Source of the DNA: an uncultured Flavobacteriales bacterium
GTDB taxonomy: Bacteria; Bacteroidota; Bacteroidia; Flavobacteriales_G; Salibacteraceae
Length of the DNA stretch: 64,000 nt
Assembly: GCA_937121175.1 (NCBI GenBank)
Contig: CAKZKD010000005.1
Location: forward strand, 310,001 to 374,000
Direction: 5' to 3'
The position numbers were made by a program, and so were the translations under genes. The notes beneath the pieces were generated by a model. That model was not told the DNA's origin, did no database searches, and worked only from the letters and a program-made list of their open reading frames with translations. This document shows positions 1 through 64,000 of this stretch, piece by piece (the first letter of the stretch is position 1; each line of letters opens with the position of its first letter).

Positions 1-1
1 T

Positions 2-277
2 GAAGACACGAAGCAAAATAAAATTGATGAAAAGCAGTTTGATGCGGATATGTTTGAAAGCTATTTAACTACATCTGGAATTCCAGACCCTGAATTAATC
101 ATAAGAACCAGTGGTGAACAGCGAATTAGCAATTTCTTATTGTGGCAGGCAGCTTACAGTGAATTTTGTTTTCTAGAAAAAAAGTGGCCTGACTTCACTA
201 GAGATGACCTCAAATCAGCAATTTACGAATATCAAAATCGAGAGCGTCGATTTGGAAAAACAAGTGAACAACTGTAA
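2..277 (+). CDS. uppS: Isoprenyl transferase (undecaprenyl diphosphate synthase), C-terminal part
   Basis: This is the end of a cis-prenyltransferase, which makes the C55 lipid carrier used for peptidoglycan and surface polysaccharides. The reading frame is open from base 2, so the start lies outside the window and only about 91 residues are visible. The stretch [20 protein letters not shown] and the following WQAAYSEF are the conserved C-terminal signature of the family; the RTSGE and R.SNF residues bind the diphosphate of IPP. The stop is 6 bases before bamA, so the two are probably co-transcribed, as is usual in flavobacteria. Confidence 0.93.
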
Positions 278-283
278 AAAGTA

Positions 284-2911
284 ATGTTGAGGATTGCCTT
301 TTTAATTGTGCTCACATCAGTTTTTTCACTGAAAGTTTGCTCCCAGCAAACTATTGGAGGTGGAAAAAAGTTTGACTATACGAGCCCCAAAGAATATAAA
401 ATTGGAGGCCTTGAGGTTACGGGCACTAAAAAGCTAGATCCCAATGCGCTAATCCTATTATCAGGACTTAAAGTGGGTAAAAAGATTACAGTGCCAGGTG
501 AAGCCATTTCGAAATCAATAAAAAAGCTCTGGAAACAAGGTTTATTTGAAGATGTAAAAATTAAAGCCACTAAGACCCAAGGAGATTTTATCTTTTTGGA
601 AATAGCGGTTCAGGAACAACCTCGATTGTCACGGTTCAAATTTAAGGGTATCAAAAAATCCGAAGCAAATGATTTGAGAGATGAGATAGACTTATACAAA
701 GAGAAGATTGTCACTCAAGGTTTATTAATGAATACTCAAAATACAATTCGTCGGTATTTTACCGAAAAAGGATTCTTAAATTCAACTGTTGACATTACAG
801 AAGTTGACGATAAAGAATTTCCAGATCATGTATATTTTGATATTAAGATCAACAAATTTGACAAGGTAAAAGTGCAGGAGATAATCATTTCCGACAACAA
901 GGCACTGACTTCTTATCGTATCAAGAAGGCCATGAAAGAAACCCGTGAAAAAAGTATATTCTACCCTTTTTACGAGTTTGACAAAATGATTTTGCAAACA
1001 ACTAAAGCATCGATGCCATGGGAAGACTCTTTGCATGCCGGTAAAGCATTATGGGAATATACCACAGAAAATATTCACCTCAATATTTTTAAAAGTGCAA
1101 AGTTCATTCACCAAAACTACATTGACGATAAAAAATTAATCATTGACAAATACAAAAGCAAAGGGTATAGAGACGCTAAAATTGTGAGCGATACAGTCAT
1201 AAAGAGTACCGATAAAACGGTAACAATTAAAATTAAAGTTGAAGAAGGTCCGTTATATTATTTCCGTAACATTAAATGGGTCGGAAACACCAAATTCCCA
1301 ACTGCCATGCTTGACAATATTTTGGCAATCGAACGCGGAGATATTTACAACCCAGAAATTCTAGACCAACGTTTATTCATGGACCCAAACAGTAAAGATG
1401 TCTCATCACTGTATATGGACGATGGCTATCTGTTTTTTCAGGTAAACCCAGTTGAAGTTTACGTGGACAATGACTCAGTTGATTTAGAAATTAGAATCTA
1501 TGAAGGGCAACAAGCAACCATTAACAAGGTTACTGTTGCTGGCAACACAAAAACAAACGACCATGTGATTTACAGAGAACTCAGAACTTACCCTGGCTCC
1601 TTGTTTAGTCGTTCGGATATCATTCGTTCACAAAGAGAACTTTCTGTTTTAGGCTACTTCGACCCACAGGCGATGAATGTAACCCCTTTGCCCGATCCAG
1701 AAAACGGAACGGTTGACATAGCCTACACGGTTGCCGAAAAACCATCCGACCAAATTGAGCTCTCTGGTGGATTTGGAGCCGGACGTGTGGTTGGTACAGC
1801 CGGTATTGTCTTTACGAATTTCTCATTACGAAATCTGTTTAAACTGGAGGAATGGAGACCCTTACCTTCAGGAGACGGACAATCTCTTAGCCTAAGGGCA
1901 CAAACCAGTGGACGTTGGTTTAGTAGTATTAACATGTCTTTCACCGAACCGTGGTTAGGTGGGCGAAAGCCAATTTCATTTACAGTTTCAGGATATCATA
2001 GTGTTCAAACAAATGGAGAAGCGGCCAGAATAGACGTTGACGGAGAAAAAGTAAATAACCCTGCTAGAAGACACATAAAAATTACAGGAGCTTCAATCGG
2101 ATTAGGCAAGCAACTAAAGTGGCCTGATGATTACTTTATTCTTAGGCATGAACTTGCTTTTCAAGCTTATGAAATGCAAGATTGGCAAGCGTTTATTTTT
2201 GACAACGGATTCGCCAATAACTTTTTCTATCGAGTAACATTAAATAGAAATTCATTAGATCAAATCATTTATCCAAAACTAGGTTCAGATATCAAGGTTA
2301 GCCTTCAAGTTACTCCTCCATACTCTAAAATGAACGGCAGAGACTACGCTTTACTGGAACCACAAGAAAAATACAAATGGATCGAGTATTACAAATGGAA
2401 ATTTACCGTTGATTGGTACACACCAATCGTCCAAAATTTGGTATTTAAAGCCAAAGCAGGCTATGGATTTCTAGGCTTTTTTAACGATGAAATTGGTCCA
2501 GCGCCATTCGAGCGTTTTTATTTAGGAGGTTCAGGCCTTACAGGGTTCCAATTAGATGGTCGTGAAATTATTGCACTAAGAGGCTATGATGACGGTTCTG
2601 TTTCTCCAGTTACAGGAGGTACTTCTATTGCTAAATACACCGCTGAATTACGTTATCCACTTTCTTTAAATCCAAACGCCACAATTTACATGCTCACGTT
2701 TGCCGAAGCAGGAAATACTTGGAATGATTTTAGCAATTTCCAGCCGTTTAACGTTAACAAATCGGCAGGTGTTGGAGTACGAATTTTCTTACCCATGTTT
2801 GGGTTATTGGGACTTGATTGGGGTTATCGCTTAGATGACATTAAAACAAGACCTGGAATGCAAAGATCTCAAATCCACTTTACCATTGGAGCTAATTTAG
2901 GACAACTATAA
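284..2911 (+). CDS. bamA: Outer membrane protein assembly factor BamA (Omp85 family)
   Basis: Central subunit of the machine that folds and inserts beta-barrel proteins into the outer membrane. The protein has 875 residues, a normal length for Bacteroidota. It begins with a signal peptide (hydrophobic residues 4-17, cleavage near CSQQ). Several POTRA domains follow, roughly residues 35-480, with typical phrases such as 'YYFRNIKWVGNTKF' and 'INKVTVAGNTKT'. The C-terminal half is the barrel and keeps the family features 'GGSGLTGF' and a late 'LRGYDD'. The last residues (FTIGANLGQL) do not end in the aromatic residue typical of proteobacterial barrels. It is followed after 12 bases by a Skp/OmpH gene, whose product would chaperone barrel substrates. 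Confidence 0.96.
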   Translation: MLRIAFLIVLTSVFSLKVCSQQTIGGGKKFDYTSPKEYKIGGLEVTGTKKLDPNALILLSGLKVGKKITVPGEAISKSIKKLWKQGLFEDVKIKATKTQGDFIFLEIAVQEQPRLSRFKFKGIKKSEANDLRDEIDLYKEKIVTQGLLMNTQNTIRRYFTEKGFLNSTVDITEVDDKEFPDHVYFDIKINKFDKVKVQEIIISDNKALTSYRIKKAMKETREKSIFYPFYEFDKMILQTTKASMPWEDSLHAGKALWEYTTENIHLNIFKSAKFIHQNYIDDKKLIIDKYKSKGYRDAKIVSDTVIKSTDKTVTIKIKVEEGPLYYFRNIKWVGNTKFPTAMLDNILAIERGDIYNPEILDQRLFMDPNSKDVSSLYMDDGYLFFQVNPVEVYVDNDSVDLEIRIYEGQQATINKVTVAGNTKTNDHVIYRELRTYPGSLFSRSDIIRSQRELSVLGYFDPQAMNVTPLPDPENGTVDIAYTVAEKPSDQIELSGGFGAGRVVGTAGIVFTNFSLRNLFKLEEWRPLPSGDGQSLSLRAQTSGRWFSSINMSFTEPWLGGRKPISFTVSGYHSVQTNGEAARIDVDGEKVNNPARRHIKITGASIGLGKQLKWPDDYFILRHELAFQAYEMQDWQAFIFDNGFANNFFYRVTLNRNSLDQIIYPKLGSDIKVSLQVTPPYSKMNGRDYALLEPQEKYKWIEYYKWKFTVDWYTPIVQNLVFKAKAGYGFLGFFNDEIGPAPFERFYLGGSGLTGFQLDGREIIALRGYDDGSVSPVTGGTSIAKYTAELRYPLSLNPNATIYMLTFAEAGNTWNDFSNFQPFNVNKSAGVGVRIFLPMFGLLGLDWGYRLDDIKTRPGMQRSQIHFTIGANLGQL

Positions 2912-2923
2912 ATTTTTTACGTT

Positions 2924-3439
2924 ATGAAAAAGCTTATCGTTTTACTATCAGTATGTTTATTATCAGCAGGTTATACGTTTGGCCAAAAGTTTGCTTACGT
3001 CAACACCGAATTGATACTAGAAAGTATGCCTGAATATACAGAAGCTCAAGAACAGATGGATAAGTTATCTAAAAAGTGGCAAGAGTCTATTGAGCAGAAG
3101 TACGCTGAAATCGACAGGTTGTATCAAGAATACAAAGCAGAAAAAATTCTTTTGACTGAAGAGTTGAGACAAAAAAGAGAAAAAGAAATTACGGAAAAAG
3201 AAAAAGAACTTCAAAAATTCCAGAAAGAAAAATTCGGTGTTTCAGGCGAGTTATTCAAAACACGACAAAAGCTTATCAAACCATTACAAGACAAAATTTA
3301 TGAAGCACTTCAAGACCTGGCCACACGGAATAATTACGCCCTAATAATGGACTTGGCTGGAAACTCTAATATTCTTTATTCTCAATCGAGATATGACAAA
3401 ACAGACTTGGTTATCAAAAAACTAGGCTATTCTAAATGA
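2924..3439 (+). CDS. Periplasmic chaperone, OmpH/Skp family (copy 1)
   Basis: A 171-residue exported protein with a signal peptide (residues 1-20, ending YTFGQ) followed by the Skp layout: a short beta segment (KFAYVNTELILESMPEY), a long charged coiled coil (about residues 45-115, rich in E, K and Q), and a closing beta segment. Skp-like proteins hold unfolded outer-membrane proteins in the periplasm. It sits 12 bases after bamA and 33 bases before a paralogue, which fits an outer-membrane biogenesis operon. Family assignment is firm; client range is unknown. Confidence 0.9.
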   Translation: MKKLIVLLSVCLLSAGYTFGQKFAYVNTELILESMPEYTEAQEQMDKLSKKWQESIEQKYAEIDRLYQEYKAEKILLTEELRQKREKEITEKEKELQKFQKEKFGVSGELFKTRQKLIKPLQDKIYEALQDLATRNNYALIMDLAGNSNILYSQSRYDKTDLVIKKLGYSK

Positions 3440-3472
3440 TAAACTTAAATTCGCAATCTTAATTTTTTTACC

Positions 3473-3994
3473 ATGAAAAACACATTCAAGATACTTTTAA
3501 CAGGCGCAGTACTATTTGCTATGTCTTTTAGTTCTATGGCACAAAAAGCGCCAAAAATGGGACATATAAACTCAAACGATTTACTAACTATTATGCCTGA
3601 GCGTGATTCTGCTGAGGCACAACTAAAAATGTTTGCCCAAGAATTAGAACTACAATTAACAAAAATGAGTTCTGAGTACGAGAAGAAATACACCGATTAT
3701 CAAGCAAACGTTAGCGTAATGAACGAAGTTGTTCGTGCCTCTAAAGAAGAAGAAATTGTTGAACTTCAAAAGAGAATTCAAGATTTTCAACAAAAAGCAC
3801 AGCAATCGCTTCAACAAAAAGAAGGTGCCTTGATGGAACCTTTAGTAGAAAAGGCAAAAACAGCGATTAAAGACGTTGCTAAAGAAAACGGATACACCTA
3901 TGTGTTTGACTCTAGCGTTGGGGCTTTAATTCATTATCCAGAAACGGATGATTTACTTCCTCTGGTCAAAAAGAAACTTGGTTTAGGACAATAA
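3473..3994 (+). CDS. Periplasmic chaperone, OmpH/Skp family (copy 2)
   Basis: A 173-residue paralogue of the preceding gene. The signal peptide is about residues 1-23 (ending SSMAQ). A conserved start of the mature domain (KMGHINSNDLLTIMPERD) leads into a glutamine/glutamate-rich coiled coil and a final segment with GYTYVFDSS. Two adjacent OmpH genes after bamA are common in flavobacteria. The two copies are clearly diverged, so the duplication is old. A strong intrinsic terminator begins about 10 bases after the stop and marks the end of the uppS-bamA-ompH-ompH unit. Confidence 0.9.
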   Translation: MKNTFKILLTGAVLFAMSFSSMAQKAPKMGHINSNDLLTIMPERDSAEAQLKMFAQELELQLTKMSSEYEKKYTDYQANVSVMNEVVRASKEEEIVELQKRIQDFQQKAQQSLQQKEGALMEPLVEKAKTAIKDVAKENGYTYVFDSSVGALIHYPETDDLLPLVKKKLGLGQ

Positions 3995-4003
3995 ACTAAT
4001 TTT

Positions 4004-4029
4004 AAGCCTCATTAATTGAGGCTTTTTTT
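4004..4029 (+). terminator. Intrinsic terminator abutting the murI start codon
   Basis: An 8-bp perfect stem (AAGCCTCA, 4004-4011, pairing with TGAGGCTT, 4017-4024) with a 5-base loop is followed by a T-run to 4029. The ATG of murI begins at 4030, so the terminator occupies the whole region where a ribosome-binding site would be. Confidence 0.85.
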
Positions 4030-4824
4030 ATGTCCAAAAATTCACCAATAGGAATCTTTGACTCCGGAATAGGAGGACTTACGGTTGCTAGAGCCGTAAA
4101 GGATTTATTGCCAGAAGAACAAATAATTTATTTTGGAGATACCCTGCATTTACCCTATGGTGAAAAATCTCCCGAGTCAATTAGGAAGTACTCTACTAAT
4201 ATCACTTCATTCTTAAAAGAAAAGAATTGCAAGGCTGTACTTATTGCTTGTAACTCTGCATCGAGTGTTGCATTCGAAACCACAAAAAGCAACCTCTCAC
4301 AAAATACTATTGTTCTCAACGTTATTGACCCACTTGTGGAGTACGTTAAAACAAAATTTGAGGATAGAACTGTTGGTGTAATAGGAACAAAGGCTACTAT
4401 CAACAGCAACATTTATCAGGACAAACTTGGCAGCCATTGTACCGTAAAAGCGTTATCGACCCCTTTGCTTGCACCCATGATTGAGGAAGGCTTTATTGAT
4501 AACAAAATCAGTTCAACTGTAATTGAGGAGTATCTAAAAAACAACGAACTTTCAAATATTGAAGCACTTTTACTAGGCTGTACCCACTACCCTATTATTC
4601 ATAAAGAAATAGAGGCTATCTATAGCAACTTAGTGGAAGTTTTAGATTCCAACATTTGGATAGCCAAGGCACTTAATGAAGAATTAGAAAAAAATGGGCT
4701 GTGCTCCGAAAAACTGGCAGCACCCGACGAGTTTTATGTGTCCGACAAAACTGCTTCATTCGAAAAAAGTACACAATACTTCTTTGGGAAACAAATTTCC
4801 CTTACAGAATTGAAGTTGGACTAG
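4030..4824 (+). CDS. murI: Glutamate racemase
   Basis: Converts L-glutamate to D-glutamate for peptidoglycan. At 264 residues it is of normal length. It opens with the family signature IGIFDSGIGGLTV and keeps both catalytic cysteines, in the contexts ACNSAS (about residue 75) and LLGCTHYP (about residue 184), plus the GDTLHLPYGEK loop. The start at 4030 is fixed by this N-terminus: any later start would remove the substrate-binding loop. The start codon directly touches a terminator T-run. The stop overlaps the stop of the convergent metF gene through a shared CTAG. Confidence 0.95.
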   Translation: MSKNSPIGIFDSGIGGLTVARAVKDLLPEEQIIYFGDTLHLPYGEKSPESIRKYSTNITSFLKEKNCKAVLIACNSASSVAFETTKSNLSQNTIVLNVIDPLVEYVKTKFEDRTVGVIGTKATINSNIYQDKLGSHCTVKALSTPLLAPMIEEGFIDNKISSTVIEEYLKNNELSNIEALLLGCTHYPIIHKEIEAIYSNLVEVLDSNIWIAKALNEELEKNGLCSEKLAAPDEFYVSDKTASFEKSTQYFFGKQISLTELKLD

Positions 4825-5777
4825 TAAACCGCAGAAACTATTTCTTTTACCACCTTAGACTTACCCATGGTGTAATAATGCAAAGAAGGAACTCCGGCAG
4901 CTTTCAATTCTTTGGATTGCTCAATGCACCACTCTGTTCCAAGTCTAGTAATATCCTCATTCGTCTTGCATTTCTCTAGTCCATCGGCCAAATCTTCTGG
5001 CAAATCGATACTAAATGTTTTAGGAATAAATGAAATATGACGCATTGTAGTAATGGGTTTTAACCCTGGAATGATTGGCACATTGATGCCCATTGCTCGA
5101 CATTGTTCAACAAAGTCAAAATACTTTTTATTGTCAAAAAACATTTGAGTTACAATGTATTCGGCACCTGCATCAACTTTTGCTTTCAAATGTTTAAGGT
5201 CGGTTTTTAAACTCATTGACTCGTAATGCTTTTCAGGATAACCTGCTACTCCAATACAAAAATCAGTTGGCTCAGCATTTACCAGTTCATCACTCATATA
5301 GTTTCCACTATTCATAGCTACTATTTGGTCAACGAGCTCTTTTGCATACGCATGTCCTCCATCATCTGGAACAAAATTCGGCTCCGATTTTATGGGGTCT
5401 CCCCGAAGCGCAAGTACATTGTTGATTCCCAAGAAATTAAGGTCTATTAGGGCATCTTCAGTTTCTTCTTTGCTAAAACCACCACAGGTTAAGTGTGGCA
5501 CTGCTTCAATTTTATATTTGTTTTTAATTGCAGCACAAATCCCAACTGTACCTGGTCGTTTTCGGGTAGCCGTGCGACTCAATAAGCCATTACTTTGCTT
5601 CTTATAAACGTATTCTTCTCTGTGATAAGTCACATTAATAAAGCTTGGCTTAAACTCCATTAGAGGATCAATACCAGCATATAGTTTTTTGATACTACTT
5701 CCTTTTAATGGTGGTAATATTTCAAAACTAAAAAGCGTTTCCCCTTTAGCTTTTTCAATGCTTTCAACTACGTTCAT
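4821..5777 (-). CDS. metF: Methylenetetrahydrofolate reductase
   Basis: Reduces 5,10-methylene-THF to 5-methyl-THF, the methyl donor for methionine synthesis. A TIM-barrel flavoprotein of 318 residues from the start chosen here. Recognised from SFEILPPLKG near the N-terminus (with the catalytic glutamate), the VTYH strand, HLTCGG, LALRGDP and the C-terminal GVPSLHYYTMGKS. An upstream in-frame ATG at 5798 would add seven residues. I prefer 5777 because the family begins just before this point and a good -7 promoter box lies at 5796-5803, inside that extension. Convergent with murI and divergent from lepA. Confidence 0.93.
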   Translation of the reverse strand: MNVVESIEKAKGETLFSFEILPPLKGSSIKKLYAGIDPLMEFKPSFINVTYHREEYVYKKQSNGLLSRTATRKRPGTVGICAAIKNKYKIEAVPHLTCGGFSKEETEDALIDLNFLGINNVLALRGDPIKSEPNFVPDDGGHAYAKELVDQIVAMNSGNYMSDELVNAEPTDFCIGVAGYPEKHYESMSLKTDLKHLKAKVDAGAEYIVTQMFFDNKKYFDFVEQCRAMGINVPIIPGLKPITTMRHISFIPKTFSIDLPEDLADGLEKCKTNEDITRLGTEWCIEQSKELKAAGVPSLHYYTMGKSKVVKEIVSAVY

Positions 5778-5795
5778 CTTGCAAAATTTAGCCGA

Positions 5796-5803
5796 CAAAT
5801 ATA
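5796..5803 (-). promoter_or_regulatory. Candidate metF promoter -7 box
   Basis: Read on the minus strand the bases are TATATTTG, an exact match to the Bacteroidota -7 consensus TAnnTTTG, 18 bases before the chosen metF start. No convincing -33 TTTG is seen. Confidence 0.5.
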
Positions 5804-5853
5804 ACTTCGAATTTCCAAGTAGAAATCACATTTCAAGTTATAATTAACTCCAG

Positions 5854-5880
5854 TTGGTATAATAGTATGCATTAAATTCG
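5854..5880 (+). promoter_or_regulatory. Candidate lepA promoter
   Basis: TTG at 5854-5856, a 16-base spacer and TAAATTCG at 5873-5880 resemble the Bacteroidota -33/-7 promoter with one mismatch in the -7 box. The box ends 27 bases before the lepA start. Confidence 0.35.
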
Positions 5881-5907
5881 CGTCCAGTTTACTAAGCACA
5901 ATAATTC

Positions 5908-7698
5908 ATGAAAAACATTCGAAATTTCTGCATCATTGCTCATATTGACCACGGTAAAAGCACCCTTGCAGACCGCCTTTTACAGGCCACAAATACTATT
6001 TCGGATAGAGACCTTCAAGAGCAAACTCTTGATGACATGGATATTGAGCGCGAGCGAGGAATTACCATTAAGAGTCATGCCATTCAAATGGACTACAAAC
6101 AAAATGGAGAGCAATATATCCTCAACCTAATTGATACCCCAGGTCATGTTGATTTTTCGTACGAAGTAAGTAGATCAATTGCAGCCTGTGACGGCGCATT
6201 GCTTATTGTTGATGCTACACAAGGTATTCAGGCACAAACAATTTCAAATCTGTATTTAGCTATTGAGAGTGACTTGGAAATAATCCCTGTACTTAATAAA
6301 ATGGATTTACCAAGTGCAAATCCAGAAGAAGTAAAAGACCAAATAGAAGAACTCATTGGTTGTGACCGTGATGACATTCTCGCAGCCTCAGGCAAAACTG
6401 GTTTTGGAGTTGATAAAATTTTAGAGGCTGTAGTTGAACGCGTTCCTGCTCCAACAGGTGAACTTGATGCTCCATTACGGGCAATGATTTTCGATTCAGT
6501 GTTTAATCCGTTCCGTGGAATTATCGCTTATTTCCGAGTCTTTGACGGTGAAATAAGAAAAGGAGATAAAGTTAAATTTTTGAATACCGGCAAAAATTAT
6601 GGAGCGGAAGAAATTGGAATTTTAAAACTCAACCAAGAGAAAAGAGACGTAGTCAAAGCTGGTGATGTGGGTTACATCATTTCTGGAATAAAACAAGCCA
6701 AAGAAGTGAAAGTCGGTGATACCATAACACAAATGGATAATCCGTGCGAAAATGCAATCCAAGGTTTTGAAGACGTAAAGCCAATGGTTTTTGCTGGTAT
6801 TTATCCCGTGGATACTGATGATTATGAAGATTTGAGAGATGCAATGGACAAGCTTCAACTAAATGACGCTTCATTGACATTTGAACCTGAATCTTCTGCT
6901 GCCCTTGGATTTGGATTTCGATGTGGATTCTTAGGAATGCTGCATATGGAAATTATTCAAGAACGATTAGAACGCGAATTTGATATGACGGTAATCACCA
7001 CCGTTCCTAACGTAAGCTATATTGCAACGGATAAAAAAGGAGAGGTAATGGATGTTCATAATCCAAGTGAGTTTCCAGATCCATCCAAATTAGAATTTGT
7101 TGAGGAACCATACATTAATGCTCAAATCATTACTAAAGCAGATTTTATTGGTCCTGTAATGAGTCTGTGTATTGAAAAAAGGGGAATGCTCAAAAACCAA
7201 GTTTACCTTACCACCAATCGGGTTGAAATAAATTTTGAAATGCCTTTGGCAGAAATCGTTTTTGATTTTTACGATCGATTGAAATCAGTTTCTAAAGGTT
7301 ATGCCTCATTTGACTATTCTCCTATTGGGTTTAGAAAATCTGAATTATCGAAACTTGATATTCTGTTGAACGGAGACCAAGTCGATGCCCTTTCTGCGTT
7401 GATTCATAGAAGTAACGCGTATCATTTTGGAAAAAGGATTTGTGAAAAGCTTCGAGAGTTAATTCCAAGACAACAGTTCGATATTGCAATTCAAGCGGCC
7501 ATAGGTGCTAAAATCATTTCTCGAGAAACGGTAAAGGCTTTAAGAAAAGATGTTACGGCAAAATGTTATGGCGGTGATATTAGCCGTAAGCGTAAATTAC
7601 TTGAAAAGCAGAAAAAAGGCAAGAAGCGTATGCGCCAGGTAGGTAGCGTAGAGGTTCCTCAAGAGGCATTTTTAGCGGTTTTGAAGCTGAACGATTAG
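5908..7698 (+). CDS. lepA: Elongation factor 4 (LepA), translational GTPase
   Basis: Ribosome-associated GTPase linked to back-translocation and 30S biogenesis. At 596 residues it is full length. The GTPase motifs are all present: AHIDHGKST (P-loop, residues 11-19), RGITIKS (switch I), DTPGHVDF (switch II) and NKMDLP. LepA-specific features follow: [14 protein letters not shown], the EF-G-like C domains, and the special C-terminal domain with [20 protein letters not shown] and [20 protein letters not shown]. It is divergent from metF over about 130 bases. Confidence 0.97.
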
Positions 7699-7710
7699 GC
7701 ATAAACTTTG
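7680..7710 (+). promoter_or_regulatory. Candidate promoter of the TonB-dependent receptor gene
   Basis: TTTG at 7680-7683, an 18-base spacer and TAAACTTTG at 7702-7710 match the Bacteroidota -33/-7 pattern, with one extra base inside the -7 box. It starts within the lepA tail and ends 14 bases before the receptor start. Confidence 0.45.
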
Positions 7711-7724
7711 CTAACAGTAGCGCC

Positions 7725-10151
7725 ATGGCGAAAACACCTTTTGCGCAAAAAATTTGTTTTTTTCTTCTCGTTTTCGGAAGCTTTTCCGCAATTAATGCCC
7801 AAATTGTTTCGGTGTTTGATATTGATAGATTGGAACCCATCAACGAGGTTTTTATCATTGACCATAAATACGAAAACTCAGCAATCAGCAATAAAAATGG
7901 CCATATCGACATGGCTAATTTCTCCAGTGGTGATACGCTCATCATACAGCATCCATCCTACATTCAGCGAATAATTAGCTACCAAGAGATTATTAATTCC
8001 AACAAAACCATTTACTTAACAGAAAGTGCAGTCGATTTGGGTGAAGTACTTGTGATGGCCAATAAACGAGTGCAGCCCAAAAAGGACATACCAAATACCA
8101 TGATTTCATTCAAGTCTTCTGAAATTCAATTTCAGAGTCCTCAAACAACTGCAGATTTGTTGGGATCTAGCGGCGAAGTATTTATTCAAAAAAGTCAACT
8201 TGGCGGCGGAAGCCCTATGATTCGGGGATTTTCAGCCAACCGAATACTTATTGTAGTTGATGGGATAAGGATGAACAATGCAATTTTCAGGTCTGGCAAC
8301 TTGCAAAATGTAATTTCTATTGACCCAAATATGATAGAACTTTCAGAGGTTATTATGGGTCCGGGTTCGGTGATGTATGGCAGTGACGCACTTGGTGGCG
8401 TTATGAATTTTCATACCAGAAAACCGAAACTTTCCTTCCAAAAAGACTCTTTTATTTCTAATTCTACCGTCATGACTCGCTACGCAAGCGCAAACAATGA
8501 ACGGACAATTCACGCTTACACCAATGTTGGTGGTAACAAACTTGGAGCGTTAATTGGGGTTACAGCATCGAGCTTCGACAACCTTCGTTCGGGCTCAGTA
8601 CGACAAAACGGATTTGAAAATTTTGGAGAACGAAATTGGTACCAAATTCGAATTGATGGGCAGGATACATTTTTAATAAATGAGAACAAAAATCTTCAGC
8701 TCGAATCCGGATATAACCAACTCAACCTTACCGGAAAAATCCGTTACAAACCCACCGAAAACATCGATCTTATTTATTCGGCTCAGTATGCGAACACGTC
8801 AAATATTCCAAGATACGACCGACTTATTGAGACACAAAACGGTGCTCCTCGTTCTGCAGATTGGTACTACGGGCCTCAATTATGGTTTAACACCAACCTC
8901 ACCACCTCTTTCGACATAGCCAACGACGCTTGGGATAAATCCAGAATTATTATCGGATACCAGAAATTTAAAGAATCTAGAAACGATAGAAAGTATCAAT
9001 CAAATAATCTTCGTTCCCGATTTGAGGAAGTTGACGCGTACAACGTGAATATTGATTTCGATAAAAAAATAAATGATAAACACACATTCTTTTACGGTAT
9101 TGAAGGAGTTTACAATCAAATTAATTCTACTGGAACCGTTACCAATATTAATTCAAATCAACAGTCTCGCACATCTCCCCGGTATCCGGACGGAGGTAGT
9201 TCTTGGTTAAATGCAGCTGCTTACCTCACCTGGAACTACAAGCTATCGAACAAACTAAAATTAAGTTCAGGTGTCCGCTACACGTACATAGAAATGGAGT
9301 CGAAGTTTGAGGATACCAGTTTTTATAATTTTCCTTTTGACGAGATTCGTCTATCTACCTCTGCACTTAATGGAAGCTTCATAGGACTCACCTACAGTCC
9401 AAACAAAAAATGGCAGTACAAACTGAACACATCAAGTGGATTTAGAGCGCCAAATATTGACGATTTAGCAAAAGTTTTTGATAGCGAACCCGGTGCGGTC
9501 GTTGTTCCAAACCCAAATTTAAAACCGGAATTCACCTACGATGTGGATATTAGTATTGCTCGAAATCTAAAAAACAAAGGCAAGATTGAAGTAATCGGTT
9601 TTTATACCCATTTAGTTAATGCTATGGTTAGAAGAAACGGAACATTCAACGGAAACGATTCCATCATTTACGACGGTGTTTTGAGTCAAGTTCAAACCAT
9701 CACCAATGCAAGTTCGGGGATGATTTATGGCACAACATTGAATGTTGCGGCCAATTTATCTAGGCGATTCGGAATCGTACAATCCTTTACCATAATGGAT
9801 GGCGAAGAGATTGAAACTGGAAATGCGCTACGACATGTTCCACCTGCATTTGGAAAAACCGCGTTGAAATATCGGTACAAGAAAATAAATGCCGAAGTGT
9901 TTAGCCTATATAATGCTTGGCGGCATAATGAAGACTTAGCCCCAGAAGAACTTGCAAAAACCCATTTATATACCGCCGAGGGAACACCCGCCTGGGCAAC
10001 AATCAATATTCGTATAGAATACAAAATCACACGTGTCTTCCGACTAAATTGTAGTGTAGAAAATATCTTGGACAAACACTACAGACCCTATTCAAGCGGT
10101 ATTTCTGCACCTGGCCGAAACTTCATTGTTGCGCTAAGAGCAATGTTGTAA
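7725..10151 (+). CDS. TonB-dependent outer membrane receptor
   Basis: Outer-membrane transporter that imports a bound ligand using TonB energy. The protein has 808 residues. It has a signal peptide (residues 1-26, ending SAINAQ) and a short carboxypeptidase-regulatory-like domain with a 'GHIDM...DTLIIQHPSY' pattern. The plug domain lies at about residues 115-225 (ADLLGSSGEVFIQKSQLGGG, MIRGFSANRILIVVDGIRMN, GPGSVMYGSDALGGVMNF), then the barrel, ending in aromatic-rich strands (ENILDKHYRPY). The plug wording resembles haem/haemoglobin-type receptors, but no haem-uptake genes are adjacent, so the ligand is unknown. Confidence 0.9.
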   Translation: MAKTPFAQKICFFLLVFGSFSAINAQIVSVFDIDRLEPINEVFIIDHKYENSAISNKNGHIDMANFSSGDTLIIQHPSYIQRIISYQEIINSNKTIYLTESAVDLGEVLVMANKRVQPKKDIPNTMISFKSSEIQFQSPQTTADLLGSSGEVFIQKSQLGGGSPMIRGFSANRILIVVDGIRMNNAIFRSGNLQNVISIDPNMIELSEVIMGPGSVMYGSDALGGVMNFHTRKPKLSFQKDSFISNSTVMTRYASANNERTIHAYTNVGGNKLGALIGVTASSFDNLRSGSVRQNGFENFGERNWYQIRIDGQDTFLINENKNLQLESGYNQLNLTGKIRYKPTENIDLIYSAQYANTSNIPRYDRLIETQNGAPRSADWYYGPQLWFNTNLTTSFDIANDAWDKSRIIIGYQKFKESRNDRKYQSNNLRSRFEEVDAYNVNIDFDKKINDKHTFFYGIEGVYNQINSTGTVTNINSNQQSRTSPRYPDGGSSWLNAAAYLTWNYKLSNKLKLSSGVRYTYIEMESKFEDTSFYNFPFDEIRLSTSALNGSFIGLTYSPNKKWQYKLNTSSGFRAPNIDDLAKVFDSEPGAVVVPNPNLKPEFTYDVDISIARNLKNKGKIEVIGFYTHLVNAMVRRNGTFNGNDSIIYDGVLSQVQTITNASSGMIYGTTLNVAANLSRRFGIVQSFTIMDGEEIETGNALRHVPPAFGKTALKYRYKKINAEVFSLYNAWRHNEDLAPEELAKTHLYTAEGTPAWATINIRIEYKITRVFRLNCSVENILDKHYRPYSSGISAPGRNFIVALRAML

Positions 10152-10176
10152 TATCTTTATTTTCTAATTCATTTTT

Positions 10177-11148
10177 ATGAAAAAAATTGCGGTACTTACA
10201 TCAGGCGGTGATAGCCCTGGAATGAACGCGGCTATTCGTTCCGTTGTCAGAACTTGCGTTTCAAAAAACATTTCAATTCTTGGAATTCTAGAAGGATTTA
10301 ACGGATTGGTAAAGGGCGAATTCATTGAGCTTGGTCCGCGTGACGTGAGTAATATTCTGCAACGCGGTGGCACCATACTGCGCTCTGCACGAAGTAAGGA
10401 ATTCAGAACTTCGCAAGGCCGCGAACTGGCGTACAAAAACCTAAAACAGGAGCAAATAGATGGGCTAATTGTTATTGGTGGCGACGGTTCATTTACAGGT
10501 GCTTCTGTTTTTCACCAAGAATATCGTGTTCCATTTATTGGTATTCCGGGTACAATAGACAACGATTTGTTTGGTACAGATTTCACCTTAGGTTTTGACA
10601 CCGCCTGTAATACGATTGTTGAAGCAGTAGATAAAATCAAAGATACGGCGGCATCTCATAATCGTTTGTTCTTTGTGGAGGTGATGGGTCGCGACTCCGG
10701 ATACATAGGACTTACTACTGGCATTGCAACAGGTGCTGAAGAAATTTTACTCCCAGAAACAGCAACAAACATTGATCAATTGATTGCCAAACTCGAAGAC
10801 AGTCAAAAAAGTAGAAAAAACTCATCCATTGTCATAGTAGCTGAAGGTGATGATGGAGGTGGTGCATATTCCATTGCTCAAAAAGTAAAGGAAAAATTCA
10901 CACATTACGATACAAGAGTCACTGTGCTTGGACATTTGCAACGTGGCGGTCGGCCTTCATGTTTGGATCGCGTTTTAGGAAGTCAATTCGGACATAAAGC
11001 TGTCGAATCTCTAGTTTCCGGAAAAAGTAATGTTATGGTTGGAATATTAAACGGTGAGATTGCAGAAACGTCAATAGAACTGGCTATCTCAAACACTAAA
11101 CCACTAAAACAGCACCTCTTTCATATAAAAGATGATTTAACATTGTAA
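10177..11148 (+). CDS. pfkA: 6-phosphofructokinase, ATP-dependent type
   Basis: Phosphorylates fructose 6-phosphate in glycolysis. The protein has 323 residues. It shows the family motifs LTSGGDSPGMNAAIR, VIGGDGSFTGA, PGTIDNDLFGTD (catalytic aspartate), GFDTACNT and VMGRDSGYIGL. Known ATP-using enzymes have glycine at the two positions where PPi-using enzymes have Asp and Lys. Here the motifs read GGDGS and GIPGTIDND, which points to ATP. A TATCTTTA at 10152-10159, just after the receptor stop, could be its -7 box. Confidence 0.95.
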   Translation: MKKIAVLTSGGDSPGMNAAIRSVVRTCVSKNISILGILEGFNGLVKGEFIELGPRDVSNILQRGGTILRSARSKEFRTSQGRELAYKNLKQEQIDGLIVIGGDGSFTGASVFHQEYRVPFIGIPGTIDNDLFGTDFTLGFDTACNTIVEAVDKIKDTAASHNRLFFVEVMGRDSGYIGLTTGIATGAEEILLPETATNIDQLIAKLEDSQKSRKNSSIVIVAEGDDGGGAYSIAQKVKEKFTHYDTRVTVLGHLQRGGRPSCLDRVLGSQFGHKAVESLVSGKSNVMVGILNGEIAETSIELAISNTKPLKQHLFHIKDDLTL

Positions 11149-11178
11149 ACTCCTTGAGTAGTTAATTGTTTAAGTGTT

Positions 11179-11634
11179 ATGATTAAAAAAGGCGAACCAT
11201 TTCCTGAGTTTGAGCTCCCTAATGAAATAGGTGAGAAAATAAGTTTGAAGAATCTTGTTGAAAAAGGACCTGCAGTCATATTTTTTTACCCAAAAGACAA
11301 CACCACTGGCTGTACAAGAGAAGCATGCGAGTTTAGAAACTCCGAAGCAGAATTTAATTCACTAAACTGTTCCGTGGTAGGCGTTAGTAGCGATTCTCAG
11401 AAATCGCACAGAAGTTTCAAGCAGAAAAACAATCTGAACTACCCTTTATTGTCGGACACTGGTGGTCGATTGCGCAGGAAAGCTAGAATTCCATCTTCCT
11501 TTATGGGACTTCTTCCGGGTCGTGTAACTTTTGTGATTGATAGGGACGGAAAGGTTGCTCATGTGGTAAACAACCAGTTTGATTTTAAAGTACATACCAA
11601 GGAAGCTATAAACGTTCTAAAAACGCTTAACTAG
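11179..11634 (+). CDS. bcp: Peroxiredoxin, Bcp/PrxQ type
   Basis: Thiol peroxidase that reduces hydrogen peroxide and organic peroxides. At 151 residues it has the family's length. The active site FFYPKDNTTGCTREACEF carries the peroxidatic cysteine and, five residues later, the resolving cysteine of atypical 2-Cys PrxQ proteins. RVTFVIDRDGKV is the usual late strand. It has no signal peptide, so it is cytoplasmic. Its stop overlaps the stop of nadE on the other strand through a shared CTAG. Confidence 0.93.
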   Translation: MIKKGEPFPEFELPNEIGEKISLKNLVEKGPAVIFFYPKDNTTGCTREACEFRNSEAEFNSLNCSVVGVSSDSQKSHRSFKQKNNLNYPLLSDTGGRLRRKARIPSSFMGLLPGRVTFVIDRDGKVAHVVNNQFDFKVHTKEAINVLKTLN

Positions 11635-12419
11635 CCTTTAAATTCCTCCGGTATTTTACAAACCGGTATTGGGTTCATTTTATGCTGATTGGCGGTGTTT
11701 AACTTAGTATAAATCTCAAGCACCTCCTGCTGACGTTTTGTGAATCCTGCTAAATTTTCATTTTTGAGCACATTCATTGCCCATTCCAATTCGGCGTAAG
11801 TTGCACCTAATTGATCCTCGTCAGTTCTATCGTCTCCCCACAAACCATCTGTTGGGGGTGCATTTAATATCTCTTGATTAACCCCCACGAATTCCGCAAG
11901 TTCAAATACTTCACTTTTTACCAAATCGGCAATTGGGCTTACATCTACCCCACCATCGCCATATTTCGTAAAAAATCCCACACCAAAATCTTCAACTTTA
12001 TTTCCTGTTCCTAAAACAAGCTTTTGTTCTATTCCAGCAAAATAATAAAGTGTAGTCATACGCAATCTGGCACGTGCGTTGGCCAGACTTAAGTCAAGTT
12101 GCTCTCCTTTTTCGGTTGAAGGAATAGTAGCTAAAAAGCCATCATACATAGCGCTTAAGTCCACTTCAACACTAGTTACATTGCCATATTTACTCTTCAA
12201 AAATTCTATGTGACGGTTTGCACGTTCCAATTGAGTAGCCTCTTGATGAATAGGCATTGAAACGCATGTTAGTTTTGCTCCAGTTTCAGCCGCCAAAGTA
12301 CTTGTCAATGCAGAATCTATTCCACCAGAAATCCCTATTACGAAACCTTTGGTTCGTGCTTTCTCGTTGTATTCTGAGAGCCAATTGCTTATTAAATTCT
12401 GAATGGCCTTAAGCTGCAT
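11631..12419 (-). CDS. nadE: NH3-dependent NAD+ synthetase
   Basis: Last step of NAD synthesis: amidates deaminated NAD with ammonia and ATP. At 262 residues this is the short, ammonia-dependent form without a glutaminase domain. The PP-loop ATP site is GISGGIDSALT (about residues 29-39). Also visible are LGTGNKVEDFGVGFFTKYGD and SPIADLVKSEVF, the deamido-NAD and ATP contacts. In flavobacteria nadE commonly lies beside gldB/gldC and engB, as here. Confidence 0.94.
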   Translation of the reverse strand: MQLKAIQNLISNWLSEYNEKARTKGFVIGISGGIDSALTSTLAAETGAKLTCVSMPIHQEATQLERANRHIEFLKSKYGNVTSVEVDLSAMYDGFLATIPSTEKGEQLDLSLANARARLRMTTLYYFAGIEQKLVLGTGNKVEDFGVGFFTKYGDGGVDVSPIADLVKSEVFELAEFVGVNQEILNAPPTDGLWGDDRTDEDQLGATYAELEWAMNVLKNENLAGFTKRQQEVLEIYTKLNTANQHKMNPIPVCKIPEEFKG

Positions 12420-12436
12420 CTAGTGGATTTTCTTTA

Positions 12437-13216
12437 TTAAAAATAAACGCCCAAATGTATCACAATTGAACGCTGCAAAGCCTTATAAACCTCACCTGTC
12501 TTGGACAAAGCGGTATTAGTTTTGCTCAAATCTACTTTTCCTGTATTTGTATCCACTTCAAATGAATCTCCCTTCAACAAATTGGTCAATCCATTCTCAT
12601 AAGTTACTCCAATAACAAAAAAAGTTTCACTCGTAATTTTTCGCTCCCACTCTCCTCCTATCTTCAGCGAAAGTTTAGCGGCTTTTGTAAAGTTTGTTGC
12701 TTCGTTCAAGGTTTCTGTTTCTGAAATACTAACACCCACTATATCGATAAAATTAGTGGACGTATTTTGAGCAGAATTTATTCGAAATCCCGTTCCAAAC
12801 CCAAACCAACCGGCAATGTGCGAATATCCAATTTCGTCACTTCGCAGCTTTAGTCCAATTGGAAATTCCAAATAATTCAATGTCAAATTATTTTCTACCT
12901 GACTTTCAGTAACCATTCCAGCACTATTAAGAACAGCTCCCGGGTATTTCAACGTGAAATTAAAATTCTGGATTTGAATTCCAGAACTTACAAAATAGTT
13001 TTCATTTCCATTCAACCTAAAATCTGCATACAAACCGTAGTTGAAGGAAATACTGGTATTCTCACTTTCTAAACCTTCCGTTTTGGTGGTTAACCAATTG
13101 ATGGACGGCCCTGCCGCTATTCCAAATTTCAATTTTCGATTTTGCCCTATTCCATTAGAATTTAATCCAATAAACAAGGTAGAAAGAATGCTGAGATGGA
13201 GTAGATACTTTTTCAT
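12437..13216 (-). CDS. Outer membrane beta-barrel protein, PorT-like fold
   Basis: A 259-residue exported protein with a signal peptide (residues 1-24, ending NSNGIGQ). The rest is alternating polar/hydrophobic strands typical of an eight-strand-like barrel: KFGIAAGPSINWL, NYGLYADFRLN, YLEFPIGLKLR and GWFGFGTGFRI. It ends with VIHLGVYF, with a terminal Phe as in many barrels. It resembles the small 'outer membrane beta-barrel' family of Bacteroidota, which includes PorT. I do not claim it is PorT. It is divergent from gldB over 49 bases and 17 bases upstream of nadE on the same strand. Confidence 0.75.
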   Translation of the reverse strand: MKKYLLHLSILSTLFIGLNSNGIGQNRKLKFGIAAGPSINWLTTKTEGLESENTSISFNYGLYADFRLNGNENYFVSSGIQIQNFNFTLKYPGAVLNSAGMVTESQVENNLTLNYLEFPIGLKLRSDEIGYSHIAGWFGFGTGFRINSAQNTSTNFIDIVGVSISETETLNEATNFTKAAKLSLKIGGEWERKITSETFFVIGVTYENGLTNLLKGDSFEVDTNTGKVDLSKTNTALSKTGEVYKALQRSIVIHLGVYF

Positions 13217-13226
13217 GATGCTTAGC

Positions 13227-13234
13227 TACTTTTG
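13227..13234 (+). promoter_or_regulatory. Candidate gldB promoter -7 box
   Basis: TACTTTTG matches TAnnTTTG exactly and is followed by CGCC, a common extension in flavobacterial promoters. It lies 31 bases before the gldB start, in the 49-base gap between divergent genes. Confidence 0.5.
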
Positions 13235-13265
13235 CGCCAAGTTCAAATGCAATTATAGAAACTGT

Positions 13266-14282
13266 ATGAGCAGATTTTCAGGCCTATTTTTTAAACTTTT
13301 CATAAGCACAGTCTTAATAACATCGTGCGGAAAAACCAACGACATCATTGATGTTTCTGATGTCCAACTTTCTGTTCCCGTAATGCGATTAGACCAAGAA
13401 TTGTTTGACAAGTCTGAACCCATGAAAACCAAATTACCTCAATTAACAAAAGAGTATGGTGAGTTTTTTGCACGCTATACCGAAGACATGTTAAATTTAG
13501 GAGCAATAGGAGACCCTACCCTACCTGGAGCATTCAAACAATTTGTTTACGATACGGACATTAGTAAAGTAGCCGCTGATGTCAACTCCAAATATGGTGA
13601 CTTTTCTGTTGAACAAAAAAAGATTGAAGTCGCCTTTAAGCGATACAAAATATTATTTCCTAAAAAGGAAGTTCCGACTGTGGTCACCATTATATCTGGC
13701 TTTACCTACAAAATAGCCGCTACCCAAAAAACCATCGGAGTTGGTTTAGACATGTACTTAGGTACTGATTATCCTTACTACAATGCATTACAATTTCCGG
13801 CTTACCGCAAAAACACGTTGGAACGAAAATTTATTCCAAGCGATGTGCTTACTGGTTGGGTGAGTACTGAATTCGTGAAACCAGATAGTGCTAACTCCAT
13901 GTTGGATGAAATTATTCATGAAGGTAAAATACTTTATTTATTGGACAGAATGTTCCCTCATTTGTCCGACGAAATAAAGATTGGCTATTTACCTGAGCAA
14001 TTTAAGTGGTGTCAAGAAAACGAAATGGCCATGTGGGGTCATTTTGTAAACGAAAAAATACTGTTCAGTAGAATAAAAGGCGACTTCTTTAAGTTTATCA
14101 CCGACGGACCATTTACCGCTGGATTCGACAGGGCATCGCCTGCCAGAACTGGAAATTGGATTGGTTGGCAAATCGTGAGAAGTTACATGGAATCTAACCC
14201 TGAGATTACGGAATTAGAATTAATGAATAACACAAATGCCCAAGGCATTTTGAACGCATCAAACTACAAACCCAAGAAATAA
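13266..14282 (+). CDS. gldB: Gliding motility lipoprotein GldB
   Basis: A 338-residue lipoprotein of the family needed for gliding in Flavobacterium. The N-terminus has a lipoprotein signal (LFISTVLITSCGK), with the lipidated cysteine at about residue 21. Family sequence includes the conserved opening 'VPVMRLDQELFD' and the C-terminal 'TGNWIGWQIVRSYMESNPEIT'. The frame is open upstream to 13041, but that extension runs over the divergent barrel gene and would bury the lipobox, so ATG 13266 is the start. It overlaps gldC by one base (TAATG), indicating translational coupling. Presence of gldB alone does not prove gliding: many non-gliding Bacteroidota keep it. Confidence 0.92.
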   Translation: MSRFSGLFFKLFISTVLITSCGKTNDIIDVSDVQLSVPVMRLDQELFDKSEPMKTKLPQLTKEYGEFFARYTEDMLNLGAIGDPTLPGAFKQFVYDTDISKVAADVNSKYGDFSVEQKKIEVAFKRYKILFPKKEVPTVVTIISGFTYKIAATQKTIGVGLDMYLGTDYPYYNALQFPAYRKNTLERKFIPSDVLTGWVSTEFVKPDSANSMLDEIIHEGKILYLLDRMFPHLSDEIKIGYLPEQFKWCQENEMAMWGHFVNEKILFSRIKGDFFKFITDGPFTAGFDRASPARTGNWIGWQIVRSYMESNPEITELELMNNTNAQGILNASNYKPKK

Positions 14283-14614
14283 TGACTAAAAAATCTCAAA
14301 TCATTTTTGATATTGAATTGGATGAAAACAATGTTCCCGAAAAAATGGAATGGAAATCAACTGAAAATAATGAAGGTGGGGAGTGTTCTGCTGCTTTTTT
14401 ATCCATTTGGGATCCCAAACAAAAAAACACGCTAAAAATTGACTTATGGACCAAAGAGATGACCACCGACGATATGAAAATCTTGTATCACCAAACCTTT
14501 CTCACCATGAGCGATGCTTTAGAAAGAAGTACGGGTGAGGGCAAAATGGCACACCAAATGCGAGAATTTGCAAGGTATTTTGGTGAAGAAATGGGCATAA
14601 TTGAGCGGGGTTAG
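14282..14614 (+). CDS. gldC: Gliding motility protein GldC
   Basis: A 110-residue soluble protein; in Flavobacterium GldC improves but is not essential for gliding. Recognised from FDIELDENNVPEKMEW, the segment KIDLWTKEMTTDDMKILYHQT and the C-terminal MREFARYFGEEMGI. Its start codon overlaps the gldB stop, so the two are translated from one message. A short palindrome follows 14 bases after the stop. Confidence 0.93.
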   Translation: MTKKSQIIFDIELDENNVPEKMEWKSTENNEGGECSAAFLSIWDPKQKNTLKIDLWTKEMTTDDMKILYHQTFLTMSDALERSTGEGKMAHQMREFARYFGEEMGIIERG

Positions 14615-14627
14615 ATACACCATCGTC

Positions 14628-14648
14628 ATGCTGAACTTATTTCAGCAT
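14628..14648. repeat. Short palindrome between convergent genes (REP-like or two-way terminator)
   Basis: ATGCTGAA (14628-14635) and TTCAGCAT (14641-14648) form a perfect 8-bp hairpin with a 5-base loop, between the convergent gldC and engB. There is no T-run on either side. I recall very similar CATGCTGAAC...TTCAGCATC hairpins being scattered in Bacteroidota genomes, but only this one copy is in the window. Confidence 0.55.
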
Positions 14649-14709
14649 CTCCTTAAACGAAATAGTAGGGTAAGATATTCTTAACCGAACTCAGAATAAT
14701 CAATCTTTA

Positions 14710-15327
14710 TCAACCCAGTGTTTTATTCACTTCAGTAATGTATTGAAGAATCTCTTCTTTTCCATCACCTTCTTTAGCAGAGGTGTAAAACATAACCGGT
14801 AACTCTTCCCAATCTTCTTGCAAACGCTTTCGGTAGTTTTCTATGTTGGTCTTTAATTTTTGAGCCTTATTCTTATCGGTTTTTGTAAAAACAATGCTGA
14901 ATGGTAAACCATTACCACCTAACCATTGAATAAACTCCAAATCAATTTTTTGTGGTTCCAATCTCGAATCAACTAATACAAAAATGTTGGTCAGCTGCTC
15001 TCTATTCAGAAAATACTCTTCTATAAATCCAGCCCACTTTACCCGTTTGGTCTTAGATACAGCGGCATAACCATATCCAGGCAAATCGACCAAGTACCAC
15101 ATTTCTTCTTTCTCAGTTTCAGAAATCACTTCGAAGTGATTTATCAATTGAGTTTTACCCGGCTTCGAACTCACTTTTGCCAAGTTTTTCTTATTGGCCA
15201 GGCAATTAATCAATGAAGATTTTCCAACATTTGAGCGACCAATAAAAGCATACTCAGGCAATGAATTACTGGGGCATTGACTAACTTTTTCACTGCTTTT
15301 CAGAAAAGTGAATGACTTAAGATTCAT
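14710..15327 (-). CDS. engB: Ribosome biogenesis GTPase EngB (YsxC/YihA)
   Basis: GTPase needed for late 50S subunit assembly. The protein has 205 residues. Motifs: FIGRSNVGKSSLIN (P-loop, about residues 29-42), SSKPGKTQLINHF (switch I), LVDLPGYGYA (switch II), FTKTDKN (base recognition) and TSAKEGDG. It lies 13 bases downstream of the alpha/beta hydrolase gene on the same strand and is probably co-transcribed with it. Confidence 0.95.
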   Translation of the reverse strand: MNLKSFTFLKSSEKVSQCPSNSLPEYAFIGRSNVGKSSLINCLANKKNLAKVSSKPGKTQLINHFEVISETEKEEMWYLVDLPGYGYAAVSKTKRVKWAGFIEEYFLNREQLTNIFVLVDSRLEPQKIDLEFIQWLGGNGLPFSIVFTKTDKNKAQKLKTNIENYRKRLQEDWEELPVMFYTSAKEGDGKEEILQYITEVNKTLG

Positions 15328-15340
15328 AAGAAACGTGCTG

Positions 15341-16111
15341 TTATTTACCGTATAGGTTATCTAAAAATACGCTCAACTTAGAGTTGAACTCTTGTGGTTG
15401 CTCCATCATTGCAGCATGTCCACATTTATCAATCCAATGGAGTTCTGAATTTGGTAATAATGAATGAAACTCTTCTGCAACTTCAGGCGGCGTAATGGTA
15501 TCGTTTTTCCCCCAAATCAAACAACTAGGAATAGTCATGAATTCAAGCTCCTTCGCCATATTATGTCGAATGGCAGACTTTGCCAAGGCAATAATTCGAA
15601 GAGCTCGGGCTTTGTCATTCACAATTTCGTAACATTCATCAATTAATTCTTTGGTAGCTACCGTTGGGTCGTAAAAAGTGTACTCCACTTTTTGTTTGAT
15701 AAATTCATAGTTCTCTCTTTTCGGAAAAGTTCCCCCAAAAGAGTTTTCATACAAACCTGATGAACCTGTAAGAATCATTGAATTGACACTATCTAAATGC
15801 TGGGATGTATAAATCAGGGCAACGTGCCCACCCAATGAATTGCCCAATAAATTTACTTTATCGTAACCTTTGAAATCAATAAAGTCTTTCAGGAATTTTG
15901 AGAGGTTCTTTGCGTTCGTATTGATTACTGGCAGCGTATATATCGGCAATAGAGGAATTACTACTTTATAGCCTTTATTCGAGAAATAGGGCACTACATC
16001 TGCAAAATTGCTCAATGCACCAAACAAACCATGGAGTATCAGTAGTACAGGACCTTCACCCTCTTCAATGTACTCGAATTTACCTTCTTTCTTAAGCGTC
16101 TCTTGCATCAA
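15341..16111 (-). CDS. Alpha/beta hydrolase
   Basis: A 256-residue alpha/beta-hydrolase-fold enzyme with the full catalytic set: oxyanion segment ILHGLFG (about residue 26), nucleophile elbow LLGNSLGGH (Ser about residue 94), acid in IWGKNDTITPPE, and histidine in DKCGHAAMMEQP. No signal peptide. The substrate cannot be told. This hydrolase-engB pair next to mraZ is a recurrent flavobacterial arrangement. An alternative start is the second ATG, three bases later. Confidence 0.88.
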   Translation of the reverse strand: MMQETLKKEGKFEYIEEGEGPVLLILHGLFGALSNFADVVPYFSNKGYKVVIPLLPIYTLPVINTNAKNLSKFLKDFIDFKGYDKVNLLGNSLGGHVALIYTSQHLDSVNSMILTGSSGLYENSFGGTFPKRENYEFIKQKVEYTFYDPTVATKELIDECYEIVNDKARALRIIALAKSAIRHNMAKELEFMTIPSCLIWGKNDTITPPEVAEEFHSLLPNSELHWIDKCGHAAMMEQPQEFNSKLSVFLDNLYGK

Positions 16112-16300
16112 TTGTTGAATCTTCTGATTGAATCAAAATTAATCAATTTGCATTTATACCAACCTCTAACAGGGGCAGATCGACGTCTAAATATCAACAC
16201 CAAAAAGCTAATAATTAGCACCCGAAACCACCGTTTGCACTCAATCCATTAACAACTGAAAATCAAACACTTAAACGTTGTAACCTTTAAAGTTTTCAAC
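16112..16300. other. Intergenic leader between divergent hydrolase and mraZ genes
   Basis: Together with the operator region to 16382 this makes a 270-base divergent control region. Apart from the phased TGG repeats listed next, I see only AT-rich sequence and no further clear motif. Confidence 0.5.
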
Positions 16301-16340
16301 AAAGTGGTAAAAAATGGTACTATGTGGGAAAAAGTGGTAG
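16301..16340 (+). promoter_or_regulatory. Four phased TGG boxes: probable MraZ operator of the dcw cluster
   Basis: Four consecutive 10-base blocks (AAAGTGGTAA, AAAATGGTAC, TATGTGGGAA, AAAGTGGTAG) place TGG at 16305, 16315, 16325 and 16335, an exact 10-bp phase. Known MraZ operators are direct repeats with the same pitch (TGGG spaced by about five bases in E. coli; AAAGTG-type boxes, usually four, in mollicutes). A TAATTTTA at 16349-16356 may be the -7 box, so bound MraZ would cover the -33 region and repress its own operon. Confidence 0.75.
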
Positions 16341-16382
16341 AAATCTTATAATTTTACGCTCAATTTTTCAGCAATAGTTGTG

Positions 16383-16850
16383 ATGGTCAGTTTGTTAGGT
16401 GAGTACGATTGTAAGATGGATGCCAAAGGGCGCATCATGCTACCTAATGGGCTAAAAAAACAGTTAGAAACTATGATTCACGAAGGGTTTGTAGTAAATC
16501 GAGACATTCACGAACCGTGTTTGGTCCTTTACCCGCAAGCAGAATGGAATAAAGTTTCCAAGCAACTAGCCAAGCTCAATCGATTCATAAAAAAGAACGC
16601 GCTGTTCATTCGTAAATTCAACAATGGCGCTACTCCGGTGACTTTGGATGGCACCGGAAGAATGTTGGTTCCAAAAGCACTTTCTAAAACCGCAGGGTTA
16701 GAGAAAGAGATTAAAGTGATTGGAAACGGAGAGCGAATAGAAATTTGGTCAACCAAAAACTACGAGCAAATGCTCGAAAGCGAAGAGTTTGATTTCTCTG
16801 AACTCGCAGAGGAAGTAATGGGTGATATAAGTCCTGAATCGGATGACTAA
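16383..16850 (+). CDS. mraZ: Transcriptional regulator / division-cluster protein MraZ
   Basis: First gene of the dcw cluster; AbrB-like protein that forms rings and binds the repeats upstream of its own gene. The protein has 155 residues and two SpoVT/AbrB-like halves, each with the signature DAKGRIMLP (about residues 12-20) and DGTGRMLVP (about residues 85-93). A GTG at 16380 would add one residue; ATG 16383 is preferred. It overlaps rsmH by 8 bases. Confidence 0.95.
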   Translation: MVSLLGEYDCKMDAKGRIMLPNGLKKQLETMIHEGFVVNRDIHEPCLVLYPQAEWNKVSKQLAKLNRFIKKNALFIRKFNNGATPVTLDGTGRMLVPKALSKTAGLEKEIKVIGNGERIEIWSTKNYEQMLESEEFDFSELAEEVMGDISPESDD

Positions 16851-17742
16851 ATACCACACCCCAGTACTATTCCAAGAAAGCATAGAGGGACTCGCCCTCC
16901 AAGATAACGGCAACTACGTCGACGTAACTTTTGGCGGTGGCGGTCATTCAAGAGGTATTCTAAAGTCTAACGAATCGTGCAAACTTTTTGCCTTTGACCA
17001 AGACAGCGATAGCCACGAAAACGAGATTGACGACGAACGATTTACCCTCATCAAACAAAACTTCCGATACCTAAAAAACAATCTACGCATGTTTGATGCG
17101 TTGCCGATTGACGGACTACTTGCCGACCTCGGCGTTTCTTCGCATCAATTCGATATTCCCGACCGAGGATTCAGTACTCGATTTGACGGGCCGCTGGATA
17201 TGCGCATGAATCCCATGCAAAAAGGAACCGCTGCTGATTTATTAAATACCAAAACCCAAGAGGAACTGACCTCTATCTTCAAACTATACGGAGAGATTAA
17301 AAACGCTTGGAAATTAGCTGAAGCAATAATCCTAGAACGTGATTTAACACCATTCAAAACCACGGACCAACTTAAAAAAGTCGCCAAAAAATTCACTCCA
17401 GAAAAAAAACTCAACCAGTACCTTGCTCAAGTATTTCAAGCATTACGCATTGAGGTAAATAGTGAATTAGATGTTTTAAAAGAATTGCTTTCACAGTCTG
17501 TAGAAGTATTAAAACCGCAAGGAAGATTAGTCTTTATTTCCTACCACTCACTAGAAGACAGGTTAGTCAAAAACTTCTTTAAAACCGGGAACTTTGAAGG
17601 CAAACCTGAAAAAGATTTCTACGGAAACCTAATTCGGCCATTGGAGCCAGTAAACCGAAAAGTAATTGTACCAACCGAAGAAGAACTGAAAGAAAACCCC
17701 CGCTCTCGCAGCGCCAAACTTCGAATTGCTGAAAAACGATAA
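16843..17742 (+). CDS. rsmH: 16S rRNA m4C1402 N4-methyltransferase RsmH (MraW)
   Basis: SAM-dependent methyltransferase acting on 16S rRNA C1402. At 299 residues it is full length. Motifs: HTPVLFQESIEGL at the start, YVDVTFGGGGHSRGIL (SAM site, about residues 26-41), LADLGVSSHQFD, RGFSTRFDGPLDMRM and the late ISYHSLEDRLVK. Second gene of the dcw cluster; its stop overlaps the start of the ftsL-like gene by one base (TAATG). Confidence 0.96.
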   Translation: MTKYHTPVLFQESIEGLALQDNGNYVDVTFGGGGHSRGILKSNESCKLFAFDQDSDSHENEIDDERFTLIKQNFRYLKNNLRMFDALPIDGLLADLGVSSHQFDIPDRGFSTRFDGPLDMRMNPMQKGTAADLLNTKTQEELTSIFKLYGEIKNAWKLAEAIILERDLTPFKTTDQLKKVAKKFTPEKKLNQYLAQVFQALRIEVNSELDVLKELLSQSVEVLKPQGRLVFISYHSLEDRLVKNFFKTGNFEGKPEKDFYGNLIRPLEPVNRKVIVPTEEELKENPRSRSAKLRIAEKR

Positions 17743-18101
17743 TGGCTGCCGCTGAGAAAAATACCAAAAAGAAAAAACGCAACATCATTGCGGACCTGGT
17801 CAATGGAAATATCCTGACCCGAGAAACCGTAATTGACCATTTGCCTTACTTCTTATTTCTAGCATTTATTGCCCTCATTTACATTTCGAATGGTTTTTTG
17901 GCAGAAGAAAATGTACGGAATCTAAACTCGGTAAACAGCGAAATAAAAGAACTCCGCAGCGAATACATTACCATTAAATCTGAGCTCATGTACCGTAGCA
18001 AGCAGAGTGAAGTGGTAAAGATTATTCGAGATAAAGAATTGGGTTTAGAAGAATCTTTTGAACCACCGAAGAAAATCGTAAAACCGAGTAGCCATGAGTA
18101 A
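17742..18101 (+). CDS. ftsL: FtsL-like cell division protein
   Basis: A 119-residue bitopic membrane protein in the position ftsL always takes, between rsmH and ftsI. It has a basic N-terminal cytoplasmic part (residues 5-14, many Lys), one membrane helix (about residues 36-52, YFLFLAFIALIYISNGF), and a short extracytoplasmic coiled coil (NSVNSEIKELRSEYITIKSE). FtsL sequences are poorly conserved, so the call rests on size, topology and position. It overlaps ftsI by 8 bases. Confidence 0.85.
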   Translation: MAAAEKNTKKKKRNIIADLVNGNILTRETVIDHLPYFLFLAFIALIYISNGFLAEENVRNLNSVNSEIKELRSEYITIKSELMYRSKQSEVVKIIRDKELGLEESFEPPKKIVKPSSHE

Positions 18102-20208
18102 GCAACAGAAACTCATACGGCGGGTTTACCCAATTTACGCATTGCTCATTCTTTTTGGATTGGGCATTATCTTCAAAATAGCGCAGGTACAATTTATTGA
18201 AGGCGACCACTGGCAACAATTGGCCAAATCGTACTCGACCAAACACCGAAAAATAGACGCTATCCGAGGTAATATTTACGCCTCTGACGGGAGTTTAATT
18301 GCTACTTCAGTTCCAAAATACGAAGTGCGATTTGACCTAAACGCAGAAGCAATTACCGACGAATTATTTGTAAAACACATCGATTCCTTGTGTTTAGAAC
18401 TTTCGAACTTACTTCCTGAAAAATCAAAATCTCAGTGGAAATCCGAACTGACTCAAGCTCGTAAAAACGGTGCGCGATATCACCTCATTCGCCGAAAATT
18501 ATCTTACACACAAATCAAAAAAATGCGCCTGTTCCCTATTTTCAATAGAGGGAAATACAAGGGCGGTTTTATATCTATTCAGCAAAACAAACGAGAAAAA
18601 CCATTCCAAGTATTAGCTGCTAGAACAATTGGGTACAGCAGAGATAACTCCAAACCAGTCGGACTTGAAGGAGCCTATAATAAAATTCTGAGCGGCACCC
18701 AAGGATTGCAACTGATGCAAAAAATTGCTGGCGGAATCTGGATGCCAATCGAAGACGAAAATGAAATTGAGCCAGAAGACGGTGCTGATGTCATTACCAC
18801 CATTGACATTAATATTCAGGATGTTGCCGAAAATGCTTTGCTTGAACAGCTAAAAAAGCAAGATGCCGACCATGGTTGCGTGGTGCTTATGGAAGTGGCT
18901 ACTGGTGAAGTAAAAGCCATTGCCAATCTGAACAGAACTAAAAGTGGCAGATACTGGGAAACCTACAACTACGCTGTTGGAGAAAGCACCGAACCGGGCT
19001 CAACCTTCAAATTAGCTTCACTTATTGCGGCTTTGGAAGACGGCTATATTGACATCACCGATAGCGTTGAAACGGGCAAAGGAGTTTTCAAATTCTACGA
19101 CAACAAAATGTACGATTCTCGAATTGGTGGATATGGAAAAATCACTATAAAACGTGCGTTTGAAGTATCGTCGAACATTGCAGTAGCTCGGACAATCAAC
19201 GAAAACTACAACAGCAATCCTCAAAAATTTATTGACCGCCTGTATAAAATGAACCTCCACCAAAAATTGGGAATTGAAATTTATGGGGAAGGTGAACCAA
19301 GAATAAAATCGGCTAGTGACAAAACTTGGAGTGGTATTTCTCTCCCTTGGATTTCGCACGGATACGAAGTTTCCTTAACCCCGCTTCAAATTCTGACTTT
19401 TTACAATGCCGTGGCAAACGACGGAAAAATGGTTAAGCCACGTTTTGTTAGAGAAATCCGAAAAGTCGGAAAGCCAATTAAATCGTTCGGACCAGAAGTA
19501 ATTAACCCAGCAATTTGCTCAAAATCTACGATTGAAAAAGCCAAGGCAATGCTTGAAGGCGTTGTTCAACAAGGAACGGCTACCAACTTAAAGAACGCCA
19601 ATTATAAAATTGCGGGCAAGACAGGAACTGCTCAGATTTACAACGCCAAATACGGTTACAAATACGATAAGCAGGTAAGCTACCAAGCTTCTTTCGTGGG
19701 CTATTTCCCAGCCAAGAACCCCATGTACAGCTGCATAGTTGTAGTGAACGCTCCTTCAAAAAATGTGTATTACGGAAACTTAGTTGCGGGCCCTATTTTC
19801 AAAGAAATCGCTGACAAGGTTTATGCAACTAGTATTCAACTGCACGAAGAAATCAAAAACACCACTCAACTTGCAGAGCGAACTCCAATTCCAGTTTCTA
19901 AAAATGGAAATCGATACGATTTAAAAACTGTTTACGACGAACTTGAAGTTCCTGCTATTGAAAAAGGCGAAAATGCTTCGTGGGTCGCCACCTCCACAGG
20001 TCGTGAAAATGTGACATTATATAAGCGAGTTTACCAAGCTGGGGTAGTTCCGAATCTAGTGGGAATGGATTTAAAAGACGCCATTTACATTATTGAAAAC
20101 ATGGGCCTAAAAGCCAACTTCAAAGGCAAGGGCGTTATCAAAGAGCAATCACCAAGTGCAGGAACTCGAATTGAAAATTTTGACAGCGTAAAACTCATTC
20201 TCACGTAG
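18094..20208 (+). CDS. ftsI: Septal peptidoglycan transpeptidase (FtsI/PBP3 class) with PASTA domain
   Basis: Class B penicillin-binding protein that crosslinks peptidoglycan at the division site. The protein has 704 residues: an N-terminal membrane helix (about residues 14-32), a PBP-dimerisation domain (IDAIRGNIYASDG, about residues 50-200), then the transpeptidase. The catalytic motifs are all present: PGSTFKLAS (SxxK, serine near residue 303), VSSN (SxN) and KTGTAQ (near residue 509). The C-terminus (about 650-704) is one PASTA domain, VVPNLVGMDLKDAIYIIENM. A C-terminal PASTA on FtsI is usual in Bacteroidota but absent in E. coli. Only one base separates it from murE. Confidence 0.95.
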   Translation: MSKQQKLIRRVYPIYALLILFGLGIIFKIAQVQFIEGDHWQQLAKSYSTKHRKIDAIRGNIYASDGSLIATSVPKYEVRFDLNAEAITDELFVKHIDSLCLELSNLLPEKSKSQWKSELTQARKNGARYHLIRRKLSYTQIKKMRLFPIFNRGKYKGGFISIQQNKREKPFQVLAARTIGYSRDNSKPVGLEGAYNKILSGTQGLQLMQKIAGGIWMPIEDENEIEPEDGADVITTIDINIQDVAENALLEQLKKQDADHGCVVLMEVATGEVKAIANLNRTKSGRYWETYNYAVGESTEPGSTFKLASLIAALEDGYIDITDSVETGKGVFKFYDNKMYDSRIGGYGKITIKRAFEVSSNIAVARTINENYNSNPQKFIDRLYKMNLHQKLGIEIYGEGEPRIKSASDKTWSGISLPWISHGYEVSLTPLQILTFYNAVANDGKMVKPRFVREIRKVGKPIKSFGPEVINPAICSKSTIEKAKAMLEGVVQQGTATNLKNANYKIAGKTGTAQIYNAKYGYKYDKQVSYQASFVGYFPAKNPMYSCIVVVNAPSKNVYYGNLVAGPIFKEIADKVYATSIQLHEEIKNTTQLAERTPIPVSKNGNRYDLKTVYDELEVPAIEKGENASWVATSTGRENVTLYKRVYQAGVVPNLVGMDLKDAIYIIENMGLKANFKGKGVIKEQSPSAGTRIENFDSVKLILT

Positions 20209-20209
20209 C

Positions 20210-21673
20210 ATGAAATTACTAAAAGACATATTGTACAGGGTTCCCATGAATCGAGTTGTTGGCTCGACAAATGTGGCCATTCAAAACATTTGTTTCGATT
20301 CTCGAGAGGTGGGACAATTTTCTGTATTTGTGGCAATTAGAGGTACGCAAAGCGATGGCCACGATTACATTCAACAAACGATTGATGCAGGAGTTTTAGC
20401 TGTTGTTTGCGAAGAAATTCCCGAAGAAACGGTTGAGAATGTAACCTATATTGAAACCAAAGACAGCAACAGTGCTTTGGCTTTAATGGCGTGCAATTTT
20501 TACGAAAATCCGTCAAACGAGCTCAACCTAATTGGCATTACCGGAACCAACGGAAAAACTACAACCGTTACCTTATTGCACCAATTGTTTATGAACTTGG
20601 GTCACAAATGCGGACTACTTTCTACGGTTGTAAATAAAATTCAACGCGAAGAAATTCCTTCTACGCACACCACTCCAAACCCGCTTGAATTAAATCGTCT
20701 ACTCCGCCAAATGGTGGACGAAGGTTGTACGCATTGCTTTATGGAGGTAAGTTCTCATGCTTTGGTTCAACGCAGAACAGAAGGTGTGAATTTTAAAATC
20801 GGAATCTTCACCAACATTACGCACGACCACTTAGACTATCATGGAACTTTTGACGAGTACATTAAAGCCAAAAAAATGCTCTTCGACGATTTGAGAGCAA
20901 ACAGTTTTGCGTTGGTAAATCGGGACGATTTTCACAACGAGGTAATGGTTCAAAATACCAAAGCCAAAACTTACAGCTTCGGTCTAAAAACCATGGCTGA
21001 CTTCAAATGCAAAATCGTAGAAAACGATTTTACAGGTCTTTTATTAAACGTTGACAACCAGGAAGTTTGGACACGTTTGATTGGACGTTTCAACGCATAC
21101 AATGTACTTACCGCATATTCTACCGCTAAGCTATTGGAAGAAGATTCTATGCAAGTACTCACCGAAATTTCCAAGCTTACACCAGTACGAGGTAGATTCC
21201 AGCAAATTAAGGCGAGCAATGGCGTTACAGGAATCGTGGATTACGCCCACACACCCGACGCGTTATTAAAAGTATTACAAACCATAAATGAAATTAAAAA
21301 CGACGACCAACAGGTATTTACCATAGTCGGTTGCGGCGGAAACAGAGACAAGACCAAACGTCCGGAAATGGCAAAAATCGCAGTAAACAACAGCGAAAAA
21401 GTCATTCTAACATCGGACAATCCAAGAAATGAAGACCCTGAGGCAATTATCGCCGACATGGAAAAAGGGGTTGACCGAGCCAATTCGAAAAAGACATTGG
21501 CAATCACCAATCGAAAAGAGGCCATTAAAGCTGCTGTGAGCCAAGCGAACCCCAACGACATTATCCTCATTGCCGGAAAAGGTCACGAAACCTATCAAAT
21601 AATTGGAGACGAAACACTCGACTTCAACGACATGGAAATTCTTACTGAGTACCTAAAACAATTTGCTTCGTAA
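20210..21673 (+). CDS. murE: UDP-MurNAc-tripeptide synthetase MurE
   Basis: Adds the third amino acid of the peptidoglycan stem peptide. The protein has 487 residues. ATP site [14 protein letters not shown] (about residues 109-122), STHTTPN and EVSSHAL substrate contacts, and a HDHLDYHG segment. The specificity motif reads SDNPRNEDP (about residues 402-410). DNPR is the form associated with meso-diaminopimelate, so the wall is probably of the mDAP type. The stop overlaps the mraY start by one base. Confidence 0.96.
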
Positions 21674-22926
21674 TGTTATACTATCTCTTTCAATACCTGA
21701 ATTCGATTGATTTCCCTGGAGCTGGGGTGTTTAACTACATCACCTTCCGAGCTGCAGTTGCCGTAATTCTTTCCCTTGTTATTTCCATGCTTTTTGGAAA
21801 GAAAATTATTGGTTGGTTGCAGAAAAATCAATTCGGCGAAACCGTTCGTGATTTAGGCCTTGAAGGGCAAATGGCAAAGCAAGGCACTCCAACTATGGGC
21901 GGGCTTATTATTCTCGCTTCTATTCTAGTTCCTGCATTACTGGTTGGTAAACTGGACAACGTTTACGTTCAAATCATGATTATTTCAACCATTGGATTCG
22001 GAATAATTGGATTTACCGACGATTATCTAAAAATCAAATACAAAAACAAAGACGGGCTTGCTGGCAAGTTTAAAATTGTTGGTCAAGTTGCTATTGGTTT
22101 GGTTGCAGGAGCTATGCTCTATTTCTCGGACGGCACGGTCATTCGTCACAAAGAAATGGTTGTGGATACCGGAGTAACCACCGAAATTCAAAGCCAATCT
22201 GACGCTAATTCCAACAATGACAAGGATTACACTTGGCAAGAAACCAAAGGTTTAAAAACGACGATACCCTTCGTCAAAAACAACGAATTCGACTACATGT
22301 GGATTATTAGTTGGATGGGTGATTGGACCAAAGAATTGGGTTGGATAATCTTCTTTCCAATCGTAATTATCATAACCACGGCGGTTAGTAACGGAGCCAA
22401 TATGACCGACGGTTTGGACGGTCTTGCTACAGGAACTTCTGCAATAATTGGAACTACGTTAGGAATTTTCGCCTACCTAAGTGGCAACTACATTTTTGCC
22501 GATTACCTCAACATAATGTACATACCCGATTCGGGAGAATTGGTGGTATTCATTGCAGCATTTGTGGGTGCGTGTGTCGGATTTTTATGGTACAACTCCT
22601 ACCCTGCTCAAGTTTTTATGGGCGATACCGGTAGCCTTTCTATCGGTGGAATTATTGCCGTCTTCGCAATTGCCATTCGCAAAGAATTATTGATTCCCAT
22701 TTTATGCGGAATCTTCCTGGTAGAAAACCTCTCTGTAATCATACAAGTGGCCTACTTCAAATACACCAAAAAGAAATACGGTGAAGGTCGTCGAGTCTTT
22801 AAAATGGCTCCACTCCACCACCACTATCAAAAATTAGGAATACCCGAACCCAAGATTGTTTCACGCTTCTGGATTGTGGGCATTATGCTCGCAATCATAA
22901 GCATTGTAACGCTAAAACTTAGGTAA
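21673..22926 (+). CDS. mraY: Phospho-MurNAc-pentapeptide translocase MraY
   Basis: Integral membrane enzyme making lipid I from UDP-MurNAc-pentapeptide and undecaprenyl phosphate. The protein has 417 residues against about 360 in E. coli. Active-site pieces are intact: [19 protein letters not shown] (Asp pair), [23 protein letters not shown] and the cytoplasmic HHHYQKLG. The extra length is an insertion at about residues 155-215, rich in Asn, Asp and Lys ([14 protein letters not shown]), between membrane helices. This insertion is typical of Bacteroidota MraY. Confidence 0.96.
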
Positions 22927-22927
22927 G

Positions 22928-24262
22928 GTGCAGAAGTTGGTTGTGCTCGGAGCAGGCGAAAGCGGCTGTGGTGCTGCCATTTTAGGCAAGAAAAAAGGTT
23001 TTGAAGTTTTTGTTTCCGACAAGGGAGCAATTTCAAAAAAATCGAAGGACGTTCTTTTACATAACAACATTCCTTTCGAGGAAAAAACACATTCTGAGCA
23101 GCAAATTTTAGCAGCTGACTTGGTGGTTAAAAGCCCAGGAATTCCAGATACAATTCCGTTGATTCAAGCCATTGAAAAAAATGGCATTCCAATAATTGAC
23201 GAACTGGAATTTGGAAGTAGATATTACGACAAGCCTATTGTCGCTGTAACTGGCTCTAACGGCAAAACCACTACTACGTTGCTTGCAAGTCATGTTTTTA
23301 AAAAGGCAGGCAAGCAAGTAATGGTTGCCGGAAATGTGGGCGAGAGTTTAGCAAAGCAAGTTGCAAATGAAGTTGAATCGGATTTGGCGGTAATTGAAAT
23401 CAGCAGTTTTCAGTTGGACCGAATTCAAGATTTCAGACCGCACATTGCCATTTTGCTCAACATTACCCCTGACCATTTGGACAGGTACAACGACGATTTT
23501 GAGTTGTATGCAGCTTCAAAACTCAGAATAACTCGCAATCAGACAGAAGGAGACTATCTGATTTACAACATCGACGACCCAACAATTTGTCGTCACCTCG
23601 AAAAGAACAAAACAAAAGCACAGCTCATTCCGATTTCGCTAGAAAAACGAGAAGGAACGGGCGCATGGATAGATAACAAGAATTTAATAATTAATATAAA
23701 AACAGGTATAGAAATGTCAATTCAAAAATTAGCATTACAGGGAAAACACAACCTCTACAATTCAATGGCAGCAGGCGTAGCCGGACGAATTCTCGAATTA
23801 AGAAAGGAGATTATTCGAGAGAGTTTGAACGACTTTCAAAACATTGAACACCGATTGGAGACGGTGACTCAAGTTTGTGGCGTTCGCTACATTAACGACT
23901 CAAAAGCGACTAACGTAAACAGCACGTGGTATGCGCTGGAGCAAATGGAAGAAAAAACCGTTTGGATTGTTGGCGGTGTGGACAAAGGAAACGATTACAA
24001 TTCGTTAGTTCCATTGGTAAAAGACAAAGTAAAAGCAATCGTATGCTTAGGTTTAGACAACTCGAAATTGCACGCAGCTTTTGACGGTGTTGTTGACCAC
24101 ATTTACGACACTGATAGCATGTACGACGCGGTTGGCGCTGCTTATCGTTTAGCTCAAAAAGGTGACGCAGTTTTATTATCGCCTGCTTGCGCAAGTTTCG
24201 ATTTATTCGAAAATTACGAAGACAGAGGTCGTCAATTTAAAGAAGCTGCAAGAGGACTTTAA
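22928..24262 (+). CDS. murD: UDP-MurNAc-L-alanine:D-glutamate ligase MurD
   Basis: Adds D-glutamate (supplied by MurI at 4030) to UDP-MurNAc-L-Ala. The protein has 444 residues. It opens with a Rossmann-like VVLGAGESGCGAAILG and has VTGSNGKTTTTLL for ATP (about residues 110-122), NITPDHLDRY, NDSKATNV, and SPACASFDLFENYEDRG near the end. The start is GTG at 22928: it lies one base after the mraY stop and no ATG precedes the dinucleotide-like fold. Confidence 0.95.
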   Translation: MQKLVVLGAGESGCGAAILGKKKGFEVFVSDKGAISKKSKDVLLHNNIPFEEKTHSEQQILAADLVVKSPGIPDTIPLIQAIEKNGIPIIDELEFGSRYYDKPIVAVTGSNGKTTTTLLASHVFKKAGKQVMVAGNVGESLAKQVANEVESDLAVIEISSFQLDRIQDFRPHIAILLNITPDHLDRYNDDFELYAASKLRITRNQTEGDYLIYNIDDPTICRHLEKNKTKAQLIPISLEKREGTGAWIDNKNLIINIKTGIEMSIQKLALQGKHNLYNSMAAGVAGRILELRKEIIRESLNDFQNIEHRLETVTQVCGVRYINDSKATNVNSTWYALEQMEEKTVWIVGGVDKGNDYNSLVPLVKDKVKAIVCLGLDNSKLHAAFDGVVDHIYDTDSMYDAVGAAYRLAQKGDAVLLSPACASFDLFENYEDRGRQFKEAARGL

Positions 24263-24277
24263 TCTCATTTATTCGAG

Positions 24278-25456
24278 TTGAAAGCGGTTCTAAAATATTT
24301 TAAAGGAGACAAAGCCATTTGGCTAATCGCGCTCATGTTGGCGGTGTTTAGCTTGTTGTTGGTGTACAGCTCTATTGTCACGTTGGCGTACAAACACCAA
24401 GGTGGTAATACGGCATATTATCTCTTTAGACATGGAATATTTTTAGGCTTGGGGTTCGTTCTTATGTATGTCACCCACAAAATGAAATACACCTATTTCT
24501 CTCGAATTGCACAACTGCTTTTGTACGCAGCAGTTCCGCTGTTGCTACTTACCTTATTGATAGGTTCAAACCTCAACAACGCAAGTCGTTGGCTCACTAT
24601 TCCTGTAATAAATCAGTCGTTCCAAACATCGGATTTAGCTAAACTGGGCCTCATAATGTACACAGCAAGAATGTTGTGGCTAAAGAAAGAAGTATTGCAT
24701 GATTTTAAACAAGCGTTCATACCTATCATTATACCTGTTGGTGTGGTGTGCGCGCTTATTTTACCTGCAAACTTTTCAACTGCAGCCGTTTTGTTTAGCG
24801 CTTGCATGATTCTCATGTTTATTGGCGGAGTGCCTATAAAACACTTCTTATCCTTAGTTCCGGTGGGAGTTGTGGCACTTGCAATGATTTTTTTGATTGC
24901 GCAGTTTGCCCCTCAAGTTTTCCCGAGGGCGGAAACTTGGAAGAAACGTGTAGAACGCTACATGGGAGATAAAAAAGCAGAAGACATTGCTGGAAATTAT
25001 CAAGTTGCTCAGGCCAAAATTGCAATTTCTAATGGTGGAGTTTTAGGAAGAGGACCCGGGAATAGTACTCAACGAGCGTTTTTACCACACCCTTATTCCG
25101 ATTTCATTTATGCCATTGTTCTGGAAGAATACGGTGCGTTAGGAGGCGTGTTTATTTTGTTGCTCTACATCGTTTTGTTCTTTAGAACGATAAAAATGTC
25201 CACCAAAACCGAAAAACCCTTCCCCCAATTACTGGCAATTGGCATCAGCTTTTTAATGGTGTTTCAAGCCTTGATTAATATGGGTGTAGCCGTGAATTTA
25301 TTACCAGTTACGGGTCAGCCTCTGCCGCTAATGAGCATGGGTGGAACTTCTACATGGTTTACCTGTATTGGGCTTGGAATTATATTGAGTGTAAGCCGAG
25401 GTATTGATTTAGAAAATAACAAGAAAACTAAACTTGACGATTATGCCATCGCCTAG
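24278..25456 (+). CDS. ftsW: Lipid II glycosyltransferase / division protein FtsW
   Basis: SEDS-family membrane protein that polymerises lipid II at the septum together with the FtsI-type transpeptidase. The protein has 392 residues with about ten hydrophobic segments. Family signatures include the periplasmic-loop sequence around AQAKIAISNGGVLGRGPGNS, the SDFIYAIVLEEYG segment, and the end 'TGQPLPLMSMGGTSTWFTCI'. The start is TTG at 24278: the 'LKYFKGDKAIWLIALML' opening matches the family, while the first ATG would cut into membrane helix 1. The 3' end overlaps murG. Confidence 0.94.
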   Translation: MKAVLKYFKGDKAIWLIALMLAVFSLLLVYSSIVTLAYKHQGGNTAYYLFRHGIFLGLGFVLMYVTHKMKYTYFSRIAQLLLYAAVPLLLLTLLIGSNLNNASRWLTIPVINQSFQTSDLAKLGLIMYTARMLWLKKEVLHDFKQAFIPIIIPVGVVCALILPANFSTAAVLFSACMILMFIGGVPIKHFLSLVPVGVVALAMIFLIAQFAPQVFPRAETWKKRVERYMGDKKAEDIAGNYQVAQAKIAISNGGVLGRGPGNSTQRAFLPHPYSDFIYAIVLEEYGALGGVFILLLYIVLFFRTIKMSTKTEKPFPQLLAIGISFLMVFQALINMGVAVNLLPVTGQPLPLMSMGGTSTWFTCIGLGIILSVSRGIDLENNKKTKLDDYAIA

Positions 25457-26546
25457 AGTCATCATATCTGGAGGAGGAACGGGAGGTCACATTTTCCCTG
25501 CAATTGCCATTGCAAATGCGATTAAGGAAAAAGAACCCAACGCAGAAATATTATTCGTTGGCGCACAAGGCAGAATGGAAATGGAAAAAGTTCCTGCGGC
25601 AGGTTTTCCAATTGAAGGTTTGTGGATTAGCGGATTCCAGCGTTCGTTGAGTTTAAAGAATCTGATGTTCCCAATCAAAGTGATTCAGAGTTTACAAGCA
25701 GCCAAAAAAATTATCAAAAAATTTAACCCCAATTTGGTTATTGGAACTGGCGGTTATGCAAGTGGCCCCGTATTACGTGTAGCAACCAAAATGAAAATTC
25801 CAACATTGATTCAAGAACAAAACTCCTACGCTGGTGTCACCAATAAAATTTTGGGAAAATCGGTCAACAAAGTTTGTGTGGCTTTTGAGGGAATGGATAA
25901 GTTTTTTCCGAAGGATAAAATTGTTCTGACTGGAAATCCAGTTCGGAAAACCGTTATCGAAATTGAAGGTAAACGTGAAAAGGCACAGCAGTTTTTCGGA
26001 CTTGACTCAAGTAAGAAAACAGTACTAATTATAGGTGGCAGTTTGGGCGCAAAAGCAATCAACGACGCTATTTTACCTCAGATTAATCGTTTTGTAGAAG
26101 AGGATGTTCAACTCGTTTGGCAAACAGGAAAAGTGAGCTACGAAGGCGTTGTTGCTGGCACGAAACAATTGACCAGTAAAGGAATTAAAGTGCACCAATT
26201 TATCGCTGAAATGGACTTGGCCTATGCTGCTGCTGATTTGGTAATTTCAAGAGCGGGAGCAATTGCCGTTACAGAAATTGTATTGACAAAAAAGCCTGCA
26301 ATTTTAGTCCCATTACCAACTGCAGCAGAAGACCACCAAACAAAGAATGCTGTTGCACTTACCCAACACGATGCAGCCATATTGGTGAGTAATGCACAAG
26401 CTGCCAACTTGCTTACAGAAACCACCTTGGAGTTGGTTAAAAACGAATCCGAACTACAAAAACTAGCTCAAAATATAGAACCGTTAGGACTGCCAAATGC
26501 AGCCGAAGTTATTGCTGAAGAAGCCTTAAAAATCACACAGCAATAA
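25443..26546 (+). CDS. murG: UDP-GlcNAc:lipid I GlcNAc transferase MurG
   Basis: Peripheral inner-membrane GT-B enzyme making lipid II. The protein has 367 residues from ATG 25443. Key motifs are RVIISGGGTGGHIFPAIAI (donor/lipid site), GTGGYASGPV, LIQEQNSYAGVTNK, GGSLGAKAIN and the sugar-nucleotide signature around LVISRAGAIAVTEI. A TTG nine bases earlier keeps the frame, but the family begins at MPSPRVIISGGG. It overlaps ftsW by 14 bases and murC by one (TAATG). Confidence 0.95.
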   Translation: MPSPRVIISGGGTGGHIFPAIAIANAIKEKEPNAEILFVGAQGRMEMEKVPAAGFPIEGLWISGFQRSLSLKNLMFPIKVIQSLQAAKKIIKKFNPNLVIGTGGYASGPVLRVATKMKIPTLIQEQNSYAGVTNKILGKSVNKVCVAFEGMDKFFPKDKIVLTGNPVRKTVIEIEGKREKAQQFFGLDSSKKTVLIIGGSLGAKAINDAILPQINRFVEEDVQLVWQTGKVSYEGVVAGTKQLTSKGIKVHQFIAEMDLAYAAADLVISRAGAIAVTEIVLTKKPAILVPLPTAAEDHQTKNAVALTQHDAAILVSNAQAANLLTETTLELVKNESELQKLAQNIEPLGLPNAAEVIAEEALKITQQ

Positions 26547-27913
26547 TGGACGTACAAAAAGCGAAAAACATATTCTTTTTAGGAATTGGCGGTATCGGAA
26601 TGTCGGCCATTGCAAGGTACTTTCACCAAAAAGGGATTGCAGTCACCGGCTACGATAAAACCTATTCTCGAATTACGAATGACCTTGAAGAAGAGGGGAT
26701 TTCAATAATCTACAAGGAAGATATTCCTGCCATTTCCGAAGACATAGACCTCGTGATTTGGACACCTGCCATTAAGGTAACCAATCCGCTGTACATTTAT
26801 TTAGAAAGCCAAGGCATTCCAATTTTAAAACGTTCAGAAGTGTTGGGTCAACTCACCCACCGATACAAAACCATTGCGGTTGCCGGAACACACGGTAAAA
26901 CTTCCGTCTCCACTTTAATCACTCATATTTTTAATGAAAGTTCATTGGGATGTTCCGCTTTTTTGGGCGGCATTTCCACCAATTTGGAATCCAACTTTTT
27001 GTACAATCCTGATTCCAATTTTTGCGTGGTAGAAGCTGACGAGTTCGACCGTTCGTTCCTAAAACTCAATCCTTATATTAGCGTAATAACTTCTTGCGAT
27101 GCCGACCATTTAGACATTTACGAAGATGCCGCAGATTTGCGCTCCACTTTTTCTAGCTTCGCTGCCAGAACCAATCCGGACGGCGTTTTATTTGTAAAAA
27201 AGGCACTTCCACTCTACTTACCTTCTACACCAAAGAACTACAGCTACAGCATAAACGAAAACGCTGATTTTAACTCCACCAACATTCATTACGAAGGAAA
27301 CAAAGCGCAATTTAATTTCAATTTTGACAACCAACGGATTGAGGATTTGGTAAGTTATTTCCCTGGCGAACACAACATAGAAAACGCAACCGTTGCCATT
27401 GCAGTAGCCGCTTGGGCGGGAATTTCAACAGCAGAAATAAGAGCCGCCTTAGAAAGTTTCAAAGGAGTTAAGCGTCGGTTTGAGTTCATCATTAACGAAC
27501 CCGATATAGTTTATGTTGACGATTACGCGCATCACCCTCAAGAATTAAGAGCAGCAATTTTGTCGTTGAAATCAATGTATCCTGGCAGGTCAATCACTGG
27601 AATTTTTCAGCCACATTTATTTTCTAGAACCCGAGATTTTGCCAATGAATTTGGTGAGAGTCTTTCGCTTTTAGACGATTTAATGTTGCTGGATATTTAC
27701 CCCGCACGAGAAGAACCAATTGAAGGCGTTGATGCTCAAATGCTACTGAACAAGGTAGTTATTAAAAACAAGACGTTAGTAAAAAAGGACGACCTCATCA
27801 CGGGTAAAGCGCTTAAAAACAAAAATTTACAGATACTAATTACCTTGGGGGCTGGTGACATCGGAATGTTAGTAGAGCCGCTGAAAGTCAGTGTATTAAA
27901 GCATAAGGGTTGA
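26546..27913 (+). CDS. murC: UDP-MurNAc:L-alanine ligase MurC
   Basis: Adds the first stem-peptide residue to UDP-MurNAc. The protein has 455 residues, a normal length, with no Ddl fusion. Motifs: NIFFLGIGGIGMSAIARYF at the start, AVAGTHGKTSVSTLI (ATP, about residues 111-125), VVEADEFDRSFL, DCDHLD-like CDADHLDIY, and VYVDDYAHHPQE. It directly follows murG, and ddl is not in the cluster. Its stop overlaps the TTG start proposed for ftsQ. Confidence 0.96.
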   Translation: MDVQKAKNIFFLGIGGIGMSAIARYFHQKGIAVTGYDKTYSRITNDLEEEGISIIYKEDIPAISEDIDLVIWTPAIKVTNPLYIYLESQGIPILKRSEVLGQLTHRYKTIAVAGTHGKTSVSTLITHIFNESSLGCSAFLGGISTNLESNFLYNPDSNFCVVEADEFDRSFLKLNPYISVITSCDADHLDIYEDAADLRSTFSSFAARTNPDGVLFVKKALPLYLPSTPKNYSYSINENADFNSTNIHYEGNKAQFNFNFDNQRIEDLVSYFPGEHNIENATVAIAVAAWAGISTAEIRAALESFKGVKRRFEFIINEPDIVYVDDYAHHPQELRAAILSLKSMYPGRSITGIFQPHLFSRTRDFANEFGESLSLLDDLMLLDIYPAREEPIEGVDAQMLLNKVVIKNKTLVKKDDLITGKALKNKNLQILITLGAGDIGMLVEPLKVSVLKHKG

Positions 27914-28776
27914 AAAAGATATTAAATATTCTTTCTTGGTTGGCGCTACTTGGTGGCGCTACAGCTCTTGTTGGTTTTACTAAAAAGCAGCAGGCCAAGC
28001 AGCCTTTGACCGATATTAAAATTTTTATTGATAAACCAGCTACGTCTCGTTTTGTAACGAATGACGACATAAAAAACTTGTTTAAAAACCAGGGATATAG
28101 CACTGAGGAACAGAGCATTGCAGAAATAAACATTAGCGAATTAGAAAGTCTATTAAGCAACAATTCTTCAATTGAAAAAGCCCAAGTTTACGTTTCAATC
28201 TCAGGAAAACTAACTATAGAAGTTAAGGAACGCACTCCCATCGTACGCTTGTACAACAAACAAAGTGAAAGTTTTTATTTAGACCAATTTGGCAGCTTAA
28301 TGCCTTTATCAAACAAATACGCGGCACGCGTTTTACTTGTGAATGGCAACATAGATATACCTTATTCTACTGTCCACCAATTGGAACACTTGGAAGGAAA
28401 ACTCAACAAACTATTCCAAAAAGAAAACACTTCTGCAGTTGAAAACACAGCCCTGATTAACCGACTAAAAATAGACGAAGAAGACATTACCGGGGCGCAT
28501 CAGTTAAAAGCATTATTCGAAATTGCTAAGTTTATTTCGACGGATAAATTTTGGAACTCTCAAATTTCACAGTTATTCGTTAACGATAATGCTGAAATTG
28601 AAATGATTCCTAGAGTTGGCAACCACACTATTGTTTTAGGTTCGGCCAATAACATAGAAGAGAAATTTGACAAGCTCATGATTTTTTACAAAAAAGGGCT
28701 TAACAATACCGGTTGGAACAATTACTCCACCATCAATTTAAAGTACAAAAATCAGGTTGTCTGCACAAAACGATAA
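27910..28776 (+). CDS. ftsQ: Cell division protein FtsQ
   Basis: A 288-residue bitopic protein that links early and late division proteins. It has a short basic N-terminus, one membrane helix (about residues 4-22), and a POTRA-like domain (TDIKIFIDKPATSRFVTNDDI...ISGKLTIEVKERTPIVRLYN). The FtsQ segment 'FYLDQFGSLMPLSNKYAARVL' follows. Position between murC and ftsA supports the name. The start is TTG (27910), overlapping the murC stop; there is no ATG before the membrane helix. Confidence 0.9.
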   Translation: MKKILNILSWLALLGGATALVGFTKKQQAKQPLTDIKIFIDKPATSRFVTNDDIKNLFKNQGYSTEEQSIAEINISELESLLSNNSSIEKAQVYVSISGKLTIEVKERTPIVRLYNKQSESFYLDQFGSLMPLSNKYAARVLLVNGNIDIPYSTVHQLEHLEGKLNKLFQKENTSAVENTALINRLKIDEEDITGAHQLKALFEIAKFISTDKFWNSQISQLFVNDNAEIEMIPRVGNHTIVLGSANNIEEKFDKLMIFYKKGLNNTGWNNYSTINLKYKNQVVCTKR

Positions 28777-28780
28777 TATT

Positions 28781-30178
28781 ATGTCTATACCTACTGAATT
28801 CGTTGTAGGTCTCGATATCGGGACCACAAAAATTGCCGCTTTAGTTGGCAGAAAAAATGAACACGGAAAGCTCGAAATTTTAGGGATGGGAAAAGCTCCA
28901 TCTCCTGGAGTTAGTCGTGGTGTTGTTACACACATTACCCCTACGGTTGAATCTATACGAGAGGCTATTCGTTTGGCGGAAGAAAAATCTGGCGTAACCA
29001 TTCGAGAGGTAAATGTGGGGATTGCAGGCCAACACATTCGCAGTATTCAGCATAGAGGTGTTAAGATAAGGGACAGTTTCGAAGATGAAATTACACGCCA
29101 CGATGTTGAAGCATTGAGAAAAGACATGTTCAAACTGGTAATGCAACCAGGCGAAAAAATCATTAATGTAATTCCACAAGAATATATCGTTGATAATGAG
29201 CAAGGCATTACAGACCCAATTGGAATGTCAGGTGGAAGGCTTGAGGCTAATTTTCATGTGATAATAGCACAGGTAGCAGCCGTAAACAATATTAAAAAGT
29301 GTGTTGAAAAAGCTGGTTTGAATGTCCTAGACATAACATTGGAACCTATTGCTTCTGCACAATCCGTATTGCACGAAGAAGAAAAAGAAGCCGGTATTGC
29401 ATTAGTAGATATAGGCGGTGGAACAACCGATTTGGCCATTTTCCAAGACAACATCATTCGTCATACAGCGGTTATCCCTTTTGGCGGCAATGTAATCTCT
29501 GAGGATATAAAAGAAGGCTGTTCAATTATTCGCCGTCAGGCTGAATTGTTGAAATTGAAATTCGGTTCTGCTTTAGCGAGCGAAAACCAAGAAAACGAAA
29601 TCGTTTCTATTCCAGGGTTACGTGGTCGTCCTGCAAAGGAAATTTCTGTAAAAAATCTTGCTCGAATTATCGAAGCTAGAATGACTGAAATTATCGAACA
29701 AGTTTATTACGAAATCAAAAATTCAGGCTTTGAGTCAAGACTTATTGCAGGATTAGTAGTGACTGGAGGTGGTGCTCAAATGAAGCACATAGCTCAGTTG
29801 TTTGAATTTACAACTGGAATGGACACCAGAATTGGTTATCCTACCGAACACCTTGCAGCCGGAACAGAAGAAATTACAAGTCCAAGCTATTCAACAGGTG
29901 TAGGTCTTGTGTTAGAAGGATATTACATCAATGAATACCAAGCCAAACTAGCCGACAATGCACAAGACAATTACAGTCCTTCTCCACCAATAGCTCCAGT
30001 AGCACCAGTTTCTGAGCCTATCGAATCGGTAACGGATGAAATGGATGAAGCTGCATCAGCCGAAGCAGAAACCAACGAGCTAGACGAGGACATGACCAGT
30101 TTTGGAACAAAACGAAGCAGTTGGTTCCAAGATTTGTTTGACAAGACAAGAAAGTATTTAGAAGAAGACGAAGACTAA
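28781..30178 (+). CDS. ftsA: Cell division protein FtsA
   Basis: Actin-like ATPase that anchors FtsZ to the membrane. The protein has 465 residues from ATG 28781. Motifs: VGLDIGTTKIAALVG (phosphate 1, about residues 8-22), the 1C/SHS2 domain around NVGIAGQHIRSIQHRG, ALVDIGGGTTDLAIF (phosphate 2) and VVTGGGAQMKHI (adenosine). An Ala/Glu/Pro-rich linker (about 395-440) leads to the C-terminal amphipathic helix SSWFQDLFDKTRKYLEED. A TTG at 28757, inside ftsQ, would add eight residues and is less likely. It follows ftsQ by 4 bases and precedes ftsZ by 24. Confidence 0.96.
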   Translation: MSIPTEFVVGLDIGTTKIAALVGRKNEHGKLEILGMGKAPSPGVSRGVVTHITPTVESIREAIRLAEEKSGVTIREVNVGIAGQHIRSIQHRGVKIRDSFEDEITRHDVEALRKDMFKLVMQPGEKIINVIPQEYIVDNEQGITDPIGMSGGRLEANFHVIIAQVAAVNNIKKCVEKAGLNVLDITLEPIASAQSVLHEEEKEAGIALVDIGGGTTDLAIFQDNIIRHTAVIPFGGNVISEDIKEGCSIIRRQAELLKLKFGSALASENQENEIVSIPGLRGRPAKEISVKNLARIIEARMTEIIEQVYYEIKNSGFESRLIAGLVVTGGGAQMKHIAQLFEFTTGMDTRIGYPTEHLAAGTEEITSPSYSTGVGLVLEGYYINEYQAKLADNAQDNYSPSPPIAPVAPVSEPIESVTDEMDEAASAEAETNELDEDMTSFGTKRSSWFQDLFDKTRKYLEEDED

Positions 30179-30202
30179 TAAAGACACACAAAAACACACG
30201 TT

Positions 30203-32068
30203 ATGAAGTTCAATTTGCCCAAAGAACAGCATTCAATAATTAAAGTAATCGGTATTGGAGGAGGCGGAAGCAACGCTGTAAACCACATGTACCGTCAAGG
30301 AATAAAAGATGTGGACTTTATGGTTTGCAACACAGACCAACAAGCTTTGGACATTAGTCCTGTACCGTCAAAAATTCAGTTAGGATCGAGTCTAACTTCA
30401 GGGTTAGGTGCTGGTTCACGTTCGGAAGTTGGTGAAAACGCAGCTATCGAAAGCATTGATGAAATCAAAGATATTCTTGGTGCAAACACCAAAATGGTTT
30501 TCATTACTGCAGGAATGGGTGGAGGAACAGGTACAGGTGCTGCACCAATAATTGCTCAAGCCGCAAAAGAAATGGGCATTCTAACTGTGGGTATAGTTAC
30601 TATGCCATTCTCATTTGAGGGCAAAAAACGAAGACGAAGAGCAGATGAGGGCATTGCTAATCTTCGCAATTGTGTAGATACCATTCTGATTATCAATAAC
30701 GATAAGTTGCGAGAGATGTTTGGGAACCTAACATTAGATAATGCTTTTGAACAAGCTGATAATGTATTAACAACTGCGGCTAGAGGAATTGCTGAGGCCA
30801 TTACCACTACAGGAAAGATAAACGTTGATTTTAATGACGTAAAAACCGTAATGACTGGAAGTGGAGTTGCTATTATGGGAAGCGCTATTGCCAAGGGTGA
30901 AAACAGAGCACACACAGCGGTACAAAATGCTGTTGCTTCTCCATTACTGAACGACAACGACATTACGGGTGCTTCAAACATCCTACTAAATATTACATAC
31001 GGTTCTGGTGAAATCTTATTCGATGAAATTACGGAGATTACCGATTTTATTGAAGAAGAAGCTGGTGAGGAAGCAGAGGTTATTTGGGGCCACGGAATGG
31101 ATGACCGATTAGAGGCTGATGAAATAAGCATCACTATTATTGCTACTAGTTTTATTGACCGTCCTCATGTATCGCACGAAGTGAAACGTGAACCAAAACC
31201 AACCGTAAAAAGCTTAGATGATGATATTCAAACAGAATTAAGAGCGCCAATACCAGGCTCTAATTTTACAAAACCAGTACAACCTAGTTTATTTAATGCT
31301 CCAAAAAAACCAGAGCCTATAATAGAAGAACCTACCACTCCAATAGAGGTTAAACGAGAAGAGAAAACGGACGAAATTCAGCCCCTGGCAGTAGCTAAAA
31401 CGGTCTATGAAATAGAAGAATCCGTTGAGGACATTATTGATTCCGTTGAAGAACCAACGAATGAAGTTGTTGCCGAAGAAACTATTGAAGAAGAATTAGT
31501 GGACAACATTAAGTTGGTTTCTGAACTTGAAGACGATGTGACGGTCGAGGCGATTTCAGAAATTAAATTAGAACCTCGTGAAGAAGTAGCTTCTGTTGAG
31601 CCAGAAGAGAATTCTGAAATCATTAGACATAGCTTGGAAGATGAGGCATTTACTGCCGAAGAAACCAACACCTTTAACGCTGAAAAAGAAGAGGAAGTTG
31701 AAGAAGAATTTGATTTGAACCCAAAACTTAAATCAAGTAATGATACTACACCTGCCGAAACTATTCAGATAGAAGAAAAGCAGGAGGTTCCAAAACCAGA
31801 AGTAAACGCCGAAGAGCGTCAAAAATTGGCACAAGAGCGTATGGCGCGTTTACGTAACTTAAGTATGCAATTAAAGACACCTTCTGGAATATCTTCTTTA
31901 GAAGGACAGCCTGCATTCAAAAGGCGTTCTATAGAATTAGACGATGTCGCTGCCTCAGACGAATCTCAAGTATCTAGGCTTACCATTTCTGAATCGGAAG
32001 ATGAGAATGGTGAGAAGAAAACGGAAATAAAACCTAACAACTCATTCTTACATGATAACGTAGATTAA
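30203..32068 (+). CDS. ftsZ: Cell division GTPase FtsZ with long acidic tail
   Basis: Tubulin-like GTPase forming the Z-ring. The GTPase and C-terminal fold occupy about residues 1-320 and are canonical: [31 protein letters not shown] (tubulin signature, about residues 98-112), FNDVKTVM and a late ITIIATSF. After this comes an unusual tail of about 300 residues, dominated by Glu, Pro, Ser, Thr and Val. The total is 621 residues, against about 380 in E. coli. Near the end are [19 protein letters not shown] and [12 protein letters not shown], which may be the protein-contact motifs; the last residues are polar. Long FtsZ tails are known in Bacteroidota. Confidence 0.96.
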
Positions 32069-32517
32069 TGGCACTAACAGACGAAATAAACAACGACATC
32101 AAAGAGGCTATGAAGGCCAAAGCAAAGGACAAATTAGAGGCTTTACGTGCTGTAAAATCTGCATTGCTACTCGCAGCATCTGAAAAAGGCGCAGATGGCA
32201 ATGTAAGTGAAGATGCAGGAATTGTAGTTCTCCAACGTTTGGTAAAACAACGTAAAGAAGCGGCAGAAGCCTACAATGGCCAAAACCGAGCTGATTTGGC
32301 GGACATAGAAATGCAACAAGCAGCAGTAATCGAAAAGTATTTACCTGCTCAACTTTCTAAAGAGGAAGTTGCCTCTATTATTGAAGAAATTATTACCCAA
32401 ACCGGTGCATCTAGCATGAAAGACATGGGTAAGGTGATGGGAATGGCATCTGCACAGTTAGCTGGGAAAGCAGACAACAAAATGGTTTCGACACTTGTAA
32501 AGGCCAAATTGGGTTAA
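32068..32517 (+). CDS. GatB/YqeY domain protein
   Basis: A 149-residue protein of the YqeY family, which resembles the tail domain of GatB (tRNA-dependent amidotransferase). Recognised from its helical N-terminus (INNDIKEAMKAKAKDKLEALRAVKSALL), the segment VVLQRLVKQRKEAAEAYNGQ, and KYLPAQLSKEEV with the final GKVMGMASAQLAGKADNKMVSTLVKAKL. Cellular role unclear. It overlaps ftsZ by one base (TAATG), so it is expressed with the division cluster, and it is the last gene of that same-strand run before the START-domain gene. Confidence 0.92.
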   Translation: MALTDEINNDIKEAMKAKAKDKLEALRAVKSALLLAASEKGADGNVSEDAGIVVLQRLVKQRKEAAEAYNGQNRADLADIEMQQAAVIEKYLPAQLSKEEVASIIEEIITQTGASSMKDMGKVMGMASAQLAGKADNKMVSTLVKAKLG

Positions 32518-32531
32518 TAAAGACAGAACAC

Positions 32532-33137
32532 ATGCGCATTGTTACCAGTACCCTTGCACTACTATTAGTTACGAGCCTAGTCTCTTATGCTCAAGAAAAA
32601 TGGGAGTTAAAGAAGGATAAGAATTCGGTGAAGGTATGGACCAAAGATGCACCTGGTTGGACGCTTAAACAATATAGAGCAGCTTGTCTAATTAACGCTA
32701 ATGTTGATTCTGTTTACAATTTTATAATCGATTGGGACCAACGAACCAGTTGGTATTCGGACAATACGCTTTGTAAAGTGTTGCATAAAAGTGGGGATAA
32801 CGAATTTATCGTTTATTATGTATATGCCGCTCCTTGGCCGGTTGATGACAGAGATGTGGTAAGCAAGGTACTATGCAATAAGGAACCCGATGGCAGCTAT
32901 TTAATACACGTTTCTGCGCTGCCAAACTATATTCCTAGAAAGAAAGACTATGTGCGCATAGAAAAAGCATTGGGGCTTTGGAAAATCCAACAAATAGATG
33001 AAAATACTACTCAAGTACTATTAGAAGGAAAATCTAATGCTGGTGGCGAAGTACCCGAATGGCTTGCCAATATGTTTATTGAAGACAACCCTTTTAAGAG
33101 TTTGACCAATTTGAAGGAGCACTTTGAAGTGCAGTAA
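32532..33137 (+). CDS. Exported START/SRPBCC-domain protein
   Basis: A 201-residue protein with a signal peptide (residues 1-20, ending SYAQ) and a START-type lipid-binding fold. Typical phrases are WELKKDKNSVKVWTKD, a central WYSDNTLCKVL, VYYVYAAPWPVDDRDVV and GLWKIQQIDENTTQVLLEGK, ending PEWLANMFIEDNPFKSLTNL. START domains bind lipids or sterols in a cavity; the ligand here is unknown. It ends 2 bases before the convergent first collar gene. A broken near-copy lies at 36384-36992, beside the second collar gene. Confidence 0.85.
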   Translation: MRIVTSTLALLLVTSLVSYAQEKWELKKDKNSVKVWTKDAPGWTLKQYRAACLINANVDSVYNFIIDWDQRTSWYSDNTLCKVLHKSGDNEFIVYYVYAAPWPVDDRDVVSKVLCNKEPDGSYLIHVSALPNYIPRKKDYVRIEKALGLWKIQQIDENTTQVLLEGKSNAGGEVPEWLANMFIEDNPFKSLTNLKEHFEVQ

Positions 33138-33139
33138 AA

Positions 33140-34084
33140 TTACTTTGTGCGCATTATGTATGCCAGTGCAAAATACGGTGGACGGTTTTCGTGAGAATGT
33201 CCAGATCCAGAATATGCAGTAACTCCAGATATACCATGATCATGAGCACCTCCAAAGTTTGTATAAAACGTGTTATCGTGATTGTTTGTATTATCCCCTG
33301 ACTCGTGTCCATAATAGTCTTTACCATTTAAACCATCGGAAGTCTCAATTGCGTGTGTATGTCCACCACCCCATAAGGTGATATCTGCATCGGTTAATGC
33401 GTGCCGATGGGAGGGTATTTGATTTACAGTTAAGGTTACAAGGTTAGCGCCCCCAATAGCATGCGGGTTGTACGCTCCACCAACAACAGAACTATTATTC
33501 CCTCCTGCCCCTACCACAAACCGTTCTCGCAAGTCGGGTGTACCATTATTTCCGTCACAAAGTGCCCATCCATCAGGAATGCTAGTGTCAGCCCCTGACC
33601 ACATAATTACCCCGCCAATTGGGGTAATTCCGTATCCTATAAAACCGGTTGATTTTGTCCATCCGTTGACATCTAATTTCTCTACTGGGCTCGCCACACC
33701 TATTCCTACCTTACCGTGTTTTATGCCTGACGCTGTCATGGTGGTCATGTGAGCTGTATCTGCATTGTTATCAGTTCTATATTCCGTTTTCCAAGGGTTC
33801 ATTGCATACCACTCTGTGTTTCCAGTTGCACCATTACCATAACCTACAAACAGTATATCTAAATTTGTATCGTACACCATCATTCCCTGCGAAAACCCTG
33901 CTCCTGAGCTCATAGCTTCACGTTGCACCGTTGTCATTCTAGGAATTAATAACCCTTTACTATTCGCTTTAATATCCAACACGGCATTACTATCTGGTGA
34001 TGTATTGTTTACACCTATTTGCGCGAGTATCGGATGTATTCCAACTAATAACTGAACTATGAAGCATAATAAGAGTTTTTTCAC
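33140..34084 (-). CDS. Secreted collar-domain protein 1 (AraC cassette)
   Basis: A 314-residue exported protein, GTG start. It has a signal peptide (residues 1-21, ending PILAQ), then the family module: IGVNNTSPDSNAVLDIKAN, GLLIPRMTTVQREAMSSG, MMVYDTNLDILFVGYGNG, MTTMTASGIKHGKVGIG, KLDVNG. A C-terminal phage-tail-collar-like domain follows, with GGVIMWSG, GWALCDG and TPDLRERFVVGAGG, ending HENRPPYFALAYIMRTK. The tip (about residues 195-295) is His/Gly-rich and unlike the other copies. It also lacks the S.PDxxxW motif of copies 3-6. It follows its LytTR gene by 20 bases. Probable role: a secreted or surface adhesin-like fibre tip; not shown. Confidence 0.8.
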   Translation of the reverse strand: MKKLLLCFIVQLLVGIHPILAQIGVNNTSPDSNAVLDIKANSKGLLIPRMTTVQREAMSSGAGFSQGMMVYDTNLDILFVGYGNGATGNTEWYAMNPWKTEYRTDNNADTAHMTTMTASGIKHGKVGIGVASPVEKLDVNGWTKSTGFIGYGITPIGGVIMWSGADTSIPDGWALCDGNNGTPDLRERFVVGAGGNNSSVVGGAYNPHAIGGANLVTLTVNQIPSHRHALTDADITLWGGGHTHAIETSDGLNGKDYYGHESGDNTNNHDNTFYTNFGGAHDHGISGVTAYSGSGHSHENRPPYFALAYIMRTK

Positions 34085-34104
34085 GATTAACGGAGTTTTA
34101 GGGT

Positions 34105-34758
34105 TTATCCAAATTTTAATAACTTCTGATATTTTCTTGACACCGGGATAATGCGGTCATCTATCAATATTTGACTTTTACACTTTTCTTCTATGTACTC
34201 CAGATTTACAATGCAAAACCGATTAATGCGAACAAAATTTTCTGGTAGCTTATTTACAATACCCTTCATAGTACTTCTAACCTTATACAGCCCACCGGTT
34301 GTGTTAACTTCTAGATAGTTGCGGTTAGTTCTTATCAGTTTAATTTTAGCCGAGTTAATCTCTTTAACCCCATAATTACCTTCCACTTCTAGTTTATTAA
34401 AGGTATTACGAGAAATTAGTTTTAACGGAAGAGTTAAATTAATGGCATTGAAAGGTCGAACTAGAAAAAGCGCAGGATTTTCTTGGTAAATTAGATTACA
34501 GATTTCTAGGTTATACACTTCCGATATTATAATAAATGGAGTAGCGTACGCTTTACAGCTTTTAGAAAGTACTCTTGCTGCGGACAAGTTTTCAGGGTCT
34601 AATTCATGGACAATCGCATCCATTGTCCATATTTCGGCTTGCCAATCATCATTTTTCGTTACCGAAAAATGATGCACCTTGTACCCCTGTTTTTGAAGGG
34701 TTAAATACAGTTTATTTTGGGTGACTTTACCTTCTACGAATAGCCCAATTCTTTGCAT
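34105..34758 (-). CDS. LytTR response regulator with degenerate receiver (AraC cassette)
   Basis: A 217-residue protein: receiver-like domain (about 1-115) and C-terminal LytTR DNA-binding domain (about 120-217) with RTNRNYLEV, LPENFVRINRFCIVN and IIPVSRKYQKLL. Aligned by eye to its canonical paralogue at 43448-44104, every key receiver residue is changed. The acidic pair ED in ILILEDE reads VE. The phospho-accepting Asp of ALLDIF reads Glu (IVHEL). The Thr of FLTAN reads Ser, and the Lys of AKPF reads Arg (VRPF). Control by phosphorylation is therefore unlikely. It sits 20 bases upstream of collar gene 1. Confidence 0.87.
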   Translation of the reverse strand: MQRIGLFVEGKVTQNKLYLTLQKQGYKVHHFSVTKNDDWQAEIWTMDAIVHELDPENLSAARVLSKSCKAYATPFIIISEVYNLEICNLIYQENPALFLVRPFNAINLTLPLKLISRNTFNKLEVEGNYGVKEINSAKIKLIRTNRNYLEVNTTGGLYKVRSTMKGIVNKLPENFVRINRFCIVNLEYIEEKCKSQILIDDRIIPVSRKYQKLLKFG

Positions 34759-34775
34759 TAGCTTGTTCTATAATC

Positions 34776-34799
34776 TACCTTTTTAACAAAAAAAAGGTA
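34776..34799. repeat. Inverted repeat between AraC and LytTR genes
   Basis: TACCTTTTT (34776-34784) and AAAAAGGTA (34791-34799) are perfect 9-bp arms around a 6-base loop. The repeat lies 18 bases upstream of the LytTR start, in the 80-base gap. It could be a weak terminator, an mRNA hairpin or a protein site. Confidence 0.5.
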
Positions 34800-34838
34800 A
34801 CGCAGAATAAAACCGATGCCCTAGAGGACATTTATAAA

Positions 34839-35894
34839 TTAGTCGTTTTTAGATGTAGTAAGTTTAGTTCCGATGTGTTTTTCAAAACAGGCCGAAAGTT
34901 TAGCAGGATTTGAAAACTCAAAAAGCGTCGCTAACTCTTTAACCGTGTAGTTTTGCTTTTGAATTAGTTGCAACACAGCTTGCATTTGGATCCGTCTAAA
35001 ATAGTTGAATAACGTTTGACCAAAAACTTTTTTAAAATCAGATTTCAATCTTGTTGGAGAAACACCGACAATATGAGCGATTTGCGTTACGCCGGGAAAA
35101 GACTTATTTATAGCTTGCTCTAAAATATCTTTAGCCCGAAGAACCGACCCTCTGTTTCTATCAGAGGTTGCAAAAAAATTAATACTGCTTGCTTGTTCGC
35201 GAACCTGATTTTGAAAAAGCTGTATTACATGTTCTAATTTGGTTTCGTATTTAGACAACTGTACCAACTTATCTGCTTCCAAAAAATTTGTGCTCGCTAT
35301 AGAAATGTTTAGTAAATCGTTCAACCTAAGACCATTATCCGGCCAAACAAAAATTTTTGATTTACTATCAATAAACTGCTCAAGAATTGATGATGATGAA
35401 TTAGAATTTTTATTTAAATATTCTAAAATCCAATCTTCGCTAAAAAAAATTCCCAGCGACCTTTCTATACTTTTTTGGAAATGGGAACGTATTGAGCGCG
35501 TTTTTGGTTTGTATAAAACCCAAGAATTTTTAGAATACGGAACACCATCGATAAGCACTACATTTCTGCCGTTGTCACCTTCAACGTCTTCAAAGGCTAG
35601 AGTGTAATAATTAGATGGAATATCTGGAATATTTACACTTTTAAAATTGACGCTGGCTTTAAATTGATAGCAACCGAGAAACCCCCATAGTCCAGGCTCT
35701 TGTTCTTTATAAAACAGCTCCCCTTTCATAATTTCATTGTCCATTTCTACTAGCTGCCGCTCACCATCATGAAATATACTTGGTACAGCAATAAAACTAT
35801 CCAAAATTAAACGAGGGCTATTGGTTACGTACTCCGCCTCAAAAAAACCATTTACAAAAGAAAAATCATTTGCTTCAACTAAATCAACTGACAT
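34839..35894 (-). CDS. AraC-family transcriptional regulator
   Basis: A 351-residue protein with a C-terminal AraC-type double helix-turn-helix (about residues 255-350). The first recognition helix region is TQIAHIVGVSPTRLKSDFKKVFGQTLFNYFRRIQM (positions about 280-315). The second is the YTVKELATLFEFSNPAKLSACFEKHIG region (about 320-343). The N-terminal 250 residues are soluble and not recognised. It is the first gene of a cassette: AraC, LytTR, collar protein. The region upstream (35895-35945) is AT-rich, then runs into a collar pseudogene. Confidence 0.88.
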   Translation of the reverse strand: MSVDLVEANDFSFVNGFFEAEYVTNSPRLILDSFIAVPSIFHDGERQLVEMDNEIMKGELFYKEQEPGLWGFLGCYQFKASVNFKSVNIPDIPSNYYTLAFEDVEGDNGRNVVLIDGVPYSKNSWVLYKPKTRSIRSHFQKSIERSLGIFFSEDWILEYLNKNSNSSSSILEQFIDSKSKIFVWPDNGLRLNDLLNISIASTNFLEADKLVQLSKYETKLEHVIQLFQNQVREQASSINFFATSDRNRGSVLRAKDILEQAINKSFPGVTQIAHIVGVSPTRLKSDFKKVFGQTLFNYFRRIQMQAVLQLIQKQNYTVKELATLFEFSNPAKLSACFEKHIGTKLTTSKND

Positions 35895-35945
35895 AGCCGA
35901 GCAATTTACAATTTTGTGTAATTGTGCTCAAAAAAATAATTCAAC

Positions 35946-36396
35946 TTAATTATTAATCAGTAGTAGTTCTACACTGTAGACTATACCGTCATGATTAATT
36001 ATAATAATGTGGGCTTCCGAATAATACTGCAGACTATTTTCGTGTTTCTCTCCGCTTCCGTCATTAAATATTTGGTGTTTGTGTTTGCTACTTTTCTTTT
36101 TATGAACCTGCAGATGAGTTATCCCGGCAAAGGTTATTTGCCCTAAGATTATATTGCCAGTATTTCCTGTTGCTCCTTTAACGTACCCTACAAAAAAGTA
36201 TGTCTAAATCCGTATCATAAACCAGTACACCGTGAGAAAACCCAGCACCCGAACTCATTGCCTCTCGCCGAACAGCAGTAATACGTTGTATACGTGTCAG
36301 TTTATCATTGGCTTTCATATCCAATACTACGTTGGCATCAGGTGCTGCACTATTCACTCCAAGTTGGGATAAAGACGAAAAGCATGAAAAAATACG
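35946..36396 (-). pseudogene. Remnant of a seventh collar-domain gene
   Basis: On the minus strand the conserved N-terminal module is still readable: QLGVNSAAPDANVVLDMKAN, then VRREAMSSGAGFSHGVLVYD and TDLDILF. The frame then breaks: one extra T in a homopolymer (A-run 36192-36197 on the plus strand) causes a stop, and shifting by one base restores VGYVKGATGNTG. The middle of the protein, including the GWALCDG and TPDLRGRF segments, is missing. The C-terminal signature is left as SKHKHQIFNDGSGEKHEN and YY before a stop at 35946. No start codon remains in the right frame. This accounts for most of the 489-base stretch between the AraC gene and the START pseudogene. Confidence 0.8.
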
Positions 36397-36992
36397 GTAT
36401 TATGAACCATCTGAGTTGCCATTGTTTGCTCTACTGGTTGGGCTCAAGACAAATGGGAGCTAAAGAAAGGACAAGAATTCGGTTAAGGTATGGACAAAAG
36501 ATGCTCCGGGCTGGACGCTTAAACAATATAAAGCAGCTTGTCTAATTAACGCTAATGTTGATTCTGTTTACAATTTTATAATCGATTGGGACAAACGAAC
36601 AACGTGGTATTCAGATAATACCGAATGCAACGTATTGCATAAGTCAGGCAATGATGAATTTATTGTTTACTATGTATTTGCTGCGCCATGGCCCGTCGAT
36701 GACCGAGACATCATTAGTAAGTCAATGTGTAATAAAGAACCGGACGGCAGCTACCTCATTCGAGTTTCTACCATACCTCATTATATTCCTAAGAAAAAGG
36801 ACTATGTGCGCATTGAAAAGGCTCAAGGTCTTTGGAAAATACGCCAATTGGATGAAAACACTACCGAAGTAATATTAGAAGGAAAATCAAACACTGGTGG
36901 CGAAGTTCCCGAATGGTTAGCCAATATGTTTATTGAGGATAATCCTTTTAAAAGTTTGACCAACCTTAAAAGAGCACTTTGAGGTTGAATAA
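36384..36992 (+). pseudogene. Frameshifted duplicate of the START-domain gene
   Basis: A near copy of the gene at 32532-33137. About 80 bases around 36520-36600 are almost identical to 32668-32747. There is an extra A in AAGAAAGG near 36466-36473, a frame change in the signal-peptide region, and an extra A in AAAAGAGC near 36968-36974. The longest intact piece still encodes HKSGNDEFIVYYVFAAPWPV through PEWLANMFIEDNPFKSL. If the shifts are corrected the reading ends at TAA 36990-36992, touching the stop of collar gene 2 exactly as the intact copy abuts collar gene 1. The three shifts could in part be sequencing errors, but the adjacent collar remnant also decays, so true pseudogenisation is more likely. 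Confidence 0.82.
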
Positions 36993-37982
36993 TCAATATA
37001 CTCTCATGATAAATGCTAGTACATAATAGGGTGGTCGGATATCAAATGCATCGCCTGATCCTGTATTATCGGTTGTAAATGAATGCTTGTGCTTGCCTCC
37101 AGTACTACTTCCAACAGTTTCTTGCCTGTTACCTGTAGAGTTATGAAAAGCATCTCTAATGGTTCCACTAGTTTCACCATCCTTAATATGATCTGCTCTT
37201 TGTTTATGAGTATGTGCACCGTCAGTATTAGTATTACCTGTATGGCTATGCGCTGGCAAATTTGCTATTGAAAGAGTTTTTTCCCAATTTCCTAAACCAC
37301 TTGTCGATGCAGCCTTTTTATTTCCTGACTTTTCACTTAGATTCCCTGGTTCTTGATAATCAATATGACCATTTAAAGAATCAAACCCGACTATAAATTT
37401 ACCTCTCAAATCTGGTGTTGTATAGCTATTTTCCGAACCTCCATCACAGAGCAACCAACCTATTGGTGGTGTTTTCCCGCTCCACATTATTATACCACCT
37501 ACTGGTACAATTCCATCGCCTTTAAAGGCACCTCCTGGTGGCACCACGATGCTTTTTGCAGTAATGGTTCCATTTACATCAAGCTTAGTTTGAGGGGCGC
37601 TAGTGCCAATTCCAACATTTCCGTGCTTAATTCCTGGGGCTGTCATGGTGGTCATATCTGCGGTTGTCGTATCATTATATTCTCTGTGTTCGGTTTTCCA
37701 AGGGTTCATGGCAAACCATTGTGTATTTCCTGAGGTGCCGTTTCCATAACCTACAAACATTATATTCAAGTCGGTATCGTATACCATCATTCCTTGCGAA
37801 AACCCTGAACTACTCATTGCCTCCCTTTGCACCGTGGTCATTCTCGGAATTAGCAACCCCTTGTTATTGGCTTTCATATCTAGAACGGAATTGGTGTCTG
37901 GGCTCGTATTATTAACGCCAATCTGGGCACTACAAAAAACGGAGTATGAAAGAGCAATAGAAAGAATAAAAATGTTTTTCAT
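36993..37982 (-). CDS. Secreted collar-domain protein 2 (7TM-LuxR cassette)
   Basis: A 329-residue exported protein (signal peptide about 1-19, ending FCSAQ). It has the family N-module IGVNNTSPDTNSVLDMKANN, MTTVQREAMSSSGFSQG, YDTDLNIMFVGYGNG, GNVGIGTSAPQTKLDVNG. The collar-like domain has GGIIMWSGKTPPIGWLLCDG and TPDLRGKFIVGFDS. The tip (about residues 215-310) is distinct from the others (SHTGNTNTDGAHTHKQRADH, GGKHKHSFTTDNTGSGDAF) and lacks the S.PDxxxW motif. It ends FDIRPPYYVLAFIMRVY. It follows its LytTR gene by 11 bases and probably shares its transcript. Confidence 0.8.
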   Translation of the reverse strand: MKNIFILSIALSYSVFCSAQIGVNNTSPDTNSVLDMKANNKGLLIPRMTTVQREAMSSSGFSQGMMVYDTDLNIMFVGYGNGTSGNTQWFAMNPWKTEHREYNDTTTADMTTMTAPGIKHGNVGIGTSAPQTKLDVNGTITAKSIVVPPGGAFKGDGIVPVGGIIMWSGKTPPIGWLLCDGGSENSYTTPDLRGKFIVGFDSLNGHIDYQEPGNLSEKSGNKKAASTSGLGNWEKTLSIANLPAHSHTGNTNTDGAHTHKQRADHIKDGETSGTIRDAFHNSTGNRQETVGSSTGGKHKHSFTTDNTGSGDAFDIRPPYYVLAFIMRVY

Positions 37983-37993
37983 GGAGCTTATTT

Positions 37994-38716
37994 TTACGCA
38001 AAAATGGCCAACTGGCCTTTAAAGTTTCTTGAAATGGGAATTATACGGCTATCCACCAACAACTGTGAGCCACTATATTGTTCAATGTAGTTTGTGTTTA
38101 CAACAAAAAAGCGATTTACTCTTACGAAAGAGTCCGGTAGTTCTTGCATAATATTCTTGAGCGTATCTCGGCGTGTGTAGTGGCCATCAATCGCAATTAT
38201 ATCCAAATAATTTTTTTGTGTTTGAATCAACTGAATTTCACTCGGGTGAACCGATTTAGCTCCAAACCTACCTTTGACTAGGATACTATTTTGCTTGTTT
38301 ACATCAACCATAAGTATCGCCATCCGCAAATCCTCATTTTTTACCGGTTTGTAAAAAAAACCATTAGGCTGTACGGTAAGTACTTTCGCCATTTGCTTTT
38401 CGTTGAGTTTATCAGCAAGTAAAATGAACGCCTTATTTCGCTGTTTCATAATTCCCACTAATTCAAAAGCAGAAATATCACCGCTAGCAGCGACATCAAT
38501 TATAGCGAATTGGAAATCCCAATTACCCTCACTCAAAAAATCGTTAATGGAATGGAACAATGCAACATAGCGGAATCCTTGTTTTCTAAAAAAACGCCGC
38601 CGTTCAGCAGCAGCAAAACGGTCTGTTTCAATGATTACAATACTCTTATCCTTCCCACTCATTACATTGCCTAAAATTGCTCTGGCACTTACCAAAACAT
38701 TAGAATCTAAACTCAA
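37994..38716 (-). CDS. LytTR response regulator with partly degenerate receiver (7TM-LuxR cassette)
   Basis: A 240-residue protein: receiver-like domain (about 25-135) and LytTR domain (about 140-240) with TQKNYLDIIA, LPDSFVRVNRFFVVN and IIPISRNFKG. Compared with canonical paralogues, the phospho-Asp (AIIDVAA) and the Lys (FYKPVK) remain. The acidic pair reads ET (VIIETDR) and the switch Thr is Ala (FILLADK), so normal phosphorylation is doubtful. An internal ATG 18 codons on (38662, MSGKDKSIVIIE) is an equally good start and would give a receiver of usual length. Immediately upstream of collar gene 2. Confidence 0.86.
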   Translation of the reverse strand: MSLDSNVLVSARAILGNVMSGKDKSIVIIETDRFAAAERRRFFRKQGFRYVALFHSINDFLSEGNWDFQFAIIDVAASGDISAFELVGIMKQRNKAFILLADKLNEKQMAKVLTVQPNGFFYKPVKNEDLRMAILMVDVNKQNSILVKGRFGAKSVHPSEIQLIQTQKNYLDIIAIDGHYTRRDTLKNIMQELPDSFVRVNRFFVVNTNYIEQYSGSQLLVDSRIIPISRNFKGQLAIFA

Positions 38717-38872
38717 TCAGATTATCGACAACGTTAAAATATTTGAAGCAGAAAGCCCATAAATCATGGTGATAGGAAACGGGTGGTTTTTATTTTTAAT
38801 CAGCAAATACACTGAAAAACAATAAGATAAAAAACAAACTGGGTCCGTACGTATGTTCTCGCTTGGCACCTA
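38717..38872. other. 156-base gap between 7TM-LuxR and LytTR genes
   Basis: Probably holds a promoter for the LytTR-collar 2 pair. I see no clear -33/-7 pair, terminator or repeat in it. Confidence 0.3.
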
Positions 38873-40288
38873 TTATTCAGAGGGTGGACTAAAATTTAAG
38901 TATAAATAGCCAGCGTCGCGCTTCGATTTTACATCGAGTTTATTGAAAATATTCCGTACATGGAACTTCACTGTATTTTCAGAAATAAACTGTTCTTCGG
39001 CAATTTTCTTGTTTAGTTTACCTGCTGATATTTCACGTAAAATTTCGATTTCTTTATTGGTTAACGCAAACTTCTTTTGGAGTTCTCTTTCTAATTGCAC
39101 ACCAATTTCATTTGACTTTCTATTTAGTTTAATCCTATCTGTATAATCCTTCAATTTTTGACGCATTTGATTGTTCTCATCGGCTAAAGTCTTAGCTTGA
39201 TACATAATGGCGTATGTAAAAACAACCATTTCTATTACAGAACCAGCTTTATAGGTCCAAAGCGGCAATCCCAAACCGTGAATACCTAAATGAGGGCTTA
39301 TGTAAAAATCATGTGCAAATAAAAGAGGCACTCCATAAGCTAATGCCAGAATTTTCGCGTAAATCGATTTGTTCCAGAGCAAGATTCCTGCTATCCAAAA
39401 AACATCGCAAGAAAGTAACAGCAAGATTGATATGGAAGAAAAGGCATATTTGTTACCCGTAGATATAAAAATTGCAATACAAGCAAAGGCAAGTACAATG
39501 AATCCAATTCCAACTTTTCTGAGCTGAGGCAGTTCTTTTTTTAAGTTCAAATAGCTCGTGGTAAAAAGTACCGCAGCTATGGGCAAAATGGAATTAATAA
39601 AAGGCTCCACAGATTCAGTTATAATACCGTTTCCAAATATCAACAACACCAAGCCGTCTTTGTATAGTACATTCATTGACAGACCGACAACCATTAAGGT
39701 ATATTGCAAATAGGTAATATTTCTAAAAGATAAATAGGAGAAAAGATTGATTAAAATAATACAGAGTACAATACCTATATAAATTCCGATTATCATTCGA
39801 CTTGTCGCCTCTTCTTCAAAGTAGTCATCAGATTTTAATATTTCGATTGGGATTCTGGCTTCAAGCAAGCAATTAACCTTTATAAATAGTGTTCGACTTT
39901 CTGTCGAAGGAGGTATTTTATAGGTCTGAAATCGTTTTTTGGGTAAAGGTAAAATCTCTCTAGTATTCTCATAAAGGTTGGTCCGAGACAAATGCGCTTC
40001 TGGAAGCGTAATAATTAAACTCGATTGAGTTGCTTCTAACTCAACTTTAAACCAATAAACACCGTTATCAAGGCCGTTATAAATCCTCTCGTTAAAAGGT
40101 TCCCAACTTTTATTTTTTTGAACCTCCTTTAGGGTAATGTCTTGATGAGTGTAGGATATTTTCTGCGCAAATACACTATTAACACAAAACATCAAACAGA
40201 AACCCAAATACCAGCGCTTTGGTTTGCTCAAATTGCAGAAAACGGAGGGTATTAATAAATTCAATTGAAGTTTTATTTCGAGTCTCAA
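38873..40288 (-). CDS. 7TM (7TMR-DISM-like) membrane protein with LuxR-type DNA-binding domain
   Basis: A 471-residue membrane regulator. After a signal-like segment (FCLMFCVNSVFAQ, about residues 30-42) comes an extracytoplasmic beta-rich domain (about 45-150; NGVYWFKVELE, LPEAHLSRTNLYEN) like the DISMED2 sensor domain. Then follow about seven membrane helices (about 153-370). A short coiled coil leads to a C-terminal LuxR-type helix-turn-helix (about 405-465; FALTNKEIEILREISAGKLN, FISENTVKFHVRNIFNKLDV). So a sensor and a DNA-binding output are joined in one membrane-bound protein. The start is TTG and uncertain. It heads the cassette with the LytTR gene at 37994 and collar gene 2. Confidence 0.85.
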   Translation of the reverse strand: MRLEIKLQLNLLIPSVFCNLSKPKRWYLGFCLMFCVNSVFAQKISYTHQDITLKEVQKNKSWEPFNERIYNGLDNGVYWFKVELEATQSSLIITLPEAHLSRTNLYENTREILPLPKKRFQTYKIPPSTESRTLFIKVNCLLEARIPIEILKSDDYFEEEATSRMIIGIYIGIVLCIILINLFSYLSFRNITYLQYTLMVVGLSMNVLYKDGLVLLIFGNGIITESVEPFINSILPIAAVLFTTSYLNLKKELPQLRKVGIGFIVLAFACIAIFISTGNKYAFSSISILLLLSCDVFWIAGILLWNKSIYAKILALAYGVPLLFAHDFYISPHLGIHGLGLPLWTYKAGSVIEMVVFTYAIMYQAKTLADENNQMRQKLKDYTDRIKLNRKSNEIGVQLERELQKKFALTNKEIEILREISAGKLNKKIAEEQFISENTVKFHVRNIFNKLDVKSKRDAGYLYLNFSPPSE

Positions 40289-40381
40289 TATTACTTCAAA
40301 AATTCATTTTTTGCACATCAAAATCAGTTGGAACTATATCAACTACACACTTGGATTATCTAATAATAAGAAACCTGAAGT

Positions 40382-40395
40382 TGGAGGAACCTCCA
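40382..40395. repeat. Small inverted repeat after collar gene 3
   Basis: TGGAGG (40382-40387) and CCTCCA (40390-40395) flank AA, 11 bases beyond the collar 3 stop (minus strand). No T-run follows. It may be a weak hairpin that separates collar 3 from the 7TM-LuxR gene. Confidence 0.35.
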
Positions 40396-40406
40396 TCGAA
40401 TAAAAG

Positions 40407-41357
40407 CTAATATACACGCATGATATAGGCGAGTGTGTAGTAAGGCGGACGGTTTTCATGATGCCCACCTCCGCCAGCGAATCCTACACCTATTGTGTGA
40501 CTATGATCCCCGACTGACGCGGTAGATCGATTCGTCTTCCATTGAGCAATATCCGGACAAGATACCGTATTATCATTATCGTTAATATTATGGATTTGTT
40601 TTTTATACCCCCAGAATTTGTGCCTATGATTGCCACTTGAAGAAGACGTTGCCGTATGGGTATGACTTGGTATTTGACTTATTGTTAGTTTAACACTATC
40701 CATACCTCCAGATTTACCTACTGTAGTGCCTGCAGTGCTTAAAGACCCCGGATTAATATATTCTGAATCACCCGGATCATACCCAACAACAAATCGACCC
40801 CTTAAGTCTGGTGTTTTATAACCGTTGGAAGTAGTGCCATCACATAGGACCCAGCCGATAGGAGCGACCTTACCACTCCACATAACAATTGTTCCAAGCA
40901 CCGCTACCCCCTTTCCAATGAACTCATCGGCTTTTACTTTACCTACTACTTCCAATTTTTTAGTAGGATTATTGGTTCCAATACCAATTCGACCATGCTT
41001 AAGGCTTGGAGCGGTCATAGTTGTCATGTGAGCCGTATCAGTATTAGAATTCGTTCGATATTCTGTCTTCCAAGAATTCATAGCATACCACTTTTTATTC
41101 CCGTTCGAGCCATTTCCGTAACCTACAAACAGAATGTCCAAATCAGTATCATACACCATCATTCCTTGAGAGAATCCAGCTCCAGAACTCATAGCTTCTC
41201 TTTGAACTGTAGTAAGCCTTGGAATCAATAAACCTTTATTCGTTGCGTTAATGTCTAAAACAGCAGCACTATCTGGGAAGGGGTTATTAATTCCTACTTG
41301 CCCGTTAATTGCACTACAACCAAAAACTAATACTAAGAAAAACAAAAACCTAATCAT
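40407..41357 (-). CDS. Secreted collar-domain protein 3 (kinase cassette 1)
   Basis: A 316-residue exported protein (signal peptide about 1-19, ending INGQ). The N-module is conserved (VGINNPFPDSAAVLDINATN, LTTVQREAMSSGAGFSQG, YDTDLDILFVGYGNG, HGRIGIGTNNPTKKLEV). The collar-like domain has GTIVMWSGKVAPIGWVLCDG and TPDLRGRFVVGYDPG. The tip carries SHTHTATSSSSGNHRHKFWG, then the motif DNDNTVSCPDIAQW shared in form with copies 4-6, and SVGDHSHTIGVGFAGGGG before HENRPPYYTLAYIMRVY. Last of three collar genes in a row; the gap from copy 4 is 13 bases. Confidence 0.8.
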   Translation of the reverse strand: MIRFLFFLVLVFGCSAINGQVGINNPFPDSAAVLDINATNKGLLIPRLTTVQREAMSSGAGFSQGMMVYDTDLDILFVGYGNGSNGNKKWYAMNSWKTEYRTNSNTDTAHMTTMTAPSLKHGRIGIGTNNPTKKLEVVGKVKADEFIGKGVAVLGTIVMWSGKVAPIGWVLCDGTTSNGYKTPDLRGRFVVGYDPGDSEYINPGSLSTAGTTVGKSGGMDSVKLTISQIPSHTHTATSSSSGNHRHKFWGYKKQIHNINDNDNTVSCPDIAQWKTNRSTASVGDHSHTIGVGFAGGGGHHENRPPYYTLAYIMRVY

Positions 41358-41370
41358 CTCAACATTGTAT

Positions 41371-42351
41371 TTACTTGACCCTCATTATATAAGCCAATGC
41401 GTAATATGGGGGTCTATTTTCGTGCTTAACATCTCCCCCAGTGTTGTTTACCGTAATACTATGATTATGGCTTCCCTCGTAGAATGTTTGTTGGGTGATA
41501 CTCCAGTTCCTTGAATCGGGGCAGGAAACTTCATTATCATCATCACATATATTACTTCCTTGCCTTTGATAACCTTCAAAGAAATGAGAATGTCCACCGG
41601 CATTACTGGAACTAGCATTATGAACGTGTGAAGGCATCTCACTTAAGCTGAGCCTAACACTATCTTCTCCGCCCGTGTTCCCAATTGGCGAAAAATTTTT
41701 ACTACTTAATTCACCAGGTTCTGAGTAACGAGAATCACCCGAATTATATCCAACTACAAACCTCCCACGTAAATCCGGTGTTTTAAAACCGTCTTTTACA
41801 CTTCCATCGCAAATTGCCCAGCCAGTTGGCGCTATTTTCCCACTCCATAACATTATGGTTCCTAGTGGAAATGCACCTCGACCAATAAATTCGGTAGCTT
41901 TTATGGTTCCATTTGCTTCTAATTTTTTAGTAGGCTGAGAAATTCCTATACCAACATTTCCATGATTTACTCCTGAAGAGGTCATGGTTGTTAGGTGAGC
42001 TTGGCTGCTATTTCCAGCTGTTCTATATTCAGACTCCCATGGGTTAAGAGCATACCACTTATTGCTATTTTGTCCGTTTCCGTATCCAACGAATAAAATA
42101 TCCAAATCAGTATCGTACACTATCATTCCTTGAGCAAATCCACTTGCGGCCATTATTTCTCTTTGCGCAGTTGTTAACCTTGGAACCAAAAAACCTTTAT
42201 CTGAAGATGATATATCCACAATAGCATTGGAATCTGGCATCGTGTTATTTATCCCAATTTGCGATTTAGCTCTCCCAAAAAACATAACGACAAGCAGAAT
42301 TGGAAAGAATACCCTGCACCTATTTTGTCTTTTTATTTTTAATCGGACCAT
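41371..42351 (-). CDS. Secreted collar-domain protein 4 (kinase cassette 1)
   Basis: A 326-residue exported protein; signal peptide about 1-30 (basic start, ending GRAKSQ). The N-module is slightly more diverged than in the other copies (IGINNTMPDSNAIVDISSSD, LTTAQREIMAASGFAQG, IVYDTDLDILFVGYGNGQ). The collar-like domain has GTIMLWSGKIAPTGWAICDG and TPDLRGRFVVGYNSG. The tip has SHVHNASSSNAGGHSHFFEG, DDDNEVSCPDSRNW and GSHNHSITVNNTGGDVK, ending HENRPPYYALAYIMRVK. The gaps to copies 5 and 3 are 8 and 13 bases, so all three are one transcript. Confidence 0.8.
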   Translation of the reverse strand: MVRLKIKRQNRCRVFFPILLVVMFFGRAKSQIGINNTMPDSNAIVDISSSDKGFLVPRLTTAQREIMAASGFAQGMIVYDTDLDILFVGYGNGQNSNKWYALNPWESEYRTAGNSSQAHLTTMTSSGVNHGNVGIGISQPTKKLEANGTIKATEFIGRGAFPLGTIMLWSGKIAPTGWAICDGSVKDGFKTPDLRGRFVVGYNSGDSRYSEPGELSSKNFSPIGNTGGEDSVRLSLSEMPSHVHNASSSNAGGHSHFFEGYQRQGSNICDDDNEVSCPDSRNWSITQQTFYEGSHNHSITVNNTGGDVKHENRPPYYALAYIMRVK

Positions 42352-42359
42352 ATAATGTA

Positions 42360-43304
42360 TTATTCAACCCTCATAATAAAAGCCAACGAATAGTACAATG
42401 GCCTGTTTTCATGATTACCTCCTCCTCCTTGATTACTTATGGTAATCGTATGAGTATGTGTCCCTGCATATTTCGTGTACCTAGTTTCGCTCCAATCACG
42501 GCTATCCGGTGCAGAAATATTATTATTCTCATTGTCGCCTATGTTATTGTACCTTCGATCATAACCTTGAAGAGTGTGTCTATGACCACCTGCAGAGCCA
42601 CAATTTGCTACGTGATTATGACTTGGCAATCCGTTTATAGTAAGCGTTACCATTTTTGCTCCCCCAATTTTGCCCACCGTTACTCCTTTAGTGCTTAACA
42701 AACCTGGTTCAGAATAGTCAGGATTAGATGAATTGTATCCAGCGATAAAGCGACCTTTAAGGTTAGGTGTTTTAAATCCATTATACACTCCTCCATCGCA
42801 CAATTCCCAACCATTAGGTGGAACTGTTCCGCTCCAAAGAAGGATAGAGCCAATAGGTGCAATGCCATTTCCTTCAAAATCCACCGCTTTGACGGTACCG
42901 TTTACCTCCAATTTTTCGGTTGGGTTCGAAACGCCAATCCCTACGTTTCCATGATTAACCAGACCATCGGTCATAGTAGTCATATGTGCAGTGTCAGAAT
43001 TATTATCGGTCCTATATTGAGTTTTCCAAGGGTTGAGAGCGTACCATTTAGAATTACCGCTCCCATATCCAACAAAAAGAACATCAAGATCAATATCGTA
43101 AACCATCATGCCTTGAGAGAATCCATTTCCTGAATTCATAGCTTCTCTTTGCATGGTGGTCATTCTTGGAATAAGCAAACCTTTATTATTGGACTTTAGG
43201 TCTAAAATTGCATTTGTATCAGGAGATGGATTGTTTACACCAACTTGTGCAGCAGTTTCTGCAATTGAAAAGAAAAAAAAAGTAATGTAGACAAATATTC
43301 GCAC
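42360..43304 (-). CDS. Secreted collar-domain protein 5 (kinase cassette 1)
   Basis: A 314-residue exported protein with a GTG start and a very hydrophobic signal peptide (about 1-19, VYITFFFFSIAETAAQ). N-module: VGVNNPSPDTNAILDLKSNN, MTTMQREAMNSGNGFSQG, YDIDLDVLFVGYGSG, HGNVGIGVSNPTEKLEVNG. The collar-like domain has GSILLWSGTVPPNGWELCDG and TPNLKGRFIAGYNSS. The tip has SHNHVANCGSAGGHRHTLQG, ENNNISAPDSRDW and GTHTHTITISNQGGGG, ending HENRPLYYSLAFIMRVE. First of three collar genes. It lies 143 bases downstream of its LytTR gene and probably has its own promoter there. Confidence 0.8.
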   Translation of the reverse strand: MRIFVYITFFFFSIAETAAQVGVNNPSPDTNAILDLKSNNKGLLIPRMTTMQREAMNSGNGFSQGMMVYDIDLDVLFVGYGSGNSKWYALNPWKTQYRTDNNSDTAHMTTMTDGLVNHGNVGIGVSNPTEKLEVNGTVKAVDFEGNGIAPIGSILLWSGTVPPNGWELCDGGVYNGFKTPNLKGRFIAGYNSSNPDYSEPGLLSTKGVTVGKIGGAKMVTLTINGLPSHNHVANCGSAGGHRHTLQGYDRRYNNIGDNENNNISAPDSRDWSETRYTKYAGTHTHTITISNQGGGGNHENRPLYYSLAFIMRVE

Positions 43305-43357
43305 GTACTTGAATTTTCATCAAATATGCCCAAACTCATGGTACACTCACAAAAGAG

Positions 43358-43366
43358 TGGGACGAA
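43358..43366 (-). promoter_or_regulatory. TTCGTCCCA motif upstream of collar gene 5
   Basis: On the minus strand TTCGTCCCA lies 53 bases before the start of collar gene 5. The same nine bases lie 54 bases before collar gene 6, and TTCGTCCC lies upstream of the surface operon at 50849. It may be a start-site-proximal promoter element (flavobacterial -7 boxes are often followed by CGnCC) or an operator. Confidence 0.4.
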
Positions 43367-43447
43367 CTGTTGCTTTTTTTCAATGAAGATGATCAGTATT
43401 TATAAACTGGGCAACATTGGCCAAAACCATAATATTATGATTTTGAC

Positions 43448-44104
43448 TTACTCAAGATTTTTTCTGTAATTCCGAGAAATAGAAATAATTTGATCCTTAA
43501 TTTTCAGTTGGGAGTTTGTTTTCTGGTCAATTAGATCGGTATTTACAACACAAAAACGATTTACTTGAACAAAAGAATCTGGTAATTGCGAAACCATTTC
43601 TTTCAATGAACTCCGATGGTGAAATACCTCATTTACGGTGTGTATATCCAAGTAATTTCGGTCTGTTTTGACAAACAAAATTTCATGAGCCGCAAGTTCC
43701 TTAACTCCATAATTCCCCTGAACCTTAATTTTTGGAGCTTGATTAGAAAATATTATTTGCAACGCGGCCTTTACATCAAAGTCTTTGAATGGTTTTGCAA
43801 TATATCCTTGCGGCTTTAATTGCGCGGCCTTTGCAAGCGTTGAACTATCCTGATTCGCGGTTAAAAAAATAAACGGGATATTTCGACTACTCAACTGTGT
43901 AGCAACATCAAGCCCTGTAAGAGTTCCGGCAAGAAAAATATCTAACAGGGCGGCATCAAATTTCCAATCGGTATTTTCTAAGAATTCTTCTGCGTTATCA
44001 AAAGGCCCTACAGGATTATAACCAAGATTTTTTATTACATCATGAATATGATCACTCACAAAAAACTCATCTTCTAGAATTAATATTGAATTATTTGAAT
44101 TCAT
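43448..44104 (-). CDS. LytTR response regulator, canonical receiver (kinase cassette 1)
   Basis: A 218-residue two-domain regulator. The receiver (about 5-120) has a complete site: acidic pair in SILILEDEFFV, phospho-Asp in AALLDIF, Thr in FIFLTANQD and Lys in YIAKPFKDFD. The LytTR domain (about 125-218) has KTDRNYLDIH, LPDSFVQVNRFCVVN and ISISRNYRK. The frame is open to 44188, but that would overlap the kinase gene; ATG 44104 is the natural start, 31 bases after the kinase stop. It should be the phosphorylation partner of the kinase at 44136 and control collar genes 5, 4 and 3. Confidence 0.92.
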   Translation of the reverse strand: MNSNNSILILEDEFFVSDHIHDVIKNLGYNPVGPFDNAEEFLENTDWKFDAALLDIFLAGTLTGLDVATQLSSRNIPFIFLTANQDSSTLAKAAQLKPQGYIAKPFKDFDVKAALQIIFSNQAPKIKVQGNYGVKELAAHEILFVKTDRNYLDIHTVNEVFHHRSSLKEMVSQLPDSFVQVNRFCVVNTDLIDQKTNSQLKIKDQIISISRNYRKNLE

Positions 44105-44135
44105 GATTGCGGTAATTATTAATCCTCGTTTATTT

Positions 44136-45773
44136 CTATTGAGAAAAAGTGAATTGGTATGTACCCGTTTCATTGTCAACAACAACATCTCTAGCGCTTA
44201 TTTTTCGAATGAGCTTAGCGATAAGACCGGTTCCCATTCCCGAACTTTTTTCTAAATCGAATGTAGAACCGTCTGAATAAAAAAACGTAAATTTTTCTTC
44301 GTTTTTCTTTAAAATAATGTCTATTGCAGAATCTGATACATTTCCGTGACTGAGAGTATTACTTAGCAATTCGTTAAGAATAAGTCCAAAATAAATAGTC
44401 CGCTCATTATTGAGTTGGATCCGTACCAATTTGTAATTTATTTTCCTGTTGAACAAATCGAAACTCTTGTAATAATTAATAATACCTTCAAAATAATCCT
44501 TCAGATCAACTTTTTCTCCATGAGAATTCATGGTGAGCTGCTTATGCAGGGCACTAATCGTATGAACCTTATTAGAAAGCTCGTCAATTAGGTCGTCCGT
44601 GCTTTTTAAGTTTTCTTTCTTCGAGAAACGGAGTAAAGAAATAACCATTTGCAAATTATTTTTAATTCGGTGATTACTTTCTAGCATCAACAGCTCATAA
44701 TTATCCAGCGAAAGTTCTAACTGGTCATTTATCGATGCTATTTTTTTCTTTGATTTGGATTCTCTTTGAAATAAGAAAATTAATACCCCAAGAGATATAA
44801 GGGCAGAAATCAGAAAAGCCAAAATCCCATTTTTTAGAGTAGCTTCTTCTTTTAGTTGAATTTCCTTTTCTCTAGCAATAAATTCGAGCTCTTTTGCTTG
44901 ATTCCTATACTTATCGGTTTCTTGAAGTACCAAGTACGCCGCCATTTGATTGTTATGCGTCTCTCTGTCTTTTTCCCACAAAAATTCTTCTTGTGCAACT
45001 CTCCATTTCAAATACGACAAGGAGTCGTTCTGCGACAAGGCTATCTTCTGAAAAACCTTAGTCACTGCACGGTTAATTGCATACCATTTTTTCGTTTTGG
45101 TAGTTTCCCAGATAAATTTAGTCAAAGAATCTGCCTTCAAAAATTCATTATTATCCGCATATAGATTTGCAATATGTAGTGCAGTTCCAACATAATTCTC
45201 TGTATCCTTCGCTGCTCGAAAAGCTTCCGCAGCTTTATCTAAATACGTATATGCATTGCTTTTTTCTCCATATTGCAGCTCGTAAAAACCAAGTTCTCGT
45301 TCCAAGCCAGCTCTGTGTTCTAGTATATTATATTTCTCCGAATAGGATAAGGCAGAATCTATATAACGCTTAGCTGAATCAATCTGTGACACGATATCAT
45401 CACTATTTGTCTCGTGATATATGGCGGCAATGCGACCAAGTTTACGTACGTGCAATGAAGGGAAATTAGTAGAATTTTCGAGACCAAATAATAGCTCTAA
45501 GCCGGCATCATAATTATCGGTTCTGCGCATCAATTCTGCCAGAGAAATCGAAGTATTTATTCTCTCTTTGTCCCAATTTTCTGCGGTGGAAATTGATATT
45601 GCCTCCTTTAATTTACTACCAGCTTCTGCATAATTTGAAAGACTAATATATTGTTCGGCTGCGTTTAGTAAGTTGTCGAACTCTACTTTTTTAGTTGTTT
45701 CATTGCATTGCCCTGAAAAATTAATCAAGAACAGAAAAACACAAATTATGACAATGAATCGATTTATTTTCAC
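44136..45773 (-). CDS. Sensor histidine kinase, TPR-like sensor plus HisKA_2 (kinase cassette 1)
   Basis: A 545-residue membrane kinase with a GTG start. The signal peptide (about 1-22) is followed by an exported helical-repeat region of TPR type (about 30-300; repeated 'A...Y....A' helices such as AEQYISLSNYAEAGSKLKEA). One membrane helix lies at about 308-330 (ILAFLISALISLGVLIFLF). The HisKA_2-type phosphoacceptor is ESNHRIKNNLQMVISLLRF (His near residue 367). The ATPase domain has the N box LILNELLSNTLSHG and the G box GMGTGLIAKL. The ligand is unknown; TPR sensors often read peptides or proteins. It precedes its regulator by 31 bases. Confidence 0.9.
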   Translation of the reverse strand: MKINRFIVIICVFLFLINFSGQCNETTKKVEFDNLLNAAEQYISLSNYAEAGSKLKEAISISTAENWDKERINTSISLAELMRRTDNYDAGLELLFGLENSTNFPSLHVRKLGRIAAIYHETNSDDIVSQIDSAKRYIDSALSYSEKYNILEHRAGLERELGFYELQYGEKSNAYTYLDKAAEAFRAAKDTENYVGTALHIANLYADNNEFLKADSLTKFIWETTKTKKWYAINRAVTKVFQKIALSQNDSLSYLKWRVAQEEFLWEKDRETHNNQMAAYLVLQETDKYRNQAKELEFIAREKEIQLKEEATLKNGILAFLISALISLGVLIFLFQRESKSKKKIASINDQLELSLDNYELLMLESNHRIKNNLQMVISLLRFSKKENLKSTDDLIDELSNKVHTISALHKQLTMNSHGEKVDLKDYFEGIINYYKSFDLFNRKINYKLVRIQLNNERTIYFGLILNELLSNTLSHGNVSDSAIDIILKKNEEKFTFFYSDGSTFDLEKSSGMGTGLIAKLIRKISARDVVVDNETGTYQFTFSQ

Positions 45774-45894
45774 CCTTCTTTTGATATCAAAACTTACTTA
45801 ATTCTCTAGGATACAAACTAAACCTTATTCCTTCTAAATAGATTAACGATAGTTGCAAAGAATACAAATAAATAAACGATTTCATTCTGCAACC

Positions 45895-45943
45895 TTTGGG
45901 CAAATCGGAATACTCGATTTATAAAACAGAAGTTTTGCCCAAA
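45895..45943. promoter_or_regulatory. Long-spaced inverted repeat TTTGGGCAAA upstream of kinase 1
   Basis: TTTGGGCAAA (45895-45904) and its exact complement TTTGCCCAAA (45934-45943) lie in the 258-base gap between collar gene 6 and kinase gene 1, spaced 39 bases start to start. A shorter version (TGCCCAAA 43327-43334; TGGGCAA 43408-43414) lies in the gap upstream of collar gene 5. This suggests a regulator site shared within cassette 1. Confidence 0.45.
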
Positions 45944-46031
45944 CCTATGATAAAGATTTAACCGACGAATAATGAAAAAACTATTAGAAATTGTAGCTAA
46001 CTAAAAACTTGAGCAGAGTTCGCTTAAAATC

Positions 46032-47015
46032 TTAATAAACTCGCATAATATAAGCCAACGTATAAAATTGCGGCCGATTTTCATGACCAGTAACAGATAA
46101 AGTTGGTGTTCCCCCTGTTAAGCCAGCTGTGGCTGTATGTGTATGTGACCCAGCACTTGCGCTTACCTTTGAACCATTCCAATCGTTACAATCTGGACTT
46201 GATATACTACTTCCGTTGTCCGATTTGTTACTTCCACAAGCAAGAAAATTATAAGCCTCGTAGCCGTGGGTGTGGGCACCGCCTGAGGCTATGGTCACGG
46301 GGTGGTTATGTTTTGGCATTTCTGCTAACGAAAGGTAAACCCTTGGAGTCCCGCCGGTCAAACCAGTAGTAGTATCCTTTGTGCTCAAATTTCCAGGTTG
46401 GTTATAATCATTATTGAATACTCGAACAGGACTATAACCGGCCACAAAACGTCCGCGTAAATCGGGTGTTTTGTATCCATTCACGGTTGTACCATTGCAC
46501 AATGCCCAACCCTGTGGCGCAACTGTTCCACTCCACATTATTATTCCACCTAATGGAGTAGAGCCATTCCCCACAAATTTTCCTGTTGTTTTTATGTCCC
46601 CGTTAACCTCAAGTTTAGCAGTTGGTGTTGCTGTTCCAATCCCTACCTTTCCGTGTTTAATATTTGCAGCCGTCATGGTAGTCATATGAGCGGTATCCGC
46701 ATTGTTATCGGTTCTATACTCAGTTTTCCAAGGGTTCATTGCGTACCATTTTGTATTGCCTGTTGCTCCCACACCGTAGCCTACAAAAAGCACATCCAAA
46801 TCGGTGTCATACACCATCATACCTTGAGAAAAACCTGCGCCAGTACTCATAGCCTCTCTTTGTACAGTTGAAAGTCTAGGTATCAATAAGCCTTTATTAG
46901 TGGCATTCATATCCATAACAGCATTGGCATCAGGAGCCGTGGTATTTACGCCTATTTGAGCATTTACATAGAATCCAGAAAGGAAAACAACAACCAGAGC
47001 AAAAAACGGTTTCAT
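46032..47015 (-). CDS. Secreted collar-domain protein 6 (kinase cassette 2)
   Basis: A 327-residue exported protein from ATG 47015. An upstream ATG at 47063 would put 16 residues before the signal peptide and is rejected. The signal peptide is about 1-19 (ending FYVNAQ). N-module: IGVNTTAPDANAVMDMNATN, LSTVQREAMSTGAGFSQG, YDTDLDVLFVGYGVG, HGKVGIGTATPTAKLEVNG. The collar-like domain has GGIIMWSGTVAPQGWALCNG and TPDLRGRFVAGYSPV. The tip has KHNHPVTIASGGAHTHGYEA, an extra Cys (FLACGS), the motif NGSSISSPDCNDW and SAGSHTHTATAGLTGG, ending HENRPQFYTLAYIMRVY. Only collar gene of cassette 2; 143 bases from its LytTR gene, the same gap as for copy 5. Confidence 0.8.
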   Translation of the reverse strand: MKPFFALVVVFLSGFYVNAQIGVNTTAPDANAVMDMNATNKGLLIPRLSTVQREAMSTGAGFSQGMMVYDTDLDVLFVGYGVGATGNTKWYAMNPWKTEYRTDNNADTAHMTTMTAANIKHGKVGIGTATPTAKLEVNGDIKTTGKFVGNGSTPLGGIIMWSGTVAPQGWALCNGTTVNGYKTPDLRGRFVAGYSPVRVFNNDYNQPGNLSTKDTTTGLTGGTPRVYLSLAEMPKHNHPVTIASGGAHTHGYEAYNFLACGSNKSDNGSSISSPDCNDWNGSKVSASAGSHTHTATAGLTGGTPTLSVTGHENRPQFYTLAYIMRVY

Positions 47016-47069
47016 AAAGGAATAATTTACCTTCAAAACTCGGGGTGTAAGCATTTCTTTCAAAATAAT

Positions 47070-47078
47070 TGGGACGAA
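47070..47078 (-). promoter_or_regulatory. TTCGTCCCA motif upstream of collar gene 6
   Basis: Same nine bases as at 43358-43366, on the minus strand, 54 bases before the collar 6 start. Preceding bases (TAAGGATTTGAGTA) include a TA that could make TATTTCG, a weak -7 box. Confidence 0.4.
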
Positions 47079-47158
47079 ATACTCAAATCCTTATCCAAAC
47101 TGAAACTTAATAACCTGAGTTCGGTAATTATCAACTCATTAGATGCAATAAACCAGTA

Positions 47159-47827
47159 TTATACCACCCCTCGATAATTTCGAGAAATTGGAATAACATA
47201 CTCTGCTATTTTTATTTGAGAAGCATTGCGTTGTTCGATAAAGTATGAATTGACTATTGTGAAACGATTAACTTGAATAAAAAAATCAGGTAATAACTGA
47301 GTAATATCTTTAAGCGTGCTTCTATGGTGAAAGGTACCTTCTTGGGTAACTATGTCTAGGTAGTTTTTATCCGTTTTGATAAATAAAATTTCGGATGGCG
47401 CAATTTCTTTTATGCCAAAAGACCCATTAACTCCAATTTTAGGGTGTTGGTTTAAGAATAAAATTTCTAAAGCAGCTTCTACATCCAAATCTTTAAAGGG
47501 CTTACCAATGTAGCTCTTTGGTTTCAATGCAGCAGCTTTTTTTAACGTGAACTTGTCTTGGTTTGCCGTTAAAAAAATAAACGGTTTCTTCTTTTCGTTC
47601 AGCAATTTCCCTATATCCAAACCAGAAAGTTTTTTCGATAAGAATACATCAACGAGCGCTGCATCAAAACTCCAATCCGTTTCTTGCAAAAACTCTTCAC
47701 CACTCTTGAACAAACCATGAACATTATACCCTAATGAGTGGACTAAGCCTTTTAGGTGACTTGCCACAAAAAACTCATCTTCAAGTATGACGACAGACAA
47801 TTTAGTTTTTGATTTCATGTGTTGCAT
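47159..47827 (-). CDS. LytTR response regulator, canonical receiver (kinase cassette 2)
   Basis: A 222-residue regulator very like the one at 43448. The receiver has all key residues: SVVILEDEFFV, AALVDVFLSK, FIFLTANQD and YIGKPFKDLD. The LytTR domain has KTDKNYLDIV, LPDFFIQVNRFTIVN and VIPISRNYRG. An ATG three codons in (47818) is an alternative start. It is 33 bases downstream of its kinase gene and 143 bases upstream of collar gene 6. The likely partner is the kinase at 47861; cross-talk with kinase 1 is possible because the two pairs are close paralogues. Confidence 0.92.
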   Translation of the reverse strand: MQHMKSKTKLSVVILEDEFFVASHLKGLVHSLGYNVHGLFKSGEEFLQETDWSFDAALVDVFLSKKLSGLDIGKLLNEKKKPFIFLTANQDKFTLKKAAALKPKSYIGKPFKDLDVEAALEILFLNQHPKIGVNGSFGIKEIAPSEILFIKTDKNYLDIVTQEGTFHHRSTLKDITQLLPDFFIQVNRFTIVNSYFIEQRNASQIKIAEYVIPISRNYRGVV

Positions 47828-47860
47828 TTGGTCAAATAAACTGCGGCTTAAATTTATAAG

Positions 47861-49489
47861 TTATGCAGAAAACTTAAAACTATAAGTGCCTGTTTTTTTG
47901 TTCATTATTGTTTCTGAAACTTGAATTCTATCTAGTAATTCCTTAATTAATTCGGTGCCAGTTCCTGTCATTTTCGAATTTTCAAAATTCGAACCATCTG
48001 AATAAAAAAACAAAAACTTGTTCTCCTTCTTAATTAACTTAATATTTATTTCAGAATTGCTCTTACTATGGGCTATGGTGTTACTTAATAATTCATTTAA
48101 AATTAGTCCGAAATACACTATTCTTTCGTTATTAATTTCTACGCTATCAAGAGTTAAATCTACCTTTTTCTCTAAAATTGAAAATCTCTTGTAGTGGTTT
48201 ACTATGGTTTCAATGTACACTTTCAAATCGACTTCTTCTCCATGAGAACTCATGGTTAATTGTTCGTGTAAAGAGCTAATAACGTGGATTTTGTTTGATA
48301 AATCATCAATTATTACATCTCCCTTTTTGCCTTGATTTATCTTTGCATATCGAACCAGAGAGAGTATCATCTGTAAATTATTTTTAATTCTATGGTTACT
48401 CTCGAGCATAAGCAAACGATAATTGTCATTTGCTTTTGATAGGCTTTTATTGGTGCGGTAAATTCGTCTTTTCAGTGTTCGTTCTCTAAAAAACAACAAA
48501 CCAATGGTCAAAGCAATCGTTCCAGACAGAATAAAATAAAATAGAAATCTATTTTTTTTTGCTGCCTCTTCTTTTAAGTACAACGCCTCCTCTTTTTCTT
48601 CAAGTTTGGAAATTAAAAAATCGGACTTCGACTTATTCAATAAATGCATTTCATTAAAGGCCTTATAATCCTTGAACGCCATTGTTTCTTGGCTACGAAG
48701 AAATAGCTGCTCTTTAGAAATTAACTTCCACTTTAAAAAAGAAATGGAATCCTCATTAACCAAAGCTATTGATTCGAATAATTCGGAAAGCGAGAGTTTT
48801 ATTGAATACCAATTTCTGGACTTAACTATATTCCACAGATATCGAGATAATGAATCTGATTTTGAATAGATTTTTTCGTTATTAAAACTGCGCGAAACAT
48901 GAACCAGCGTACCAACATAGTTCTCGGTATCTCCTTGCGCAATAAATACATCCGCGGCATTCATCAATAGACTACGACCAGTATCGTGCATGGAAGATTC
49001 AACATAAACCAACCCTTGCTCTCTCAATAATGTTGGTAAATGCTCTCTAACATCGTTTTCTACGCATACTTTTATTGCAGAATCAAGGTAAAACTTTACA
49101 GAATCAAGATATCCAAGACCAATTGGCAAATCCGACCTTTCGTGATGTATAGCTGCAATTCGACCAAGTTGTCTGGTTTGCAAATCTGGGTAATGTTCTA
49201 ACCCTTCTAAAGCATAAAGTATGTCTAATCCTTTCGAGAATGCAGTTACAGAGCGGAAATGCTCTGCAAGCGAAATCTTAGTGTTCAATAGTTCCCAATT
49301 CCAATTTTCAGCATTGGCTATGGTTATAGCTTTTCTATAGCTTTCCTCGACTTCTTCATATTTTTTCTCATTCCGAAAGTTTTTAGCATCGGTTACGGCC
49401 TCATCAAAGTACACTCGTTGCTGAGTGCTATCTTGTGCTCGAGATAGGTTTGTTATCAGCACATAAACCAAAACAAGAATAAGTCTCAT
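47861..49489 (-). CDS. Sensor histidine kinase, TPR-like sensor plus HisKA_2 (kinase cassette 2)
   Basis: A 542-residue paralogue of the kinase at 44136 with the same layout. Signal peptide about 1-18 (ending SRAQ). Exported TPR-like helices about 25-300. Membrane helix about 312-330 (FLFYFILSGTIALTIGLLFF). HisKA_2 phosphoacceptor ESNHRIKNNLQMILSLVRY (His near 364), then SSHGEEVDLKVYIETIVNHY, the N box LILNELLSNTIAHS and the G box GTGTELIKEL. The TPR part is much more diverged between the two kinases than the kinase core, consistent with different input signals. It starts 47 bases after kbl on the same strand; GAACGTTC (49494-49501), a perfect palindrome, is just upstream. Confidence 0.9.
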   Translation of the reverse strand: MRLILVLVYVLITNLSRAQDSTQQRVYFDEAVTDAKNFRNEKKYEEVEESYRKAITIANAENWNWELLNTKISLAEHFRSVTAFSKGLDILYALEGLEHYPDLQTRQLGRIAAIHHERSDLPIGLGYLDSVKFYLDSAIKVCVENDVREHLPTLLREQGLVYVESSMHDTGRSLLMNAADVFIAQGDTENYVGTLVHVSRSFNNEKIYSKSDSLSRYLWNIVKSRNWYSIKLSLSELFESIALVNEDSISFLKWKLISKEQLFLRSQETMAFKDYKAFNEMHLLNKSKSDFLISKLEEKEEALYLKEEAAKKNRFLFYFILSGTIALTIGLLFFRERTLKRRIYRTNKSLSKANDNYRLLMLESNHRIKNNLQMILSLVRYAKINQGKKGDVIIDDLSNKIHVISSLHEQLTMSSHGEEVDLKVYIETIVNHYKRFSILEKKVDLTLDSVEINNERIVYFGLILNELLSNTIAHSKSNSEINIKLIKKENKFLFFYSDGSNFENSKMTGTGTELIKELLDRIQVSETIMNKKTGTYSFKFSA

Positions 49490-49536
49490 GCCGGAACGTT
49501 CGAATCAATCAAAATTTTAAAACCCTTTCAATAAAT

Positions 49537-50727
49537 CTACTTGAGAACCCCTAACTCTTTACCAACCTTAACAAATGCAGCTATAGCCTTATCTAAATGT
49601 TCTTGACTATGTGCCGCACTGAGCTGAACCCTAATTCTGGCTTGCCCCTTAGGAACTACAGGATAGAAGAACCCAATTACATATATACCTTCATTCAATA
49701 ATTTATTAGCAAAGGTTTGGGACAAGGCAGCGTCGCCTAACATTATTGGAACAATGGCACTATCGCCATCTTTGAACTCCAATCCAGAAGCTTTTATTCC
49801 CTCCTTAAAATAGTTAACATTCCACTCCAGCTTGTCTCTGAGTTCAGTTGACTCGTTCAATAAATCAAAAACAGCATTACTAGCCCCCACAATATTCGGA
49901 GCCAATGAATTGGAGAATAAATAAGGGCGGGAACGCTGACGCAGAATATCAATTATCTCTTTTCTACCTGTGGTGAAACCACCCATAGCACCACCCAAGG
50001 CTTTGCCTAATGTTCCGGTTATAATATCTACGCGTCCAATAACATTTTTAAGCTCAATTGTGCCCTTACCAGTTTTTCCAATAAAGCCGGTAGCGTGACA
50101 TTCGTCCACCATGACCAAGGCATCATATTTATCTGCTAAATCACAAATTTTGTTTAGCTGAGCAACGTACCCATCCATTGAAAAAACCCCATCGGTAACA
50201 ATAATTTTGAATCGTGCTCCTGATGCAGCCTTAAGTTGTTCTTCCAAATCTGCCATATCGTTATTCGCATAGCGATAACGGGCAGCCTTACACAATCGCA
50301 CGCCATCAATTATTGAAGCGTGGTTTAGTGCATCAGAGATAATGGCGTCCTCTTTAGACAGTAAAGGTTCGAATACCCCACCATTAGCATCGAAAGCTGC
50401 GGCATAAAGAATGGTATCTTCAGTACCTAAAAAGTCGGCAATTTTTTGCTCTAATTCTTTATGAATATCTTGAGTACCACAGATAAAACGAACAGATGAC
50501 ATTCCAAAACCGTGGGAATCCAGTGCTTTATGAGCTGCCTCTACCACTTTGGGGTGTGAAGACAAACCAAGGTAGTTATTTGCACAAAAATTAATCACCT
50601 CTTCACCAGTAGAAACCTTAATTACCGCGTCCTGTTCAGTTGTGATAATGCGTTCCTTTTTATAGAGTCCATCAGCTTCAATTTGATTCAATTCAGCCTG
50701 TAAATGTTCTTTGAGTTTTCCGTACAT
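49537..50727 (-). CDS. kbl: Glycine C-acetyltransferase (2-amino-3-ketobutyrate CoA ligase)
   Basis: PLP enzyme of the alpha-oxoamine synthase family that, with threonine dehydrogenase, breaks threonine down to glycine and acetyl-CoA. The protein has 396 residues from ATG 50727. Motifs: [56 protein letters not shown] and the PLP lysine in [14 protein letters not shown] (about residue 243). The frame is open 14 codons further upstream, but the family starts at MYGKLKEHL. No threonine dehydrogenase gene is adjacent. It does not look functionally related to the kinase cassettes downstream. Confidence 0.95.
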
Positions 50728-50848
50728 GTCTGCGATTTTAGTGTCAACAAATATATTCAGGGAACTCAATAAATCCCGTCAACCAACACAAAATCCAAAA
50801 TCATCTAGGTATTTGCGACCTTTCGTTTTAAGGATTAAAAAGTTGCAT

Positions 50849-50856
50849 TTCGTCCC
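50849..50856 (+). promoter_or_regulatory. TTCGTCCC motif upstream of the surface operon
   Basis: TTCGTCCC in CATTTCGTCCCTAAAA lies 43 bases before the outer-membrane protein start at 50900, in the 172-base divergent gap with kbl. It has the same orientation relative to its gene as the copies before collar genes 5 and 6. Best read as part of a core promoter. Confidence 0.35.
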
Positions 50857-50899
50857 TAAAAAAACGACCCAATTTGAGTTTCGCGTTTATTTGTTAATA

Positions 50900-52606
50900 A
50901 TGCTAAACTTAAACTTCTTACGCTTTGGAATCTTTGGCTCTCTTCTATTGGGTTTATCTCAGGTTGGAGTGCAGGCACAAGACCTTTCTAACGCAGGAGA
51001 AAAGCCAATTTGGAAAGAAACAAAAATCAGTGGTGGAATTGGAGGGAGCTTAGTAGGCTATGACACAAGAGGACAAGTAGCTCAACGACCACCATTTTAT
51101 TGGATTCTTAATGCCAATTTGAATATTGATGTGTACGGAATGTCAATTCCGTTTAGCGCAACTATTACGTCACAAAATCAAGATTTTGCTCAGCCATTCA
51201 ATCAATTTGGTTTGAGTCCAAAGTATAAATGGGTTACTGCTCACCTTGGTTTTCGTAGCATGCAATTTAGCCAATACTCATTGGCTGGACTTACGTTCTT
51301 GGGTGCTGGGGTAGAACTAGAGATTCCAGAAACTAAGCTAACGGTAAAAGCAATGGGAGGTCGTCTTATTAAGGCGATTCCACTAGCACCAGGCATTGAA
51401 GTAGCTTCAGAAGCACCTGCGTTTGAACGTTGGGGGTACGGCGCTAACGTAGGCTACAAATACAAAACTGGTCAAATAGGATTTACGGTTTTCAAAGGAG
51501 AAGACATGCATAATTCAATAAACACAGATTCACTATTGCTGCTAAAGCCAGCAGAAAATGTGGTAACGGCCCTAACGTTTCAACAAAAAATAGGAGACCA
51601 CTGGAGTTTTAATGGTGAGTATGCATTAAGCGCATTTACTAAAGACCGAAGACTTGAAACTGTGGAGAGCAATGAGTTCGGTTATCAAAATAACTTTAAT
51701 TGGTTTGTTCAATCCAATTCTTCAACCGTTGTAAACTCTGCCTTTACTGGAAACATAGCATACACTATCAAAGCAAACACATTTGGCATTACCTACAGAA
51801 GGGTTGGCCCTGAATACCAAAGTATGGGCGCTACTTTCCTTAATAACGATGTTGAAGAAATTACAGGAAATGTGGGAACTTCTATTCTAAAACGAAAAGT
51901 GAATTTAGCCGGTAGTCTTGGATTCCAGAGAAACAACCTAGCAGAAAACCTTTATACCGATGACAGAAGAGTTATTGGTTCTGCAAATGTGACTTGGCTT
52001 GTGAGTAAAAAAGTAGTGCTTTCTGGTGTGTACTCGAATTATCGCGCTACAAGTGACCCAAGCGCAGTTAATGTGTTAGACACTATTCGATTTGTTCAAG
52101 TCACTGCCAACTATGGACTAGTAGCAACCTACTCAACCGCAAACGAAAAAATAGGACACAATGTTGTTCTTTCGAATAACTACCAACAAGCAAACAGTGT
52201 TCAAGAAGGTGATTTGCAGACTGTTGAAAACGGAAGTGAATTTTATAATACGAACCTCAGCTACACATTGGGTTTACTCAAAACAGGTATTAACATTACA
52301 GGCGCTGCGAACTACAATCAATTTATAAGCCCCGGTGCGGTAAATGAAGCTATTGGACCTACTTTGGCCATAAGCAAACCATTTTTCAATAAGGCATTAA
52401 ATACAATGGTAGCTTACAGTTTATTCAACAACTACTTGGATAAGGTGTTCCTAGATACAAGCTCAAACATTATGGCTAGCCTTGGTTTAAATGTAAAAAA
52501 ACACCACCAAGTAAAATTAGACGGTCGATTTATGGCTCGCTCGGGCAGCCAATCCAACCCAATTGAAGAAATTCAGGCGGGTCTATCTTATAACTACACA
52601 TTCTAG
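50900..52606 (+). CDS. Putative outer membrane beta-barrel protein, surface operon gene 1
   Basis: A 568-residue exported protein from ATG 50900. The frame is open to 50711, but that extension crosses the kbl start and would bury the signal peptide (about 1-27, FGIFGSLLLGLSQVGVQAQ). The mature part is a succession of amphipathic strands with many aromatic residues (FYWILNANLNIDVYGMSIPF, WGYGANVGYKYKTGQIGFTV, FGITYRRVGPEY) and ends in LSYNYTF, with a C-terminal Phe typical of barrels. I do not recognise a named family. It overlaps the giant gene by one base (TAGTG). Likely role: an outer-membrane anchor or export channel for the large protein that follows. Confidence 0.75.
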   Translation: MLNLNFLRFGIFGSLLLGLSQVGVQAQDLSNAGEKPIWKETKISGGIGGSLVGYDTRGQVAQRPPFYWILNANLNIDVYGMSIPFSATITSQNQDFAQPFNQFGLSPKYKWVTAHLGFRSMQFSQYSLAGLTFLGAGVELEIPETKLTVKAMGGRLIKAIPLAPGIEVASEAPAFERWGYGANVGYKYKTGQIGFTVFKGEDMHNSINTDSLLLLKPAENVVTALTFQQKIGDHWSFNGEYALSAFTKDRRLETVESNEFGYQNNFNWFVQSNSSTVVNSAFTGNIAYTIKANTFGITYRRVGPEYQSMGATFLNNDVEEITGNVGTSILKRKVNLAGSLGFQRNNLAENLYTDDRRVIGSANVTWLVSKKVVLSGVYSNYRATSDPSAVNVLDTIRFVQVTANYGLVATYSTANEKIGHNVVLSNNYQQANSVQEGDLQTVENGSEFYNTNLSYTLGLLKTGINITGAANYNQFISPGAVNEAIGPTLAISKPFFNKALNTMVAYSLFNNYLDKVFLDTSSNIMASLGLNVKKHHQVKLDGRFMARSGSQSNPIEEIQAGLSYNYTF

Positions 52607-55600
52607 TGAAAAGAATTCTTCACATATCGTTAATTCTGTTTGTTGCATTTATTGTTACTAAGCAATCTAATGCTCAGGTGAGAGCATTGCCAGTTACAGC
52701 AAATACCACCCTAACCCCGCCTTACACTGCGTACTTGACAGATTATACCAATATAGCCTCCAATAAACTAATGGTGAATGCTATTTTCAATGACTTTAGC
52801 GAGCCTTCGGTAGATGTTTATCTAAGCATTAAAATATCGAGTAATCTGGTGAGCTTGGAAACCAAACCTAATTTCAAACCATTAACCAGAACGACCCTCA
52901 CGCCTGGCGCAGCCAAACTTTTTAAAGGTTCCGATTTAGCACCTTACTTCAATTATTCCAATCTTAATCTTACCGGAATTACGCTTTCTGAATTAAACAG
53001 AACTGGAAGGCTACCTGATGGGAATTATCAGTTCTGTATTACTGTCAAGGAATACAACTCAGGAAGAGCAATTTCTAGAGTTTCTTGCACAATGGCATTC
53101 ATTTCACAGCAAGACCCTCCCCTACTCACCTTACCTACTCAAGGTGGAACCGTAACACCCCAAACACCTCAAAACTTAATCTTTCAATGGCAGCTAAAAA
53201 ACCCACCACCGGGCGGGTTTACCAATGTTGAGTATTATCTGAAATTGTACGAAATCACCGATAATTCAATCGACCCATTAACCTCTATATCTGCCAGCAA
53301 AGTGCTCAAAATTTTTGAAACCACTTCAACTACTCCTATTCTTACCACCAACTTTAACTACGGTGTAGTACAGCCCGTTCTGGACGAAGGAAAACGCTAC
53401 GCTTGGACCATTCAAATTAAAGAGAAAAACAATCGTCAAAGTTTTAAAAATAATGGTGTTTCACAGATTGGCTGGTTCCAATACGGGGTTCCAAGTGGTG
53501 GCTTAGTAGCCCTTTTGGCTCCAGATGATGGCCATGCTTTTGGCGAACGCGAAAACCGTAACTTTAAATGGAAAGCACCTGATAATGTGCTTCCCGGAAA
53601 TCAGTTTAAATACGAACTAAAAATTGTGGAAACCAACGGAAAGTCAGCTAAGGACGCCATTGCCCAAAACCCTTCTTGGTATTCTTTCACCAGTCAAGAC
53701 CAATCTTCGTTACAAGACTTCACGCACACAACAACAAAAGCATTTGCAAAAAAAGATGAATACGCTTGGCAAGTAAAGGCTATTCTCGGAACTCGTGAAG
53801 TTGCGGCAAGTCCAATCCGAAAAATTTCTGGCCCGCCGCTTATCAAATCTTTTTACGCTGGTAACGAAATTGTGACCGTAAAATCAACAGCCAATAAGGA
53901 CTTAAAGAACCTTGAAGGTATTGGAGAAATAAAAGTAAACACTAAGGGCGATACCAAACGCATCACATTTAAGGGGTTGAACATCGGAGTTTCTGGTGGT
54001 CAATATGTATTAAAATCTGGTACTATTTTATCGGCTATTGCGCTTGACCCCATAACACTGACTCCATTCAATACTATTAATGACGATGCTACTTTTTACC
54101 CAGATAGTGTTAAAATCGACAAGAATGATTTTAAATTACTTGGAACTGTAAAAATGGCATTACCTCATGCCGCTAAAGGCGGGCAGGTAAAATACATTGT
54201 ATCAGAACCTTCATGGTTAAACTACGAAGGCTTTACCTTACTTGGTAATGCCCTGCTAAACAATCAAAATGTCTATGACCTACTCGACCCAGGGAACTGT
54301 AAGTTAACGCTAAGAACCACCTCCGACTTCTTAATCAGTGGTGCTAACAAATACAAAATGCGATTTGATGCCGATATAGAAGTAAACCCAATCGTTCATA
54401 CAAAAGACAATAGCAGACTATCCTTCTTCCTAAAACAAATTGAACAGCTGTACTATTTCGAAATTGTAAAAGCAGATGAGTTCAACACCCAAAACACCAT
54501 TCCATTAGTCCAAAAAGCCAATATTTATGCTCGACCTATAAAAGTAGTTGTGGACTTAGACGAAACTCAATCACCTGGTCAGCATTCCTCTGATAAGTTG
54601 TGGAAAGGGATTTATTACCAAGAGTTTGAGCTTCAAATGGAGACCTCAATTGACGATTCTAAACAACAAATTTTGGCCAGTGAAATAAAGCAGGTATATA
54701 ACCTCAACAGCGATAATAACACCAAATTAGACATTGACGCTAAAGGGCTCCAGAGCGTATTAACTAGAGACTTCCAAACTTCCGAAAAGTCAACCTTTAA
54801 TATGTTCCCAGCAACCCTAACAAATTTCGAATACACAACAATAGACAACTCATTAACTGGAAGCGTAACGGGAAAAGTAATCATTCCATTTATAAGTGAA
54901 AGCACTCAGCACCTATACACCATACCAATAAACGACCAAGGGTTTAATCTAGGCTCGTTCGACAATACGCTTAATGGTACCGTTATCAACTTTAACCCGT
55001 CTGGTGGCGAGCAAAAAATGGTAGTAACCCTCAAAAGAGCGGTCTTTGCAGACAACGAAAGACTGGATTGTACTGTTGATTTGAACTCGCCAATTCTAAA
55101 ACACACGTTTAACGCGCTAAACGATTTTAGAATCTATGGAGACCTATTTATCGGTTTTGGAAAACGAAACGGTTCTCATAAATTGTCTAACCAAGTAAAA
55201 CTGAAGTACGAAGGCTTTAACATCAATGTTTATGAGCTTGGGGCAAGTTTGGTTGACGGGAAGTATGCATTGAGTATCAGAACTACGGCACCAATGGGTA
55301 ATGATGTTGCTGGAAAACAAGGCCCTCCTATTTTAGACTTTAGTTCGGTTGCTCCTATTGCTAACAAACCTGCAGATGTTAATTTAAGTGACCCAAAATA
55401 CGCGGCTAACAAACCAGAAGTACCTGTTACGATTGCTACTGACCAAGACGCCAAATCTTTTGCTTTTGAAAAAGTAGAAGTGGACCTTAACTCAACCATT
55501 ATAGAAATGAAAGGCTCACTTGAACTTAGAAAAGGAGACCCTTATTGGGGCACCGTTTTCAAAGGAGACATTAAAGGCGCACTAAAAGTACCTTCCAGAA

Positions 55601-58600
55601 TAGAATTGGGTGCTAGTATGATTTTGGGTACCAGAGACGCACTTAAATACTGGTATTTCGATGCCTATTTTAATGATACGCAGGGTATGGGAGTTTCGGT
55701 AATGGGCTTTTTCAATATTACAGCTCTTGAAGGCCGTGTTTATCGACACATGAACTACGATACCAAAGCAGGAGACTTTATAATAGACCCTACAATAAAA
55801 TTTGGTGCTGGTTTATACATGCAGCTCATCGACCCCAAGGGTGGAAAAATGTTCAAGTCAGATATCGCGGCAGAAGTTGAAGTTAAATCCTCTGGTTATA
55901 TTGTAGATGTTGAAGGGGACCTTTCTATGCTAAATGCCACTTCCCGTTCTCCTGGAGCTGGAGGTGTCGCTAAGAAAGCGGTAGCCAAGGAAGTCGCAAA
56001 AGAAGTTGCTAAGCAATTAGGACCTATCGACGTTGAAATTCCTATCGGAAGTGATAAAATGAAGCTTTCAGCAAGTACCGAAAAAGCTGGATTAACTTAT
56101 ACAACAGGCTCTACAACTTATGGTTTTAGCGCAGATATCTCTTCAGCAGCTGGAGCCGAACTAACCTATAAAAACGGTAGTGATGAATTGATTCTTGCTG
56201 GTTCTAGATTGGGAAGCGCTTCCTTCAAATTGAAAAAAGGCTCAAACGTGGTTGGTCTGGCATATGACGGAGCGAATAAGGGATCAGTAGAGTTTGCAAA
56301 TGGTGGATTTAATTTAAACTCAAGCTTTAACAAACTGCAGAAAGCTGGCGAATTGAAAGTATCATACAGTGGAACTACGGTTGAAGTTGCTGCGGACGCC
56401 ACATCCGGAAAAGGAAGTTTACTCGTAGAAATTGATGCTAACAACTCATTTGGAGCATCGTTTGACCGAATTGGTGCTGGCAGCCTAAATGTAAAAACTG
56501 CTTCGCTTAGCATGAAGATGGAGGCAAACAAGGTGGCTCAAACTGGTAAATTTGGTTTTACCTACAACAGCACTCAATTTGCTGTAGCCGCGGATAAAAA
56601 GAATGGAACTGGGTCTTTAGCAATTGGAACTGGGTCCAAAAAACTTGAAGCAGAAGGCGATAAAGTAGGAATAGGTCGTGTGATGATGACCGATGGGTCG
56701 GCCAAATTTGAATTGAAAGCAGATAAACCTGCTGGAACAGGTAGCGTAGAAATAATCCCGGACCCAAGTAAACGTCTATATGTATTTCTTGACAAAAGTG
56801 GAGCTGGGACCTTTGAAGCATTGTATAATGGAATGGATTTAAGAGTCAGTGCTGACAAGAACGCTGGGTCAGGGTCTATTTTCGCAAAATACGGCAGTAA
56901 AAAACTTACTGCAAGAGGGAGTAAACAAGCACTCACTGGATATTTCTCTTATGCAGATGGTAATGACTCAGTAAGTGCCGATTTATCTTCCACTAAAATG
57001 AAAGTCGAAGTGGCCCAACAAGGTACCTACTTCATGGTAGATGCGGATAAAAGTGGAAATGGTAATCTTGAAATCAAGACTGGAGTTTACCGATTCAAAA
57101 CAGGTTTAAATAATGACGTTTTCACAGTTATGGCAAAGGATGCCACGAAAGCGGTTTATGCATCAGCAGACGAAAAAAATCAGACCGGCTCTTTTGCACT
57201 GAAAATTAATTCAGATTCACTATACACCGCAGCTACATCAACTAGTGCAACTTTTTACTCCGATTATTCTGGAACTAAATTTTTTATTACCGGAGATAAA
57301 GCAGGAAGCGGTAAACTCGAATTATTGCAAGGAACGAAAGAACTTAAAATTGACGGTGATGTTACCAAAAAGTCAGGTTCATTCTTCATTAAAGATGGTA
57401 GTAACGCCATATACCTAGCCGCTAATCAAAGTGCTGCCACAGGAAATCTTGCGATGAAAATTGGTTCGGATAGTATTAAGGCAAATGTGAAAGCCAATGA
57501 AGCCGATTTAGCCTTCGCCTACAATGGAGTTGCTATGGCTGTGGATGCGAATAGAGCTGGTAGCGGAAAAATATCCTATTCTCAAAACGGAAAAGAAATT
57601 GAAATTGATGCCAATGTCGTCGCTCAAACTGGTACGTTCAAATATTCCGAATCAGCCTTCGATATTCAAATAACGACAGCTAAAGAATTTGACCTAAACA
57701 TTGGTAGCACCAACTTCCACTTAAATTTTGGCAGCCAATACGAACTAAAAAAATCTGGAACTGCAGTTGCAATGGGACTAGTCAACAACATTGGCACCCA
57801 TACATTTACCGAAAATGGCTATGCATGTACCATTGTTTCTACTGCTTCTGTTAAATCACTTCAAGTTACAAAAGCTGGAAATACCGTCAAAATAGCGTTA
57901 GACAATGCGGATAACGGAACATTAACCTTCACCACTTCAGGAGTAACTTATACTGCACAAAAGCTTGCCACTGGAACTTACAAGCTAAGTTCAGGAACGA
58001 AGAGTATCGCATTGCTTTCTGATAAATCGGTAATACTGAAAGACGGAACGTCAAAAGAACTAGAAATCTCTACTAATGGACTTAAAGTAAAATATGACGC
58101 ATACAACATGGCAATTGATGCGACTAAAAAAGAGTTTTCATATGCGGACGCAACTTACGGCATGAGCTTTAGTCCGACAGAAGTAAAACTAAACGATGCC
58201 ACCAGAGCAATTAAGTTAAAGGCCGATAAATCTTTTGAATTCAGTGAAGGAAAAACAAAAAAATTATTGTTATCAAAAGATGAAGTCAATGTGACTTACG
58301 ACAATTACACCGCAGCATTTGGAACGAACAAATCGTTGAGCTTTTCAGACGGTAAAAAATCATTTGTCGCAACTACGAATGGACTTAGTTTATCAGATGG
58401 AACAAAAACCATAAAGCTCAATACTGACAAGAGCGCATCTTATGCGGATGGTACTTCTAAGTTCGTAAAGATTGACCCAGAAGGTGTGGACTTAAAATAT
58501 GATACCTATACTGCCTCTTTCAATAAATCAAAGGACCTCAACTTTAGTGATGGCTCTAACTCTTTTGCGCTGAACCCAAACAAAATGGAGTTAAAAACAG

Positions 58601-59961
58601 GAACAAACTCTGTTGCTCTAGAGAATAAAAATGGGGTTAAATCAATCTCTGCTTCCGACGGCACCAATTCAGCCTCATTCGCCAGCACCGGAACTGCTAC
58701 TGTCTTATATGGCTCCAACACAATTCGGGTCAATGGAACTAAAATGCTAGAGTTAGAAGTTAGCAAACACAAAGTCGCAATTGATAAAGGAAGTGCTTCT
58801 TATACCGATGGAGATGTTTTACTAGCACTCGGTGAAGGAAATGATTTACTTAAAGCAAGCAAGGGAACGAGAAGTTTAGCAATTACAAAAGATTCCGATC
58901 TTGAACTAAAAGACGGAAAATACCTTGCCAGTGTCTCGTACAACAAGAAAAGCCTCAAGCTTTCTGATGGAACTCGAACAGTAACTGCTGGCGGAACAAC
59001 TAACCTTATTTCGTATCAAGAAGCCGGTTACTTAGTCTCTTTCTATAAAGCTACAAGTGGGCAATATGGATTAAAAGGTGCCTACAGTGGAAGTTCAGTT
59101 GCAGTTGAAGCCGGAAGAGGAAAAGACATTAAAGTTATAGCGGCAAATTCTAGTCTTGGAGAAATAGCCGTATCCGGAAATAGCAAAAAAGACATCATTC
59201 TTGATTACAAAAAAGGCTCGGATGACCTAAAAATTGTAACCGGCTCTAAATCTTTCGACATAAGCGGGTCATTACTATCCAAGGTAGTTCCGGGCGGAGG
59301 TGTTGGAGCAAAAGACCCCAAACTTGCCAAAAAAGGACCTGCACAAAAGGGACCTAAATACCTGAAAAAGAAAATTACCGATGGTAAAGCGGGCGTTAAA
59401 GGTAAAGTCAAAATGCATTATGATAGTCACAAAGACTACTTGCTCATATCAGGTGCAGTTGCCAGTGCAAATCCAATCTGTATAAATGGAACCATGGTCA
59501 TTGAATCTAAAAAAGGCGATTGGAAAGTAGAAATAGGCTCCAAGGCAAAACACATCGAAGTATATCCAACCTGTGCCGGATTTGGTGGTGGTGGATTTTT
59601 ATTAATGGATAAAAAAACCACGGAAGTTGGTATTTACGGTGGATTTAAAGCTGGTGGTTGTGTTGGCATAGGCATAGCAGATATCTGTGCAAGAGCAAGT
59701 CTTACAATTTTTGCCGAGGCTAAATTCACATACAGTCCATCATTTGCAATTAACCACGTAATGGTAGGTGCCGACTTTAGGGCATCTTTAACAGTTGAAC
59801 CACCTTGGCCACTATCAAATTTCACGATTGGAGGTGTTCGGCTACACGGTCAATTAAAGGCTGACTTTGACAAGAATAATATTTCTGGTAAACTAAATGG
59901 AAGTGCAACAATTCTAGGGTGTTCGAAAGGCTTTGATATGAACTTTAATATGGGAATGTAA
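52606..59961 (+). CDS. Giant repetitive surface protein, surface operon gene 2
   Basis: A 2451-residue exported protein, GTG start overlapping the previous stop. Signal peptide about 1-24 (ending KQSNAQ). The N-terminal region (about 28-270; TANTTLTPPYTAYLTDYTN, then fibronectin-like strands) reminds me of the TANFOR-type domain of large Bacteroidota surface proteins. A beta-rich middle (about 270-1150) follows. Next comes a 25-unit repeat array (about 1161-1695), a linker, then a second array of 17-residue units (about 1808-2009). A Gly/Lys/Pro-rich hinge lies near 2230-2260 (KDPKLAKKGPAQKGPKYLKK). The C-terminal domain has six cysteines and many glycines (CAGFGGGGF, FKAGGCVGIGIADICARA). No T9SS sorting domain is visible. 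Function unknown. Confidence 0.85.
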   Translation: MKRILHISLILFVAFIVTKQSNAQVRALPVTANTTLTPPYTAYLTDYTNIASNKLMVNAIFNDFSEPSVDVYLSIKISSNLVSLETKPNFKPLTRTTLTPGAAKLFKGSDLAPYFNYSNLNLTGITLSELNRTGRLPDGNYQFCITVKEYNSGRAISRVSCTMAFISQQDPPLLTLPTQGGTVTPQTPQNLIFQWQLKNPPPGGFTNVEYYLKLYEITDNSIDPLTSISASKVLKIFETTSTTPILTTNFNYGVVQPVLDEGKRYAWTIQIKEKNNRQSFKNNGVSQIGWFQYGVPSGGLVALLAPDDGHAFGERENRNFKWKAPDNVLPGNQFKYELKIVETNGKSAKDAIAQNPSWYSFTSQDQSSLQDFTHTTTKAFAKKDEYAWQVKAILGTREVAASPIRKISGPPLIKSFYAGNEIVTVKSTANKDLKNLEGIGEIKVNTKGDTKRITFKGLNIGVSGGQYVLKSGTILSAIALDPITLTPFNTINDDATFYPDSVKIDKNDFKLLGTVKMALPHAAKGGQVKYIVSEPSWLNYEGFTLLGNALLNNQNVYDLLDPGNCKLTLRTTSDFLISGANKYKMRFDADIEVNPIVHTKDNSRLSFFLKQIEQLYYFEIVKADEFNTQNTIPLVQKANIYARPIKVVVDLDETQSPGQHSSDKLWKGIYYQEFELQMETSIDDSKQQILASEIKQVYNLNSDNNTKLDIDAKGLQSVLTRDFQTSEKSTFNMFPATLTNFEYTTIDNSLTGSVTGKVIIPFISESTQHLYTIPINDQGFNLGSFDNTLNGTVINFNPSGGEQKMVVTLKRAVFADNERLDCTVDLNSPILKHTFNALNDFRIYGDLFIGFGKRNGSHKLSNQVKLKYEGFNINVYELGASLVDGKYALSIRTTAPMGNDVAGKQGPPILDFSSVAPIANKPADVNLSDPKYAANKPEVPVTIATDQDAKSFAFEKVEVDLNSTIIEMKGSLELRKGDPYWGTVFKGDIKGALKVPSRIELGASMILGTRDALKYWYFDAYFNDTQGMGVSVMGFFNITALEGRVYRHMNYDTKAGDFIIDPTIKFGAGLYMQLIDPKGGKMFKSDIAAEVEVKSSGYIVDVEGDLSMLNATSRSPGAGGVAKKAVAKEVAKEVAKQLGPIDVEIPIGSDKMKLSASTEKAGLTYTTGSTTYGFSADISSAAGAELTYKNGSDELILAGSRLGSASFKLKKGSNVVGLAYDGANKGSVEFANGGFNLNSSFNKLQKAGELKVSYSGTTVEVAADATSGKGSLLVEIDANNSFGASFDRIGAGSLNVKTASLSMKMEANKVAQTGKFGFTYNSTQFAVAADKKNGTGSLAIGTGSKKLEAEGDKVGIGRVMMTDGSAKFELKADKPAGTGSVEIIPDPSKRLYVFLDKSGAGTFEALYNGMDLRVSADKNAGSGSIFAKYGSKKLTARGSKQALTGYFSYADGNDSVSADLSSTKMKVEVAQQGTYFMVDADKSGNGNLEIKTGVYRFKTGLNNDVFTVMAKDATKAVYASADEKNQTGSFALKINSDSLYTAATSTSATFYSDYSGTKFFITGDKAGSGKLELLQGTKELKIDGDVTKKSGSFFIKDGSNAIYLAANQSAATGNLAMKIGSDSIKANVKANEADLAFAYNGVAMAVDANRAGSGKISYSQNGKEIEIDANVVAQTGTFKYSESAFDIQITTAKEFDLNIGSTNFHLNFGSQYELKKSGTAVAMGLVNNIGTHTFTENGYACTIVSTASVKSLQVTKAGNTVKIALDNADNGTLTFTTSGVTYTAQKLATGTYKLSSGTKSIALLSDKSVILKDGTSKELEISTNGLKVKYDAYNMAIDATKKEFSYADATYGMSFSPTEVKLNDATRAIKLKADKSFEFSEGKTKKLLLSKDEVNVTYDNYTAAFGTNKSLSFSDGKKSFVATTNGLSLSDGTKTIKLNTDKSASYADGTSKFVKIDPEGVDLKYDTYTASFNKSKDLNFSDGSNSFALNPNKMELKTGTNSVALENKNGVKSISASDGTNSASFASTGTATVLYGSNTIRVNGTKMLELEVSKHKVAIDKGSASYTDGDVLLALGEGNDLLKASKGTRSLAITKDSDLELKDGKYLASVSYNKKSLKLSDGTRTVTAGGTTNLISYQEAGYLVSFYKATSGQYGLKGAYSGSSVAVEAGRGKDIKVIAANSSLGEIAVSGNSKKDIILDYKKGSDDLKIVTGSKSFDISGSLLSKVVPGGGVGAKDPKLAKKGPAQKGPKYLKKKITDGKAGVKGKVKMHYDSHKDYLLISGAVASANPICINGTMVIESKKGDWKVEIGSKAKHIEVYPTCAGFGGGGFLLMDKKTTEVGIYGGFKAGGCVGIGIADICARASLTIFAEAKFTYSPSFAINHVMVGADFRASLTVEPPWPLSNFTIGGVRLHGQLKADFDKNNISGKLNGSATILGCSKGFDMNFNMGM
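56086..57690 (+). repeat. 25 tandem coding repeats of about 21-22 residues in the giant protein
   Basis: Units of 20-22 residues tile this segment exactly (535 residues in 25 units). The consensus runs (T/S/A/K)G(S/K) + alternating hydrophobics + a turn at Gly/Asn + alternating hydrophobics + A(D/N)K. Examples of unit starts are AGELKVSYSGTTVEVAAD, TGKFGFTYNSTQFAVAAD, SGKLELLQGTKELKIDGD and SGKISYSQNGKEIEIDAN. Each unit should form one beta-hairpin. Units have diverged at the DNA level, so this is not recent slippage. Confidence 0.85.
58027..58632 (+). repeat. 17-residue repeats arranged in three four-unit super-repeats
   Basis: Three consecutive super-repeats begin at 58027, 58231 and 58432 (68, 67 and 67 residues). 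Each has four 16-17-residue units of alternating type. The second units are GLKVKYDAYNMAIDATK, EVNVTYDNYTAAFGTNK and GVDLKYDTYTASFNKSK, with a conserved YDxY. Third units carry S(D/Y)(A/G) turns such as SLSFSDGKKSFVATTN and DLNFSDGSNSFALNPN. Degenerate units continue to about 58990. Confidence 0.85.
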
Positions 59962-61991
59962 TGAGAATAATATTTGCCATATTGAGTTTTCTTTTCGCCT
60001 TCTGTGGACAACAAATTGGGTTTGCGCAAGAAGACCGCAAGCCTAACACCCTCTTGGTGAAAAACATGCAAGATGGAACTGTTTTTCTTAAGTGGGTGTG
60101 CGAAAAAGTATATTACGAAGAAGGCTTCAACGTATATCGAAAAACTGATATTGGCGCTTGGGAAAAGTTAAACAAAGACCCACTATTATGGAACGATACT
60201 GAAATTGCAAGAATCTCGGGAATCTATCCCGATGTTGCCATGTTCAATGGAATATTTCAAAAAATTACGGTAAAAGAGTTTCAAGAGAATGTCGCGTCTG
60301 TATTTGCACTTCAAAAAGCATTTCAGTTTAATGAATTTGCATTGGCTATGGCCATAGGTTACGTAGATAAAACTGCCAGTTCTGGTACTTCCTATTCTTA
60401 TAAAGTAGTAGCTATTGAAAACGGTCTAGAAACCGAAATGGACCAAAAACAACTAACGGTTGGAATCTACACTCCGGTGCAACCCCCTCAAAATATAGTG
60501 GTTGAACGTAAAAAGAGAAAAATAAATTTCGATTTCAAACCAGAACCCATGCGCTACTTTGGAATCAAGGTGTTCAGAACTGGATCCGATTTCTCTACAG
60601 ATACACTAACCGGAACAGACGTTTATGCTGTTCAGCAAGACATTGATGAAAATGGGAAGCTAGTCCCTTGGCCAAAGCATTTGTTTATTGACAGAACCAT
60701 AAATAAGGAAGTAGAATACACTTACGAATTTTTTGCTGTTGATTATTTTGCCGAAACAAGCCCTTCTTCCGGCGAAATAAAATCTGAAACCATTGATTTT
60801 GACCCCCCGCAAGAAGCATTTGGTCTAGACTTTACCATTGATACTCAAAAAGTGAATCTGACTTGGGTTACCGTAGTTGACCCCGATAGAGCAGGGATAA
60901 ATGTGTATCGGTACAATGCCGAAGGAAAAGATTCGATTAAACTAAACTCAGAGCCGCTAAGCAGAGATGCACTAGCTATTACCAATCAAGTTGAAGAATT
61001 TGCAACTTATTTCTATAAAGTCGGTGTTTTTGATGCTACTGGCAATGAAATTCTCTCAGCTCCTACAATGGTGCAGGTAAGGGATATCATACCTCCGCTT
61101 CCACCAACCGGAGTAAAAACAACTACGGATACAGGTAAAGTGAACCTAACCTGGAGGCCGAACAAAGAGCCTGACCTAAAAGGTTACGTGATTTTTAAGG
61201 TAATTGATGATGGAAGCAACAACGAGGAAGAGTACACTTTGGTGAACCCAAAACCGATAACAGCTACCAACTATACCGAAACTATGTCGAAAAATGTAAA
61301 AAACACCTTTCATTATGTGGTTACCGCGGTTGACACTTCTTGGAACTACAGCAAAAAATCAGAGTATAGCGTAGCAGAGTTGCCTGACCACGTGTCGCCA
61401 GTTAAGCCATTTATAAAAATGGTAAAACAGGACGATAAATCCGTTGTGGTTGAATGGATTCCGAACAAAGATGAAGACCTAAAAGGTTACCACATGTACC
61501 GAAAAACAGTAGGTGACTCAACTCAACAACCCGAAAAACTGAACGGAAGACTACTCAAGCTAGACAAATCAACTTACGACGACAAACTGTTTGATCCCGG
61601 AACAAATTACAGCTACTATATGCAAGCGGTCGACAGTTCTGGAAATACCTCTGAATTCAGCAATGAATTTCAAATAAAGACGGCCGGAAAGTCCAAAAAA
61701 CAAGCTGTAAACCTGAGTAGTTTTTCGGTAAAAAAGAAACGCAAGGGAAAGATGGTAAGCCTGAAATGGGTTGCCCTTCCAGAAGAAAATATTGAGGGTT
61801 ATATGCTTTATCGTAAACTATCCTCGGATAAACGTTTTATGCCCCATACTGGACAATTAAGCAATTCTGTTTTCACCGACAAAAAATTTGAAAAAGGAAA
61901 AACATACGAATATCAGTTGCGGGTTTACACCAAAGCAGGCGACGTTATTCGCTCGGAAGTAAAAGAAATTGAAATTCCAGCTGATAAATAG
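59961..61991 (+). CDS. Fibronectin type III-like surface protein, surface operon gene 3
   Basis: A 676-residue exported protein whose ATG overlaps the giant gene's stop (TAATG). Signal peptide about 1-22 (CGQQIGFAQ). At least four fibronectin-III-like domains follow an N-terminal one: typical strands are TVFLKWVCEKVYYEEGFNVY, KVNLTWVTVVDPDRAGINVY, KVNLTWRPNKEPDLKGYVIF, SVVVEWIPNKDEDLKGYHMY and VSLKWVALPEENIEGYMLY. It ends SEVKEIEIPADK with no sorting domain or barrel. Such domains mediate protein-protein or glycan contacts. Very probably works with the giant protein and the outer-membrane protein before it. Confidence 0.85.
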   Translation: MRIIFAILSFLFAFCGQQIGFAQEDRKPNTLLVKNMQDGTVFLKWVCEKVYYEEGFNVYRKTDIGAWEKLNKDPLLWNDTEIARISGIYPDVAMFNGIFQKITVKEFQENVASVFALQKAFQFNEFALAMAIGYVDKTASSGTSYSYKVVAIENGLETEMDQKQLTVGIYTPVQPPQNIVVERKKRKINFDFKPEPMRYFGIKVFRTGSDFSTDTLTGTDVYAVQQDIDENGKLVPWPKHLFIDRTINKEVEYTYEFFAVDYFAETSPSSGEIKSETIDFDPPQEAFGLDFTIDTQKVNLTWVTVVDPDRAGINVYRYNAEGKDSIKLNSEPLSRDALAITNQVEEFATYFYKVGVFDATGNEILSAPTMVQVRDIIPPLPPTGVKTTTDTGKVNLTWRPNKEPDLKGYVIFKVIDDGSNNEEEYTLVNPKPITATNYTETMSKNVKNTFHYVVTAVDTSWNYSKKSEYSVAELPDHVSPVKPFIKMVKQDDKSVVVEWIPNKDEDLKGYHMYRKTVGDSTQQPEKLNGRLLKLDKSTYDDKLFDPGTNYSYYMQAVDSSGNTSEFSNEFQIKTAGKSKKQAVNLSSFSVKKKRKGKMVSLKWVALPEENIEGYMLYRKLSSDKRFMPHTGQLSNSVFTDKKFEKGKTYEYQLRVYTKAGDVIRSEVKEIEIPADK

Positions 61992-64000
61992 ATGAAGATG
62001 CTAAACATAAAAATATCTACATACTGGATGTTAGCAATGGTCTCACTGTTGTTTTCCAGCACTGTGTTGGGTCAAAACGATTCAGCTTTCATTATAAATA
62101 AGGGAACCAACTTTTTTGTGGATAGTGGCACCACTGTTACCATAAAAAATGGAAAGTTTATACAAGACGATACCTTATCTATTGAAAAATTCAACCTTGC
62201 CGGCGAACTCCAAGCAGATAGCGGAATTATTTCAAGAAATTACAACAAGAACAGGATGTTCCTTATTCCAGCTGTGGGCAATAACTACGGAAAAGTACTT
62301 ATCAAAGCAGGTTCAATTAGTGGAACTGGTAACGCTCCAAGATTTGGAAATCTTCACTTAAATTCTACCGATTCGTTAAAATTAAATACCAATGTAGATG
62401 TAATCAACCAACTGGTTCTAGAAAACGGCATTCTGAATCTAAACGCCAAACAGCTTAACCTTTTCTACGAAGAAAACTCAGCATCCATATACCAAGCGGA
62501 ATTGACTGGTGAAGACGAAACAAAATTTATTGGAGATGCAAAAGGCCTTGGCCAAGTTTCTGTGCGTTACCACAATCCTTTTAACCAAAAAGCAAGTACA
62601 GGAGGGGTAATTCCTAACACTACTTTTGGTGGAGTTGGAGCAACAGTTGGGGCCTCAAGTTATACCACCGATATCAACGTTTCAAGAGTGTACGATACCT
62701 CTCAGGCTCCCAATAACAATTTTGAAAACTACTTTCTAATTAACCCAGGAGCCAATATTAGTGACCCAGAAATAACGATAAACTATTTTAATCGTCAAAA
62801 ACCTGCTGGTTCTAACCCGACCAAATACAAGGTATTTAGAGCGCCAACCGACGCCAACGCTAATTACCGACCAAGTATTTCTGTAGTGAATCAAGGTGCA
62901 AAAACCGTATTCACAGATAAAGCCCTTGTAACCAATGTAGCTCAGCGGTATTTAATCGGCGATTGCCCTGTGGAGCCTATATTAACCCTCCAAAACAACT
63001 ATTCTATTTGCGAAAATGACACGCCGTTTGTAATAAACGCCTATCACGCTTCTCACACCAGTAGTTACACCTATCAGTGGTACAAAAACGGAACACCTGA
63101 TGTTACTAATGGTAAAGATTCGACCTACTCCATTAACGTAACTGACAATTACGCGATGTTGGTAACAGATACTTCTACTGGTTGTTTTAACTATTTTCAG
63201 TTCGATGTTTACGTTAATCCCAGCCCAAAAAACATAAACTTTACTGCACAAACCATAAAATGTGAAGACCGAGACATTGTGTTCACCAATACTACTGGAG
63301 CACTCTCTTCTGGGGCTTACAAAAACTCAAAATGGGACTATAATGTTGCTAATTTAGGAACTAGCACGTCTACAGATTCTGGTAAAGCAAATGGTAAATT
63401 TATTTATGCCGATAGTGGTTCTTTTCAGGTTATGCTTATTATGGAAACCGATTCGGGTTGCAAAGACACCTCAGCCCAAACGATTGGCGTGCACAAAAAT
63501 CCAAGCTCGGTAATTGCAGCTTCCACTTTTGAACGATGCGCTAATGAAACCTTTGTTTTTCAGAACAATTCTACTCTCGGAGGCCCAGACCAAATACTGA
63601 CTAGTTTCTGGAGTATAAATGGAATAGACGTCCAAACTAAAAACAATCCAAATCAATTGCAAGATGCCCAATACAATCGGATTGCACCACCAGGACCAAC
63701 CAATAGAAGTGAAACACTTATGCTAATTACGCTATCTAATGCGAACTGTAGAGATACCGCAACTCAAACCATACAAGTAAGACCTGTTCCTAGTGCCGTG
63801 CCGGCCATAGTAATTAACCCAACGCGAAACCCCATAAAATTTTGTATCGATACTACCATTTCTTTGCAAGCAAATTCTGTTCAGAACACGGTAAGTTTCA
63901 ATTGGGACTTTGGAAATTCGGCTACAAATACAGCCAATAACGCTAAAAGAACGCAACAAAACCCAAATTCTATTCTCTTCTCAGAGGCCGGAACATACAT
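61992..64000 (+). CDS. PKD/Ig-like secreted adhesin, surface operon gene 4 (incomplete at window end)
   Basis: An open frame of at least 669 codons begins with ATG immediately after the stop of the preceding gene and runs off the window without a stop. Signal peptide about 1-28 (MLAMVSLLFSSTVLGQ). The first 320 residues are a beta-rich domain with FFVDSGTTVTIKNG. Ig/PKD-like domains follow, with pairs of cysteines and the usual phrases: SYTYQWYKNGTPD, YAMLVTDTSTGC, GSFQVMLIMETDSGCKDTSA and, at the edge, VSFNWDFGNSA. Proteins of this style in flavobacteria often end with a gliding-motility-associated C-terminal domain used by the type IX secretion system. That end is not visible here. Confidence 0.85.
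   Translation, partial: MKMLNIKISTYWMLAMVSLLFSSTVLGQNDSAFIINKGTNFFVDSGTTVTIKNGKFIQDDTLSIEKFNLAGELQADSGIISRNYNKNRMFLIPAVGNNYGKVLIKAGSISGTGNAPRFGNLHLNSTDSLKLNTNVDVINQLVLENGILNLNAKQLNLFYEENSASIYQAELTGEDETKFIGDAKGLGQVSVRYHNPFNQKASTGGVIPNTTFGGVGATVGASSYTTDINVSRVYDTSQAPNNNFENYFLINPGANISDPEITINYFNRQKPAGSNPTKYKVFRAPTDANANYRPSISVVNQGAKTVFTDKALVTNVAQRYLIGDCPVEPILTLQNNYSICENDTPFVINAYHASHTSSYTYQWYKNGTPDVTNGKDSTYSINVTDNYAMLVTDTSTGCFNYFQFDVYVNPSPKNINFTAQTIKCEDRDIVFTNTTGALSSGAYKNSKWDYNVANLGTSTSTDSGKANGKFIYADSGSFQVMLIMETDSGCKDTSAQTIGVHKNPSSVIAASTFERCANETFVFQNNSTLGGPDQILTSFWSINGIDVQTKNNPNQLQDAQYNRIAPPGPTNRSETLMLITLSNANCRDTATQTIQVRPVPSAVPAIVINPTRNPIKFCIDTTISLQANSVQNTVSFNWDFGNSATNTANNAKRTQQNPNSILFSEAGTY

Follow-up and report, generated by a model that had tools for sequence, protein, structure and literature searches.

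In the 64-kb stretch of marine Bacteroidota DNA analyzed here (the window), four minus-strand blocks between a START-domain gene and kbl each contained a LytTR regulator gene immediately 5' of a gene for a collar-domain fibre protein (4/4 blocks). On balance, we favor a reading in which the array arose by displacement and amplification of a fibre-tip gene and now encodes alternative tips for a surface structure linked to the T9SS, a LytTR gene lying beside each set of tip genes.

The four-block, single-strand layout described in the initial annotation was recovered in full: all fourteen array genes were located as intact minus-strand ORFs, and the order and domain calls agreed with Pfam matches to HisKA_2, LytTR, Collar, 7TMR-DISM with LuxR, and HTH_18. 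Block 1 consists of the kinase HK1 (47861..49489), for which a signal peptide, an extracytoplasmic TPR-like region, one transmembrane segment, and a HisKA_2 core were predicted, followed by the response regulator LYT1 (47159..47827) and collar 6 (46032..47063), assigned as an exported fibre protein by Pfam and sequence comparison. Block 2 comprises HK2 (44136..45773; 42% identical to HK1), LYT2 (43448..44188), and collars 5 (42360..43304), 4 (41371..42351), and 3 (40407..41357). The first gene of block 3 encodes a 7TMR-DISM membrane protein with a LuxR (GerE) HTH (38873..40288) and precedes LYT3 (37994..38716) and collar 2 (36993..37982); that of block 4 encodes an AraC-family regulator with HTH_18 (34839..35894) and precedes LYT4 (34105..34758) and collar 1 (33140..34084). 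LYT2 and LYT3 probably begin further downstream than their ORFs, near 44104 and 38662, respectively. HisKA_2 was detected in 2/2 kinases, LytTR (PF04397) in 4/4 regulators, and Collar (PF07484) in 6/6 fibre proteins, with the match of collar 1 (E 0.0018) falling below the cut-off. Between blocks 3 and 4 lie a plus-strand pseudo-START gene (about 36420..36982), which duplicates 32532-33137 and carries two one-base frameshifts relative to START, and a dead seventh collar on the minus strand (about 36003..36393), of which N-terminal and C-terminal remnants persist. The spacing in blocks 1 and 2 is tight between kinase and LytTR (about 20-33 bp) and loose between LytTR and collar (95 and 143 bp); in blocks 3 and 4, it is loose between the first regulator and LytTR (about 210 and 80 bp) and tight between LYT3 and collar 2 (11 bp) and between LYT4 and collar 1 (20 bp).

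The genome contained just 8 LytTR matches of the array type and 7 strong collar matches, the pseudogene included, yet four LytTRs are packed within 14 kb, each 5' of a collar gene, and the clustering is therefore not due to chance. The flanking genes FtsZ/YqeY/START and kbl also bracket collar genes in the congeners G033 and G034, which excludes a misassembly of scattered paralogues.

The five other collars were 50-59% identical to collar 6, and these identities together with the phylogenetic trees indicated that the array paralogues are related by descent. Each collar combines a predicted signal peptide, a conserved domain of ~130 aa, and a variable tip; the N domains were 56-78% identical, and the loops of the C domain 23-47%. 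Read from these features, the collars are exported and carry a phage-tail-tip domain at the C terminus, as expected from the secreted tip protein proposed in the initial annotation. They lack a T9SS signal of their own, a point against the favored reading, in which their surface exposure is presumed. The AlphaFold model of the collar 6 monomer was of low confidence (pLDDT 60, pTM 0.28), so that its fold matches serve as a lead, although one backed by profile search. The collar profile matched chains of the Bdellovibrio mosaic adhesive trimeric (MAT) fibre proteins in the PDB, which are likewise exported, phage-tail-fibre-like, and present as many paralogues, with a signal peptide followed directly by a conserved domain of ~130 aa, diverse tips that are adhesive in MATs, and S74 and non-S74 versions (PMC10769870); S74 versions of the collar N domain occurred in the congener G032. 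MATs differ in phylum and lifestyle, and the homology seen is with the stalk region (residues 97-147 in the best match).

Because the Collar domain also occurs in phage tail fibres, we considered whether the array is a prophage remnant or a phage-derived tail-fibre locus. No phage genes, structural or other, were found among the array genes, the collars have signal peptides, and viral matches were confined to the C domain, with 77/80 hits starting at residue 115 or later; moreover, relatives place collar genes in a T9SS-linked surface operon. A prophage origin was rejected on these grounds as extremely improbable.

That operon adjoins the array in the same window, from 50711 onward, and was overlooked in the initial annotation of the collar context. 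It encodes, on the plus strand and in order, a probable outer-membrane barrel (50711..52606; suspected from sequence, with no Pfam hit), a giant protein of 2451 aa (52606..59961), an FN3-domain protein (59961..61991), a 3039-aa giant with a T9SS type A sorting domain (61992..64000, continuing beyond the window), a type B/CHU_C giant, and PorP/SprF, and its collar slot is empty. Outside the genus, a collar gene immediately precedes the gene of a giant secreted protein within the surface operon at 9/9 loci; the collar gene directly precedes the type A giant in other genera, and the FN3 protein precedes the collar or, once (in genome G406), is fused to it. The succession of a TIGR04131/CHU_C giant and PorP/SprF corresponds to T9SS type B adhesin operons of the SprB/SprF type (PMC9143113). 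Unlike those, the operon here adds the probable barrel, a further giant, the FN3 protein, and the type A giant, and includes collar fibres in other genera.

Next, we focused on the regulators. Both kinases matched HisKA_2 and carried a conserved SNHRIKNN motif with the phospho-acceptor His, and LYT1 and LYT2 combined the DE/D/T/K active site of an intact receiver with a LytTR domain. By their residues and gene adjacency, blocks 1 and 2 are canonical kinase–LytTR pairs comparable to LytTR regulators of the AgrA/ComE/LytR type with a cognate kinase, but differ from these in having a HisKA_2 kinase with a TPR-like sensor and in belonging to an array of tandem LytTR copies, each beside its own fibre gene, in which two copies (LYT3 and LYT4) have pseudo-receivers. 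Blocks 3 and 4 have neither an adjacent kinase nor an intact receiver active site. The first acidic residue and the Thr are changed in LYT3, and the phospho-Asp, the Lys, and the acidic pair in LYT4, whose structure model retained the receiver fold with ComE as the best PDB match. The initial annotation had regarded the second gene of each block as constant, a claim that fails on these degenerate receivers. The receiver motif was intact in 15/15 kinase-linked LytTRs and broken in 3/3 kinase-less ones, namely LYT3, LYT4, and one copy in the congener G034 (Fisher 0.0012, with shared ancestry ignored), and these kinase-less LytTRs lost receiver residues while keeping the DNA-binding domain. The receivers of LYT3 and LYT4 were 12-27% identical to those of LYT1 and LYT2, and the DNA-binding domains 44-52%. 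Differences between LYT3 and LYT4 by codon position were 0.67/0.56/0.66 for the receiver, against 0.46/0.29/0.59 for the DNA-binding domain, indicating that DNA binding is under selection. Pseudo-receiver response regulators lacking catalytic residues have been reviewed (PMC12632262); LYT3, LYT4, and the G034 copy resemble them, but here intact and degenerate paralogues share one locus and are sorted by the presence or absence of a kinase gene.

The DNA-binding domains of all four LytTRs were 44-57% identical to one another and had VNRF in common, at a place where V/THRS or similar stands in relatives from outside the genus. Since LytTR paralogues cross-regulate in S. mutans (PMC6193735), the four LytTRs might bind the same sites, with the pseudo-receiver copies acting as constitutive activators or competitors of the two phosphorylated ones, and the array would then set the dose of one collar regulon instead of producing separate tips. 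We regard this as unlikely, because no shared site was found upstream of the four blocks and about half of the DNA-binding domain sequence has diverged as well. A search for LytTR direct repeats upstream of collars and regulators gave nothing clearly beyond shuffles (best intergenic p about 0.08 for repeats about 21 bp apart, a spacing that is that of the LytTR Regulatory System (LRS) and may not be that of these LytTRs). That no LytTR site turned up 5' of the collars also counts against the favored reading. Sigma-70 promoter and terminator hits were no commoner than in shuffles, and Bacteroidota promoters differ from the sigma-70 model. A conserved stretch 5' of collars in three congeners was rejected as a candidate operator, as it is absent from the window. 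In the LRS, a membrane inhibitor gene lies downstream of the LytTR gene, and the direct repeats lie upstream of the operon (PMC6193735). Block 3 is similar in that a LytTR, probably phosphorylation-independent, lies beside a membrane protein, but its order is reversed, with the collar downstream and the 7TM gene upstream, its membrane partner is a 7TM-LuxR protein, and a vestigial receiver is present.

LytTR relics were found 155-250 bp upstream of collar genes in the congeners G032 and G034, which showed that the LytTR–collar cassette predates this species and decays. The LytTR–collar pair is, as read from these loci, the true unit of the array, and its recurrence bears out the modularity proposed earlier. 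The linkage, recorded by relics in G032 and G034, is not universal: G033 has collars at the locus without LytTR, and outside the genus, collars lie in the T9SS-linked operon. The kinase was absent from 3/3 congeners, and no kinase relics were found at their loci or in blocks 3 and 4. Relatives thus lose regulators, and LytTR/kinase control is dispensable, a further point against the favored reading. In support of the favored reading, HK–LytTR pairs precede secreted fibre-type genes in two genomes (G009 and G027), and less closely related pairs lie before large surface-type genes on other contigs of the array-bearing genome (C12, C19, and C27); those of three genomes (G008, G031, and G262) have unrelated neighbors, which counts against the favored reading. 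The trees grouped LYT1 with LYT2 and collars 3-6 together, both times to the exclusion of blocks 3 and 4, at modest supports (86/77 and 87/72, respectively), in agreement with whole-block duplication.

Close relatives of the 7TM-LuxR and AraC genes were absent from the 35 family genomes searched; in the AraC protein, it is the N-terminal part that lacks relatives in the family. The swapped first gene proposed in the initial annotation therefore stands as an observation in one genome, where different regulator classes are indeed present, and it is the position of these genes that suggests a functional link to the collars. Their uniqueness and loose spacing weigh against the favored reading. Tandem HK–LytTR–collar copies could instead be decaying as duplication debris, with the 7TM-LuxR and AraC genes as incidental insertions and no joint regulation beyond ordinary autoregulation. 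The dead collar and dead START within the array, the relics and losses at congener loci, and the unique, loosely spaced first genes of blocks 3 and 4 are consistent with this explanation, which we consider possible but doubtful: the fourteen array genes are all intact although the paralogues are 40-65% diverged, codon positions are constrained in collars 1 and 2 as well as in the DNA-binding domains of LYT3 and LYT4, and the two kinase-less LytTRs lie so close to their collars.

According to the reading of alternative fibre tips, the collars would be exported through Sec and probably trimerise like phage short-tail-fibre tips, with the conserved N domain docking to a partner encoded by the surface operon starting at 50711 and the variable C domain binding a ligand. 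In this genus, the collar gene would have moved out of its operon slot and been amplified between START and kbl, next to HK–LytTR pairs. The kinase of blocks 1 and 2 would phosphorylate its LytTR, and the LytTR would in turn control the neighboring collar gene or genes. Blocks 3 and 4 lack a kinase; there, the receiver may have become a pseudo-receiver, and the LytTR would work without phosphorylation, probably under the control of either its own abundance or the 7TM-LuxR or AraC protein encoded upstream. The choice of tip could thus depend on the input. An adhesive role would fit this scheme. More tentatively, the array may represent a selector of surface tips that takes several inputs. Its parallel cassettes would each combine a differing sensor or regulator class with a LytTR and one fibre version capping the same T9SS-linked structure, and new inputs would be wired in by replacing the sensor gene 5' of a LytTR, after which the receiver of that LytTR would degenerate to a pseudo-receiver. 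Searches of the literature turned up no paper on LytTR–collar cassettes or LytTR control of T9SS adhesins and, as the initial annotation had supposed, no named system with this layout. To our knowledge, MATs have no dedicated LytTR cassettes.

If the favored reading is right, this bacterium would maintain several recognition tips that can be exchanged on a single surface structure, each governed by a separate switch, and the tip protein would combine a phage tail-tip domain with a bacterial export domain. The presence of intact and degenerate receivers in one locus provides a natural series of two-component regulators turning phosphorylation-independent and makes the origin and control of pseudo-receivers testable. 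Furthermore, with a slot for the collar conserved in the surface operons of Bacteroidia, this uncharacterised protein family gains a concrete candidate partner, the family of the protein encoded at 59961.

All fourteen genes that the initial annotation placed in the array (33140-49489 of the window, G000:C5:310001-374000, part of a 3.73-Mb draft genome) were found on the minus strand at the coordinates claimed, and each gene class was backed by Pfam. The nearest relatives compared were the Flavobacteriales MAGs G034 (CAJIZH01, labelled UBA6770), G033 (PAME01, labelled Crocinitomicaceae), and G032 (CAJVZZ01), hereafter the congeners.

Direct-repeat analysis showed that blocks 3 and 4 were separated by a dead seventh collar gene and a broken copy of START, the gene flanking the array. 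Because the arrangement of this pseudo-START and collar 2 mirrored that of the intact START and collar 1, a segment carrying START and a collar gene appears to have been duplicated in tandem. Substitutions in the pseudo-START (36420-36982) fell mainly on third codon positions (0.15/0.08/0.40), and two one-base frameshifts were present, so its death was recent and the gene had worked for most of its existence. The main rival explanation, that the whole array is duplication debris with incidental insertions, has this duplication on its side; we regard it as rather unlikely, and the state of the LytTR regulators bears on it from the other side.

All five receiver residues were present in every kinase-adjacent LytTR (15/15; two in the window and 13 elsewhere), whereas receiver residues were lost in all three kinase-less copies (LYT3, LYT4, and the G034 copy), a different set in each (Fisher test, 0.0012 for 15 + 3 LytTRs with ancestry ignored). 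LYT3 and LYT4 shared 12-27% identity with LYT1 and LYT2 in the receiver versus 44-52% in the DNA-binding domain; LYT1 and LYT2 were 59% and 57% identical in these domains. The three codon positions differed between LYT3 and LYT4 to nearly the same extent in the receiver (0.67/0.56/0.66), the DNA-binding domain showed constraint (0.46/0.29/0.59), and the predicted structure of LYT4 (pLDDT 87; best match, ComE) kept the receiver fold. The lost residues, the constrained DNA-binding domain, and the retained fold indicate that selection has preserved LYT3 and LYT4 as DNA-binding regulators with pseudo-receivers. In the LytTR tree, the kinase-less copies grouped together (94/92), two of them as long branches. 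No kinase relic was found in blocks 3 and 4, and neither the 7TM-LuxR gene nor the AraC gene had a close relative among 35 family genomes. These two genes stand 80-210 bp from their LytTR, and we hypothesize, from position only, that they may act as inputs to LytTR or collar.

The START-kbl locus of G034 contained an intact LytTR gene (L031:15983-16687) with collars and a stop-truncated LytTR start (L031:16707-16766); a LytTR tail in this genome (L031:11817-11876; weak, E 0.08) lay ~155 bp upstream of a collar gene. G032 retained tails 215 and 249 bp upstream of same-strand collar genes (L036:6042-6110 and 4002-4058); other tails lay at L036:6855-6935 and L035:412-534. Given these relics, the START-kbl locus of G033, where collars were present and LytTR was not found, and the kinase found in none of the three congeners, the LytTR-collar unit predates this species, and the cassettes were once wider in the genus and are undergoing loss. 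Separately, a conserved stretch, AAACGTnTnTGCC ... AATTATTCAACAGAAATAC, a candidate operator or promoter, preceded collar genes in three congeners, one of the genomes having it in two places (L031:14379-14397, L032:11491-11509, L034:11579-11597, and L035:2129-2147); it was absent from the window. The collar locus of three congeners also carried a conserved opposite-strand pair of membrane-protein-like genes, the first without a Pfam match (L031:14433-15904, L034:10071-11519, and L035:628-2075).

The Sec-type signal peptides of all six collars end before an invariant Gln, in agreement with the Bacteroidetes Q-rule (PMC5837995), and are followed directly by a conserved N domain of ~130 residues. 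The C domain matched PF07484/Gp10_C of phage tail collar fibres and, by profile search, solved tail-fibre tips, including C24 of Bizionia, T4 gp12 and gp37, and the Bdellovibrio MAT fibres. Since identity between paralogues was 56-78% in N domains, 37-57% in C domains, and 23-47% in C-domain loops, the collars combine a constant base and a tip that varies. The N domain of G032 was joined to Peptidase_S74 C-termini in place of the C domain. Because 77 of 80 viral contig matches began at residue 115 or later, and the match reported from residue 29 was a phage fibre that lacks the N domain, the tip domain is one that phages have too and the export domain appears bacterial. From their sequences, HK1 and HK2 are predicted to comprise a signal peptide, an extracytoplasmic TPR-like region (TPR_12 match in HK2 weak, E 0.003 only), one transmembrane segment, and a HisKA_2 core, whose histidine is present in both.

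In all nine non-genus collar loci examined to their end (G008, G023, G025, G069, G250, G134, G071, G406, and own contig C12), the next gene downstream of the collar gene or tandem encoded a large secreted relative of the 3039-aa protein starting at 61992; the similarity is partly in repeats, and shared position and N-terminal pattern outweigh the scores. The gene before the collar in G008, G023, G025, C12, and G071 was homologous to the FN3 protein (59961-61991); G406 has such a homologue and the collar fused in one polypeptide (L090:1744-3927). The surface operon was present in the window, G033, and G034 with the slot between FN3 gene and giant empty, and there the collars lay across kbl; G034 also had a collar directly after a PorP gene (L032:11616-12533). 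Both T9SS sorting domain types, A and B, and a PorP/SprF protein are encoded by downstream genes of the window operon, which in this resembles SprB/SprF systems (PMC9143113). The collar proteins themselves carried no T9SS signal; the operon context ties them to a putative T9SS-linked surface structure.

Related HK-LytTR pairs preceded a T9SS-sorted protein followed by a protein with a collar-N-like stretch (G009) or a 1869-aa S74 fibre (G027), and more distant pairs stood ahead of large surface-type genes on own contigs C12, C19, and C27, the C12 operon containing a collar. Because these loci fit while neighbours of the pair in G008, G031, and G262 were unrelated, HK-LytTR control of secreted surface genes is probably a recurring but not exclusive theme. 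On C19 (L059:1-11915), two kinases and a LytTR immediately preceded the gene of a 2295-aa protein containing SprB repeats and LamG-like and lamin-tail domains. The HK-LytTR pair adjoined a ~560-aa protein with no Pfam match in three distant Bacteroidia genomes (L085:8285-10404, L082:9124-10794, and L084:9517-11211), and in G149 such a set was followed by a 130-aa stand-alone collar without a signal peptide.

A literature search of an open-access library found no description of this arrangement. The initial proposal, a modular system connecting different inputs to alternative versions of one secreted tip protein, was supported in part and was altered by the operon context, the LytTR relics, and the receiver decay. 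The most likely mechanism, held with somewhat better than even confidence, is that a T9SS-linked surface structure would have alternative fibre tips under the control of dedicated LytTR regulators.

What the first reader, a model, noticed from the sequence alone, without database searches (positions are those of the whole stretch)
50900..64000. Four-gene translationally coupled surface operon around a 2451-residue protein
Outer-membrane barrel, giant repeat protein, fibronectin-like protein and PKD/Ig-like adhesin follow with junctions TAGTG, TAATG and TAG-ATG, so ratios of the products are probably fixed by coupling. All four have signal peptides. None of the three complete ones carries a recognisable sorting domain. 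The set resembles an outer-membrane anchor plus an extended fibre plus accessory adhesins. I cannot name a described system that matches it.
Basis: partly seen in the sequence, partly recalled or inferred. Interest (0 to 1): 0.7.

Follow-up and report, generated by a model that had tools for sequence, protein, structure and literature searches.

The report
Barrel-giant-FN3 surface operon in Bacteroidota
This operon is a toxin-less version of a widespread bacterial surface system in which a very large outer-membrane pore is almost always paired with a giant protein whose relatives carry bacterial toxins, and the pore, which I found in no annotation or paper searched, may be how those giants leave the cell.

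Summary
In detail: four signal-peptide ORFs with the stated junctions. Beyond the window the operon has six genes: barrel, 2451-aa giant, FN3, 3039-aa PKD protein (type A T9SS sorting domain), 1889-aa PKD protein (type B) and a PorP/SprF-SPOR carrier. All six are conserved in three relatives.

In 296 Bacteroidota genomes the barrel is in 68 and the giant in 69, together in 68, FN3 in 58 of these; usually close together, always same strand. The giant's N-terminus is TANFOR-like. TANFOR proteins are described polymorphic toxins whose neighbourhoods are enriched in FN3, PKD and T9SS cargo, so part of the set is known.

New here: an unannotated OM protein modelled as a 26-strand, plug-less barrel, the constant partner of these giants; natural TANFOR-barrel fusions, suggesting docking at its periplasmic mouth; and two giant classes, toxin-tailed with small ORFs next, and toxin-less (the window) with a conserved tail followed by FN3.

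Most likely an envelope-anchored surface fibre or adhesin, passed through or held by the barrel. The export route is unproven, and the T9SS remains a serious rival.

The parts
50900..52606 (+). Gene 1: OM beta-barrel, 568 aa, predicted 26 strands, no plug; no Pfam or NCBIfam family
   Evidence: AF2 model mean pLDDT 84.8; best PDB match MtrB 6r2q_B, Z 20.2, 465 residues, rmsd 5.7; family of 431 relatives
52606..59961 (+). Gene 2: giant protein, 2451 aa, toxin-less TANFOR-like giant
52693..53100 (+). Gene 2 TANFOR-like domain (residues ~30-165), first of three Ig/FN3-like sandwiches
   Evidence: TIGR02542 20.2 bits, under the 67-bit cut-off; 27 of 55 relatives match it, best E 2.5e-22; model residues 1-270 pLDDT about 90
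53107..53838 (+). Gene 2 two FN3-like domains (residues ~168-411)
   Evidence: FN3-like folds, Z 9-10
53893..55935 (+). Gene 2 middle beta-rich region (residues ~430-1110), shared by toxin-less giants only
   Evidence: partly low confidence in the model
55996..59271 (+). Gene 2 repeat region (residues ~1131-2222), about 21-residue beta units; length varies between relatives (absent in L066, longer in L065)
59395..59958 (+). Gene 2 conserved C-terminal domain (residues ~2264-2451) of toxin-less giants
59961..61991 (+). Gene 3: FN3-repeat protein, 676 aa, no sorting domain
61992..64000 (+). Gene 4 (start only): PKD protein, 3039 aa, type A T9SS sorting domain; runs on to base 7111 after the window end (genome C5:371992-381111). 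Genes 5 (C5:381121-386790, type B cargo) and 6 (C5:386800-388425, PorP/SprF-SPOR) follow outside the window

Best explanation
The locus is the toxin-less form of a two-component envelope system found across Bacteroidota: a large plug-less OM barrel (gene 1) and a giant Sec-exported protein (gene 2) whose N-terminal TANFOR/FN3-like domains dock at the periplasmic mouth of the barrel, with an FN3 protein (gene 3) as third partner. The giant is held by the barrel, and its C-terminal part is carried out through it or onto it. In most sampled Flavobacteriia and Cytophagales relatives that part ends in a variable, toxin-like tail with a small, probably immunity, ORF next. In the window it is a long beta-repeat region with a conserved tail, acting as a surface fibre or adhesin. 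Genes 4-6 supply co-expressed T9SS adhesins and a PorP/SprF carrier tied to peptidoglycan by SPOR. Shown by sequence: the pairing, the phylum-wide linkage, the fusions, the two giant classes, the six-gene conservation. Predicted: the 26-strand barrel. Inferred: docking side, export route, fibre function.
For: Co-occurrence in 296 genomes: barrel 68, giant 69, both 68 (Fisher 6.5e-67); FN3 59, all three 58; 87 of 98 barrels within 30 kb of a giant, all same strand. Within one genus (g6) 7 genomes have both and 10 neither. Independent probe: all 7 genomes that ring for TIGR02542 are barrel genomes, and all 9 hits are these giants. Giant directly downstream of barrel in 59 of 79 named loci, 49 of them within 28 nt or overlapping. 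Barrel and giant-N distances correlate, r = 0.94, n = 59. Natural TANFOR-barrel fusions in six ORFs of 871-1016 aa. Barrel model; the top PDB match MtrB is a 26-strand sheath (strand count from general knowledge). Strand and loop parity puts both termini on the periplasmic side, so a domain fused N-terminally lies in the periplasm or lumen (inference). Toxin tails: WHH nuclease, colicin-type DNase, toxin-deaminase. Toxin-less tail conserved and followed by FN3. Six-gene unit in three relatives.
Against: No complex prediction and no experiment. The barrel model has pTM 0.71 and loops of low confidence. All 112 barrel genomes tested have the T9SS translocon SprA, which leaves room for T9SS export. 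11 of 98 barrels have no giant within 30 kb, though their genomes do. The mid-region of the giant is poorly predicted, so 'fibre' rests on repeats and length alone. Correlated distances may only reflect the species tree: nearest neighbours agree in 31 of 59.
Confidence: 0.5

Rival explanations
1. The T9SS exports the giant (as Jana et al. 2020 hypothesised for TANFOR toxins) and the barrel is only its surface anchor or receptor, as PorP/SprF is for type B cargo.
For: All 112 barrel genomes tested have SprA and none of the 67 SprA-lacking genomes in the phylum sample has the barrel; T9SS cargo is often beside the barrel (35 same strand, 3 opposite; directly upstream in 15 of 75 loci); T9SS tails are enriched near TANFOR genes (PMC7073777); in the window T9SS cargo and carrier are in the same operon.
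Against: Gene 2 has no type A or B sorting domain and none was found in ten toxin-class tails. SprA is near universal in the background (35 of 36 barrel-negative Bacteroidales), and the SprA-lacking genomes shown come from few lineages, so the association says little. A surface anchor would not need a periplasmic-side TANFOR fusion.
Confidence: 0.3
2. Giant and FN3 protein stay in the periplasm or at the inner face of the OM, as a structural or sensory assembly on the barrel; the toxin-tailed forms are a derived use.
For: A related single-copy set combines a ~360-aa TANFOR-like protein, a FecR protein, a ~810-aa barrel-like protein and a CHASE2/adenylate cyclase protein, which suggests envelope sensing; fusions place TANFOR on the periplasmic side.
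Against: C-terminal DNase and deaminase toxins with following small ORFs make little sense unless they leave the cell; repeat length varies freely between relatives, as expected of a surface fibre.
Confidence: 0.13
3. The window's giant carries an unrecognised toxin at its C-terminus and is an ordinary TANFOR polymorphic toxin.
For: Many TANFOR proteins lack a recognised toxin domain (PMC7073777); Pfam recognised a toxin in only 3 of 10 toxin-class tails.
Against: Its tail is shared by other toxin-less giants (L063-L066, L069, own paralogue), is beta-rich, and no small ORF follows: FN3 overlaps it by one base. Polymorphic toxin tails are variable.
Confidence: 0.06

Closest known systems
TANFOR-domain polymorphic toxins (TIGR02542; Jana, Salomon and Bosis 2020, PMC7073777)
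   Same: Homologous N-terminus, signal peptide, large size; neighbourhood of FN3, PKD and T9SS cargo; relatives of the window giant carry WHH, colicin-DNase and deaminase tails.
   Different: The window giant has no toxin tail and no immunity gene; it scores 20 bits against a 67-bit cut-off. The barrel partner is not in the paper's table of enriched domains. The family seen here is about ten times wider than the model detects (7 against 69 genomes).
T9SS type B cargo with PorP/SprF carrier (SprB-SprF; PMC9143113, PMC12635249)
   Same: Genes 5 and 6: type B sorting domain next to a PorP/SprF barrel.
   Different: Gene 6 has a coiled coil and SPOR domain and no cysteine, whereas SprF needs a Cys-X-Cys tail to join GldK; so anchorage to peptidoglycan rather than to the moving track is suggested.
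MtrB (sheath barrel of the Mtr complex) and chaperone-usher barrels FimD/PapC
   Same: Size and fold of the barrel; each surrounds or passes another protein.
   Different: Fold match only, 9-12% identity; no cytochrome, chaperone, plug or usher domains seen here.
Inverse autotransporters (type Ve, intimin/invasin), recalled as an analogy
   Same: Works-like analogy: a barrel on the N-terminal side, C-terminal part outside, Ig-like domains.
   Different: Two separate genes and a far larger barrel; no sequence relation was tested.

Membership tests
TANFOR polymorphic toxins | N-terminal TANFOR domain (TIGR02542) | tested here: inconclusive
   Window giant 20.2 bits, E 4e-4, under the cut-off of 67; 27 of 55 homologous N-termini match at E <= 1e-3, best 2.5e-22
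TANFOR polymorphic toxins | Variable C-terminal toxin domain | tested here: not met
   No toxin family in gene 2; tail conserved among toxin-less giants. Met in relatives L079, L105, L132
TANFOR polymorphic toxins | Immunity gene directly downstream | tested here: not met
   FN3 gene overlaps the stop codon by one base
TANFOR polymorphic toxins | Neighbourhood with FN3, PKD and T9SS cargo | tested here: met
   Genes 3, 4, 5
T9SS cargo (genes 1-3) | C-terminal sorting domain type A or B | tested here: not met
T9SS cargo (genes 4, 5) | C-terminal sorting domain type A or B | tested here: met
   Gene 4 TIGR04183 29.2 bits, cut-off 23; gene 5 TIGR04131 59.6 bits, cut-off 35
SprF-type mobile adhesin carrier (gene 6) | PorP/SprF barrel | tested here: met
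   TIGR03519 241.6 bits, cut-off 90.6
SprF-type mobile adhesin carrier (gene 6) | C-terminal Cys-X-Cys for the GldK disulfide | tested here: not met
   No cysteine in the protein; requirement in PMC12635249
MtrB-type barrel (gene 1) | Sequence family membership | tested here: inconclusive
   No Pfam hit for gene 1 and only generic single OM-barrel hits among 50 relatives, but the fold matches
Inverse autotransporter (type Ve) | Barrel and passenger in one chain | tested here: not met
   Separate genes 1 and 2; fusions elsewhere join only TANFOR/Ig and the barrel

The most novel reading that the evidence does not exclude
The 26-strand barrel is itself the dedicated export channel for the giant: an undescribed two-partner secretion route of Bacteroidota, independent of T9SS sorting domains, that displays either toxins or toxin-less fibres, with TANFOR as its docking and recognition module.
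Probability: 0.33. Interest if true: 0.88.

Novelty: new variant of a known kind. Interest (0 to 1): 0.64.

Why it matters
How TANFOR polymorphic toxins leave the cell is an open question; the 2020 paper could only propose the T9SS. A conserved large-pore barrel that is present wherever the giants are, adjacent to them and in some genomes fused to their N-terminal type of domain, turns that question into a direct test: delete the barrel. It also shows that the toxins are one branch of a broader surface system with a toxin-less class, and it points to an OM protein family that has no Pfam or NCBIfam entry.

Tried and rejected
Profile A1 was too diverse for the search for related loci; a six-row alignment worked. 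Weak A1 matches to ~800-930-aa single-copy proteins (L043) gave no Pfam family; they are a separate, related barrel family and were excluded from the counts by an E-value limit. T9SS dependence by co-occurrence was tried twice; it is uninformative, as nearly every genome outside a few lineages has SprA. Fold search with the giant finds only generic FN3/Ig sandwiches in the first 411 residues; the mid-region is too poorly modelled for a fold claim. Counting PorP/SprF neighbours failed because a single-seed profile did not expand, so no count is given. No paper on a TANFOR-associated barrel was found in the searched library; most subscription papers are not held. The FlgD_ig hit in gene 2 (20 bits, cut-off 27) and the CbhB hit in gene 3 (46 bits, cut-off 1950) are below their cut-offs and were discarded as names.

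Full report
What is there. The window lies at 310001-374000 of contig C5 of a 3.7-Mb draft genome; its nearest named relatives are Crocinitomicaceae/Flavobacteriales UBA6770 metagenome genomes. The contig continues past the window. Gene 4 ends at 3039 aa with a type A T9SS sorting domain. After gaps of 9 bases each come gene 5 (1889 aa, PKD repeats, type B sorting domain) and gene 6 (541 aa, PorP/SprF barrel, coiled coil, SPOR); the next gene is on the other strand. So the unit has six genes. The same six genes in the same order occur in three relatives: FN3 68-69% identical in two and 40% in the third, gene 4 60-66% and 40%, gene 5 65-66% and 45%, gene 6 70-71% and 37% (in the third, three collar-type genes are inserted before gene 4). 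The own genome holds a second copy of genes 1-3 on contig C12, followed by a collar-type protein and a PKD protein with a type A sorting domain.

Do the families occur independently? Profiles were built from barrels found with gene 1 alone, from giant N-termini and from FN3 proteins, and run over the same 296 Bacteroidota genomes. At strict limits the barrel is in 68 genomes, the giant in 69, both in 68; FN3 in 59, all three in 58. These 68 genomes fall in 27 anonymous families, and presence varies inside one well-sampled genus (7 with both, 10 with neither), so this is not one old inheritance. 87 of 98 barrels have a giant within 30 kb, always on the same strand. A caveat: the giant profile was built from neighbours of barrels. 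An independent probe, the NCBIfam TANFOR model, rings in 7 of the 296 genomes; all 7 are barrel genomes and all 9 hits are the same giants. The refutation therefore fails for genes 1-3. T9SS cargo is frequent beside the barrel (35 same strand, 3 opposite; directly upstream in 15 of 75 loci) but not constant.

What the giant is. Its first ~411 residues are three Ig/FN3-like sandwiches, the first matching TANFOR weakly (20 bits; 27 of 55 relatives match, best E 2.5e-22). TANFOR proteins were described in 2020 as polymorphic toxins with FN3, PKD and T9SS genes nearby (PMC7073777). Two classes can be told apart among the giants found here. In one, only the first ~300 residues are shared with the window protein, the tail is variable and in some a recognised toxin (WHH nuclease, colicin-type DNase, deaminase: 3 of 10 tested), and a small ORF usually follows at once. 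In the other, which holds the window protein, its paralogue and L063-L066 and L069, a middle region and a C-terminal domain are shared as well, and the next gene is the FN3 protein. Between middle and tail lies a region of about 21-residue beta units whose length varies: absent in L066 (1367 aa), about 1100 residues in the window, longer still in L065 (3225 aa).

What the barrel is. It has no Pfam or NCBIfam family, and its relatives give only generic single hits. The AlphaFold2 model (50 sequences, mean pLDDT 84.8, pTM 0.71) shows 25 strands and one short one; counted as 26, the long loops fall on one side and the short turns on the other, with both termini on the short-turn side, taken as periplasmic (inference). 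The best match by VIA-align is MtrB, 465 aligned residues, Z 20.2, rmsd 5.7; Foldseek also lists pilus ushers and SprA. No plug domain is present in the sequence or model.

Link between them. Six ORFs from four anonymous families (871-1016 aa) carry the giant-type N-terminal domains followed by the barrel in one chain; three of these loci also show both a separate giant and an FN3 gene. A fusion of two proteins that are elsewhere neighbours is a classical sign of physical contact, and since the fused domain precedes the first strand it should lie on the periplasmic side or in the lumen. In the named loci the giant follows the barrel directly in 59 of 79 cases, 49 of them within 28 nt or overlapping, and the distances of the two families correlate with r = 0.94. 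Overlapping or abutting stop/start junctions recur in the paralogue and relatives, so coupling is plausible; nothing here measures product ratios.

Mechanism. Shown: the pairing, linkage, fusions, two classes and six-gene conservation. Predicted: the barrel. Inferred: the TANFOR/FN3 domains dock from the periplasm; the rest of the giant is passed out through the barrel or held on it; in the window the exported part is a fibre or adhesin. The strongest rival is T9SS export with the barrel as an anchor. All 112 barrel genomes tested have SprA, but so do 35 of 36 barrel-negative Bacteroidales, and the SprA-lacking genomes shown come from few lineages, so this does not decide. The giants have no T9SS sorting domain. 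Genes 4 and 5 are ordinary T9SS cargo by their tails. Gene 6 should carry gene 5, as SprF carries SprB and PorP carries PG1035 (PMC9143113); lacking cysteines, it cannot make the SprF-GldK disulfide (PMC12635249), and the SPOR domain suggests peptidoglycan anchorage instead.

Verdict. It is filed as a new variant of a known kind (TANFOR systems), because the toxin and immunity features were tested and not met in the window, while N-terminus and neighbourhood fit. The barrel partner and the toxin-less class are, as far as the searched papers and libraries show, undescribed.

Noticed in passing
L144 3554-10050, L145 4007-10667; own genome L143 7130-10585: A related single-copy set beside rseP/dxr-like genes: ~360-aa TANFOR-like protein, FecR protein (~235 aa), ~810-aa barrel-like protein and a CHASE2/adenylate cyclase protein; the own genome has a 368-aa TANFOR-like protein beside an unannotated 718-aa protein. 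Possibly an ancestral envelope-sensing form.
   Followed up: partly
window 46032-47063 (-); L025 6539-7585; L158 16942-19786: Secreted phage tail-collar-like proteins recur with this system: one upstream in the window, one directly after FN3 in the paralogue, three in a row between FN3 and gene 4 in the relative G298 (the last three judged by eye).
   Followed up: partly
window 43448-45773 and 47159-49489 (-): Two similar histidine kinase plus response regulator pairs (by reading, LytTR-like regulators) just upstream of the operon; the paralogous locus L025 is also preceded by a regulator and a kinase fragment.
   Followed up: no
L003 12800-14425 (gene 6): PorP/SprF barrel fused to a coiled coil and SPOR domain, without cysteine: a T9SS cargo carrier apparently tied to peptidoglycan rather than to the gliding track.
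   Followed up: partly
L027 1894-4350, L028 16546-18993 and Aquimarina-type loci L100-L141: In Flavobacteriaceae the barrel carries an extra ~250-residue C-terminal domain, absent in the window protein; it should face the periplasm.
   Followed up: no
L003 16008-17036 (-): At the contig end, a protein with near-identical ~50-residue repeats and a sorting-domain-like tail runs off the contig; such repeats may have broken the assembly.
   Followed up: no
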